Origin: Rouxiella badensis
Lineage (GTDB): Bacteria; Pseudomonadota; Gammaproteobacteria; Enterobacterales; Enterobacteriaceae
Reading direction: 5' to 3'
DNA: 41,610 nt
Assembly: GCF_002093665.1 (NCBI RefSeq)
Contig: NZ_MRWE01000043.1
Span: 1 to 41,610 of the forward strand
This document shows, piece by piece, positions 1 through 41,610 of this stretch; position 1 is the first letter of the stretch; every line of letters starts with the position of its first letter. Position numbers and translations under genes: made by a program. The notes under the pieces are model-generated. The model was not told the origin of the DNA, ran no database searches, and saw nothing but the letters and a program-made list of their open reading frames with translations.

Positions 1-281
1 TGATTATGGGTTAAGCCTCTGATTATTAATAATTAATCATAAAATTCGTATAAAATTAGGCCATTTAAGATGTCTTAGAGTTAGCATCAGACTCTCTGAC
101 ACTGTTTGAATTTACAGTAGGCAGTGAATCTATTGTCCTGGCACTACTCTCTATAGTCATTTATCAGAGCCTACGTCGCTAAGTCTATTAGAAGATTGTG
201 CAATGGAAATATTCTAATGACAGGTTTCAACCGATAGTATTTGTGAGCACTGGTAATAAAAACATGTTATTAAAAACAGTA
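1..281. other. AT-rich intergenic start of window
   Basis: No open reading frame with a ribosome binding site is visible on either strand. The stretch is AT-rich and ends just before a candidate sigma70 promoter. I see nothing else that I can name. Confidence 0.5.
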
Positions 282-309
282 TTGACACTTTTTTTTAAAT
301 CCGTAAATT
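282..309 (+). promoter_or_regulatory. Candidate sigma70 promoter
   Basis: A consensus -35 (TTGACA, 282-287) lies 16 bp from a near-consensus -10 (TAAATT, 304-309). Transcription would start near 316. It would run without a good ORF to the strong terminator at 810-843, giving a possible non-coding RNA of about 525 nt. Confidence 0.4.
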
Positions 310-379
310 AGAACTAAACAGCGGCAATGTTGCTGTTTAAATTGGATAGATCAATTAAGTTGAAGATGTATTTGCGATA

Positions 380-588
380 AAGGCCACGAAGTGTGTTGTA
401 TGGGATTGCCGATTTTAAGAGTAAGCTCTTTTAATATTGGTAATGTTTTAAGGCCATGTAGTCGGTATTTGTCATCGCAAAGTAGTGATGTTAGCGCGAC
501 GATGTAAGGCCATGATACACAAGTGATTGTTTGCGATATTGTTTCGTGATTAATTGAGTGTGATAATCGCAACGAAAGTAAGGCCACG
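380..588 (+). repeat. Four spaced copies of AAGGCCAYG
   Basis: AAGGCCACG occurs at 380-388 and 580-588, and AAGGCCATG at 450-458 and 506-514. The intervals are 70, 56 and 74 bp. Three copies are preceded by GCGA- or GCAACGA-like sequence. A shorter relative, TTAGGCCAT, lies at 56-64. No function is recognised. Confidence 0.45.
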
Positions 589-809
589 CATCAAGAGTCT
601 ATGTCGCGAGGGGGAGTGTACTTGTTTAAGATGCTATTTTTGAATTGCATCATCGGGTTGTTAGAAAACTTAACGGTAAACTTAGGGAGGTTTTAGTAAA
701 AATCAATACCCGATATTATCTTTAGTAAACGTGTACATTTAAATGTAGTATCATTAGCAGTAATAATGATTAAGTCCATTAATGTTAAATATTAAGTCTG
801 TAGTACCTT

Positions 810-843
810 AAAAGCCCTGACTGCAATGGTCAGGGCTTTTATT
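810..843 (+). terminator. Strong intrinsic terminator
   Basis: A 12-bp perfect stem (AAAAGCCCTGAC at 810-821 with GTCAGGGCTTTT at 829-840) has a 7-nt loop and is followed by a short T-tract. It could work in both directions. No coding gene ends here, so it marks the end of an unrecognised transcript. Confidence 0.8.
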
Positions 844-940
844 GTTTATGTCTCAATGATAAGGGTCTGGAGCACCCCATTACGCATGTTTTGGCTCAAG
901 GAACCTTGGTGGCTCATTTAAACATCAATAAAATTAAACC

Positions 941-970
941 TTGCTTAATAAATCAAACCAGGTCTATTAT
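941..970 (+). promoter_or_regulatory. cspA-type promoter
   Basis: A -35 element TTGCTT (941-946) and a -10 element TATTAT (965-970) are separated by 18 bp. They sit directly upstream of a sequence resembling the +1 region of E. coli cspA (CGGTTTG... ACAGACC), so transcription should start near 978. Confidence 0.7.
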
Positions 971-978
971 GTTGTTAT

Positions 979-1152
979 CGGTTTGTAACACAGACCTTAT
1001 GAAAGCAGTTTTAGTAAAGCAGTCCTCATTTCAAGTGTTATCACTAGATACCCTTCTTCATGAGCCTCCTCCTAAGTGCCCAATAAGTAACATGCTGAAA
1101 AACATGCCATGTTCGCTACGCAAGTGGCTCAAAAAAATGAAAGGAAGTCTCT
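979..1152 (+). promoter_or_regulatory. cspA-type cold-sensing 5' UTR
   Basis: The 174-nt leader can be aligned by eye with the E. coli cspA 5' UTR. It opens with a cold-box-like CGGTTTG...CACAGACC segment. It then has AAAGCAG, TCAAG-GTTATC, GATACCC and a GCCAT-type segment in the same order, and a GGAAG ribosome binding site just before the start codon. In E. coli this leader changes structure with temperature and makes the mRNA stable and translatable only in the cold. The match is from memory of the E. coli sequence, not from an alignment program. Confidence 0.7.
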
Positions 1153-1365
1153 ATGTCTAACAAAATGACTGGTTTAGTAAAATGGTTTAACCCTGAGAAA
1201 GGCTTCGGTTTTATCACTCCTCAAGATGGCAGCAAGGACGTGTTCGTGCACTTCTCCGCTATCCAGAGCAGCGATTTTAAGACTTTAGACGAAGGTCAAA
1301 AAGTGGAGTTCTCTATCGAGAACGGCGCGAAGGGTCCTTCTGCTGCTAATGTTATCGGACTTTAA
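1153..1365 (+). CDS. cspA: CspA-family major cold-shock protein
   Basis: This is a 70-residue cold-shock-domain protein, the usual family length. It has both RNA-binding motifs: RNP1 as KGFGFI (about residues 16-21) and RNP2 as VFVHF (about 30-34). The opening [12 protein letters not shown] matches CspA more closely than CspC or CspE. Such proteins bind single-stranded RNA and DNA and melt RNA structure in the cytoplasm after a temperature downshift. GGAAG precedes the ATG. The gene has its own promoter and thermosensor leader and ends at an intrinsic terminator, so it is monocistronic. Enterobacteria carry several near-identical paralogues (cspA, cspB, cspG, cspI), so the exact symbol is uncertain. 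Confidence 0.93.
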
Positions 1366-1435
1366 TTGTCGATAATTTCGCTGGCACTTACGATAGCGAT
1401 GAAGGCCTGAGCCTGAGCAGATAAGTGACAGTGAT

Positions 1436-1466
1436 AAAAAAACCCGCTTTGAGCGGGTTTTTTGTT
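1436..1466 (+). terminator. Intrinsic terminator of cspA
   Basis: The stem CCCGCT/AGCGGG (1443-1457) is flanked by A-tracts and T-tracts, so it can stop transcription from either side. It lies 70 bp after the cspA stop codon. Confidence 0.85.
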
Positions 1467-1511
1467 ATAGGGAATAGGTAAATCAACGACTAAAAATACA
1501 GTTTGCTCGCT

Positions 1512-1607
1512 TTACTTGATCTGCAGAAATGAAAAAATAAAGCCAAATAGTGCAAGTCCAACGATCGCGAAAGCCAGCAGGCTCACAAGTAATTTCCAAC
1601 CTATCAC
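1512..1607 (-). CDS. Candidate 31-residue single-span membrane peptide
   Basis: On the minus strand a strong ribosome binding site (AAGGAGG, spacing about 4) precedes a GTG start at 1607. The 31-codon ORF encodes a peptide that is almost all hydrophobic, with a Trp-Lys near the N-terminus and Gln-Ile-Lys at the end. That is the profile of a small inner-membrane peptide. I do not recognise a family. The good Shine-Dalgarno and the clean transmembrane pattern are the only support. The GTG start, the short spacing and the small size make it uncertain. Confidence 0.4.
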   Translation of the reverse strand: MIGWKLLVSLLAFAIVGLALFGFIFSFLQIK

Positions 1608-1716
1608 CTCGCCTCCTTAACATCAGTCTCTTCAACCTAAAGATCTTAGTAATATTTATTTAATGGTCAATAGGAGAGATGTTTTTAGCCGCTTGTGAGA
1701 TGTGTATTTCCGGAGG

Positions 1717-2022
1717 TTATCTTTGGGTGATTTTCTCCATTTGTTTATCAAAAATCACCTGATTATCCTCGAGCCCTTTGAGGGCAGATTTGTATTTTTC
1801 TGTAATTGCAGCGTCTGGCATCAGCCCTTTGAGTATTGCTGTCACTTCCCCCATCAGATAACGGGATAGCGCATTCTGATCCGCTAACATTTTTCTTTGC
1901 TGATCGATGATGATCCTGGAGTGTTCATCATAGTGCTTTACCGTTTCAGCGGTCTGAGAGGCACCTGAAATGCTATCGTCAATCATTTGCAATATTTCAG
2001 AATTCATTGACCTGCCGTTCAC
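1717..2022 (-). CDS. Arc-like repressor protein lacking its N-terminal strand
   Basis: The 101-residue ORF opens with NGRSMNSEILQMID. This is the second half of an Arc/Mnt ribbon-helix-helix DNA-binding domain (Arc itself has NGRSVNSEIYQRV). A charged helical tail of about 85 residues follows. In the same frame upstream of the GTG at 2022 the codons still read IADRAK, which is the normal end of helix A, but a TAG stop lies eight codons further back. The beta-strand that contacts DNA and the start codon are therefore missing. The break lies beside the start of the divergent Arc-like gene at 2047. It is probably a 5'-truncated remnant. A shortened protein could still form dimers through the C-terminal part. 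Confidence 0.55.
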   Translation of the reverse strand: MNGRSMNSEILQMIDDSISGASQTAETVKHYDEHSRIIIDQQRKMLADQNALSRYLMGEVTAILKGLMPDAAITEKYKSALKGLEDNQVIFDKQMEKITQR

Positions 2023-2046
2023 TTTGGCTCGATCAGCTATAAATAT

Positions 2047-2208
2047 ATGAGCCTATTGCATACGCAAAGTAAAAGTGAACAGTTTATGATTCGCTTGCCC
2101 GAAAGAATGAAAGAAGAAATTATGCGAATGGCTGCAATGGATGGAATTTCCATCAATTCAGCAATCCTTAAGCGATTGGCTCGTTGTCTGAGAGAAGAAA
2201 GAGTCTAA
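2047..2208 (+). CDS. Arc-family ribbon-helix-helix repressor
   Basis: This 53-residue protein has the length and plan of phage P22 Arc. It has a polar strand ending in EQFMIRLPE (about residues 11-19), helix A (MKEEIMRMAAMDG), the conserved turn ISINSAILKRL and a basic tail. Arc proteins dimerise and put the two-stranded ribbon into the major groove to repress neighbouring phage promoters. The start at 2047 is chosen because the strand needs residues before Met14. A Shine-Dalgarno is not obvious. It faces the truncated Arc-like gene at 1717-2022 with only 24 bp between them. It is probably part of the left remnant of the phage element, but its target cannot be told. Confidence 0.7.
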   Translation: MSLLHTQSKSEQFMIRLPERMKEEIMRMAAMDGISINSAILKRLARCLREERV

Positions 2209-2983
2209 AAAATAATTCATTATCCAACTATCTTACAATCTCGGTGTTTTAAACATCACGAGATGTTTGCTGTTTCCCCAAAAAACCGTCTTGGCTATCA
2301 AAAAATAAGCCATGGTATCTTGCTACCACGCAGCAGCTTATTTCGCTCGAATGGGGTAAGTGATATTTTTACTGTTAGTCTATTAAGCTTTTCCTCTTTC
2401 GTTTGGATCTCAGCCCCTCTTGGATAGTCGTATAATTTCCCCCTAAAAATACCTACTCAAAGCCCCTGTTGTAATATGGCGTTAAGCGAAACTATATTGA
2501 GTTCAATCATCGTTTTTCCCAGCCTCTTAAAGGCAACAATGCCGTTGTGAAAGCACGTCTCTTTTTGAACGCGCCTGACATTGACTTTTATCGGGTATGT
2601 TTGGGCTCAAAATAGAGGCATTCAGTTATAACTCAGTATAACTAGTCTGTTTGGGGAACGGTATTTTGCATCAGCTCATCAAAAAACACTTCAAATGCGG
2701 CAAAAGCGATGAGATGATCGTGGGTCTTGCTAGCTCAATGCTGCATCTTATTGAAAATAATGTTTATTTTAAATAATTCTCAGTGGCTGGGTAATTAGCT
2801 AGAAAATGTATTTTATTGGGTTAGCGATTCATATTGAGCAATTTAGAACCTCATTTGGGCGGTTTTTTGTTGTTGATATGAAGCTTTTGCAGAAATGAAT
2901 GTCCAAAGTCGGGGCTTCACGCTATTTTCTGAAGCCCGTTAAATCATCGAGGTAGAGAGATAAGTTATGCCGTCAATCAGGCA
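2209..2983. other. Gene-poor stretch with two hairpins
   Basis: No convincing gene is visible in this 775-bp stretch. A short plus-strand ORF ends at 2776 but has no clear start or ribosome binding site. Two inverted repeats stand out: AAATAAGC (2303-2310) with GCTTATTT (2336-2343), enclosing an inner GGTA/TACC pair, and GGGCTTCA (2912-2919) with TGAAGCCC (2930-2937). Neither is followed by a T-tract. Confidence 0.5.
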
Positions 2984-3193
2984 TTAACTCATTGCGGGAA
3001 TAAAGAAGTTTTTTCTGGATACGATAAAGAATTTATCGCCTTTTTTAATTTTTACTCCTTCACAGCACCACTCTTTGGCGAGGGTGAAAAACTCGTCGGT
3101 GGTAACGTCAAACGCCAGCTCGATATCGATTTCGTCACCGATAGACAGTAACTCCTGAGCTTCACTAAAGCTCTTGACCTGAACCTTACTCAT
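2984..3193 (-). CDS. Hypothetical 69-residue protein
   Basis: This small soluble protein is acidic in its N-terminal half and lysine-rich in its C-terminal half, with a Cys-Cys pair near the middle (EWCCEG). AAGGGA lies about 7 nt before the ATG at 3193. No signal peptide or membrane segment is seen and I do not recognise a family. It stands alone, with long AT-rich stretches on both sides, and is transcribed in the same direction as the leftward phage genes. It could be a phage moron or a host orphan. Confidence 0.55.
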   Translation of the reverse strand: MSKVQVKSFSEAQELLSIGDEIDIELAFDVTTDEFFTLAKEWCCEGVKIKKGDKFFIVSRKNFFIPAMS

Positions 3194-3411
3194 TAAAACA
3201 TCCCTTTTATGAATTTTAAGCGGGATTAACTTAGCCTTAATTCTTGAGAAAGCCTAACAAATTAGCGATTGATAGCAATTTTTGTCAAAGTAATGCGGGG
3301 GTAATGAGATTTGGCTTAGGTTTTTATTAATTAATCTTAAAACCCATTGCACGCTATAAGTTAAATTATTTAATTTCGAGCTTTGAAGTAATTTTTTAAA
3401 ATAAAAATAAC

Positions 3412-3451
3412 TACCCGTGAGTAAATAAATGCATTTTTACGGTCACGGGTA
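3412..3451 (-). terminator. Terminator of the leftward phage operon
   Basis: A perfect 9-bp inverted repeat (TACCCGTGA 3412-3420, TCACGGGTA 3443-3451) has a 22-nt loop. On the minus strand it is followed by GTTATTTTTATTTT. It lies just after the TraR-like gene and is the natural end of the leftward transcript from the repressor side. Confidence 0.6.
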
Positions 3452-3466
3452 AAATTTGGCTAGCAA

Positions 3467-3682
3467 TTAGCGTGATATTTTTCGATTTTTTATCGACCAG
3501 ACTTCTTTCTCGTGATCTTCTCTGCATTCGCAGCTGCAATAGCGGGTGCCATTAAGCGAGGGTTGCCCACAATCGCCGTTTTTACAAATCAGCGAAGGGG
3601 GGACAGGTTTGGCTCGGTTGGCGATTGCTGCGTTGAGGTGGTGTTCAAATTCTTCCATTGCTTGGTCGATGATATCAGCCAT
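3467..3682 (-). CDS. TraR/DksA-like zinc-finger protein
   Basis: The 71-residue protein starts MADIIDQA, the typical opening of phage TraR/DksA-type proteins (P2 Orf82 family). It carries a zinc-finger-like cysteine set in its C-terminal half: CKNGDC at about residues 35-40, then CSCEC near 50. TraR-type proteins bind in the RNA polymerase secondary channel and mimic ppGpp plus DksA, changing host promoter choice. The start at 3682 is chosen because AGGAGG lies 8 nt upstream. A longer in-frame ORF to 3760 has no such site. It overlaps the upstream gene by 8 bp, so the two are probably translated together. The cysteine spacing is not the classic C-X2-C-X17-C-X2-C, so zinc binding is an inference. 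Confidence 0.75.
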   Translation of the reverse strand: MADIIDQAMEEFEHHLNAAIANRAKPVPPSLICKNGDCGQPSLNGTRYCSCECREDHEKEVWSIKNRKISR

Positions 3683-3872
3683 TGTGCTGCCTCCTGGGTT
3701 GCTTGTTATATGCTGTCTCTTCCATTGCCTCGTCATAACCGCGTTGATAGATTTCATCAAAGATCTTTCTGATGTAATCGACGCGGGGCAGGCTCATCGT
3801 GTGTCTTCTCTTGATTGCCATACCGGCAATATCCTCAACGTATTCATCCATGTAATCATCGAATTTGCTCAT
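3675..3872 (-). CDS. Small phage protein of unknown function
   Basis: A 65-residue, highly charged protein (MSKFDDYMDEYVEDI...) with an acidic N-terminus and a basic, Gln/Arg-rich C-terminus. No membrane segment or known motif is seen. It lies 60 bp downstream of the 78-residue gene and overlaps the TraR-like gene by 8 bp, so it belongs to the leftward operon. Small ORFs of this type are common in the early regions of lambdoid and P2-like prophages. I cannot assign a function. Confidence 0.6.
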   Translation of the reverse strand: MSKFDDYMDEYVEDIAGMAIKRRHTMSLPRVDYIRKIFDEIYQRGYDEAMEETAYNKQPRRQHNG

Positions 3873-3932
3873 ACGAACCTCGATTCTAAAAGGGGATTAA
3901 GCCCCGTATTAACGAGGCCCGATGATGTTCTT

Positions 3933-4169
3933 TTATGATTTGCTCCTCTCGGCCAACATGGCATCAGCCAGGGCATAGGATGCCGTACTCAGATCGGCGT
4001 AACCGTTGGCCGCGCTGGCGCTACCTTCGGAAATAACCAATCCCAGCATGGCCTTCGCGGCCAGAAAATCGCGTAGGCTCATACCGTCTTGCGCGTAGTT
4101 ATGCTCCTCCAGCCAGTCGTCCTTGCTGTAAGGGCGGGGAAAGGCCTGACCACCGTTGTCCGTACTCAT
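3933..4169 (-). CDS. Conserved small phage protein
   Basis: The 78-residue protein has the pattern seen in many enterobacterial prophages: an N-terminal 'NGGQAFPRP' segment, then 'DGMSLRDFLAAKAMLGL' near residues 28-45, then an Ala-rich helix. The family is common in early left operons, but its role is not known to me. GATGGAAC precedes the ATG. Its neighbours are a RHH-independent set of small early genes with a TraR-like protein at the end, so it is probably co-transcribed from the repressor side. Confidence 0.7.
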   Translation of the reverse strand: MSTDNGGQAFPRPYSKDDWLEEHNYAQDGMSLRDFLAAKAMLGLVISEGSASAANGYADLSTASYALADAMLAERSKS

Positions 4170-4210
4170 AGTTCCATCCTCATCATTGTGTCGACGTAAA
4201 ATGTGGGCGT

Positions 4211-4235
4211 AAAAAAACCGCGCGAGGCGGCTTAA
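4211..4235 (-). terminator. Weak intrinsic terminator
   Basis: On the minus strand a short GC stem (CCGC...GCGG) is directly followed by TTTTTTT. It lies between the 88-residue gene and the next gene of the leftward operon and would reduce read-through. Confidence 0.4.
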
Positions 4236-4278
4236 AGGTTTTTAAGTTTGTGCGGATGTCTGGGACTGCAATACCGCA

Positions 4279-4545
4279 TTATTTGCGAGGCGAGACGGCA
4301 AATAGCGCGACCTGTGGCAGGCAAAGGTTATCGCCGCTTGGGTAGTAGCGCGTTTCACGAACCGACAGTGCCTTGTCCACCCGACTGATCGGCCTGCGTT
4401 TGCAGCTTAGCTCGACCCGACTTGGCCGCGCGGGTGTTACGTCCAGCTCTTTGCTGAAGTCATTGACCGCGAGCGTCTGTAAATGTTGGCGCGCTTCGCG
4501 ACGGCGCGTGGCAGCGGTTCCGTTAAAAGGCGTTCTGCGTGTCAT
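4279..4545 (-). CDS. Hypothetical phage protein, 88 residues
   Basis: A basic, Arg-rich protein starting MTRRTPFNGTAATRRREARQ. The start at 4545 is chosen because AGGAGA lies 7 nt upstream. The ORF stays open to 4623 but without a better site. Proteins with this opening occur in enterobacterial prophages, but I know no function. The positive charge would suit nucleic-acid binding, which is only a guess. It is the first gene of the leftward block after the repressor. Confidence 0.55.
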   Translation of the reverse strand: MTRRTPFNGTAATRRREARQHLQTLAVNDFSKELDVTPARPSRVELSCKRRPISRVDKALSVRETRYYPSGDNLCLPQVALFAVSPRK

Positions 4546-4853
4546 ACCTGTCTCCTGAATGTGGCGGGCACTATTTATCAATATGCCCAGGTTCAAGCGG
4601 GGTTTCATCGGCTTTTCAGCCACGTAGGTGCGTCAGGCACCGTTGTAAAGAGCGGGCAGCACAGGATTCTATAGTCGCGTTCTTCCAGGCCGGTTTGAAA
4701 ATAAATATTGAACTATTGGTACAAATTTCGCAAGAATTAAAAGTACATAATCTCATGAAAAATTCGTACTTTTGGTTTAAATTGTTGAGGGGTAAAGAGA
4801 TTTATTTCAAAAATATTTGATGTCATTGGTTGAACAAATAACGGGGGAGGAGG
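4546..4853. other. Intergenic region downstream of repressor
   Basis: About 300 bp without a convincing gene. It holds an inverted repeat AAAAGTAC (4739-4746) with GTACTTTT (4766-4773). Its GTAC core is the same as in the operator-like palindrome beside the repressor gene at 5660-5672, so it may be a second repressor site controlling the leftward genes. Confidence 0.4.
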
Positions 4854-4943
4854 ATGAAAATGAACGGCAGGTACAAAAACCCAGCAGCAAGGCTGGGTTT
4901 AGGCGGTATCGTTAATCTAATAGCGCGGATTATGGCAGTCTGA
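4854..4943 (+). CDS. Possible 29-residue peptide opposite the repressor terminator
   Basis: A very purine-rich run (GGGGGAGGAGG) precedes ATG at 4854 and a second ATG at 4860, which has the better spacing. The short frame encodes a peptide with a basic N-terminus (MNGRYKNPAARLG) and a hydrophobic end. It lies antisense to the repressor terminator and the last codons of the repressor gene, so it may be a coincidence. No family is recognised. Confidence 0.22.
   Translation: MKMNGRYKNPAARLGLGGIVNLIARIMAV
4875..4902 (-). terminator. Terminator of the repressor gene
   Basis: A stem AACCCAGC (4878-4885) with GCTGGGTT (4892-4899) is followed on the minus strand by TTTTTG. It lies about 30 bp after the repressor stop codon, so repressor transcription ends here. 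Confidence 0.7.
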
Positions 4944-5610
4944 ACTTAGTCTCGACGGCGACGCCAATGATGCGGCAATTGCCATTGATCGGAACCATCG
5001 GCCAGGCGGGATTTAACCCCTTAAGGTATTTCTGGTTACCGTCTATCACTAACTTCTTGAACGTCGCTTCGTTGGCATCGGTCAGTTTGGCGATCACTAG
5101 TTTGCCGTTGGTGGCCTCTTTGCCGGTGTCAAACAGGACAAAGGTCCCTTCAGGAATGCTGAGCCCCATGGGGGCGGTCATCGAGTCACCGTCAACCAGT
5201 AACCAAAATCCCTCGCCCTGAATATGCGCGTCAGACTCAAGCCATTGGTCGATATCTTTTAGGCTATAAGCCTCAATGGCTTCGTTCCAGGCACCGGCCT
5301 GGACCTTGCTTATCACCGGATATTGGGTACCTCGGGTGTAAGGCCTTGGGTTGGACACGTTGCTGCCTTCACCGGTGATGATTCCCAGCTGCAGCCAGAC
5401 GGGGTCAACCTTGAGAAACTTGGCCAGCTCTGCCATGACGGCAGGGCGCGGCAACGATTCTGCGTTTAACCACTTGCTCACGCCTTTTGAAGACAAACCT
5501 GTCGCGCGGGATAAGGCTATCCCACGTCCATGTTCATCAAGCCCAGCGTCTTTACAGGCCTGCGCCAGCCTCTGAGCAAATTCTTCACGCAGTTTTTCAG
5601 TTTGAACCAT
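4930..5610 (-). CDS. CI/LexA-type phage repressor (S24 autopeptidase)
   Basis: The 226-residue protein has an N-terminal helix-turn-helix (about residues 28-70, including LSRATGLSSKGVSKWLN) and a C-terminal S24 peptidase domain. The features needed for RecA-stimulated self-cleavage are visible: the Ala105-Gly106 pair in VQAGAW, the nucleophile Ser143 in GDSM, and the general base Lys185 in ATFKKL. Repressors of this type keep a prophage or tailocin silent and are inactivated after DNA damage. It is divergent from the rightward early genes, with an operator-like palindrome between them, and has its own terminator. Its length and plan are normal for lambdoid repressors. No recognisable Cro lies opposite. 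Confidence 0.92.
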   Translation of the reverse strand: MVQTEKLREEFAQRLAQACKDAGLDEHGRGIALSRATGLSSKGVSKWLNAESLPRPAVMAELAKFLKVDPVWLQLGIITGEGSNVSNPRPYTRGTQYPVISKVQAGAWNEAIEAYSLKDIDQWLESDAHIQGEGFWLLVDGDSMTAPMGLSIPEGTFVLFDTGKEATNGKLVIAKLTDANEATFKKLVIDGNQKYLKGLNPAWPMVPINGNCRIIGVAVETKFRLP

Positions 5611-5637
5611 GAGTACGATAGTAAACCACTTGCAAAG

Positions 5638-5672
5638 ACTTTCAGTTCAATAATAATATGTACTGAAAGTAC
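5638..5672. promoter_or_regulatory. Operator-like repeats next to the repressor gene
   Basis: ACTTTCAGT (5638-5646) and ACTGAAAGT (5662-5670) form a 9-bp inverted repeat. The second arm is also the centre of a shorter palindrome, GTACT-GAA-AGTAC (5660-5672). A further CTTTCAG follows at 5685-5691. The repeats lie just upstream of the repressor start and are the best candidates for its operators. Confidence 0.5.
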
Positions 5673-5742
5673 GAAAAGGAAGGGCTTTCAGCGTTTAATT
5701 ACAAAACTGCTTAGCCACCGAAGACATCTTGCTCTTTTCACA

Positions 5743-5925
5743 ATGGACGTACTGTCCTACGTCGCTGCAAAGCGAATTAATGAATATCAGAGGGTTAGGG
5801 TGATATCTATCAAGGATATTGCCCGTCAGCATGCCAATGGATGCATTCCGTCCGTGAAGAGACTCTCACACTACGCAGTTAAGTACTCAACAAAATCGCT
5901 GAACTTCGAGCCAAACATGGCCTAA
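5743..5925 (+). CDS. Possible small early protein in the Cro position
   Basis: A 60-residue, basic ORF lies directly rightward of the repressor operators, where lambdoid phages have cro. It has no clear ribosome binding site and no recognisable helix-turn-helix. The start at 5743 is simply the first suitable ATG after the operator region, and the frame stays open further upstream. It may be a diverged regulator or not a gene at all. Confidence 0.3.
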   Translation: MDVLSYVAAKRINEYQRVRVISIKDIARQHANGCIPSVKRLSHYAVKYSTKSLNFEPNMA

Positions 5926-5935
5926 GGGGCGCCTT

Positions 5936-6094
5936 ATGAAAATCACCTCTACCGACTTCCTGGTCATCGACATCTATTCCAACCATGACCGTAGCTGGAT
6001 CTCTCGTGTCAGCACCGCAGAGCGGTGTGCCGCAATTATCAGGCGCAGTGAAGAAGTGGTTGAGATTTATCTTCGCTGGGCACGACAACTCTAG
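5936..6094 (+). CDS. Small phage protein, 52 residues
   Basis: AAGGGG lies a few bases before the ATG at 5936. The 52-residue protein (MKITSTDFLVID...) is mixed in charge, with a helical second half rich in Arg and Glu. No membrane segment is seen. It is followed after 12 bp by the NinH-like gene, so both are probably in one early rightward transcript. I do not recognise a family. Confidence 0.5.
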   Translation: MKITSTDFLVIDIYSNHDRSWISRVSTAERCAAIIRRSEEVVEIYLRWARQL

Positions 6095-6106
6095 AAGGAG
6101 CAATGT

Positions 6107-6301
6107 ATGGACATCAACGTAAAAACAATTCCCGACCTTCTGGTATCGACCAGAGGTAATCAGGCTCAACTGGCGAGGATCCTGGGCGTTAGTCGTCTAA
6201 CTCTCAAGAAATATGTTAATGACCGAAAGGCTGAGGAACATGCCGTGATTAATGGCGTTCTGATGACCATCAGTCAGAGGGACAAGGTAAAAAAGTTATA
6301 A
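6107..6301 (+). CDS. ninH: NinH-like Fis-type DNA-binding protein
   Basis: The 64-residue protein follows lambda NinH over most of its length. The opening INVKTIPDLLV matches FSVKTIPDMLV, followed by a GNQ-(x)-ARxL helix-turn-helix and a conserved KYVxDRK/H-A-VxN-VLM segment. NinH is a Fis-like DNA-binding protein of the lambda nin region, between replication genes and the late regulator Q. AAGGAG lies 8 nt before the ATG. Here it is upstream of the DUF1133/Q-like gene, as expected for its position. It may help bend DNA or regulate early genes, but the lambda protein itself has no firm function. Its stop codon overlaps the start of the next gene. Confidence 0.8.
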   Translation: MDINVKTIPDLLVSTRGNQAQLARILGVSRLTLKKYVNDRKAEEHAVINGVLMTISQRDKVKKL

Positions 6302-6609
6302 AGCGGGAATACACCACCGGCGACATCAAGAAGATTAAAGAGATGGCCGGTCAGTATTCTCCGCAGGAAATTGCAGACACTCTGAACAGAACCAAAGCCG
6401 CATTGATGGCTTTCGCAAGCCGCAACGGCATCTATTTTAGCCGCGGACCTAACAATCAGCACACTCAGGCGTCGGTCAACGAGGTAGTCAGACTCAAGGG
6501 CGAGGGCAAGTCCTATCGGCAGATTGTGGCCATCACCGGGATACCGATTTCAACCTGTGCGTATTGGTGTCGGAGGCAGCATGAAGCGAAGCTGGTTTCT
6601 ACACGATAA
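6298..6609 (+). CDS. Phage HTH protein with no normal start codon
   Basis: The frame encodes a 103-residue protein with two helix-turn-helix-like units: YSPQEIADTLNRTKAALMAF (about residues 18-37) and GKSYRQIVAITGIPISTCAYW near the end. The first helix begins before the first in-frame ATG (6343), so that ATG would cut into the domain. Upstream the frame begins ATA-AAG-CGG at 6298, overlapping the ninH stop codon as TTATAA. The usual arrangement would be ATGA, so a G-to-A change may have turned ATG into ATA. Translation may use ATA through coupling with ninH, or a short form from 6343. A weak AAGG lies upstream. The function is probably DNA binding. Confidence 0.6.
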   Translation: MKREYTTGDIKKIKEMAGQYSPQEIADTLNRTKAALMAFASRNGIYFSRGPNNQHTQASVNEVVRLKGEGKSYRQIVAITGIPISTCAYWCRRQHEAKLVSTR

Positions 6610-6787
6610 CCTCAGCACCGACGAAGCCGAACAGCTAATCCTCCAGTACCACGCCCGTCATATCCAGACCCGCAAGCAGCTTAATCCAGACCGTCTCTCA
6701 TGGTGCGTTTCAGCCTATCTCGAAGAACGCAGGCGTCGGCCTCAGTCCAGCACTCGCTGGCAGAGCGCACTCGGGAGACTGACCTGA
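6581..6787 (+). CDS. Small phage protein upstream of the late regulator
   Basis: A 68-residue basic protein (MKRSWFLHDNLSTDEAEQLILQYHARHIQ...). The start at 6581 is chosen because GGAGG lies 6 nt upstream, inside the end of the previous gene, which it overlaps by 29 bp. A longer ORF from 6524 lacks such a site. It has no membrane segment and ends in an Arg-rich stretch. Small genes of this kind lie between the nin-like genes and the late regulator in enterobacterial lambdoid prophages. I know no function. Confidence 0.6.
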   Translation: MKRSWFLHDNLSTDEAEQLILQYHARHIQTRKQLNPDRLSWCVSAYLEERRRRPQSSTRWQSALGRLT

Positions 6788-6897
6788 TGCAGTGATTCAG
6801 CGTTCTCGGTTGTCACCTCTTACAGATAAAGAAGGAGTCGGAAAGGCTCCTCAATCTCAAGGCATTAACTAAAAATTTAGAATATTTGGGGAAATAT

Positions 6898-7515
6898 ATG
6901 AGAAAGCAAGATGCACTTTATACCTTACCTATGGTGTTAAAACAGGCGGATCTGCGCCGCGTTTGGTGTCGCGGCCGTAGAACTATTACGCCTGCGCAAC
7001 GGGTATGGACGCGCTATATGCTGTCTCTATGGGGTAAACATCTCGGCGGCGATGATGCACCGACCGGCTGTGTCAGCGTGATTGGCAGACTGATGATCCG
7101 CTCTGAATGGAGCCAGGATCAGTCGGAGAGAATCATTAAGGTCGTTGAAGGTCTTTATAAAGAAGGGCTTCGCGGCGAGGAGCTGTTCAGGCGATCGCGT
7201 CAAATCGTGGTACCTGGCGCATCGATAAGCAATATTCTTGCCTCGGCCAAAGAAGAGGATGACGCCGCTTTCGTGGAGTCGGTCATGCACAAAGAGATTA
7301 AGCGCGACAGTCCGATTCGTTCCGTGGCCATCAAACGTTACTGTGAACGGCGAACTGTGCAAAATATCGCCAAAGATATCAACTACCACACCGGGTTTAA
7401 CGTTCAGGCGGGTAGAAAGCGGGTGACATGGTGCGAAGAGATACTTGAAGAAGAGATGTTTTTTGCGATGAAACGCACAATAGAGAACACTGATACCCCT
7501 AATGTGGCCTATTAA
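6898..7515 (+). CDS. DUF1133-like protein in the antiterminator Q position
   Basis: The 205-residue basic protein resembles phage DUF1133-type proteins, with the conserved opening KQDALYTLPMVLKQADLRRVWCRG and the segment 'TPAQRVWTRYMLSLWGKHLGGDDAP'. Such proteins lie just before the lysis genes, where lambda has antiterminator Q. Q-type proteins load onto RNA polymerase at the late promoter and let it ignore terminators. Here a strong promoter, a leader with two terminators and the holin follow at once, which fits that role. The ATG at 6898 is chosen because GGGGA lies about 5 nt upstream. An upstream TTG (6886) would overlap that site. The family name is from memory and the antiterminator role is an inference. 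Confidence 0.7.
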   Translation: MRKQDALYTLPMVLKQADLRRVWCRGRRTITPAQRVWTRYMLSLWGKHLGGDDAPTGCVSVIGRLMIRSEWSQDQSERIIKVVEGLYKEGLRGEELFRRSRQIVVPGASISNILASAKEEDDAAFVESVMHKEIKRDSPIRSVAIKRYCERRTVQNIAKDINYHTGFNVQAGRKRVTWCEEILEEEMFFAMKRTIENTDTPNVAY

Positions 7516-7536
7516 GAAATTTTTATTTAAAAATCC

Positions 7537-7565
7537 TTGAAAAGTGAGAAATGAATCTGTATATT
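7537..7565 (+). promoter_or_regulatory. Late promoter (pR'-like)
   Basis: A -35 TTGAAA (7537-7542) and -10 TATATT (7560-7565) are separated by exactly 17 bp, close to the sigma70 consensus. It lies 22 bp after the Q-like gene and about 310 bp before the holin, as in lambda, and opens an untranslated leader holding two terminators. Confidence 0.75.
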
Positions 7566-7685
7566 TACATCTAAGCTTGGAAATAAAAGCGAACAACAAT
7601 GGCAGCAAGGGTTTTTCGTAATAAATAGGCAATAAGTCATTCAGTTACACACCGTTTACGTAAACCCCGCAGCGAACGAATTCAG

Positions 7686-7715
7686 AAGCCCTGGCAGCAA
7701 TGCGAGGGCTTTTTC
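7686..7715 (+). terminator. Leader terminator 1 of the late operon
   Basis: A stem AAGCCCT (7686-7692) with AGGGCTT (7705-7711) is followed by TTTTCG. It lies about 115 nt downstream of the expected late start site and is a candidate tR'-type terminator. Confidence 0.65.
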
Positions 7716-7789
7716 GTTTGCGCGCCGGGCCGCTCGTTGGCATGGCGGAACAGGCAACAGGTCTTTCACTTTCGTTGTGAAAAACAGCA

Positions 7790-7817
7790 AAGGCTCACTT
7801 CGGTGGGCCTTTTTTGT
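7790..7817 (+). terminator. Leader terminator 2 of the late operon
   Basis: AAGGCTCAC and GTGGGCCTT pair over 9 bp with one G-T pair around a TTCG tetraloop closed by C-G, the most stable loop type. TTTTTT follows. It would block transcription of the holin and tail genes unless RNA polymerase is modified. Confidence 0.85.
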
Positions 7818-7878
7818 TCCCCGTCTCTAACCCTATTAATGACTAAGACGCGACCAACCCCGGTTGGAGGTGGAGGCC

Positions 7879-8133
7879 ATGAAGATGAATCAAAATAGTG
7901 ACGGATTCTGGACACACTACTGGGCTTCGGTAACGGCAATCGCCAGCGCCGCTGGACTGACTACTGAACAGTGGATCTACATATTCTGCGCAATCTTTGG
8001 TGCGCTTCTGTCGCTCGGTTCATATCTGGGCAATCGACGTGCTCTCAGTGCCCGGCAGGACGAAGAGGAAAAGAGAACGGAAATTCTTCGCACTTATCTT
8101 TCATCTAGAAAAGATAATTCTGCCGCGCAATAA
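7879..8133 (+). CDS. Holin (class II-like)
   Basis: The 84-residue protein has one clear membrane segment, IYIFCAIFGALLSLGSYL (about residues 33-50), and a weaker one before it, WASVTAIASAAG. It ends in a charged, Arg/Glu-rich cytoplasmic tail. This is the plan of class II holins such as phage 21 S. Holins oligomerise in the inner membrane and at a set time permeabilise it, ending the lytic cycle or releasing particles. GGAGG lies 6 nt before the ATG at 7879. The ORF also stays open from 7864. It is the first gene after the late promoter and leader. No endolysin or spanin gene follows. Confidence 0.75.
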   Translation: MKMNQNSDGFWTHYWASVTAIASAAGLTTEQWIYIFCAIFGALLSLGSYLGNRRALSARQDEEEKRTEILRTYLSSRKDNSAAQ

Positions 8134-8285
8134 CGCCTGCGACCTCGAGAGCGATTGACGCCTCGACGAGCAGACTTTTCCCTCTGTTTTATCACCGGTG
8201 ACATTAACCCGCGTTTATGTCATCTCCCGCGCCGAGCTTCACGCTACCCAATGGCGCATCACCGTTATGCAGGCACCTACGTGAT
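8134..8285 (+). other. Non-coding joint between holin and tail genes
   Basis: Only about 150 bp lie between the holin and the first tail gene, where relatives carry endolysin, spanins and usually head genes. The stretch has no ribosome binding site or complete gene. Two overlapping frames are open (from 8155 and 8217), as expected for a recent deletion scar. Confidence 0.45.
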
Positions 8286-9080
8286 ATGGCCGATCCCTCA
8301 GAAATACTCAATGTTATTGCGGCTCAGGTGGCCGCAATTGTTTATCCCAACGGTACGGGCTCGCCCAGTGTTACCGGCACAGTAGTCAGTATTTACGCTG
8401 GCTGGCCCGTTCACAGCGTGCTCGACACCGATATCCAGGCCGGGATAACGCATATTTCGGTGTATCCGATGGAAGGCGAGCAAAAAATTCCCACCGCGCT
8501 AGGGCGGCCTTATCGCGCGGTAGACTGCGGAGATCCGTCGGTTATCGCAACGGTAAGCGGCACCGCCGTCACGCTATCAGGTACCGTTTCAACCCCTCAG
8601 AACCTCTACTTTCTGGTCGATGGCAGCGGTTATCATTATTCCGTGCAATCGGGTGACACACTAACGTCGATTGCGACAGCAATAACAACGCTTATTCCGA
8701 ACGCCAGCAACGTCGAGGAGGTTATCAGCCTACCTCAGGCGACGCAGATAGTGGCCAGAGTGGGGGGCGTCGGTACCGAGGCGCGGGAGCTGCGCAGGCA
8801 AGCCAAAGAGTACCGCATAACCGTCTGGGCTCCGACGAGGCTGCTGCGCGATACCCTCGGTGGAGCGCTGGATGAAGGATTGTCGATTAACAGCAGTTTA
8901 CAGCTCTTGGACAACCTGCCGGCTTTCATGATTTATGCACGCTCAATGTATTCCCAAAACACCCAAATCTACCGGCGTGACATGGTTTTTTCTGTGAACT
9001 ATGCCACCTCGCAAACTCTCTCGGCGCCGCAGGTTGTGGCACCGGTTATGAGCATCAACGACCACACCCAAACCCTCTAA
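8286..9080 (+). CDS. Tail-associated protein, probably tail completion/neck
   Basis: A 264-residue protein of a type found upstream of the sheath gene in several myophages. It opens MADPSEILNVIAAQVAAIVYPNGTGSP, has a conserved 'VSVYP'-type strand, a beta-rich middle, and the segment RQAKEYRITVWAP, which may contact other tail parts. There is no signal peptide. The start at 8286 is preferred because the recognisable domain begins there. An ATG at 8217 is in frame, and neither has a good ribosome binding site. By position it could be the tail terminator or completion protein that caps the tail where the head would attach. That would matter in a headless particle. Function is an inference from position. 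Confidence 0.55.
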   Translation: MADPSEILNVIAAQVAAIVYPNGTGSPSVTGTVVSIYAGWPVHSVLDTDIQAGITHISVYPMEGEQKIPTALGRPYRAVDCGDPSVIATVSGTAVTLSGTVSTPQNLYFLVDGSGYHYSVQSGDTLTSIATAITTLIPNASNVEEVISLPQATQIVARVGGVGTEARELRRQAKEYRITVWAPTRLLRDTLGGALDEGLSINSSLQLLDNLPAFMIYARSMYSQNTQIYRRDMVFSVNYATSQTLSAPQVVAPVMSINDHTQTL

Positions 9081-9096
9081 ATCATCAGGAGTAATC

Positions 9097-9318
9097 ATGG
9101 CAGATACCGATGACGTTAACGCGTCAGGCTCTACTGCGTCCGTAAGCGCAGATTCATCCTCGGCAGCGGCAGCGGCGGCGGCGTCCCTCGGCTTTATCTT
9201 GGTCACCCGCATTGCGTTTGCCGATTATCAGGTTGGCGACGAGATTACCGATGAGGATGAAATCAACGACATCCTCGCTGGCGAACTCGCCGTTTACGTG
9301 ATTAAACGCGCCGCATAA
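9097..9318 (+). CDS. Small tail protein upstream of sheath (Mu gp38 position)
   Basis: A 73-residue protein with a Ser/Ala-rich N-terminal half, including a run of alanines (about residues 23-31), and an acidic end. AGGAG lies 6 nt before the ATG. In Mu-like phages a small protein (gp38/DUF2635) has the same place just before the sheath gene. I see no strong sequence match, so the link rests on size and position. It is probably a minor tail assembly component translated with the sheath. Confidence 0.55.
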   Translation: MADTDDVNASGSTASVSADSSSAAAAAAASLGFILVTRIAFADYQVGDEITDEDEINDILAGELAVYVIKRAA

Positions 9319-9375
9319 TCCCCTTTATTCAACATCAGAGCCCGCCTGAAGTGGGTCTTTCATTTGGAGATAGCC

Positions 9376-10932
9376 ATGCCGATTTATCAAGCTGGCAGTT
9401 TGAACACCTCTGCGCTGACCGCGCCAGACTTATACGTCCAGGTTGTTGCACCCCAGACACAGTACATTAATGGCGTTGCGACCGACGGCCTCGGATTGGT
9501 CGGTATCGCAAGCTGGGGTCCGGTCAACAGCCCGTTCCAGATTAGTTCGGCAAGCGATCAGGCCCTGTACATCGGCAGTCAGCAGAACCGCAAATATGAC
9601 CTTGCGACGGCGGTTGCCATTTCTCTGCAACTCGGTGCGACCAACCTGAACTGCGTGCGCGTCACCGACGGCACCGACATTGCCGCCAGCGTTGCTTTAA
9701 AGGATGTGGCAAGCAGTCCGGCGACGGGGGTAACCTTGACCGCAATTTACAGTGGTACCACCGGTAACAGCATCCAGGCGATGATTACCGCAGGTTCGGC
9801 GGTTAGCTCTTACAAGTTGACTATTTATCTGCCGGGCCAAACCGCCGAAGTGTTCGACAACATTACCGGCAACGGTGCGACCTTCTGGACAAATCTGGTA
9901 AATGCGGTCAATAACGGACAAACCAGCGTACGCGGCGCAAGTCAACTGGCTATCGCGACCGTTGGTACCAGCAGCGCCTTGCCAAATGTAACGGCCACTT
10001 ACAGCCTGACGGGCGGCACCGACGGCGCTGCCAGCATTACTGATGCCGCGCTGGTCGGCTCCGACGGCACCAGTACTACCCGTAAAGGGATGTACGCTCT
10101 GCGTGGCACCAATTCGCAGGTCATCAACCTAGTGGGCCTCACTACCTCCACGCTGTGGCCGACGGTGAATACGTTTGCCGCCAGCGAAGGTTCTTATGCC
10201 GTCTCGCAGTTTAGCGCCGGCACTACCTATGTCTCGGCGGCAGCGCTGCTCAACACGGCAGGGGTAGACAGCTGGAACTTCAAGGCGATGGTCGGTGACT
10301 GGGTGTACTGGCTGGACAGCGTTAACGGATTGACCCGCATGGTTGAACCGGCAACCTTCGAGGCCGCCAATATTGCCGCGCGCAGTCCATCAATCTCTAC
10401 GCTGAACAAAGCAATCAGCACTATCGTATCAACCCAGCGCAACCTGGCGAACCAGCCTTACTCGCTGTCTGAAATCGGGGCTATCAACTCGGCGCGTCTC
10501 GACGTCATTACCAACCCATGTCCGGGCGGCAACTACTTTGGTATCCGCTCCGGCCGTAACACCAGCTCGACCGCCAGCCAGAACGACGACACCTATACCC
10601 GCATGACCAACTACCTGTCATTAACTCTGGCAGCCAGTTTTGGCGGCGTAGTGGGGCAAAATCAGACCGCAGACCTGCGTCGCGAGACGAAAAGCACCAT
10701 TGAGGCGTTTCTGCAAAACCTTGACGATCAGGGCATGATCGGCGATCCGAACGGTGCTGCCTCCTTCGCAGTTACCCTGGACTCGACCAACAATCCGGAT
10801 TCTCAGGTTGCACTCGGCTACATGCAGGCCGACGTCGCGGTCAAGTATCTGAACGTCGTACGTTATTTCCTGATTAACCTCGAAGGCGGCGGCAGCGTCA
10901 CCATCACGGTTTCTAACTCAGCGTCTAACTAA
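9376..10932 (+). CDS. Contractile tail sheath protein
   Basis: A 518-residue protein with features of myophage tail sheaths (Mu gpL family). The N-terminal region is IGxASWGPVNSPFQI-like, typical of sheath subunits that overlap their neighbours. A large Ser/Thr/Gly-rich insertion lies in the middle. The C-terminal domain ends with the conserved 'DVAVKYLNVVRYFLINLEGGG' type segment that links sheath rings. The sheath surrounds the tube and shortens on contact with the target, driving the tube through the envelope. GGAG lies 6 nt before the ATG at 9376. An upstream TTG at 9364 is an alternative. An intrinsic terminator follows directly. The intact sheath excludes an F-type (non-contractile) particle. 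Confidence 0.9.
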   Translation: MPIYQAGSLNTSALTAPDLYVQVVAPQTQYINGVATDGLGLVGIASWGPVNSPFQISSASDQALYIGSQQNRKYDLATAVAISLQLGATNLNCVRVTDGTDIAASVALKDVASSPATGVTLTAIYSGTTGNSIQAMITAGSAVSSYKLTIYLPGQTAEVFDNITGNGATFWTNLVNAVNNGQTSVRGASQLAIATVGTSSALPNVTATYSLTGGTDGAASITDAALVGSDGTSTTRKGMYALRGTNSQVINLVGLTTSTLWPTVNTFAASEGSYAVSQFSAGTTYVSAAALLNTAGVDSWNFKAMVGDWVYWLDSVNGLTRMVEPATFEAANIAARSPSISTLNKAISTIVSTQRNLANQPYSLSEIGAINSARLDVITNPCPGGNYFGIRSGRNTSSTASQNDDTYTRMTNYLSLTLAASFGGVVGQNQTADLRRETKSTIEAFLQNLDDQGMIGDPNGAASFAVTLDSTNNPDSQVALGYMQADVAVKYLNVVRYFLINLEGGGSVTITVSNSASN

Positions 10933-10943
10933 TCACCCTCAAG

Positions 10944-10966
10944 ACCCGCCACGGCGGGTTTTCTCT
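10944..10966 (+). terminator. Terminator between sheath and tube genes
   Basis: ACCCGCC (10944-10950) and GGCGGGT (10953-10959) form a very GC-rich stem followed by TTTTCTC. It lies inside the tail operon, so late transcription must either be antiterminated or drop here to set the sheath-to-rest ratio. Confidence 0.65.
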
Positions 10967-10979
10967 CTGGAGCAAGACT

Positions 10980-11411
10980 ATGCCGCAAAATGGATACACT
11001 CTTGGCCGCGATATCGCCGTCGATATCGTCACCGCCTACGGAACTCTGCGCATTCCGCAGGTCATCAGCTTTGACGCGAAACCTAAAGTCAACAGCCTTG
11101 AAATCACCCCCCTGAACGGCCTGACCGATGAGCTGCTTATCCCTAAAAACTGGGGCGGCACCATCGAAGCCGAACGTCAGGATGCGACTCTCGACGCTTG
11201 GTGGGCGCAGTGGGAAGCCGATTACTACAGCGGCGTGAATCGCGCAGCAGGCACCATCACCGAGACTATCGAAGAAGTGAATGGCTCCGTCAGCGTCTGG
11301 CGTTATACGAATGTTCAGATCCACTTTACGGATCCGGGTAAGAAGTCTGGCGACCAGACTGTTCGTCAGTCCATGACCTTTACCGCACAACGCCGCATCC
11401 GCGTATCTTGA
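10980..11411 (+). CDS. Tail tube protein
   Basis: This 143-residue protein has the size and place of myophage tube proteins (Mu gpM). It starts MPQNGYTLGRDIAVDIVTAYG and shows alternating beta-strands, as in the Hcp-like tube fold. The tube subunits stack as hexamers inside the sheath and form the channel that punctures the target. GGAGC lies about 7 nt before the ATG. The stop is followed after 13 bp by the tail chaperone gene, the usual order sheath, tube, chaperone, tape measure. I see no truncation. Confidence 0.85.
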   Translation: MPQNGYTLGRDIAVDIVTAYGTLRIPQVISFDAKPKVNSLEITPLNGLTDELLIPKNWGGTIEAERQDATLDAWWAQWEADYYSGVNRAAGTITETIEEVNGSVSVWRYTNVQIHFTDPGKKSGDQTVRQSMTFTAQRRIRVS

Positions 11412-11424
11412 TTGAGAGAAAGAA

Positions 11425-11802
11425 ATGGCAAAGTTAAACGTCCACGAAACGAAAGATGAAGACCTGAAACAGCCTGTGGAAGAGGGCGGCACTGTGACCG
11501 ACGTTCGGGGTCGCGTGATTAAAATTCGCGAACTGGATGCCGTGCAGGAGGCGCGCGTCTTCTGCGCAGCGGGCGCGGAAGACGCAGTAAATATGCCTTA
11601 CATGAACATGTACGTTTTTCCTACGGCGCGGGTGGAGGAAATTGACGGTGAAAAATATGCCGTTCCTACCAATAAGCTGCAGATAAACGGCATGCTCAGT
11701 GTGTTGGGAAAAGCCGGATTAAATGCGGTTCAGGAGTTTATTTTCCAAAAAATTGGCGAAGAAAATGCCGGTCAACTGGATGACAACGCCGCAAAAAACT
11801 AG
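11425..11802 (+). CDS. Tail assembly chaperone, short form (gpG-like)
   Basis: The 125-residue acidic protein lies between the tube and tape-measure genes, where tailed phages encode the tail assembly chaperone (lambda G, Mu gp41). It contains the segment VRGRVIKIRELDAVQEARVFCAAGAEDAVN and ends at AAKN-stop. These proteins coat the tape measure and recruit tube subunits but are not in the finished particle. AGAGAAAGA precedes the ATG. The last codons form a classic slippery site, A AAA AAC, from which a second, longer product is made by a -1 frameshift. Confidence 0.8.
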   Translation: MAKLNVHETKDEDLKQPVEEGGTVTDVRGRVIKIRELDAVQEARVFCAAGAEDAVNMPYMNMYVFPTARVEEIDGEKYAVPTNKLQINGMLSVLGKAGLNAVQEFIFQKIGEENAGQLDDNAAKN

Positions 11803-11981
11803 CCCAGAACCCCGAGTTTCGCAATCAATGTTGGTTGATGAAAAACGGGGTTCCTTTCCATATTGTTTTTAAAATAACCGAGCTTTTGCCGCATGAAAGA
11901 TTCGCGATGGCGGTCGTCTTTAGCGAATTCGAGGGCAACAAGTTTAACTGGACGACGAAACAGTTTGAGGAGTCGGGCTGA
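11425..11981 (+). CDS. Tail assembly chaperone, -1 frameshift product (gpGT-like)
   Basis: If ribosomes slip back one base at A AAA AAC (11793-11799) they avoid the TAG at 11800 and read 60 more codons to a TGA at 11979-11981, giving a 185-residue fusion. The added part starts LAQNPEFRNQCWL, ends TTKQFEESG, and is fully open with protein-like composition. It has no start codon or ribosome binding site of its own near the stop. Lambda, P2 and most myophages make a tail chaperone pair this way. The long form bridges tape measure and tube subunits at a low ratio to the short form. The location fits exactly. The frameshift itself is inferred from sequence. Confidence 0.8.
11793..11852 (+). promoter_or_regulatory. 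Programmed -1 frameshift site and stimulatory hairpin
   Basis: The heptamer A AAA AAC lies in frame at 11793-11799, immediately before the stop codon. A stem AACCCCG (11808-11814) with CGGGGTT (11846-11852) begins 9 nt downstream and encloses an inner ATCAA/TTGAT stem. A slippery site plus a spaced downstream structure is the standard form of a -1 frameshift signal. Confidence 0.75.
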
Positions 11982-12035
11982 TGGAATCGGCTAATTTACC
12001 GGTAAAGCGGCTGACTCCTCGACCTGCATTTCAAT

Positions 12036-12066
12036 AACCCCGGCCCACATGCTGGGGTTTTTCATT
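12036..12066 (+). terminator. Terminator before the tape-measure gene
   Basis: AACCCCGGC and GCTGGGGTT pair over 9 bp (one G-T pair) around a 6-nt loop, then TTTCATTTTTT. This strong intrinsic terminator lies within the tail operon, 20 bp before the tape-measure start. Confidence 0.8.
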
Positions 12067-12085
12067 TTTTAACAAGAGGTTGTCT

Positions 12086-14155
12086 ATGGACGTGAGGGCT
12101 TATCAAGATGCGGTGCGGCAGGCTTTAGATGACCAGATGACCCACAGTATGATGAACTTCAGTCAGCAAGCGAAGACGCTGAATGAGCGGTTCATTCAGA
12201 TGACGAAGAACATCAAAAGCGTTTCAACAGCGGCAAAAGATGCGCAAAAAGTCCTCAGCGGTATGAGTGAGGCGATGAAGAATCAGTTTTCCAACGCTAT
12301 CAAGGGCGCAAAAGATTATGCCTCGGCGTTGAAAATGGTCACCACCCATGCGCGGGATGCGGCAAAAGCGGGTACAGATCAGGCCAAAAGCGGCGCAGGA
12401 AGGAAAAGCCGTAGGGGCAACAAGAACTCAGAGAGGTCAGGCCACGAAGAAGAAAAAAAATCAGATGATGACGGTGAGTCCGGACTAGAGAAGGCCAAAA
12501 AGCTTTACGAGGTTTTCAGTCAAATCAACGCCACGGGCGTGGCCTACCAAAAGCTGCTGGAGGGGTTGCGGGCTCGAGGCCTCGATGATGCTCAACTGAG
12601 CCAGGCGAACGATTTCGTTTATACCAACAACATTCCTGATACCTCACGCCTGGACCGGATGAGCATTCTCGCCGATGCTCAAAATACGTTTAACGCGGAC
12701 GGTCTGGGCAAGCAAAAGTCTCTACAGGCCGCCGAGGTGATGATGCCAGTGTTGGCACGTTACGACGTCGCCTCGAAAATGCTTGATGATGCCTATGACC
12801 CCTTAAAAGACCCCAACCGCGGAGTCATTAATAAACTCGTAGAATCAATGGGCGCGTTAAACGACCCGAAGCGGGCCTCTGAGATAGCCGATGGGGTGTT
12901 TAAGTACACTCAGGGTACCCATCAGACAATCGATCAAAAGAAATTTGAGGCATTCGTCAGCAGCAATAGCCCGGCTACACGCAGGCAAAATATTGCCTCT
13001 CTCTTTGGTGTGCTTGAACCGGTGATTGACGACATGGGGGGTGATGCGGCCGCCTCTGGAATGCAAAAGGCGGCCAATCATATCAACGGCAAAATGGCGT
13101 CGGTGCCGAAAAACCTTCGTCAGGAGCTTGCTCGTTTAGACATTGCCAATGCCAGCGGAAACGGACAGACGCAGACTCTGAGTGACCTGCAGTCCTCGGA
13201 CATTGCCCGCTACACCCAGAAGCTGATGGCCATCTATGCCGCTCACGGCATTAACAGTGCCGCCGACAGGCAGCGTGAAAACAGCCTTCTGTTTGGCAGC
13301 TCGGGTGCGAAAGTTTATGACAAAATCATGGAGTCTGCCCTCAAGACACAGCCGGGATATAACAGCGTTACCGGTATTGCGTCAGTTCTCGACTCTCCGC
13401 GTAGTCGCGTGCTGATGGCAAAAGACCAGGTTGCCAAGAAATATCAGGATATGCAGCTCACGATTGCCGATAAAGGAAAGGTCACGGACATTTTTGCTAA
13501 GGGGGAAGATATCCTCTCCGGCGCCATGGCTATAGGCACAAACTTTATGGACAAGCACCCGTTATTAACCTCAATAGGCACTGACGCCACCTTGGCCTAT
13601 GGTGCACTTTCCGGGCTCAAGGGCGGTTGGTCAATGCTGAAGAAGGCCGCAGGTGCACTGGGCAATCCATTAAAGTTACTCGAAAAAGTGGGCGGCAGAG
13701 CAGCATTGACCACGGCGGCCGAGGCGATACCCGAGGCCGTTGCAATGATAGGCGGATGGCCGGTAATTGCCGCGGGTGCCGCTGTGGCAGCGACGGGGTA
13801 TGGCGGATATCAGCTCTATAAGCACTTCAATCAAGACAGTCCTGCAGGCGAGCCGTTAAACGCCGTTGCTAGCAAAGGGGCTGCGGACTTTAATGTCAGC
13901 AATCCGGATTCGGCCGCGCAGTACCGCCATCTGATTAACCCAGGCCAATATCCTGCGGTGCCTCCGGCATTTTCCTCTGCCGCGCCTCAGCCGGTCAATC
14001 TGCTGCTTACCCACGAAGGGCGTCAGGTGCTTATCGCGACCGTTATCGGTGGAATAAGCAAAGAGGCCTCCAAACCAAGAAGCGGCGTCAGCGGTTTCGA
14101 TCCTTCACAGCTATTTTTACCGCCCGGCTCGGTAAGTAAACTGGCCACCAATTAA
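12086..14155 (+). CDS. Tail tape-measure protein
   Basis: A 689-residue protein that sets tail length. The N-terminal 120 residues are helical and rich in Ala, Lys and Gln. A highly charged linker of Lys, Arg, Glu and Asp follows (about 105-140), then a long alpha-helical body. Hydrophobic Ala/Gly-rich segments lie near residues 490-600 (for example ALGNPLKLLEKVGG and PVIAAGAAVAATGYGGYQLY). They resemble the membrane-active part of tape measures. At about 0.15 nm per residue it predicts a tail near 100 nm, in the R-type tailocin range. A TTG two codons upstream is an alternative start. ATG at 12086 has AAGAGG upstream. The gene is intact, which argues that the tail is still in use. Confidence 0.85.
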   Translation: MDVRAYQDAVRQALDDQMTHSMMNFSQQAKTLNERFIQMTKNIKSVSTAAKDAQKVLSGMSEAMKNQFSNAIKGAKDYASALKMVTTHARDAAKAGTDQAKSGAGRKSRRGNKNSERSGHEEEKKSDDDGESGLEKAKKLYEVFSQINATGVAYQKLLEGLRARGLDDAQLSQANDFVYTNNIPDTSRLDRMSILADAQNTFNADGLGKQKSLQAAEVMMPVLARYDVASKMLDDAYDPLKDPNRGVINKLVESMGALNDPKRASEIADGVFKYTQGTHQTIDQKKFEAFVSSNSPATRRQNIASLFGVLEPVIDDMGGDAAASGMQKAANHINGKMASVPKNLRQELARLDIANASGNGQTQTLSDLQSSDIARYTQKLMAIYAAHGINSAADRQRENSLLFGSSGAKVYDKIMESALKTQPGYNSVTGIASVLDSPRSRVLMAKDQVAKKYQDMQLTIADKGKVTDIFAKGEDILSGAMAIGTNFMDKHPLLTSIGTDATLAYGALSGLKGGWSMLKKAAGALGNPLKLLEKVGGRAALTTAAEAIPEAVAMIGGWPVIAAGAAVAATGYGGYQLYKHFNQDSPAGEPLNAVASKGAADFNVSNPDSAAQYRHLINPGQYPAVPPAFSSAAPQPVNLLLTHEGRQVLIATVIGGISKEASKPRSGVSGFDPSQLFLPPGSVSKLATN

Positions 14156-14165
14156 CGGAGTTTTT

Positions 14166-15212
14166 ATGTCGGTAATAAGCGTGCTGAATAAATTAGCCCC
14201 GGCGACAGACACCACCACGACCCGCCTGAAACTCGGGGACTTTCAGTTTACCGACTTCGAAGTGCCCGAGCGCCTGTCGATCCCGGCTAAACAGAAAACC
14301 GTGATGCACCAAATGATTGGCGGCAAGCGAGTCGTCGACGTGCTTGGCGTGGAGTACGACGCGTTTAGCTGGTCGGGCACGATTACCGGGGCCAATGCGG
14401 GGGATCGGGTGACCACGCTCGAACGTATGCGTGACGCTGGGAAGATGCTGACCATGACCCTCGGGACCTACAGTTTCAACGTCGTGATCACCGCCTTTAC
14501 GCCAGTGTTCGAGTTTGTCTATCGCAGACCCTACACCCTTGAGGTGGCGATCGTTGAGCGTACTGACGCGCCGGTCCGCGCCGATACCCTGACCGGCGCC
14601 CTTAATGCGCTCGTTAACAGCGATCTGGGCAAGGCGCTGGATCTCGCCGCGGTGGTCAACGCCTCATCGGTTAAAGATGTGACCACCAGCGCGACTTCGG
14701 CGGTAAGCGGCGTGACGTCGGCGATGGCCACGGTGCAGTCGGCGGTCAATCAGGTGACTGACTTTGCGCATGCGACCATTGATACCGTGCAAACGGTGGT
14801 CAGGCCGATAGTCGCCGCGCAGAAGGTCGTCAGCCAGGCGATTACGCAGGTGGAGGCCGAGGCGACCAAAATCACCACCCTCGGTGGGCTGGTACCTGGG
14901 AATCCTATCTCAAAAACCATCACCAACTTACTGAGCCAGGTCAAAACAGCGACCCAGCTCCCGGCGTTATATCAGTTGCAGAGCGTGCTCGGCCGGTTGA
15001 GTAAGAACGTTCAGTCGGGCCAGACCGCCGACGGCGTTCGTACCATTACCCACTCCGGCGGCAACCTCTTTCAGGTGGCATCCGAGCAGTTGGGTGACGC
15101 CTCGCTCTGGACCGCGCTGGCGACGGTTAACCACCTTACTGATACCTCGCTCACCGGCATCAATACGCTGATCGTTCCTTCAAACCCGACGAACGACCTT
15201 CAAACGAGCTAA
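14166..15212 (+). CDS. Baseplate/tail-tube initiator with C-terminal LysM-like repeat
   Basis: A 348-residue protein. The N-terminal 130 residues (KLGDFQFTDFEVPERLSIPAKQ...) look like the beta-rich domain of baseplate proteins related to Mu gpN, often called DNA circularisation protein. The middle is Ala/Val/Thr-rich and helical. The last 55 residues (HSGGNLFQVASEQLGDASLWTAL... INTLIVPS) have the pattern of a LysM fold, common in baseplate hub proteins such as XkdP and T4 gp53. It probably sits where the tube joins the baseplate and may bind peptidoglycan or trimerise. GGAG lies 8 nt upstream. It starts 10 bp after the tape-measure gene and ends 2 bp before the hub gene. Confidence 0.75.
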   Translation: MSVISVLNKLAPATDTTTTRLKLGDFQFTDFEVPERLSIPAKQKTVMHQMIGGKRVVDVLGVEYDAFSWSGTITGANAGDRVTTLERMRDAGKMLTMTLGTYSFNVVITAFTPVFEFVYRRPYTLEVAIVERTDAPVRADTLTGALNALVNSDLGKALDLAAVVNASSVKDVTTSATSAVSGVTSAMATVQSAVNQVTDFAHATIDTVQTVVRPIVAAQKVVSQAITQVEAEATKITTLGGLVPGNPISKTITNLLSQVKTATQLPALYQLQSVLGRLSKNVQSGQTADGVRTITHSGGNLFQVASEQLGDASLWTALATVNHLTDTSLTGINTLIVPSNPTNDLQTS

Positions 15213-15214
15213 CT

Positions 15215-16309
15215 ATGGATATTAATAACGCGATAGTGACGTCCGGCGTGCGAAATATCGGCGGTCGCTGCCTGTTAAACGGCGTTGAGGTGCCTTTTGT
15301 CACCTTTGACGTGGAAAGTAATTCCTTCCGTTCGGCCTCTACCTTCAACCTGACGCTGGCAACCTCTGCGCTTCCGGATGCAATGGGACTGCTCAATTAC
15401 TGGTCCACGCAGACCACCATCAAGGTCGAGCTCTCGGTCAAGTTGGTGACGCAGTCCGGTATCGACGAGAAAAAGCTGATTGTCGGCAATATTGATGATT
15501 GGGATTTTAATCCGGCGCATTTTGAAATTACCGCCAGCGGGCGCGACTATACCGGCCTGCTGATCGACGCCAAGTCGGCTGGAGAGAGTTTCAAAAACTA
15601 CACCAGCTCGCAGATTGCCAGCCTTTTGGCGCAGCGCCACGGATTGACCCCGATGGTCACGGCGACCACCGGTCGCTTTGGTGAGTTTTATCAGATTGAT
15701 TCAGCGCATCTGACCGGCGAACAGACCGAGTGGGACCTGCTGAATACGTTGGCGAGCATAGAGGGATATTCGGTCTACGTGGAGGATAACAGCCTCTATT
15801 TTCAGCCGGCGCCTGACCCCGCGAAAGCCGACAACTACGTGATTCGTTGGCAGCCGCCGGGGTCACTGACCTACCCGCAGTGTAATCTGTCTGATGACCT
15901 GCATTTCACCCGGGCGCTGACGATTGCAAAAGGCGTCAAGGTCGAGGTGAAGAGCTGGAACTCTAAACGCAAAAACAAGCAGTTTGTTGCCACCTACCCT
16001 AAGACCTCGACCCAGGAAAATCCGCAGGTTTACACCATCATCCGTAACGGACTTACCCCGGAGTCAGCGGACGCACTGGCGCTCTCGCTTTATAAGAGCA
16101 TCGTGCAGCACGAAATGAAGTTTACCGCCTCGACGGCGGGGGACAATCTGCTCACCCCGCATACGCTGGTGCGTATTGAGGGGACTCAAAGCCCGTTTGA
16201 CCAGATTTATTACTGTGACAGCGTGCGCCGGACCTTAAGTTGGGATTCGGGTTACACCATGTCAATTTCCGGCAAGAACCATAGCCCAGCACTGGATGTC
16301 TCCTCATGA
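15215..16309 (+). CDS. Baseplate hub protein (Mu gp44 / P2 gpD-like)
   Basis: The 364-residue protein shows the plan of myophage hub proteins (T4 gp27, Mu gp44). It is beta-rich throughout, with a central segment KKLIVGNIDDWDFNPAHFEITASGRDYTGLLIDA of the type that forms the pseudo-sixfold tube ring. A LysM-like 'WDLLNTLASIEGYSVYV' region follows. The hub trimer connects the hexameric tube to the trimeric spike. Its stop overlaps the start of the spike gene (ATGA), so translation is coupled. The start at 15215 is 2 bp after the previous stop. Confidence 0.82.
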   Translation: MDINNAIVTSGVRNIGGRCLLNGVEVPFVTFDVESNSFRSASTFNLTLATSALPDAMGLLNYWSTQTTIKVELSVKLVTQSGIDEKKLIVGNIDDWDFNPAHFEITASGRDYTGLLIDAKSAGESFKNYTSSQIASLLAQRHGLTPMVTATTGRFGEFYQIDSAHLTGEQTEWDLLNTLASIEGYSVYVEDNSLYFQPAPDPAKADNYVIRWQPPGSLTYPQCNLSDDLHFTRALTIAKGVKVEVKSWNSKRKNKQFVATYPKTSTQENPQVYTIIRNGLTPESADALALSLYKSIVQHEMKFTASTAGDNLLTPHTLVRIEGTQSPFDQIYYCDSVRRTLSWDSGYTMSISGKNHSPALDVSS

Positions 16310-16902
16310 AAGCATTAATGAACGCGATGGCGAGCCGAGCCATGCAGGCGAGCGCCGGGGATACCGGCACGCGGCAGGGCATCATTACTGCCTACGATCC
16401 CGCTGCCTATGCCGTCAAGGTTCAACTACAGCCCACCGGCGAAGAAACCGGCTGGATACCGCTGCAATCTCCGTGGGTCGGCAACGGCTGGGGCCTTGTC
16501 GCCGGACCGGTGATTGGCGCAGTGGTGGTCATCGAACCCGACTCTTTCAACATCGGCAATGGCGTCGTGGCCGGGCAGCTGTTTAACGACATTGACCGCC
16601 CCCCTGCGGTGCCATCGGGTGAGTTCTGGCTCGTTCATCAGTCCGGTTCTTTGCTGAAGTTCACCAACGACGGGCAGGTGCGGGTCAGTTCGACGGAGAA
16701 AATTACCTATACCGCACCGGCCCATCACTTTATCGGCGGCGACGTGACCGTCGATGAAAATCTGATTGTGGTGAAAGATATCTATGACCAGAACCAAGCA
16801 TCTGGCTCGGTAAAGACCCTTCGCACTACCTATAACGGCCATACCCATCACGAGAACGGGCAGGGGAGTAATACCAACGGCCCGAACCAGCAAATCACCT
16901 AA
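16306..16902 (+). CDS. Baseplate spike protein (gpV / Mu gp45-like)
   Basis: A 198-residue protein with an N-terminal OB-fold (about residues 18-95, GIITAYDPAAYAVKVQLQP...GPVIGAVVVI) and a repetitive beta-helical shaft. The tip has the HTHH motif near residue 178, where P2 gpV and phi92 gp138 bind iron. The spike is a trimer that pierces the outer membrane. The N-terminal region contains 'WIPLQSPWVGNGWGLV', typical of the family. It overlaps the hub gene by 4 bp. Its length is like that of Mu gp45 and P2 gpV. Nothing suggests damage. Confidence 0.88.
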   Translation: MKALMNAMASRAMQASAGDTGTRQGIITAYDPAAYAVKVQLQPTGEETGWIPLQSPWVGNGWGLVAGPVIGAVVVIEPDSFNIGNGVVAGQLFNDIDRPPAVPSGEFWLVHQSGSLLKFTNDGQVRVSSTEKITYTAPAHHFIGGDVTVDENLIVVKDIYDQNQASGSVKTLRTTYNGHTHHENGQGSNTNGPNQQIT

Positions 16903-16913
16903 GCGGGAAACCC

Positions 16914-17279
16914 ATGAAGGATATTTATCACTATATAGGCGGTGACCTAAGCACCTCGCCGACGGGAGACCTGCGTCCCGTGGAGAGTACCGAGCGCGGT
17001 AAGCAGAGGGTTCTCAGGCGGCTCATGACCAATCCGGGGGATTATATTTTTCACCCCGCCTACGGCGCCGGCCTGGGCCAAAAGGTCGGTGAGTCAGTCA
17101 ACATCAATGAATGGAAAGCGCTGATACTCGGACAAATGCTTCTCGAGGATGCGGTGGCGCAGGATCCGACCCCCACCGTCACCCTGACCATTATCGAACA
17201 GGGCGTCAGCGTCTACGTCAGTTACACCGACGCAACAACCGGTACCCCTGCAACTCTCAGTTTCGACGTGACGAGGTAA
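16914..17279 (+). CDS. Baseplate wedge / sheath initiator (gpW, gp25-like)
   Basis: The 121-residue protein matches the T4 gp25/P2 gpW fold, with N-terminal DLRPVESTERGKQRVLRRLMTNPGDYIFHPAYGAGLG, a typical opening of this family, and a beta-rich second half. gp25-type proteins sit at the inner baseplate and start sheath polymerisation. It is preceded by a GCGGGAAA stretch and follows the spike gene by 11 bp. A GTG-started wedge gene follows after 4 bp. Confidence 0.85.
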   Translation: MKDIYHYIGGDLSTSPTGDLRPVESTERGKQRVLRRLMTNPGDYIFHPAYGAGLGQKVGESVNINEWKALILGQMLLEDAVAQDPTPTVTLTIIEQGVSVYVSYTDATTGTPATLSFDVTR

Positions 17280-17283
17280 TCCC

Positions 17284-18411
17284 GTGGCTCTCAATATAAA
17301 AACATTCGCAACGCTGGTTAGCGATCAGGTGACCGCTTTACAGGGCGCCGCCGCCGGGCTGGTGGATACCGCTATCGGCAGCATTCTTCGCTCCATCTTG
17401 GAATCCAACTCGGCGGTGGCGATATGGATACAGCAACTTATCGTGAATCTTCTGGTCACCACTCGGGCGGCAACCAGCTCTGGCGATGACCTCGACAGTT
17501 GGATGGCCGATTTCAGTTTCACTCGTCTTGCGGCCACTGCGGCAACCGGGCAGGTGGTTTTCAGCCGCTTTACGGCGACTAATCAGGCGGTGATTCCCGT
17601 GGGCACTCAGGTGTCGACCACCGACGGCTCACAGGCTTATTTGGTCACCACCGATACCACCAATGCCGCGTATGACCCGACGCTGGCCGGCTACCTGATA
17701 GCCGCTGGCGTCACTTCAGTGCGCGTGCCGGTACAGGCGGTGACGGCAGGGGCGGCGGGGAATGCGCTGGAAGGTACGATCACCGTGATCTCCGGCTCCG
17801 TTCAGTACGTCGATACCGTCACTAACCCGGTGACCTTTGGCACTGGTGAGGACGCCGAGTCTGACACCGATTTTCGCGCCCGCTTCGTGCTGTGGATAGC
17901 CTCACTCTCTAAATCTACGCTGTCTGCAATCGGCTACGCGCTGTCGAGTATGCAAAACGGTGTGACCTACACCCTGACCGAAAATCAGACTTACAGTGGC
18001 CTGTCCCAGCCTGGCTATTTTTATGCCGTGGTGGACGACGGAAGCGGTGCCCCGTCAAGTACATTTCTGGGGCAGGCATACAGCGCTATCGATGCGGTGA
18101 GGGGGTTTACGGTCACGTTTGGGGTTTTTGCACCGGCACGGGTGACGGCAAACATCGCCATGACGATTACCTTGAGTGCGCCCGCCGTGCGCGCCGAGGT
18201 GGTCGCGTTGGTGGATGCCGCGCTAGAGGCTTACGTTGCCGGATTAGCGCTGGGTCAAACGCTTCCCTTCACCCAACTTGCCACCATTGCCTACGGCGCA
18301 AGCCCGTATGTGACCAACGTTACCGGTGTCATGCTGAACGGAAGTTTGGCCGATGACTTAACAGCAACCGCCAGTCAGGTTATCCGCGCTGGCACAATTT
18401 CGGTGAGCTAA
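17284..18411 (+). CDS. Baseplate wedge protein (gpJ / Mu gp47-like)
   Basis: The 375-residue protein has the baseplate J domain, with segments such as DTAIGSILRSILESNSAVAIWIQQL near the N-terminus and FGTGEDAESDTDFRARFVLWIASLSKSTLSAI in the middle, the hallmark of P2 gpJ and T4 gp6. Two copies of each family protein form the wedge heterotrimer with gp53-like and tail protein I. It starts at GTG, 4 bp after the gp25-like gene, so translation is coupled. Its stop is followed at once by the ATG of the next gene. Confidence 0.87.
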   Translation: MALNIKTFATLVSDQVTALQGAAAGLVDTAIGSILRSILESNSAVAIWIQQLIVNLLVTTRAATSSGDDLDSWMADFSFTRLAATAATGQVVFSRFTATNQAVIPVGTQVSTTDGSQAYLVTTDTTNAAYDPTLAGYLIAAGVTSVRVPVQAVTAGAAGNALEGTITVISGSVQYVDTVTNPVTFGTGEDAESDTDFRARFVLWIASLSKSTLSAIGYALSSMQNGVTYTLTENQTYSGLSQPGYFYAVVDDGSGAPSSTFLGQAYSAIDAVRGFTVTFGVFAPARVTANIAMTITLSAPAVRAEVVALVDAALEAYVAGLALGQTLPFTQLATIAYGASPYVTNVTGVMLNGSLADDLTATASQVIRAGTISVS

Positions 18412-19155
18412 ATGGCGACTGGCGACTCTCAAGATATGTTAGGCCGCCTCAAGGCGCTCATTCCGCCGACGTGGTACGGGGACGACAACCCGATAAGAGA
18501 CGCGATCCTGACCGGCTGTGCATCGGCGCTTTCCTGGTGTTACTCGCTTTACCTGTACGCCAAACTGCAGACTCGAATCAATACGGCGACTGACGGCTGG
18601 CTTGATATCGCGGCCTATGATTTTTTCGGTAAAAATCTGCCCCGTTCTGCAGGCCAGTCTGACGATCTTTTTCGCAACACTATTCGCACCAACCTGTTTC
18701 GCGAACGCGGAACGCGCCAGTCTATCATCAAGGTCCTCGAGGATTTGACCGGCAAAACGCCCGATATTTTCGAACCCTCGCGACCTCAGGATACCGGTGC
18801 CTATAGGGGAGCGAGTCTCGGTTATGGACTGGCGGGCGGATACGGTTCGATTTTGATTCCCTATCAGGCGTTTGTTACCGCGTATCGGCCAGACGGCGCA
18901 GGTATCCCCTTTGTTGCGGGTTACAGCGCGGTCTCGGCTGGATACAGCGATGCCTCACGCGGTGAGTATGCTTCGACGGGAATGATTAGCGGCCTGATAA
19001 CCGATACGCAGATTTACGAGGCGATCGCCTCGGTAAAAATGGAAGGCACGCTGGTGTGGGTCAAAATACTCTCACACCGTGCCGACGATTACTCACAACT
19101 AGGGATAGACTTTATTACCGGTGAGTCATCACTGCTCGAGTATGCGCAATGGTAG
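18412..19155 (+). CDS. Baseplate wedge / tail protein I (Mu gp48-like)
   Basis: A 247-residue protein that directly follows gpJ, where P2 has gpI and Mu has gp48. The N-terminal half has PPTWYGDDNPIRDAILTGCASALSWCYSLYLYAK, including the conserved 'DGWLDIAAYDFFG' segment. The C-terminal part is Gly/Tyr-rich and probably contacts the fibres. Wedge proteins of this position join the baseplate to the receptor-binding proteins. ATG follows directly on the stop of gpJ. The next gene (tailspike) starts 57 bp later. Confidence 0.75.
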   Translation: MATGDSQDMLGRLKALIPPTWYGDDNPIRDAILTGCASALSWCYSLYLYAKLQTRINTATDGWLDIAAYDFFGKNLPRSAGQSDDLFRNTIRTNLFRERGTRQSIIKVLEDLTGKTPDIFEPSRPQDTGAYRGASLGYGLAGGYGSILIPYQAFVTAYRPDGAGIPFVAGYSAVSAGYSDASRGEYASTGMISGLITDTQIYEAIASVKMEGTLVWVKILSHRADDYSQLGIDFITGESSLLEYAQW

Positions 19156-19212
19156 CGCCTCCGGTCGTAACACCTTCCCTGAATACCTCTTTCCTTCCAT
19201 TGGAGAAGCACA

Positions 19213-21129
19213 ATGGCATTTATTGATGGTCAACTTCTTACTGCGGCTCAATTAAACGATTTAGCCAACAAGTCCGACCTGGACTCGGCAATCGAAGCCA
19301 AGATTGATGAGATAAACGGCTATAACCTAAGCGCCGCCCAGTCGGCAGACGCGGCGGCCTCGAACAGTGCCTCTGCACAAAGCGCGGTGGCACTTGCCCA
19401 ACAGGCCGCGGCCGAGGCGCTGGCCGCAGAGGACGTATTGAGAAGCGAACTGGCGGCACCGGCCGGAGCCGGCCTTTCAGGCTACCAGATAGGCCAGACG
19501 TATGGGGCTAATACCGTCGGAACAAAGCTCAATCGCAGAATCGACATTGAGGATTTTGCCGATGAAAACTCGGAAGCCGGAGACTGGACAATCGCCATTC
19601 AGGCGGCCATAAACCAGTCACTAATTGATGGCAGCGACGTCTACGGACGGGGTAACTACACCATTTCGAATACGCTGAAAATTGCCGGTTTTGCTTCCCA
19701 GGGATTAAATTTATACCTCAATTCATTGAGCGTTAACTCGGCATTCCCGAAATGCGATAGCTTCTGGGACAGCCCAACGCCGATGATCCTAATTGGTGAT
19801 GGCGGCGCAAACGTCACGGGATTAAATATCACCATCGGTACTTTGCACGGCGGTATTTATAATGCTTCAAGCGGTGACATTGAATATATTGCCGACGGTA
19901 TTAAACCTAACGGCAATGGTTTTGCCCTGTCACATTTTCACATTGGATACGCGCTTTACTGTTACGCCGTTATTCGTACTGGTGACCAGCTTACGCCGAA
20001 TGCCTCGATGTGGATTACCGGAGATTTCTGGACGCAAAACTATCTTGGCGTATTGATGAAAACCGGTACGGGCAGCGGTGCGCCGATCGTCGAAGGGTGG
20101 AAGTTCTTCGTTAAATTTATCGCCGCCAACAACTATGGCGGTATCTGGTTCCTCAACTCCGGGCAATACGCTCAGGTGAACGGAGACTTTGACTTCAATG
20201 GCGGCTGGCTGGGCATTCTGCATCTTTCTGATACCACTTACGTCAGCGAGCTGGTCGGAAATGCCGGTGAAATGCTGACTGACGGCACGACTCAACTGGC
20301 CTTTATGGCTCACTACACTTATCAGGGATCAAATTACGTCATCGTGGCTGCCGATCGGCCTATGTCAGACTACGGTGGCGGCACAGGAACCTTTCCATGG
20401 GCTGCGGGAAGCACGATCACCAGCGTAAAAGCCAGTGATATCGCCATTAAGTTCGACAAAGCGATGCTTGCGGGAGACAACGCGTCATCTAACAACTTCA
20501 TCGATATCATCCACGATTTCCAGTACACCGCGTTCGGTAAAATTCAGGTAGTAGCTGGTTATCTGGCGGGTGTTTATGGTGGGTTACTTCACAGCTCGGT
20601 ATTTCTTTACCAGAACTCGTTCGACGGCGTTACCCAAATCGTTGACGGCATGGCGGTAAGCAACTCCGGAACGACGCTGTCCTTTTATAACAAAACGGTA
20701 TCCGATTCACCTTACTCCAACATAACCGCTGACTTCGTCAACTTCGAGAAAAGGCTTTATCTCAAAGATCATACAACAATCGGCATCAACACCTATATTG
20801 CCGTTCCTCGCGCCACCAGTGCGGATGACTTCACGACTATTCTGCCGCTTACAGATACCTCCACGGATAAATACGGTGAGGAAGGTTCTAAGTGGCACGT
20901 CGAGATAATCTCTAACTACTCCGGCTGTGGCGGTTCACACGACGTCTACATATGGGGAGTCGGAAATGCCAGGGTGACTAACCAGCAGCAGCTCGGCTAT
21001 GCCTACGAATGGCGCTATATGCAACAGGCGAATGCGGACGGTACGGCGATTAGTGGCATCAACCTGCAAATCCGCCAGGATTCGCAGGACGTGATTAAAT
21101 TTTCAGTCAATATGACGAGGATAGGATAA
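19213..21129 (+). CDS. Tailspike / receptor-binding protein with beta-helix-like body
   Basis: A 638-residue protein. The N-terminal 90 residues are an Ala/Ser/Gln-rich helix, typical of trimeric coiled-coil adaptors (LSAAQSADAAASNSASAQS). Then comes DFADENSEAGDWTIAIQAAINQSL, the beginning of the pectate-lyase-like beta-helix found in tailspikes, followed by long repetitive beta-strands. Tailspikes bind and often cut surface polysaccharide. I see no catalytic residues that I can assign. It could be a depolymerase or a passive receptor binder. GGAG lies 7 nt upstream, and it overlaps the next gene by 1 base. Its position after tail protein I is that of the first receptor-binding protein. Confidence 0.72.
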   Translation: MAFIDGQLLTAAQLNDLANKSDLDSAIEAKIDEINGYNLSAAQSADAAASNSASAQSAVALAQQAAAEALAAEDVLRSELAAPAGAGLSGYQIGQTYGANTVGTKLNRRIDIEDFADENSEAGDWTIAIQAAINQSLIDGSDVYGRGNYTISNTLKIAGFASQGLNLYLNSLSVNSAFPKCDSFWDSPTPMILIGDGGANVTGLNITIGTLHGGIYNASSGDIEYIADGIKPNGNGFALSHFHIGYALYCYAVIRTGDQLTPNASMWITGDFWTQNYLGVLMKTGTGSGAPIVEGWKFFVKFIAANNYGGIWFLNSGQYAQVNGDFDFNGGWLGILHLSDTTYVSELVGNAGEMLTDGTTQLAFMAHYTYQGSNYVIVAADRPMSDYGGGTGTFPWAAGSTITSVKASDIAIKFDKAMLAGDNASSNNFIDIIHDFQYTAFGKIQVVAGYLAGVYGGLLHSSVFLYQNSFDGVTQIVDGMAVSNSGTTLSFYNKTVSDSPYSNITADFVNFEKRLYLKDHTTIGINTYIAVPRATSADDFTTILPLTDTSTDKYGEEGSKWHVEIISNYSGCGGSHDVYIWGVGNARVTNQQQLGYAYEWRYMQQANADGTAISGINLQIRQDSQDVIKFSVNMTRIG

Positions 21130-21584
21130 TGGCAGATACAGTGACTCCCACCATTGCGGCATCGTCGAAAGACGTTTTTAATGCTAGCGGTACTGCGACC
21201 AGCACAACCACTTTGCAATCAATCTACCAGGTTCCTGTCTATGTTAATGTCCCGATGCTTAATGCCATGGGCGTTGAAATCAACGGAGGTGATTATGCTC
21301 CGATCTGGGATATGCTCAGCATCGGTGGGCGAATTACCCAGGACCCTAATGCGGATCAAAAGGTGGGGCCGGGCGTTCTTGCCGAGATGACTATTTCAGC
21401 CATAGATACGACCATTGATACCTCGGGCGAAACCGCCGCTGTTAAAGCGATTTATGCCAATCAGAAAATTATAGCCGATAATTTAACGGCAATCGTTCAG
21501 GCTATTAATGCCCACCGTGATAATTATTCTATTCTCCTTCAATATATGATCAACTATAAATTATTGAATCCTGCATCCTCTTAA
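21129..21584 (+). CDS. Small structural protein between tailspike and fibres
   Basis: The 151-residue protein has a Thr/Ser-rich N-terminus, then a middle beta region (VPVYVNVPMLNAMGVEINGG) and a C-terminal helical part. Its ATG overlaps the tailspike stop (TAATG), which suggests coupled translation. The position between tailspike and fibre genes suggests an adaptor or accessory fibre part. I recognise no family. It has no cysteines and no signal peptide, as for structural tail proteins. Confidence 0.6.
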   Translation: MADTVTPTIAASSKDVFNASGTATSTTTLQSIYQVPVYVNVPMLNAMGVEINGGDYAPIWDMLSIGGRITQDPNADQKVGPGVLAEMTISAIDTTIDTSGETAAVKAIYANQKIIADNLTAIVQAINAHRDNYSILLQYMINYKLLNPASS

Positions 21585-21599
21585 TAAGGAGTTTTATCT

Positions 21600-22028
21600 A
21601 TGGCTTTAACCGGTTCCATCACCATTAATTCCCAAAGCTTGCCAGATGCCTATGTCGTCGTGAGCTCAATTACCTTAGAGGGAACAATGGCGCAAGCAAT
21701 GTTTTCGCTTTATGCCACAGTAGGGGCATATATAGCGGGCGCATTACCTATTATCACTTACCCTGGCTATATTCCTTACTCAATGAGTCAGGTCCCTTTA
21801 GATGTGGTAGAAACCTCTACCTATGTAGCAGGGTTATTCCCCGGTTTTACGCGCGTGACAACCGCCGATAAGACTTCAGTGAGTAGCGTAACCACTGACA
21901 GAGCAGCAATTCTGGCTGCTGCGCAAGCCTCGGCAGCTGCGGCAACCAGCAGTTCAGCGTCAACGTCTACCGCAACGAATACGGCAACGAGTGATACCTC
22001 AGGCACCACAGTGAGTGCATCCAGTTAA
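21600..22028 (+). CDS. Small accessory tail protein, Ser/Ala/Thr-rich end
   Basis: A 142-residue protein with a beta-rich first 100 residues and a low-complexity tail of Ser, Ala and Thr (about residues 105-142). AAGGAG lies 8 nt before the ATG. It lies in the AT-rich part of the tail operon, which has a lower GC content than the baseplate genes, so it may have come in separately with the neighbouring fibre gene. I recognise no family. Confidence 0.55.
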   Translation: MALTGSITINSQSLPDAYVVVSSITLEGTMAQAMFSLYATVGAYIAGALPIITYPGYIPYSMSQVPLDVVETSTYVAGLFPGFTRVTTADKTSVSSVTTDRAAILAAAQASAAAATSSSASTSTATNTATSDTSGTTVSASS

Positions 22029-22109
22029 TTTTCCGCAGCCTGTTAATCCTCTCTCCTTATATATTTTTTCCTGAAGCCTAAATCATGCTTATTTCTTTAT
22101 GGAGTTAAA

Positions 22110-23720
22110 ATGGATCGTCAAATTGTCTATCCTGGTGCAATTCCGCTTGAAACAGATTTGTTAAATACTAATAAATATGCCCTGATAGGTTTGGCTAAAC
22201 TCTCAGCATCAATTATGGGGGAGGCTACCTATCTCAGAGGTCTGGAATGTACGCCAACCAATCCGGCCTCAATGACAATAAATATTGCAAAAGGTGAAAT
22301 ATATAGCCTGCAAAACACTGATGGAACGGCATATTCATCCCTCGCGGCAGATACCACTAATTCTATTCTAAAGCAGGGTATTATTCTTTCCTCTACCGCA
22401 TTGACTTTATCGGCACCGACTGTTGCGGGTCAGTCGATTAATTATTTAGTTCAGGTGGCTTACAGCGATAAGGATTCTGGGGCTACAGTCCTACCTTATT
22501 ACAACACTACGGATCCGACGGCTGCCTATAGTGGGCCAGCAGGGTCAAGTGCGACGCAAAATACGGTCAGGTCAGGCATTTGCACCGTAGGTTTGAAGCA
22601 GGGTGTCGCGGCGGTGACGGGGACTCAGTCCACGCCCGCGGCAGATGAAGGATACACTGCCGCTTGGGTTATTACCGTGGTGCAAGGTGCTACGGCGATT
22701 ACTGCTGCCAACATCGGCGTTTCGCCAAACGCGCCGTTCCTTCCGGCCAACGGCCTGGTTGATGGAGGGCAGAAAAAGACCCTGACGCACGCCGTCGATT
22801 TCGGCTCGACCAATGCCTATGCGGCCAACTACATGCCTGCCATCACCTCGTTAACCGACGGCATGGAGCTTACCTTCAAGGCAAAGACCAGCAATACGTC
22901 CAGTGCAAAACTTGCGGTTAATTCTCATTCCGCCTTTCCGTTGTTAAATATCGCTGGCGCAACGCTGAGCGGAGGGGAAATCCTCTCCGGCGGTTTCGCC
23001 ACCGTGAAGTGGAATGCGGGTCTGAGTGCATGGATGCTTATCAATTCGACAGGCGTAGGTGCCGCTCTGACTAACCTCGGACTGGGGTCTACAACCCTTA
23101 AAGGCGGCCTGGTGGGTACGCCTAGAATCTTCACGGCCAGCGCGACCTACACGCCAACACCGGGAACCCGACTGGTCAAACTTACGCTGACTGGCGGTGG
23201 CGGCGGTGGCGCGGGCGCAAAAGCTACGGCAACCTCACAGTCCTTCTCCGGCGGCGGCGGCGGCGCTGGCGCAACCGTGATTGCCTACTTCACGCTGACG
23301 GGCGTGAGTACGTATGCCATTACGGTCGGCGCAGGAGGCGCGGGGGCTAGCAATACGTCTGCCACTTCTGGCGGAATCACTTCATTTGCCGGTTTATATA
23401 CGGCCGCGGGTGGGCAGGGGGCACAGTTTGGGTCCGCGACTAGCGCAGCAGGAGGCGCGGGCGGTACAGCATCCGGCGGCCTGATCAACATTAATGGCGG
23501 ATATGGCAGTGACGGTCAGTCTGGAACTTTCCTGTTAACCGGAAGCGGCGGCAACTCTTACTGGGGCGGAGGCGGGCGTGCAGCTAACGCCACCGCGGGC
23601 GTTACCGGAATGGCCTATGGTTCAGGTGGTGGCGGTGTTTATGATAGCGGCTTAACCGGGACTGCCTTCACCGGAGGTGCGGGCAAGTCTGGCATCGCCG
23701 TCATTGAAGAATACGCGTAA
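22110..23720 (+). CDS. Tail fibre 1 with glycine-rich tip
   Basis: The 536-residue protein opens MDRQIVYPGAIPLETDLL, a common baseplate-attachment segment. The first 310 residues are similar to tail fibre 2. The C-terminal 190 residues are dominated by Gly-rich runs (GGGGGGAGA near 345, later GGGGGAGAT, GAGGAG) separated by short beta strands. Such polyglycine-sandwich tips resemble phage fibre adhesins that recognise LPS or outer-membrane proteins. GGAG lies 7 nt upstream. Base composition changes inside the gene, AT-rich in the first 500 bp and GC-rich after, which suggests a mosaic join. It stops just before tail fibre 2. Confidence 0.82.
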   Translation: MDRQIVYPGAIPLETDLLNTNKYALIGLAKLSASIMGEATYLRGLECTPTNPASMTINIAKGEIYSLQNTDGTAYSSLAADTTNSILKQGIILSSTALTLSAPTVAGQSINYLVQVAYSDKDSGATVLPYYNTTDPTAAYSGPAGSSATQNTVRSGICTVGLKQGVAAVTGTQSTPAADEGYTAAWVITVVQGATAITAANIGVSPNAPFLPANGLVDGGQKKTLTHAVDFGSTNAYAANYMPAITSLTDGMELTFKAKTSNTSSAKLAVNSHSAFPLLNIAGATLSGGEILSGGFATVKWNAGLSAWMLINSTGVGAALTNLGLGSTTLKGGLVGTPRIFTASATYTPTPGTRLVKLTLTGGGGGGAGAKATATSQSFSGGGGGAGATVIAYFTLTGVSTYAITVGAGGAGASNTSATSGGITSFAGLYTAAGGQGAQFGSATSAAGGAGGTASGGLININGGYGSDGQSGTFLLTGSGGNSYWGGGGRAANATAGVTGMAYGSGGGGVYDSGLTGTAFTGGAGKSGIAVIEEYA

Positions 23721-23760
23721 AGGCTACTGCGATTTATCAATAATAAAATTGGAGAACTCA

Positions 23761-25053
23761 ATGGATCGCCAGATAGTTTATCCAGGCGCAGTTCCGCTTG
23801 ATACCGATCTGCTTCACACCAATAAGTATGCCATGATTGGCCTCGCCAAACTCTCGGCAGCACTTATGGGAGCGTCGACTTACCTTCGTGGTCTGGAATG
23901 TACGCCCACCACGCCGACCTCAATGACAGTCAATGTGGCGAAGGGCGAAATCTACAGCCTGCAAAATGTTGATGGAACGGCCTACTCCTCACTCGAAGCC
24001 GACACCAGTAATACTATTTTAAAACAAGGCCTTCTTCTTTCCTCTACGTCGTTCACGCTGGCCGCACCGTCAGGCAACGGGCAATCGATAAATTATCTTC
24101 TGCAGGTCGCCTACAGTGACAGCGATTCAGGGGCAACGGTATTACCTTACTACAATGCCGCCAACCCGGCTGTCGCCTACAGTGGGCCAGGAGGCAACGG
24201 GGCGGCGCAAAATACGGTCAGGGCCGGGCTATGTAGCGTCGCGCTTAAGACCGGTGTTGCTGCGACGACCGGCACCCAAACAACACCAGCAGCAGATACC
24301 GGATATACAGCAGCATGGGTCATTACCGTGGCTCAGGGCACCACAACACTGACTGCCGCCAATATTTCGGCGACGGCGACGGCGCCATTCCTGCCAGCGT
24401 CGGGTCTGATAGCCGCTCTACAGCAATGCACCATGACCTATGCAATTGATAAGGGCGCGGCGAATGTTTACACCGCCTCCTTTACTCCAGCGTTGCCCAC
24501 GCTGGTGGACGGGATGCGCTTGACTTTCAAGGCGAAAACCGCCAACACCGCCAGTTCTACCTTTGCGGCAAATGGTGGTACAGCCTACCCGATTTATTCG
24601 CAGCTTCACTTGGCCTTGCAGGGAGGGGAGATAGTCGCCAACGGACTTATCGAAATCGAATGGAATAGCTCGTTAAATGCCTGGATACTTTGTGGCAATA
24701 GCGGCGGGGCGTTGCCGGTAGTTGCGGGCACGAAATCAAACCATGCGGTTAACCTTGGACAATTCACCAGCGGGACAGGCTCAACAAAATTACCTGATGG
24801 GACTATTATTAACTGGGGGCGAGGCACAGGTGTTACGACATCTGCAGGAGTGAGTATTTCGTTCCAAATCCCATTCTCAAACTCGTCGTCTTATTCCGTA
24901 TCGGGCCAATCAGCATCGGGTCCAGGCTCAGTAAGCTGTATTCACGCCAGCTCATTCACTGCAAATGGCTGTAATATTTCGGTCACTACCTCCAATGGAA
25001 GCTCTACTGTTTATTGGGCTGATCCCTTCACCTGGATTGCCATTGGCCGCTAG
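23761..25053 (+). CDS. Tail fibre 2, paralogue of fibre 1
   Basis: The 430-residue protein repeats the N-terminal 310 residues of fibre 1 (MDRQIVYPGAVPLDTDLLHTNKYAMIG...) with about 70 per cent identity by eye. It has a completely different C-terminal end (LPDGTIINWGRGTGVTT...FTWIAIGR). That end resembles the tip domain of phage side tail fibres. Two tandem fibres with shared attachment parts but different tips would let the particle bind two receptors, or compete for the same baseplate site. GGAG lies 6 nt before ATG 23761. A longer ORF from 23677 overlaps fibre 1 and is rejected. No fibre-assembly chaperone (Tfa) follows. An intrinsic terminator does. Confidence 0.82.
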   Translation: MDRQIVYPGAVPLDTDLLHTNKYAMIGLAKLSAALMGASTYLRGLECTPTTPTSMTVNVAKGEIYSLQNVDGTAYSSLEADTSNTILKQGLLLSSTSFTLAAPSGNGQSINYLLQVAYSDSDSGATVLPYYNAANPAVAYSGPGGNGAAQNTVRAGLCSVALKTGVAATTGTQTTPAADTGYTAAWVITVAQGTTTLTAANISATATAPFLPASGLIAALQQCTMTYAIDKGAANVYTASFTPALPTLVDGMRLTFKAKTANTASSTFAANGGTAYPIYSQLHLALQGGEIVANGLIEIEWNSSLNAWILCGNSGGALPVVAGTKSNHAVNLGQFTSGTGSTKLPDGTIINWGRGTGVTTSAGVSISFQIPFSNSSSYSVSGQSASGPGSVSCIHASSFTANGCNISVTTSNGSSTVYWADPFTWIAIGR

Positions 25054-25060
25054 TTTGATG

Positions 25061-25091
25061 AAGAGCCCTCACTCGGGGGTTCTTTGCTTTT
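25061..25091 (+). terminator. Terminator of the tail operon
   Basis: AAGAGCCC (25061-25068) and GGGTTCTT (25077-25084) form an 8-bp stem followed by TGCTTTT. It lies directly after the last tail fibre gene. Confidence 0.65.
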
Positions 25092-25264
25092 CATTCCTCC
25101 TCATTCAGCGCGTACTCCCTGCAAATTTGCCGCATAAATTCTCCCTTTCTGACTTACTTCCCGATTTTTATACTCCGATATCAGAATTTTATTTACATCT
25201 TTTCAAAGACAGTGCTGTTGAAGCCTAATACTCAGACCCCATTGAGCGGTCATCAGGCATGAAT

Positions 25265-25297
25265 AAAAAAACCCACCGGAAGGTGGGTTTTTATTTT
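25265..25297. terminator. Bidirectional terminator at right edge of the element
   Basis: A perfect stem (AAACCCACC/GGTGGGTTT, 25269-25290) with a GGAA loop has A-tracts on the left and TTTTATTTT on the right. It separates the tail operon from the leftward gene at 25330-25521. Confidence 0.85.
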
Positions 25298-25329
25298 ATA
25301 CATAAACTTAATGATGTAGAGACAGGTTG

Positions 25330-25521
25330 TTAGAGGCCTACTCTGAAAGGTTTTTTCGACTTTTTAGCCGCTTCAATAGGATCTGCTGCTGCTAGCCATT
25401 CTTCGAATCGCAAATAAGCTTCGATAAATTTAACAAAATAGCCAACGTCGGTCATTTGTTCAGCTTGGCTATCCATATATTTGGACGCAAGTTTGAACGC
25501 ATCATCGTTATCTAATTTCAT
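25330..25521 (-). CDS. Small hypothetical protein, 63 residues
   Basis: A soluble, charged protein (MKLDNDDAFKLASKYMDSQAEQM...) that is helical in prediction by eye, with a basic C-terminus (KKSKKPFRVGL). GAGAAA lies near the ATG at 25521. It is leftward, facing the tail operon, and ends at the bidirectional terminator. No family is recognised. It could be an immunity or regulatory factor of the element or an unrelated host gene, and nothing in the sequence decides between these. Confidence 0.5.
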   Translation of the reverse strand: MKLDNDDAFKLASKYMDSQAEQMTDVGYFVKFIEAYLRFEEWLAAADPIEAAKKSKKPFRVGL

Positions 25522-25636
25522 GGATTTTCTCTTGAGTTATTGAATGCGTAAGAAACATTCAGCATAAAGCTTACTCAATCTTAACAGTGGGTCAAGTAAT
25601 TCTAATAAAGTTATACAAATCAAAGATAGTGATAAT

Positions 25637-25664
25637 AAAAAACCCATCAAATGATGGGTTTTAG
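25637..25664. terminator. Intrinsic terminator
   Basis: AAAACCCATCA and TGATGGGTTTT form an 11-bp inverted repeat (25639-25662) flanked by A and T tracts. It lies between two leftward small genes and would end the lipoprotein transcript. Confidence 0.75.
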
Positions 25665-25722
25665 CCAATGGTACATCCATGTACGTTATAAGCTACGCTG
25701 TGCTTTATAACGTTAAATGAGC

Positions 25723-25854
25723 TTATGGTCCGCGATGGTAGTAGCCACCACCGCCGTGATAGCCGTGGTCATGGTGATAATAGCCAGGCCAGATACAGCC
25801 GTTTAGCGAAACAACGACTGCAAGAATGCTAAGCATCTTTAATGTATTTTTCAT
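25723..25854 (-). CDS. Small His/Gly/Tyr-rich lipoprotein
   Basis: The 43-residue precursor starts MKNTLKMLSILAVVVSLNGC, a short signal sequence with a lipobox (LNGC), so Cys20 should be lipidated. The mature part is only 24 residues and is rich in His, Gly and Tyr (GYYHHDHGYHGGGGYYHRGP). Such a stretch could bind metal ions. GGAGG lies 6 nt before the ATG. It has its own terminator downstream. I do not recognise a named family. It is too short for normal gene-finding limits, so it may be missing from other annotations. Confidence 0.65.
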   Translation of the reverse strand: MKNTLKMLSILAVVVSLNGCIWPGYYHHDHGYHGGGGYYHRGP

Positions 25855-25931
25855 GCCTTACCTCCATTTCTTTAATAAGGTAAGTATCCGGCAGTTTCCG
25901 GATTTAATCTATCAACCTTATCCTAAAAAAA

Positions 25932-26003
25932 TAAGAATAAAAAAAGCCCACCAAGGAGACGGGCAGAAATAATATCTAAAATTTACACACATAGGCTAAT
26001 GAT
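25932..26003 (-). ncRNA. Intergenic terminator element, copy A
   Basis: On the minus strand GCCCGTCTCCTTGGTGGGC is followed by TTTTTTT, an intrinsic terminator, and preceded by a conserved segment TGTGTAAAT. The same 70 bp recurs at 40193-40264. It may be the 3' end of a small RNA or of a LysR-gene transcript. Confidence 0.4.
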
Positions 26004-26082
26004 AGCGGTTGTGATCATATCCTCGCGTTATTATCGCCAGTGTAGGAATTGTGTAAGCGTTCATCAAAGACACGAGATTAAT

Positions 26083-26970
26083 TCATGCCATTGCAGGAGG
26101 CCCAAATTCAGTGATCCAGCTTATAAAGCTGCGATGTTTGGCGCTAAAGTGCAGGTCTTGTGGCCAAATGAGGTGAATGGGCCGTGGCGCAGGTAAACAG
26201 TCGGCCAGGAGAGGTTTAAGCCTTCCCGCCGCAATGTCTTCAGCTAAAAGCAGGCGAGGCTGAAAAATCAACCCAGTACCGCTTAGTGCAGACTGCCGCA
26301 GTGCTTGCCCATCGTTGCAGCTGAACGTCGCACTCGCCGGCCATATTAAGGCGTCTCCGCTGCGCCAGGCGTTGCGTTTGTTCCAGTTGCTATAGCGCAG
26401 GCAGCGATGAGAGGCTAATTCCTCAAGGCTTCGTGGTTCGCCGTATTGTGCGAGATAAGCCGGTGAGCCCGCGATAGTCATCTGATAGTCTCCCAGACGC
26501 AGGGCAACATGAGGCGTGTCGATCGGCAAATCGCCGATACGGAAAGCGAAGTCAAACCCCTCGGCAATGATATCAACGAAACGCTCGCTGAGGTCGATCT
26601 CAATCACAACGTCAGGAAAGCTCAACTGAAACTCGCTACAGAGTCTGGCGATGGCACAACTCCCCAGCGTTGTCGACGCGGATATCCGCAGGCTTCCGGC
26701 CGGAAAGCGTCTCAGACTGGCAATACGGCTTTCCGCACTGCGCAGGGCAGTGAGTACATGCAAACTCTCTTCGTACCAGGCCTTACCGGCCTGCGTTAGC
26801 GTCTGTCGGCGCGTATTGCGTTTTAGCAAACTGGCCTGCAAATGGGTTTCCATTTGCGCCACCATTTTGCCGACCATTACCGAGGAGATATCGAGCCTTT
26901 TGGCCGCTTCGCTAAAATTGCCCGTCTCAACGATCGCCACAAACACTTCCATCCAACGTATCTTATTCAT
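26083..26970 (-). CDS. LysR-family transcriptional regulator
   Basis: The 295-residue protein has the LysR plan: an N-terminal winged helix-turn-helix (NFSEAAKRLDISSVMVGKMVAQMETHL, about residues 18-45) and a C-terminal effector domain with two alpha/beta lobes (SFPDVVIEIDLSERFVDIIAEGFDFAFRIG). Such regulators usually control a divergent gene and respond to a small molecule. Here the divergent gene is the short-chain dehydrogenase at 27069. A near-perfect inverted repeat (26972-26994) lies between them, just 2 bp from the LysR start. The effector is unknown. Length is normal for the family. Confidence 0.9.
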   Translation of the reverse strand: MNKIRWMEVFVAIVETGNFSEAAKRLDISSVMVGKMVAQMETHLQASLLKRNTRRQTLTQAGKAWYEESLHVLTALRSAESRIASLRRFPAGSLRISASTTLGSCAIARLCSEFQLSFPDVVIEIDLSERFVDIIAEGFDFAFRIGDLPIDTPHVALRLGDYQMTIAGSPAYLAQYGEPRSLEELASHRCLRYSNWNKRNAWRSGDALIWPASATFSCNDGQALRQSALSGTGLIFQPRLLLAEDIAAGRLKPLLADCLPAPRPIHLIWPQDLHFSAKHRSFISWITEFGPPAMA

Positions 26971-26971
26971 G

Positions 26972-26994
26972 ATTACTAACTTTTAGTTATTAAT
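26972..26994. promoter_or_regulatory. Inverted repeat between LysR and SDR genes
   Basis: ATTACTAAC (26972-26980) and GTTATTAAT (26986-26994) are complementary in 8 of 9 positions around TTTTA. It has the T-N11-A form of LysR-type binding sites and touches the LysR start, suggesting autoregulation and control of the SDR gene. Confidence 0.55.
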
Positions 26995-27068
26995 GTGTAA
27001 ATTATTTGCGCATTTTTCTCCTGATTGCAACGTGTCAGTATGAAATCTCATTCAAAGAGGAGAATACG

Positions 27069-27665
27069 ATGAAAGTGATGATAATTGGTGCCAGCGGCAT
27101 TATTGGACGTGCAGTGGCAGAAAATCTCGAAAAGGATCATGAAATTATTCGTGTCGGCAAAAGCCGTGGCGATCTGCTGGTTGACCTGACCGAGGAGTCA
27201 AGCGTGAAGGCGCTGTTTGAACGCAGCGGTAAAGTTGATGCGATTATCGCTACCATGGGCAGCGTTCATTTTGGACCCTTGGCGGAGATGACCGCAGAGC
27301 AATTTAACCAGGGTTTACAGAACAAGCTGTTGGGGCAGGTCAGGCTGGTGTTAATAGGTAAAGAACATCTTAATGCGGGCGGTTCATTTACCTTAACTAC
27401 CGGCATTTTGACGCATCAGCCCATTCGTACCGGTGTGAATGCGACGGCGGTCAATGCGGCGCTGGAGGGATTTGTGCTTGCCGCCGCGAATGAACTTGCA
27501 GGCCTGCGTATTAATGCGGTTAGCCCAACCGTGGTGACCGAGGCGCTGGATAAATATGCGCCGTTTTTCCCAGGATTTGAAAGTGCGTCTGCGAGCCGGG
27601 TTGCGCTGGCCTATCGGCGAAGCGTTGACGGAATTGATAACGGGAAAGTATTCCGCGTCTGGTAA
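27069..27665 (+). CDS. Short-chain dehydrogenase-like protein (atypical)
   Basis: A 198-residue Rossmann-fold protein. The nucleotide-binding motif GASGIIGRAVA begins at residue 7. The rest follows the SDR pattern through 'AALEGFVLAAANELAGLRINAVSP'. The catalytic Tyr-x-x-x-Lys of classical SDRs is absent: the same positions read Ala and Asn (NATAVNAALEG). It therefore belongs to a short, atypical SDR group and may be a regulator or bind NAD(P) without the usual reaction. GAGGAG lies 7 nt before the ATG at 27069. An ORF from 27006 is rejected. It is divergent from the LysR gene, so it is probably its target. Confidence 0.82.
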   Translation: MKVMIIGASGIIGRAVAENLEKDHEIIRVGKSRGDLLVDLTEESSVKALFERSGKVDAIIATMGSVHFGPLAEMTAEQFNQGLQNKLLGQVRLVLIGKEHLNAGGSFTLTTGILTHQPIRTGVNATAVNAALEGFVLAAANELAGLRINAVSPTVVTEALDKYAPFFPGFESASASRVALAYRRSVDGIDNGKVFRVW

Positions 27666-27678
27666 CTTGCCGTAAACG

Positions 27679-27710
27679 AAAAAGGCCTCTCAACGGAGAA
27701 GCCTTTTACG
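27679..27710. terminator. Bidirectional terminator between SDR gene and dsbB
   Basis: AAAAAGGC(C)TCT and GGAGAAGCCTTTT pair in a long stem with flanking A and T tracts. It stops the converging SDR and dsbB transcripts. Confidence 0.7.
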
Positions 27711-27732
27711 CAATCGGGTATGGCCTGACCTA

Positions 27733-28263
27733 TCAGCGCGCGAAAAGCTCGCGACGTCGGGTTTTTACGAACTGGGCAATCACAACCAGAACGGCTATCA
27801 GCATAAACACGCCGAAGACGCCGACTAACCACTGTGGCATGCTCAAGTTGAACAAAGTCCAGGATCGCTCTGCGCAGTCACCGGTGGCAACAAAGACGCT
27901 TGGCAGCCATTTATCCAGCGGTAACCCACTCGGGAAACGGGCCGCAAAGTCGCAGGTCGCAAAAGGTGACGGGTGGAGTTGGATCATGGTGTGCTCCCAC
28001 GACAGGCGGATACCTTCCCAGGCGCTGTAAATCCAAATCAATATTGCGCCATAGCGCAGCCAAGTTTTCGGGGCAATTGCGCCCACCAGGCCTGCACCCA
28101 TAATGCCGAACAGTGCGCAGCGCTCATAAATGCACATTACACAAGGTTTTAGCAACATAACGTGTTGGAAATAGAGCGCAACCAACTCGAGGACTAACGC
28201 GGTCAGTGCCATTAAGAGCCATGCGCCGCGCCCCTGCGAGCATCGGTTAAGATATTGCAACAT
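27733..28263 (-). CDS. dsbB: Disulfide bond formation protein DsbB
   Basis: The 176-residue inner-membrane protein has four membrane segments and reoxidises DsbA, passing electrons to quinones. Cys41 and Cys44 ([11 protein letters not shown]) form the first active pair. FATCDF and GDCAER supply the second pair in the periplasmic loop. Length equals that of E. coli DsbB and the N-terminus ([18 protein letters not shown]) matches it, so the start is set at 28263. A longer ORF from 28320 has no support. In E. coli it follows nhaB, which is missing here. Confidence 0.95.
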
Positions 28264-28603
28264 AGGTTTATTTTCCATGCAGTAAGCTATCGACTGGCAG
28301 TGTAAACCAAAATATCCCAAGTGCCAGCAGGTTAAGGAAAAATTCCGCCAAAAAGAGCATTTAAGTCGACAATCTGGCGATTTTTATTAATATGAATCTA
28401 ACCTGTGAAACAGTGCTTAAACATGACTAAAATAGCGATGAAGCATCTTAATGATTGAAAATACATAAAATTGCAAAGGCATGCACATTTTCAACATATC
28501 GACTAAACAGACGCTATAACCTGTGATTTTCATCTGGTATGATGAGCCGAATTATAACTTCTGATTAGGCAGCTTGTAGAAGCTGTAACGGAAAGCCACA
28601 AAC
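28264..28603. other. dsbB-fadR intergenic region
   Basis: About 340 AT-rich bases between the divergent genes dsbB and fadR. E. coli has nhaB in this place. No remnant of nhaB is visible. The right part holds a FadR-like operator and promoter (28532-28548). Confidence 0.6.
28532..28548 (+). promoter_or_regulatory. FadR-like site on an extended -10 promoter of fadR
   Basis: ATCTGGTATGATGAGCC matches the FadR operator ATCTGGTACGACCAGAT in about 12 of 17 positions, with a perfect left half. It overlaps TGGTATGAT, an extended -10 element (28536-28544), so FadR could repress its own gene. Binding is inferred. Confidence 0.4.
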
Positions 28604-29323
28604 ATGGTTATTAAGGCACAGAGTCCTGCCGGTTTTGCCGAAGAATATATTATTGAAAGTATTTGGAACAGTCGATTTCCGCCGGGGTCTATTTTGCCAG
28701 CAGAAAGAGAGCTCTCTGAACTGATTGGCGTGACCCGTACCACCCTGCGTGAAGTGTTGCAGCGTCTGGCGCGTGACGGATGGTTGACTATCCAGCACGG
28801 TAAGCCGACCAAGGTAAACAACTTCTGGGAAACGTCCGGTCTTAATATTCTCGAAACGCTCGCCCGCCTGGATCACGAGAGCGTCCCGCAGCTCATCGAC
28901 AACCTCCTCTCCGTGCGTACCAACATTGCGACTATTTTTATCCGCAAAGCGATGCGTTCGAACCCAGAAGAGACTCAAAAAGTTCTGGCCAAGGCCGAGG
29001 TTGCCGACGACACCTCAGAAGCCTTCACCGAACTCGATTACGGCATCTTCCGCGGTTTGGCCTTTGCCTCCGGCAACCCGATTTATGGGCTGATTATCAA
29101 TGGCCTGCGTGGGCTTTATACTCGCGTAGGACGTTATTATTTCTCTAATCCAGAAGCACGTAAGTTGGCGGTCGATTTTTACAAGACGCTGTCAAACATC
29201 TGTGAAGAGAAGCAGTTTGATCGCATCGTTGACTGCGTACGCAGTTACGGTAAAAACAGTGGCGCTATTTGGCACAGCATGCAAAGTGGCGTACCTCACG
29301 ACCTGACCGATCAGCGTCGTTGA
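28604..29323 (+). CDS. fadR: Fatty-acid metabolism regulator FadR
   Basis: The 239-residue GntR-family protein has an N-terminal winged helix ([31 protein letters not shown], about residues 30-60) and a C-terminal helical acyl-CoA-binding domain. It represses fatty-acid degradation genes and activates fabA and fabB; long-chain acyl-CoA releases it from DNA. Length and sequence are close to E. coli FadR (239 residues). A GGAA-type site precedes ATG 28604. It has its own terminator and lies next to spoVR, the E. coli ycgB arrangement. Confidence 0.96.
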
Positions 29324-29361
29324 GAGAATAAGCACTGATTAAACATTCAAAAGTAACAATA

Positions 29362-29388
29362 AAAAAGGGCGCCTCGGCGCCCTTTTTC
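29362..29388. terminator. Terminator between fadR and spoVR
   Basis: AAAAAGGGCGCC and GGCGCCCTTTTT form a perfect 12-bp repeat with a 2-nt gap (29362-29387). It serves both converging genes. Confidence 0.9.
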
Positions 29389-29401
29389 AATGGAGCAACG
29401 C

Positions 29402-30937
29402 TTAAAGAGCGGAAGGGCGCGGCGGGCAGCGTTCGAGCATTTCGATGCTACCATCCTCGTTCAACTGCTCCATGTAGACGTCGAAGCCCCAGAGGCGGTG
29501 AATGTGTTTCATTACCTCACGGCGGCTCTTGTCCAACGGGGCTCGGTCTTGCGGAATGTAGCGCAGCGTCAGCGAGCGGTCACCGCGTAGGTCAACGTTC
29601 CACACCTGGATGTTCGGCTCATGGTTACTCAGGTTGTACTGCGCAGACAGCTCCTGACGGATGGCCCGATAACCCGCCTCGTTGTGTATTGAGGAGATCT
29701 CAAGATAGTTGTTGTGATCGTCATCCAATACCGTAAACAAACGGAAATCGCGCATCACTTTCGGTGATAAAAACTGGCTGATAAAGCTTTCGTCCTTGAA
29801 GTCGCGCATCGCAAAATGCAGCGTCTCCAGCCAGTCGGAACCGGCGATGTCCGGGAACCAGTATTTGTCTTCTTCCGTCGGCGACTGGCAGATGCGCTTG
29901 ATGTCCTGGAACATGGCGAAACCCAGCGCGTAAGGGTTGATTCCGCTGTAATACGGGCTGTTGTACGGCGGCTGGAACACCACGTTGGTGTGGCTGTGCA
30001 AGAACTCGAGGATAAAGCGGTCGCTCACTTTCCCTTCATCGTACAGATGATTAAGGATGGTGTAGTGCCAGAACGTCGCCCAGCCTTCATTCATGACCTG
30101 CGTCTGTTTCTGCGGATAAAAATACTGGCTGATTTTACGCACGATACGCAAAATCTCGCGCTGCCACGGTTCCAGAAGTGGCGCATTTTTTTCCATAAAG
30201 TACAGCAGGTTTTCCTGTGGTTCGGAAGGGAAGCGACGGACCTGCTCCGGCGCATCCTCTTTGTCGCGGCGCGGCAGCGTCTTCCACAGTGTGTTTACCT
30301 GACTTTGCAGATAGGCTTCACGGCTTTGCTGACGTGCGGTCTCTTCTGCCAAAGAAATTTTTTGAGGGCGTTTATAGCGGTCAACGCCGTAATTCATCAG
30401 CGCATGGCAGGAGTCAAGCAGGCGCTCGACTTCTTCTACGCCATAGCGCTCCTCGCACTGGCTGATGTAGCGCCGTGCAAAGATAAGGTAGTCGACGATT
30501 GAGCTAGCGTCGGTCCAACTGCGGAACAGATAGTTGTTTTTAAAGAAGGAGTTATGCCCATAGCAGGCATGTGCCATCACCAACGCCTGCATGGTGATGG
30601 TATTTTCTTCCATCAGATAGGCGATACAAGGATTGGAGTTAATCACAATCTCGTAGGCCAGGCCCTGTTGGCCATGTTTGTAGCGCTGCTCGGTTTCGAT
30701 AAATTTCTTACCGAACGACCAGTGCGTGTAGTTAATAGGCATGCCGACGCTGGAGTAGGCATCCATCATCTGCTCGGAGGTGATTATCTCGATTTGATGC
30801 GGGTAGGTTTCCAGCCGATAACTCTTGGCAACCCGGTCAATCTCTTCCAGATAAACCTGAAGTAATTCAAACGTCCAGTCTGGTCCATCACTCAAACGTT
30901 TGTCTTCAGTTTTGTGTTCCTGGGTCTTTGTCGTCAT
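29402..30937 (-). CDS. ycgB: SpoVR family protein (YcgB)
   Basis: The 511-residue protein matches the SpoVR/YcgB family in length (E. coli YcgB is 510) and in conserved segments such as INYTHWSFGKKF, ELVVNSNPCIAYLMEENT-like and NEGWATFWHYTILN. It is a cytoplasmic protein; in E. coli it belongs to the RpoS-controlled set and acts with the YeaG/YeaH system. Its reaction is not known. Its place between fadR and dadA is that of the E. coli gene, though an MFS/ftrA pair lies between it and dadA here. Confidence 0.93.
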   Translation of the reverse strand: MTTKTQEHKTEDKRLSDGPDWTFELLQVYLEEIDRVAKSYRLETYPHQIEIITSEQMMDAYSSVGMPINYTHWSFGKKFIETEQRYKHGQQGLAYEIVINSNPCIAYLMEENTITMQALVMAHACYGHNSFFKNNYLFRSWTDASSIVDYLIFARRYISQCEERYGVEEVERLLDSCHALMNYGVDRYKRPQKISLAEETARQQSREAYLQSQVNTLWKTLPRRDKEDAPEQVRRFPSEPQENLLYFMEKNAPLLEPWQREILRIVRKISQYFYPQKQTQVMNEGWATFWHYTILNHLYDEGKVSDRFILEFLHSHTNVVFQPPYNSPYYSGINPYALGFAMFQDIKRICQSPTEEDKYWFPDIAGSDWLETLHFAMRDFKDESFISQFLSPKVMRDFRLFTVLDDDHNNYLEISSIHNEAGYRAIRQELSAQYNLSNHEPNIQVWNVDLRGDRSLTLRYIPQDRAPLDKSRREVMKHIHRLWGFDVYMEQLNEDGSIEMLERCPPRPSAL

Positions 30938-31079
30938 CAGCGCACCCTCAGTCAGTTACGGACGCAACATAGTTTGAGAAAATATGCATCCACTGCTAAT
31001 CGTAGTTCAATCTTAACCGTGCATCATGTTTTTCAAGACAATTTTACTGCGTTAACGATTTAATGATTGTTTCCGGGGC

Positions 31080-31115
31080 CACAGAGGGCGCGAATATTCG
31101 TCCCTCTGTTTCAAT
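31080..31115. terminator. Hairpin between spoVR and MFS genes
   Basis: ACAGAGGG and CCCTCTGT (about 31081-31108) enclose an inner CGAATATTCG palindrome. It can form a long stem. The T-tract is weak, so it may be a stability hairpin rather than a full terminator. Confidence 0.45.
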
Positions 31116-31176
31116 TAATAAGCCTTCCGCGATAGGGTGTCAATCACCCTGCGCACCTTCTATCCATAAACATCTT

Positions 31177-32700
31177 TTATAATTTCGAGGGGGCGACACA
31201 AATCGGTGTGCGGCTGCGCGAGGCGAAGACAAGATGGCTCGCCAGCGCCAGCAGACAAACCCCCAGCGCGCCATACAACAGGACGTTGCTAAAGCCTGCG
31301 GTAAGCGCCTCGCGTGCCAGCGCCGTTGAGACGAATGGCGTGTCTGGCGCGCCCGCGAGCTGCTCGCCGCCAGCAATACGCTCCGCCAGCGTTTGCCAGT
31401 GTGCAGCATCGAGCCGAGCGGGCAACTTATCACGCAAATAATGACCGATGCCGGCAACCAGAAGACTGCCCATAACCGCGATATTGATGGCCAAGGTTAT
31501 CAATCGCGCACTCATGTCCATCCCTGACGCCATCCCCGCGCGACTGACCGGTAGTGAGCCGGTAGTGGTGTGCGTGACGGGTGTATTGGTCAGTCCGAGC
31601 GCGGCACCGGCCAGCAGGGCACCGGGCAGTAATCCGAACGCCTGGCTGATGCCGACTCTCATCAGCAGAAACCCGATGCCGATGCCGAATAAGCCTGCGG
31701 GAATAATTCTGGCGGCACCAAAGCGATGAACGAGTCGTGCTGCAACCGGCGGCATCAGCAGCGTGGGCAGGGTATAGGCAAGCAGGTATCCGCCCGCCGA
31801 GATAATGTCAAAGCCAAGCACGCTCTGGTAATAGAGAGGCAGGTAAATCATAAAGGGCCAAAAGCTGAAGTTCATGCCGGCCGAGCCCAATAATGCGCCA
31901 AAGAAAGAACGGTTCTTAAAAACCGAAAAATCAAACATCGGATGCGGGTGACGCCGTTCAATGATGACAAAGATAATGGCGCAAAGTAGCGCACCGCCGA
32001 GAATGCTTAGGGCGTTTAAGCTGCTATAACCCATCTGCCCGCCCTGAGTAATATAGAAGGTAGCGCCCAGCACTGTAAGTGACAGCGTCACGAGTCCGCC
32101 GACGTCCAGCTTTTTATCCTCCGTGTCACGCGACTCGAGCACATTGCTGCGAGCCAGTAACCAGGTTAGCATCGCAATAAAAACGTGTACCAGAAAGACC
32201 CACTGCCAGCTGGCCTGCGTCACGATAATCCCACCAATCATAGGGCCAAATCCCAGACCAAAGCCAAACACCATTCCCCAGGCGGTAAAGGCGCGGCTGC
32301 GGGCTTTACCCTCGGTAAACTGCGACGAGAGGATGGCAATCAGGCAAATCAGCATCGCACCGCCGCTTAACCCCTGAAGAAACCGACCCACTATCATCAC
32401 CGAGGCCGTTTGTGCGACGCCGCACATTAATGAAGTGACGCCGAAGCCGAAAATACTGATAAGAAAAAGTCGTTTACGTCCGAAGCGGTCCGCTAGCGTG
32501 CCGGTCGCCATCAGTACCGTGGTGCAGGCGAGAGTATAAGCATTCATGATCCATTGCAGTTGGGCAAAGCTGGCCCCTATCTGCTTTTCCAGAATTGGCA
32601 GGATGACCGGTACGCTGGATATCTCGAGTCCGCTCATCATGGCTGCGAGGCATACGGCGGTTAATGCCAATCTGTTTTTTGTGGTCGGGGAAACGGCCAT
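31177..32700 (-). CDS. MFS efflux transporter, DHA2 (14-span) type
   Basis: The 507-residue protein has about 14 hydrophobic spans, the DHA2 family size (EmrB, QacA). The loop after span 2 carries GTLADRFGRKRLFL, the MFS signature motif A, and span 5 has a motif C-like GPxxGG (GFGPMIGGIIV). It probably exports a drug or metabolite in exchange for protons. It is divergent from ftrA, whose product may control it. An insertion of this pair between spoVR and dadA distinguishes the locus from E. coli. The substrate is unknown. Confidence 0.88.
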   Translation of the reverse strand: MAVSPTTKNRLALTAVCLAAMMSGLEISSVPVILPILEKQIGASFAQLQWIMNAYTLACTTVLMATGTLADRFGRKRLFLISIFGFGVTSLMCGVAQTASVMIVGRFLQGLSGGAMLICLIAILSSQFTEGKARSRAFTAWGMVFGFGLGFGPMIGGIIVTQASWQWVFLVHVFIAMLTWLLARSNVLESRDTEDKKLDVGGLVTLSLTVLGATFYITQGGQMGYSSLNALSILGGALLCAIIFVIIERRHPHPMFDFSVFKNRSFFGALLGSAGMNFSFWPFMIYLPLYYQSVLGFDIISAGGYLLAYTLPTLLMPPVAARLVHRFGAARIIPAGLFGIGIGFLLMRVGISQAFGLLPGALLAGAALGLTNTPVTHTTTGSLPVSRAGMASGMDMSARLITLAINIAVMGSLLVAGIGHYLRDKLPARLDAAHWQTLAERIAGGEQLAGAPDTPFVSTALAREALTAGFSNVLLYGALGVCLLALASHLVFASRSRTPICVAPSKL

Positions 32701-32788
32701 AAGAAAGTCCTATGTCACTTTAGAGGCAGCCAGCATGAAAGATCTGCTCCGCGCTGGAAATATGCGCCCGTGCCATATATCGTCAATA

Positions 32789-32824
32789 TTATGCCAACTT
32801 AAAGAGTGTGATTTATGCCAACTT
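32789..32824 (+). promoter_or_regulatory. Direct repeat at the ftrA start
   Basis: TTATGCCAACTT occurs at 32789-32800 and again at 32813-32824, a 24-bp period. The second copy contains the ftrA start codon. AraC-type proteins bind direct repeats about two helical turns apart, so this may be an FtrA autoregulatory site. Confidence 0.5.
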
Positions 32825-33783
32825 TTTCAGGCGCGCCTGCGTTGAATCGACGCCTGGTGCTTCTCGCTTATGAATGCCTTTGTACCTTCGAGTTTGGTAC
32901 CGCCGTCGAAGCCTTTGGCCGTGCTGATGAGGTCACCGGCGAACCGCTGTATGAGATGGTGGTGGCCTCGGTCGAAAGCGGAATTTTTAGCGCGCAGGGT
33001 GGGATTCGCCTCGTCGTCGACGGCGGATTAGAGCTGCTCGACGGCGCGGGCACGATTGTTATTCCTGGTTGGCGCAGTATTGATGAACCGCCATCGCCGC
33101 AGCTGATTACCGCGCTGCAACGTGCCCATGCAAACGGCTCGCGGATAGTGTCAATTTGCGCGGGCAGTTTTGTGTTGGCAGAGGCGGGATTACTTGACGG
33201 AAAACGCGCCACCGCACACTGGAATAGCACCGAAGCACTGGCTCGCCGCTATCCGAAAATTCAGGTCAGTCATGGCGTTATCTACGTCGATGAGGGCAGC
33301 ATTATTACCTCTTCGGGCGGTGCCGCAGGCGTTGATTTATGTCTGCACGTCATTCGACGTGATTTCGGGGCCGAGGTCGCAAATCGCGCGGCGCGCAGGA
33401 TGGTGACCTCGACGCACCGTGAGGGCGAACAGGCGCAGTATCTTGCACAGCCGGTCACCGCGCGGCAGGGTAAAAGTCTCTCTCCGTTGCTCGACAGATT
33501 ACGCGCAACGCTCGACAGGCCGCTGGCTATTGCCGAGCTGGCCAGCGAAGCGGGAATGAGTCGCCGCACCTTTCTTCGTCGTTTTCAGGAGTCTACCGGT
33601 ACCAGTCCGGGCGAGTGGATGCTGGGGATCAGGCTGCAAAATGCCTGTCGATTGCTTGAAAATCCGACGTTGAGCATTGAGCACGTTGCCGAGCAGTCTG
33701 GTTTTGGTTCAGCGGAAACGTTACGTCATCATTTCAGGCGGCGTTTAGGGACCACGCCAAGCGAATTTCGCCGGCAAGCCTAG
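32815..33783 (+). CDS. ftrA: FtrA/GlxA-family transcriptional regulator
   Basis: The 322-residue protein has an N-terminal DJ-1/PfpI-type domain, including SICAGSFVLAEAGLLDGKRATAHW with Cys in the nucleophile-elbow position (about residue 115), and a C-terminal AraC-type domain with two helix-turn-helix units (IAELASEAGMSRRTFLRRFQ and IEHVAEQSGFGSAETLRHHFRRR). It is an FtrA-like activator. FtrA proteins often control a transporter beside them, here the divergent MFS gene. The start codon is weakly supported because its ribosome site is poor and a direct repeat overlaps it. No ATG in the next 40 codons gives a better alternative. Confidence 0.88.
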   Translation: MPTFSGAPALNRRLVLLAYECLCTFEFGTAVEAFGRADEVTGEPLYEMVVASVESGIFSAQGGIRLVVDGGLELLDGAGTIVIPGWRSIDEPPSPQLITALQRAHANGSRIVSICAGSFVLAEAGLLDGKRATAHWNSTEALARRYPKIQVSHGVIYVDEGSIITSSGGAAGVDLCLHVIRRDFGAEVANRAARRMVTSTHREGEQAQYLAQPVTARQGKSLSPLLDRLRATLDRPLAIAELASEAGMSRRTFLRRFQESTGTSPGEWMLGIRLQNACRLLENPTLSIEHVAEQSGFGSAETLRHHFRRRLGTTPSEFRRQA

Positions 33784-33980
33784 GCGAGAGTTTGTCAGGC
33801 TGTGCCGTGTTAGCAGAGTATTAGAATTATAATTCTCCAAAGCGACAAAGCCACGTTAGTCGAGGCTAAAACAGAGAATCTTCCTTTGCTGGTTTTTATT
33901 GGAGTAATATTCTGATTTTACCCCAAAAATGCAGTGTTAATGCCTGTTTATTGGGGCGGTGTTTCTGGCTCAGAGTTGAG

Positions 33981-34006
33981 TGATAGCAATGATAGCATTG
34001 CTATCA
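33981..34006. promoter_or_regulatory. 26-bp perfect palindrome upstream of dadA
   Basis: TGATAGCAATG (33981-33991) and CATTGCTATCA (33996-34006) are perfectly complementary around ATAG. A shorter palindrome GATAGC-ATT-GCTATC is nested in it. It is a strong candidate operator, or a cruciform, about 210 bp before dadA. Confidence 0.65.
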
Positions 34007-34104
34007 AAATCCGTTTAATTTCTCCCAATCAGCATGAGATGTTGCGTTATATCGTTATTTAATCGCCCCTATTGAAAAGTTATTCAGTTTCAACGATAAA
34101 TGTT

Positions 34105-34120
34105 TGTGAAATTCTTCACA
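34105..34120. promoter_or_regulatory. CRP-binding site of dadAX
   Basis: TGTGA-AATTCT-TCACA is a perfect CRP consensus palindrome. A -10-like TATCTT (34141-34146) puts the start site near 34154, about 41.5 bp from the centre, the class II arrangement. In E. coli the dad operon is CRP- and Lrp-controlled. Confidence 0.75.
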
Positions 34121-34212
34121 ATTCTGGCGGTGAAAGTTGGTATCTTGCCGCTGTCAGGTTAACTTCTGCGCCAGAATATTATGCTTTATATGGCGTCAAA
34201 CTGGAGTCGAGT

Positions 34213-35511
34213 ATGCGAGTGGTGATTTTAGGCAGTGGTGTAGTGGGTGTCGCCAGTGCGTGGTATCTGGCAAAGGCCGGGCATGAGGTGACGGTTATCG
34301 ATCGTCAGGCCGGCCCGGCTGAAGAGACCAGCGCGGGTAATGCTGGACAGATCTCACCCGGCTATGCCGCGCCGTGGGCAGCTCCAGGCGTCCCGTTGAA
34401 GGCCGTTAAGTGGATGTTCCAGCGCCATGCCCCCTTGGCTATTCGCCTCGACGGCACCAGTAACCAGCTCAAATGGATGTGGCAAATGTTGCGCAACTGC
34501 GACATGCGCCACTACCAGACTAATAAAAGCCGCATGGTACGCATCGCCGAATACAGCCGTGACTGCCTGAAAGCGCTGCGCGAAGATACTGGCATTCAGT
34601 ATGAAGGGCGTCAGGGGGGCACGCTGCAACTGTTCCGCACCGAGCAGCAGTTTGCCAGCGCCTATAAGGATATTGAGGTTCTCAAAGAGGCGGGCGTACC
34701 TTATGAGCTGCTGGAGTCAAGCCAGCTCGCCAATGCGGAACCGGCGCTAGCTCAGGTAGCTCACAAGCTGACCGGTGGACTGCGTTTGCCAAATGACGAA
34801 ACCGGCGACTGCCAGATGTTTACCCGTCAGCTGGCCGACATGGCACGACAGGCCGGTGTGACCTTTGAATTCAACAAGAGCGTTGACCGCCTGCTGGTGG
34901 ACAACGGTCAGATCTCCGGCGTGCTCTGCGGCACCGAAGTCGTCAAGGCCGACGCCTACGTCGTTGCTTTCGGCTCTTACTCAACCGCATTACTGGCAGA
35001 TTTAGTGTCGATCCCGGTTTATCCGCTCAAGGGATATTCATTGACTATTCCCATCACCGACGAGGCGTCTGCACCGTTCTCCACCGTGCTGGATGAGACC
35101 TATAAAATTGCCATTACCCGCTTTGACCAGCGTATTCGCGTAGGCGGCATGGCCGAGATTGTTGGTTTCAACACCCAGCTGGCAAAGGCTCGCCGTGAGA
35201 CGCTGGAGATGGTCGTTAAGGACCTTTATCCAAACGGTGGCAGAGTAGAAGACGCGACCTTCTGGACCGGCCTGCGTCCAATGACGCCAGACGGCACACC
35301 GATCGTTGGCAAGACTACCTTGAAAAACCTGTATCTGAACACGGGGCACGGCACTCTGGGCTGGACGATGGCCTGCGGTTCTGGCCAGCTACTTGCCGAC
35401 ATTATGTCTGGCGTGACGCCAGCTATCCCGTCTGACGACCTGTCGGTCGCGCGCTACAGCGCAGGATTTGTGCCACAGGCTGACACTCACAAGATGCACC
35501 CGGTCGGCTAA
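34213..35511 (+). CDS. dadA: D-amino acid dehydrogenase small subunit DadA
   Basis: The 432-residue flavoprotein oxidises D-amino acids, mainly D-alanine, to pyruvate and passes electrons to the respiratory chain. The FAD-binding motif [21 protein letters not shown] is at the N-terminus (residues 3-23). The C-terminal [14 protein letters not shown] is a conserved DadA segment. Length equals E. coli DadA. The start at 34213 follows GGAG; an upstream extension to 34072 lies in the leader and is rejected. It is cotranscribed with dadX, with a hairpin between them. CRP control is supported by the upstream site. Confidence 0.96.
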
Positions 35512-35550
35512 TACGCCGGGAAATCCCTCAAAACGATAATAAAAGACGCA

Positions 35551-35580
35551 GATGCCCGCCTTCAACGAGCGGCGGGCATT
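35551..35580 (+). terminator. Intercistronic hairpin between dadA and dadX
   Basis: ATGCCCGCC and GGCGGGCAT form a 9-bp GC-rich stem. No T-tract follows, so it is probably an mRNA-stability or partial-attenuation hairpin lowering dadX relative to dadA. Confidence 0.5.
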
Positions 35581-35605
35581 AGTGAGGTTTACTCCAGGAG
35601 TTTTC

Positions 35606-36676
35606 ATGCCACGCCCGATTTCTGCCACCCTGTCGATCTCCGCTTTAGATAATAACCTACAGGTGGTTCGTCGCCACGCGCCGCACAGCAAAGTCTGGTC
35701 GGTGGTAAAGGCCAACGCCTACGGGCACGGTATCGCCCGTATCTGGCAAAGTCTGCAAAGTACCGACGGCTTCGCGCTGCTCGACTTCAACGAGGCGGTG
35801 CTGCTGAGGGAGGCCGGTTGGCAGGGGCCTATTCTGCTGCTCGAAGGATTTTTCAACCCCGGCGATCTCAAGGAAATCGATCGCTACCGTCTGACTACGA
35901 GTGTTCACAGCCATTGGCAGTTGGCGGCATTGTCTACCTTTGAGGCCAGCAAGCCTGTCAATATTTATCTGAAGATCAACAGCGGCATGAACCGTCTGGG
36001 CTTTCACCCGAACGAGGCCGCTGATGTCTGGGGTCAGCTTCGCGCCATGCCACAGGTCGGTGAAATCACGCTTATGAGCCACTTCGCGACTGCCGACAGT
36101 CCCGAGGGGGTGAACTGGCAGGTGGATAATATAGAGAAAGGGACGCAGCAGATCCCCGGTCCCCGTTCGCTTGCCAACTCTGCCGCGACGCTATGGCACC
36201 CGCAGACCCATCACGACTGGGTGCGCCCGGGTATTATTCTCTACGGCGCGTCGCCGAGCGGTAGCGTGCAGGACATTGCCAATACGGGTCTTAAGCCCGT
36301 GATGCAGCTGCGCAGTGAGATTATCGCGGTGCAGGGACTGGTGGCGGGTGACCGCGTCGGATATAGCGGACGCTACCGCGCTGAGCGTGAACATCGCGTT
36401 GGCGTGGTGGCCTGCGGTTACGCCGATGGTTATCCACGTCATGCGCCGAGTGGGACACCGGTTAGGGTGGGCGGCGTGCAAACGGTGACGCTGGGGACGG
36501 TGTCGATGGACATGCTAGCGGTGGATTTGACGCCGTGCCCCGATGCGCAGATTGGTACCGGGGTTGAGTTGTGGGGCGATAACCTGCCGATTGATGACGT
36601 TGCCGCCTCGGCGGGAACGTTGGGATATGAGCTACTGACCGCGCTTGCGCCTCGCGTCCCGGTTATCGTGAAATAG
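35606..36676 (+). CDS. dadX: Catabolic alanine racemase DadX
   Basis: The 356-residue PLP enzyme interconverts L- and D-alanine and supplies DadA with D-alanine during alanine catabolism. The PLP lysine is in [11 protein letters not shown] (Lys35), and the second catalytic base is the Tyr in RVGYSGRY near residue 255. Length equals E. coli DadX. AGGAG precedes ATG 35606. A longer ORF from 35552 is rejected. It follows dadA after 94 bp, so it is the second gene of the dad operon. Confidence 0.95.
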
Positions 36677-36681
36677 ACTGC

Positions 36682-36702
36682 CTGGTCCCTGAGGGCCAGT
36701 TA
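36682..36702. terminator. Hairpin after dadX
   Basis: CTGGTCC and GGGCCAG form a short GC-rich stem around CTGA. The T-tract is poor. It lies between the converging dadX and Bcr-type genes. Confidence 0.4.
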
Positions 36703-37896
36703 TCATGAATGGGCGGTGAGGATTGTTTTAAGCTTTTTGCTGCGACGTTTCGCTGACCAGGCCAGCACGAAAGCCGTCAGCATGACCACGCCCAAGCAGG
36801 CCTTAGGCTGCATCGGTAAGGCCATTGCCAGCAGTCCGAGGCCCGCGCCGCCCGCCATCTGCACGAATCCTACCAATGCTGAAGCAATTCCCGCCTCGCT
36901 CGAATATGGCTCAAGCGCGTAGCTGGTCGCCGGGCCAATGACGAAAGCCAATCCGGTACAGGCGCTCGCTACGGGTAGCATATATACCCAGGTCTCCAGC
37001 TGAGTTTGTGCGGGCAAAAATGCGATACCGGTATACAGCGCCGTGCCGCCCAACAGCATAAATACGCCACCGGCCGCAAGACAAACGGGACGGCCAACCT
37101 TGCGGATAATACGGTTGGCGATGTAGCTCATGAGCATAATCCAGAAGCCGTTAGCGCCAAAGACCAGCGAAAATTGCAGCGGAGAGAGCCCGCCAGTGGT
37201 CATCAACACGTTTGGCGCAAGGGAAACGTAGGTCAGCGCCATGCCCATTGCCCCTGCGTTGACCAAAGCAAAGATAAGAAAGTTGCTGTCGCTAAGGATG
37301 CGCCAATACTGACGCAACGGCAGGCTGCCGACCTGTCGAGTATGCGCAGGGCGAGTTTCCGGCAGGAAGGCCAGCACCAGCAGCAGGGTTACGGTGGTAT
37401 AGCCAAGCAGCGCCCAGAAAGGCGCGCGCCAGCCGTAATATTGGGCAATCAGCCCGCCGATTAACGGCGCGAGAGCGGGCACGATATTCAGGGTACCGTT
37501 GAGGAAACCAAAGGCGCGCGCGGCGTCATCGCCTGAAAGTCTGTCGCGCACGCTGCTGAACAGCACCACTGAGGTACAACAGACACCGAGACTCTGCACA
37601 ACGCGGGAAGCCATAAACATCGCAGCGTTAACCGAGGTGGCGGCGACGCTGACGCCTATCATGTACAGCAAAATACCGGCAATCGCCATCGGGCGACGGC
37701 CGTAGCGGTCAACCAGCGGTCCGGCGAGCAGTTGCCCAAGGCCCAGCACCAGAATAAACAGCGAGATCGACGATTGAATGACGCTCTCGCTGCTGTCCAG
37801 TCCGCGGGAAATTGCTGGAATCGCAGGCAGATAGAGGTCGATACCCAAGGGGCCGAGCAAAACCAGAGTTAATAATAAGAAAAGGAATTTTTGCAT
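36703..37896 (-). CDS. Bcr/CflA-family MFS efflux transporter
   Basis: The protein of about 397 residues has 12 membrane spans. It opens MQKFLFLLLTLVLLGPLGIDLYLPAIPAI, and PLVDRYGRRPMAIAG (motif A) follows span 2. These features are typical of the Bcr/CflA drug-resistance family (bicyclomycin, chloramphenicol). 'GLIAQYYGWRAPFWALLG' is also a family segment. Neither the ATG at 37896 nor that at 37914 has a clear ribosome binding site, so the start is uncertain by 6 codons. It runs opposite to dadX. E. coli has cvrA at this place, so the locus differs. Confidence 0.87.
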   Translation of the reverse strand: MQKFLFLLLTLVLLGPLGIDLYLPAIPAISRGLDSSESVIQSSISLFILVLGLGQLLAGPLVDRYGRRPMAIAGILLYMIGVSVAATSVNAAMFMASRVVQSLGVCCTSVVLFSSVRDRLSGDDAARAFGFLNGTLNIVPALAPLIGGLIAQYYGWRAPFWALLGYTTVTLLLVLAFLPETRPAHTRQVGSLPLRQYWRILSDSNFLIFALVNAGAMGMALTYVSLAPNVLMTTGGLSPLQFSLVFGANGFWIMLMSYIANRIIRKVGRPVCLAAGGVFMLLGGTALYTGIAFLPAQTQLETWVYMLPVASACTGLAFVIGPATSYALEPYSSEAGIASALVGFVQMAGGAGLGLLAMALPMQPKACLGVVMLTAFVLAWSAKRRSKKLKTILTAHS

Positions 37897-38049
37897 TGCG
37901 TTGCGCGCATCCATTCTAAAAAAGGGTACAAGAGTAATGATTTCGTTACTAAATAGAAAGAGACGCGGTGAATGAGGTGTACTGAAAATTGGAAAATAAT
38001 CAGGACACCGCTGGCGATGTCCCGAACGTATTGAGGTTATTGCAGGGGA

Positions 38050-38874
38050 TTATTTCCAGAAGTCATCAAACACGGTCACCGGCGGTTGACGTTTGTGCTC
38101 GGTCCGCAGGTACCAGTTTTCGATAATTTTCGCATACTGTGGCTCGATGGTTTTGCCTTCAAGGTAGTCGTCAATCAGCTCATAAGTCACGCCGAGTGCG
38201 GCTTCATCGGGAAGAGCGGGGCGATTGTCTTCCAGATCGGCCGTCGGAGCCTTGGTGTAAAGATGCGCCGGGCAACCCAGATGCTTCAGCAATGCTTTAC
38301 CCTGGCGCTTATTTAGGCGGAAGATAGGGTTGATATCGGTGCCACCGTCACCGTATTTGGTAAAGAATCCGGTGACAGCTTCGGCCGCATGATCAGTGCC
38401 GACCACCACGCCAGATTTCATACCGGCAATGCTGTACTGCGCTTTCATACGCTCGCGTGCTTTTTCATTACCTTTAATAAAGTCGCTTAACTCGATGCCA
38501 ATATCACGTAACGTTGCCTCGCTTGCCAGCACGGCGTTTTTGATATTTACGGTTAACACACTGTCAGGCTTGATAAAATTGATAGCGTCGAGGCAGTCTG
38601 ACTCGTCTGCCTGAACGCCATACGGCAGGCGTACGGCAATAAACTGATAGCCTGCATCCGGAGATTCGCTGCGTAATTCGTTAATTGCCGTTTGGCAAAG
38701 TTTGCCGGTAAGAGTAGAATCCTGCCCGCCGCTTATGCCAAGTACCAAAGACTTAATAAAAGGGTGAGCACGCAGGTAACTTTTTAGGAAATCGACGCTG
38801 ACGCGAACTTCCTGCTCCACGTCGATTTGTGGTTTGACGTGCAGAGCCTGGATTATCTCTTGCTGAAGTGCCAT
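38050..38874 (-). CDS. nadE: NH3-dependent NAD synthetase NadE
   Basis: The 274-residue enzyme makes NAD from deamido-NAD, ATP and ammonia. The PP-loop SGGQDSTL is at about residues 46-53, and [24 protein letters not shown] carries further active-site residues. Length and N-terminus ([11 protein letters not shown]) match E. coli NadE. The start is set at 38874 because AGGAGG lies 7 nt upstream. An ATG two codons earlier is too close to it. A 16-bp palindrome (38920-38935) lies in the promoter area. It is the last step of NAD biosynthesis. Confidence 0.96.
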
Positions 38875-38919
38875 GAACATTCCTCCTGAAGGCTGCCAGC
38901 GAAAACCGCGGCAAAGACT

Positions 38920-38935
38920 TATGTTTTAAAACATA
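38920..38935. promoter_or_regulatory. Perfect 16-bp palindrome upstream of nadE
   Basis: TATGTTTT-AAAACATA is a perfect palindrome 45 bp before the nadE start and overlaps likely -10 sequences. It may be an operator; it differs from the E. coli NadR consensus (TGTTTA-N6-TAAACA). Confidence 0.5.
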
Positions 38936-39362
38936 GTTTAAAACTAACCCGCGCCGGAGAAAAGGACAAGGTTCGACGAGGGTTAGCAGGAAATTGCGAA
39001 CGCAACAGCATTTTATCTGCGCTGTTGAGGGCGAGAAGGACAGTAGTGAAGATGCAGATCGAAGGGCGGAGTCAAACAACGCGTATTTCCTTCGCGTAAC
39101 CGTTGAAAGTATGAAATCAACGAACCGAAGCGTAATGTTTTTGTATGTATATATTTCAGGAAATATACAACCCTAAGAATGCTCTAAAAAACCAGCGGTG
39201 GCAGGGATATTACTGGCTTGGTGTTGTATATTTGTTGACTTAGTAATATGCCAGAATGCTGAGCAGTAGAAACTGCAAAGGCATATATGCAAATGCAGTG
39301 ATGGGCATAATTATTCCACTGGCTATTAGCCTTTATTCGCCTAAATCTATTGGGGAAACCAA
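38936..39362. other. nadE-DUF481 intergenic region
   Basis: No gene is supported in this stretch. It contains a perfect 18-bp palindrome, TATATTTC-AG-GAAATATA (39150-39167), and a related half-site TTGTATATTTG near 39225. Both are upstream of the DUF481 gene. Confidence 0.5.
39150..39167. promoter_or_regulatory. 18-bp palindrome upstream of DUF481 gene
   Basis: TATATTTC and GAAATATA pair around AG. It is about 200 bp before the DUF481 start and is a possible operator. Confidence 0.45.
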
Positions 39363-40127
39363 ATGTTTTTCAGGGTTGTTCGTCGTTTACCCGCTTGTGC
39401 CATCGTATGTGGTGCTGCGCTGTTTAGTGTTTCAAGTCTTGCTGATACTGATGTCTTCACCGCGTTAGATAACCCAGCCACCGCGAAGAAAAATTTCGAC
39501 GGTAACGTTCAGGCCGGTTATAGCGCGCAAACGGGGAATAGCAGTAGCAATAACCTCAATGCCAATACCACTATGACCTGGTTCCAGCCTAATACGGCTT
39601 ACAGTATTTGGGGCTCAGCGGTTAACACCTCTTCTTCAGGCGTTCGTTCTTCAGAAAAATATCAGGCGGGGGGGCGTACACGTTACAACCTTTCTGATGT
39701 GAACTACCTGTTTGGTCAGGCTAACTGGCTGACTGACCGTTTCAACGGTTATCACGCGCGTGATACTGCGACCCTGGGTTATGGTCGTCAGATCTGGAAT
39801 GGCCCAGTTCATACCCTGAACCTTGAAGCCGGTCCGGGCGTTCGTCATGATGAATTCACCGCAGGTGGCAATACCACTAAAGCTATCGCCTATGCGTCTG
39901 GTACCTATTCATACCAGATAAGCGATACCGCGAAATTTAGCGAAGGTGTTTCTGTTTTAGCGGCAGACGATACGACCGTGAACTCCGAAACGGCGTTGTC
40001 AGTTGCTATTAACAAGGACTTCTCTCTGAAAGTGGCTTATGACGTGACTTACAACACCAAGCCGCCTTCAAGCGCGCCTAATAAAACCGACACCGTGACC
40101 TCAATTAACCTAGTCTACGGTCTGTAA
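39363..40127 (+). CDS. ydiY: DUF481 outer-membrane protein (YdiY-like)
   Basis: The 254-residue protein has a signal peptide (cleavage near SSLA-DTD, about residue 27) and then repeated amphipathic beta-strands ending in INLVYGL with aromatic residues, typical of a porin-like barrel. The DUF481 pattern (GYSAQTGNSSSNNLNANTTMTWF) is clear and resembles E. coli YdiY, which is acid-induced and about 252 residues. It is an outer-membrane beta-barrel of unknown function. GGGGAAACC precedes the ATG. A terminator follows. Confidence 0.82.
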   Translation: MFFRVVRRLPACAIVCGAALFSVSSLADTDVFTALDNPATAKKNFDGNVQAGYSAQTGNSSSNNLNANTTMTWFQPNTAYSIWGSAVNTSSSGVRSSEKYQAGGRTRYNLSDVNYLFGQANWLTDRFNGYHARDTATLGYGRQIWNGPVHTLNLEAGPGVRHDEFTAGGNTTKAIAYASGTYSYQISDTAKFSEGVSVLAADDTTVNSETALSVAINKDFSLKVAYDVTYNTKPPSSAPNKTDTVTSINLVYGL

Positions 40128-40143
40128 GTTTCAGTTTTTAATG

Positions 40144-40178
40144 AAAAAGTCAGCCTCAGGGTTGGCTTTTTTTTTACC
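40144..40178 (+). terminator. Terminator of the DUF481 gene
   Basis: AGCC (40152-40155) and GGCT (40164-40167) form a short stem after AAAAAGTC and are followed by TTTTTTTTT. It lies 20 bp after the stop codon. Confidence 0.6.
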
Positions 40179-40192
40179 CTTCATTCTACTGT

Positions 40193-40264
40193 CCAAAAAA
40201 AAGCCCGCCATGGTGACGAGCTAAAAGAAAATCCAATATTTACACATACATGCTTAGATAGCAC
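40193..40264 (-). ncRNA. Intergenic terminator element, copy B
   Basis: This is the second copy of the element at 25932-26003, with about three quarters of positions identical by eye. On the minus strand GCTCGTCACCATGGCGGGC is followed by TTTTTTTT. The conserved part includes TGTGTAAAT upstream of the terminator. Confidence 0.4.
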
Positions 40265-40752
40265 GTCTCTAAGGTAACACGGGGTAGAGCGGCGGAATGT
40301 CAGGATCCTGTAATCGAATTATTAAAAAACTGATTTTATCGTGTGGATGAATCACAGAGCACGGAGGGAAAGAACATGGATATGAGTGAGAGTACGGCAT
40401 CACCTCGAGTCATTAAACCTTAATTCATATTGTTGGATATCAAAGTCTGTTAATTGCCCAGTATATAAATCATGGAGTATGAAGATAGCTAATATTGCAC
40501 TCCTTTTGTGCAATATTTTAGGGGACAGAGTATTAGAAAAGAGGTTAACGGTTGGTTGATTATTAATCCATTCGGGATTTCAAACGCTAAATTATGAGAT
40601 TTTCATCACCTTTTTTTAAATCCCCTCCATTTAGTGTCCTCTCACTTTTTAAGTATGAGATTTTCATCACTATTTTGATAACTATATTATGACAACATTT
40701 ATTTAACGAGGCGTGATTAAGTTGTGAACAGGCAATAAGTGGGGGAAAGACT
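40265..40752. other. Intergenic region before the YmiA-like gene
   Basis: No gene is supported. A 17-bp sequence TATGAGATTTTCATCAC occurs at 40593-40609 and 40654-40670, 61 bp apart. It is AT-rich and contains promoter-like boxes near 40662-40690. Confidence 0.5.
40593..40670 (+). repeat. Direct repeat upstream of the YmiA-like gene
   Basis: The identical 17-mer TATGAGATTTTCATCAC is present twice with a 61-bp period. It contains an imperfect inverted repeat (TGAGATTTTCATCA). It may be a regulator site or the trace of a local duplication. Confidence 0.6.
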
Positions 40753-40854
40753 ATGATGACTTACAATGAAAAGGTTTGGTTAGGGATATTTGCAGTGTGC
40801 ACCTTGTTCTGGATGTCGCTGGCTGCCGCTGGCTTGTATGCCGCCATTCACTGA
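40753..40854 (+). CDS. ymiA: YmiA-like small membrane protein, 33 residues
   Basis: A 33-residue peptide with one membrane span (FAVCTLFWMSLAAAGLYAA). It follows the pattern of E. coli YmiA: K-x-W-L-x-x-F then LFW and an Ala-rich end. GGGGGAAA lies about 6 nt before ATG 40753. A second ATG at 40756 is also possible. It is probably an inner-membrane peptide of unknown function. The family name is from memory. The E. coli ymiA gene lies in a different place. Confidence 0.6.
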   Translation: MMTYNEKVWLGIFAVCTLFWMSLAAAGLYAAIH

Positions 40855-41023
40855 AAACGAATCTACCCCAAACAGCATAAGTAAGGAAAGGCAACACGAC
40901 TAAGGACCTGCTAAGCATCCTGATGATAAAGCATAATGGGTTAACGCCATTAGTCATCAGTCTCAGCAGGTCACTTTCTCGAAAATTACAAGAAATCTTT
41001 AGCTAATGCCTAGGATTCTTTTT

Positions 41024-41368
41024 TTACCAGGGAATGGCTTTCTTTTTCCAGATGACATTGTCTTTATTTTTAATTTTGAAGTATAAAGCGGGAATAATCA
41101 GCGACGCCGCAATGGCGACGATGAACAGTAGCCCTTTAAGCGCAAAGTTGCTTGAGGCAGGATAAAAAGCAGAAAAAATGACCGCCCAAATCGCGACCAG
41201 CACAATTCTCAGGTAGCGTATTTTCCTTCTTTCTGAAGCACTCACGTGTCCCTTAACTCTTTCCGCACCGCATTGAATGCAGCGGTCTTGTTGTTTAACA
41301 AGTTCGCTTTCGCAAAAAGGACAATGATTTTTCTCTGGTGAAAAAGATTCGTTCGTCATGTTGTTCAT
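41024..41368 (-). CDS. Zinc-ribbon membrane protein
   Basis: The 114-residue protein begins with a zinc ribbon, C-P-F-C (about residues 17-20) and C-I-Q-C (32-35), then a charged linker and two membrane segments (YLRIVLVAIWAVIFSAFYP and GLLFIVAIAASLIIPALYF). It ends in a basic cytoplasmic tail. The ribbon may bind zinc and other proteins; the function is not known to me. The start at 41368 is chosen because GGTAAC lies upstream; an ATG at 41416 has no site. Confidence 0.75.
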   Translation of the reverse strand: MNNMTNESFSPEKNHCPFCESELVKQQDRCIQCGAERVKGHVSASERRKIRYLRIVLVAIWAVIFSAFYPASSNFALKGLLFIVAIAASLIIPALYFKIKNKDNVIWKKKAIPW

Positions 41369-41610
41369 AAAAGTTACCGCATTTATTAGTATAAGTACTC
41401 GGCATGAGTATTTCACAACCGCGGCATAGGATTTTGCTTAAACTTGAACGAAGTGGGTTCTATTCGTGCTTTTTTTTGATTTTTTATTATTTTAATCAAT
41501 AGGTTGAGAAGTGGTGGTGATTTAGGTTTAGTCCTAAAAAGCAGCGGGCATGAGGCGTCTGAGATAAGCAATGAGCGTGGGGAGGCAACGCCATCCCCGT
41601 ACCATCGAAG
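41369..41610. other. Right end of window
   Basis: No gene is supported. The last bases are GC-richer and may belong to a gene that continues past the window end, but no frame is clear. Confidence 0.4.

Follow-up and report, generated by a model that had tools for sequence, protein, structure and literature searches.

The stretch of DNA analysed here (the window) is the whole of contig C42, 41,610 bases long, from a 4.78 Mb genome (G000), and it carries a headless contractile tail at positions 3467-25053. From the sequence analysis, we put the probability at roughly 0.87 that this cluster is an R-type tailocin going back to a single domestication of a temperate myophage resembling phiKX1; its probable role is that of a weapon puncturing competitor bacteria. 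The evidence comprises the gene content, the absence of a head-neck-endolysin block, a single headless clade, a conserved chromosomal site, purifying selection and exchange of the tailspike. Literature searches for tailocins in Rouxiella found no publication, and in the searches made no tie of the phiKX1-like phage group to tailocins was found; the cluster would add an independent tailocin origin. The closeness of a headed sister phage (sheath 90%) makes the cut from phage to weapon readable gene by gene, and a tail weapon lacking its own endolysin raises the question of how it leaves the cell.

The tail genes are all present, open and in order between 8286 and 25053 on the plus strand, as judged from open reading frames (ORFs) and from Pfam and PHROG scans, in agreement with the original prediction that every part of a contractile tail is encoded and intact. 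The first is the tail terminator (8286-9080; phrog_13532), whose reading frame opens at 8217 and whose start was placed at 8286 as in relatives. This protein is a homologue of k530 of phiKX1, and its predicted model is of moderate quality (pLDDT 75, pTM 0.53). Foldseek comparison of the model with the PDB gave matches to the phage 812 neck and the P1 tail at E<0.001 and to the diffocin collar, the eCIS cap, lambda gpU, T5 p142 and T4 gp15 at E values of 0.001-0.01. Because the model matches neck and tail-terminator structures, the cluster appears to begin at the tail's own cap. A small conserved protein with no function assigned (9097-9318; 48-82% in relatives) is followed by the tail sheath (9364-10932; phrog_23, 1.8e-36) and the tail tube (10980-11411; 92% in the related genomes G003, Serratia sp. 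M24T3, and G004), the latter called from phrog_12993, a family without a function name, and from its position between sheath and chaperone. The tail assembly chaperone consists of a zero-frame product (11425-11802; PHROG scan) and a -1 frame extension following AAAAAAC (11793-11981), which is conserved in phages. This slippery heptamer abuts the TAG stop of the chaperone, the -1 frame is open to 11981, and the heptamer is also present in G004 and in the loci L077 and L002, all of which bears out the frameshift that had been proposed.

The tape measure (12080-14155; 691 aa) was assigned by position and has no Pfam or PHROG match. It is succeeded by a baseplate/tail protein (14166-15212; phrog_21362), the baseplate hub (15215-16309; phrog_52), a spike with a gpV-like OB domain (16306-16902), a gp25-like wedge or sheath initiator (16914-17279) and a baseplate J-like (gpJ-like) wedge (17284-18411), the last three recognised by Pfam/PHROG, and by a gpI-like wedge (18412-19155; phrog_26379, with a phrog_7378 baseplate match at 1.7e-8). 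The tailspike (19213-21129; PHROG) has its first ~61 residues in common with M24T3, where the remainder is replaced; its predicted structure, with a mean pLDDT of 46, was set aside. Two tailspike-linked proteins with no function assigned and no Pfam or PHROG match come next (21129-21584, 65% in G004 and absent from M24T3; 21600-22028, 83% over 101 aa in G004), and the series ends with tail fibre 1 (22110-23720; Pfam/PHROG) and tail fibre 2, which has a gp53-like C-terminal domain (23677-25053; PF21882).

Pfam and PHROG scans of the window's ORFs recognised no head, packaging, replication or integrase genes. Hidden Markov models (HMMs) for TerS, three types of TerL, two portal and two capsid types, scaffold, connector, neck and endolysin matched no window ORF of at least 40 aa; the head, neck, connector and endolysin models do match headed relatives. 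The three TerL models were kept separate, a mixed alignment having joined two unlike terminase types. In these searches the window and the M24T3 and G004 loci match only k530. The gap opens behind the holin and closes precisely where the tail terminator begins, and the series TerS-TerL-portal-capsid-neck that stands before the terminator in an intact phiKX1-like phage is missing from the window. Scans and models thus agree with the earlier statement that terminase, portal, capsid, replication and integrase genes are lacking.

Heads might instead come from a helper, so that a tail-only, satellite-like element would give DNA-carrying particles. Head genes elsewhere in the genome, which the original prediction had named as counting against it should they supply packaged particles, do exist but are of an unrelated type: on contig C36 lies a separate prophage (L053:2110-18799) that has a lysozyme, a repressor and a large terminase subunit of the lambda type (phrog_15), and G004 likewise has a lambda-type terminase prophage (L056). 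Against completion by a helper, the neck and connector genes fitting this tail are missing from the cluster, no integrase was recognised, the portal family was found in 0 of 1 own genome (control 5 of 14), and the three capsid types of headed relatives were unmatched there, two of these searches being without a positive control. The PF03354 terminase also scored 0 of 1 in the own genome, which says little, since the terminase on C36 is of the lambda type. We regard helper-supplied heads as very improbable.

The same tail genes occur in headed phages of Pantoea, Phytobacter, Aquitalea, Pseudomonas and Komagataeibacter, the last being phiKX1, the subject of PMC8566455. Its annotated order is TerS, TerL, portal, minor structural protein, coat, small genes, k520, k530, a small gene and sheath. 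Comparison of the Pantoea and Phytobacter seeds with PHROGs named the small and large terminase subunits, portal, scaffold, major head protein and endolysin; 'connector' (k480) and 'neck' (k520) are named by position because their PHROG families have no function name. phiKX1 and its relatives share with the window the order of tail genes from the terminator to the gpI-like protein, with sheath identities to the window of 41% (phiKX1) to 90% (L077), but differ in that their terminator is preceded by TerS, TerL, portal, capsid, connector and neck. In some relatives (nine viral contigs and L009) an endolysin lies upstream of TerS. A megablast of window positions 8000-19300 against E. coli genomes gave no match.

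Relatives on genome contigs comprised 16 loci, of which 14 were assessed after leaving out L001 (M24T3, headless) and L015 (too short upstream). All 14, each with enough upstream sequence, have a connector or neck gene; 13 also gave a recognised terminase, portal or capsid, the other (L013) having the neck only. For viral contigs we took the best 80 of 138 confirmed relatives, 69 of which have at least 2.5 kb upstream; k530 was found in 69/69 of these, k520 in 66/69 and a head HMM match in 63/69. Three of the six contigs with no head match have k520 (L097, L098 and L107), and the ORFs of L097 and L107 resemble, by eye, the head set of L077. The others (L075, L076 and L080) are without k520. 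As L075 comes from the genome of the window itself (100% over 19,777 bases) and the identities of L080 all equal those of M24T3, L076, a metagenome contig whose upstream sequence spans only 4.5 kb, is the sole extra headless member among these viral contigs. IMG/VR lists the window's own cluster (L075) as a viral contig despite the absence of head genes, so virus collections can take in headless tail clusters as phages.

In a tree built on seven to eight concatenated tail proteins of 50 loci, a single clade (SH-aLRT 100) unites the window, M24T3, G004 and L076, and its sister is the headed phage L077 (IMGVR_UViG_3300009500_000019). The headless sample is small, consisting of these four distinct loci, two of them 99% alike. 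L077 carries TerS-, TerL-, portal-, protease- and capsid-like genes before its neck and terminator. Its head set differs from that of most relatives with the same tail, the capsid-like gene belonging to phrog_13692, which has no function name; heads and tails are thus swapped as modules in this phage group. Our best reading is that the tailocin arose here by a separate domestication event. Tape measures are 620, 628, 690 and 691 aa long in the four distinct headless loci and 645-820 aa in 61 headed loci, with 817 aa in L077; seven of the 61 headed phages have one of the window's length (691 aa) or shorter. The tail is probably a shorter one, though the length ranges overlap.

The right flank of the cluster is ordinary chromosome, with genes for LysR, SDR, dsbB, fadR, spoVR, MFS, AraC-type, DAO, alanine racemase and NAD synthase proteins. 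Sheath and cluster are present in three of the six genomes of the genus, namely that of the window, M24T3 and G004. In M24T3 and G004 the same headless cluster lies between ycgN and dsbB; this interval holds other genes and no tail genes in G001 and G005, and part of it was read in G002. In the window's own genome ycgN lies at the beginning of contig C32, whose first 17 bases are the reverse complement of the window's first 17. The site had been described as lying between cspA and the dsbB-fadR block; the placement is better described, from the C32 edge and the two related genomes, as the ycgN-dsbB interval. Conserved headless synteny in related genomes, a check set beforehand, was found in M24T3 and G004 at the same site and with open structural genes, and this, with the single headless clade within headed phages, supports the proposal of a domesticated headless tail.

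When aligned with their M24T3 and G004 counterparts, the tail genes gave dN/dS values of 0.03-0.24 at dS of about 0.4-3; Q (in one of the comparisons), fibre 2 and one of the tailspike-linked genes gave a dS that was saturated or undefined. The dN/dS values for dsbB, fadR and spoVR were 0.01-0.06. By this measure the tail genes are under purifying selection. Between M24T3 and G004 the terminator, sheath, tube, chaperone, hub, spike and wedges are 98-100% identical, the tape measure is 83% and fibre 2 59% identical, and the tailspike aligns over 73 residues only and is then replaced, the receptor-binding protein being more variable than the structural genes. The M24T3 tailspike has further matches, one to a tailspike family and one to an EPS depolymerase family. 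Transposase genes interrupt the second fibre gene in G004 (L029:4555-7414).

These comparisons bear on whether the cluster is a defective prophage remnant, decaying and of no present function. Its missing lysis enzyme, the insertion-split second fibre of G004 and the presence of a holin and Q, which are common prophage leftovers, would suit decay. Many disrupted tail genes in close relatives had been listed in advance as a sign against domestication; M24T3 has none, and G004 has only the split fibre 2, its structural genes being open. The tail genes are otherwise all open in the window and both relatives, the low dN/dS was obtained at large dS, the frameshift site is retained, and the headless loci form a single clade whose gene order was kept through speciation. 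Decay is given a small chance, and a tailocin maintained by selection is preferred.

A lambda-like switch, made up of an S24 repressor and N-like and Q-like antiterminators, precedes the tail operon together with a holin. On the minus strand are three small early genes, one for a DksA-like zinc finger (3467-3760; phrog_54; 68% in M24T3 and G004) and two with no function assigned and no Pfam match (3675-3872, 60%, and 3933-4169, 71%, in the same genomes), an N-like antiterminator (4279-4623; phrog_271; 74-76% in G004 and M24T3) and a CI-type repressor in which domain scans found an S24 (LexA/CI) self-cleavage peptidase domain (4930-5610; dN/dS 0.03). Candidate repressor operators lie at 5629-5700, with RCTTTCAGY at 5638 (+), 5662 (-) and 5684 (+); M24T3 and G004 each have one exact copy beside a near copy. 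Upstream of the N-like gene, inverted half-sites AAAGTAC/GTACTTT (4736-4772) resemble, by eye, the operator ends near the repressor and are possibly a second operator. The plus strand encodes a NinH-like protein (6107-6301; PF06322), a small HTH protein (6343-6609; Pfam/PHROG scans), for which no homologue was found in M24T3 or G004, a Q-like late antiterminator (6886-7515; phrog_753; 79-81% in both) and the holin (7882-8133; phrog_1350; 84-86% in both). A CI-type repressor and a late switch do remain, as had been noted. The S24 domain and the candidate operators at the tail cluster may reflect SOS-type control, a proposal that leans on the domain and on a self-cleavage motif that the repressor presumably carries.

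The original prediction mentioned neither the holin nor the lack of a linked endolysin or spanin. Neither an HMM search for endolysin nor scans of the window's ORFs found an endolysin or spanin in the cluster, and the linked endolysin is the one feature, among the sequence tests of tailocin status, that the cluster lacks. Two phage lysozymes occur elsewhere in the genome, one in the C36 prophage and one in a stand-alone locus on contig C8 (L052:131-5102). The C8 locus is of the Q-holin-lysozyme-Rz-like kind, with Big_1 Ig-domain proteins, in the order Q (PF06530), Ig-domain protein, holin, lysozyme, small Rz-like protein and Ig-tailspike protein, adjoining FUSC genes. Its holin is 74% identical to that of the tailocin, its Rz-like protein has no Pfam match and is named by position, and the remainder of its terminal Ig-domain protein shares 41% identity with the tailspike of the window.

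The lysis locus is present in five of the six genomes of the genus (L052, L054, L055, L072 and L073), including all three tailocin carriers; G001 has neither it nor the tailocin. A divergent S24 repressor was seen with it in four (G002, M24T3, G004 and G005). The Ig-tailspike fusion occurs in G000, G002 and G005, its tip matching the tailocin tailspike at 41-45%, and was not seen in the lysis loci of M24T3 and G004. As G002 and G005 carry the locus and no tailocin, we rejected it as a strict tailocin partner and consider it independent. Operators shared by the tailocin and the C8 locus were sought and not found, the latter having CTAAGTTAACTTAG-type palindromes. Hypothetically, the C8 locus could supply the missing cell-wall enzyme in trans. 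That the two form a two-locus tailocin, in which a holin-only operon is released through an unlinked, separately repressed Q-holin-endolysin-spanin locus and the tip homologue of the C8 Ig-protein is a store of new tips, seems doubtful.

We infer SOS control, particle formation, lysis and killing along the following lines. DNA damage would lead to RecA-stimulated self-cleavage of the S24 repressor, after which the N-like and then the Q-like antiterminator would turn on the late genes as one long operon. On the tape measure a short contractile tail would be built, with the terminator as its cap, and this tail would leave the cell when the holin disrupts the membrane and a cell-wall enzyme encoded outside the cluster acts with it. 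The tailspike and fibres would attach to sugars on the surface of related bacteria, which contraction of the tail would depolarise.

A headless contractile tail in what we take to be an insect- and plant-associated group also calls to mind the extracellular contractile injection systems (eCIS) of the Afp/PVC type, which deliver toxins into eukaryotic cells. The AAA+ ATPase and effector genes of those systems have no recognised counterpart in the cluster by Pfam and PHROG scans, the cluster has a phage-type switch, holin, tailspike and fibres, and its nearest relatives are headed phages; an eCIS is extremely improbable.

The R-type tailocins include the R-pyocins, carotovoricin and the Mu-type tailocin of P. 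syringae, and in them a linked lysis cassette of holin and endolysin is usual, though not strictly defining; the window has the holin only. The sheath query matched 6 of 392 sampled genomes of the family, and its best PDB matches were 8bky (6.7e-11) and 8bl4 (1.4e-9), none at E<=1 being named pyocin; as far as tested, this upholds the view that the cluster is not one of the classical named tailocins. The unlinked holin-endolysin locus on C8 resembles type 10 secretion and phage-like lysis cassettes, as far as these are described in PMC10101115, but lies outside the tail cluster and differs from the tailocin in repressor and operators. That tailocins have many origins from different phages is a view already published (PMC12090994). 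In comparison with the R-type tailocins, drawn partly from that source, the window's cluster differs in having no linked endolysin or spanin, a different phage ancestor and lambda-like N/Q control, and is like them in its headless contractile tail, phage-type control, holin, exchangeable receptor-binding protein and fixed chromosomal site.
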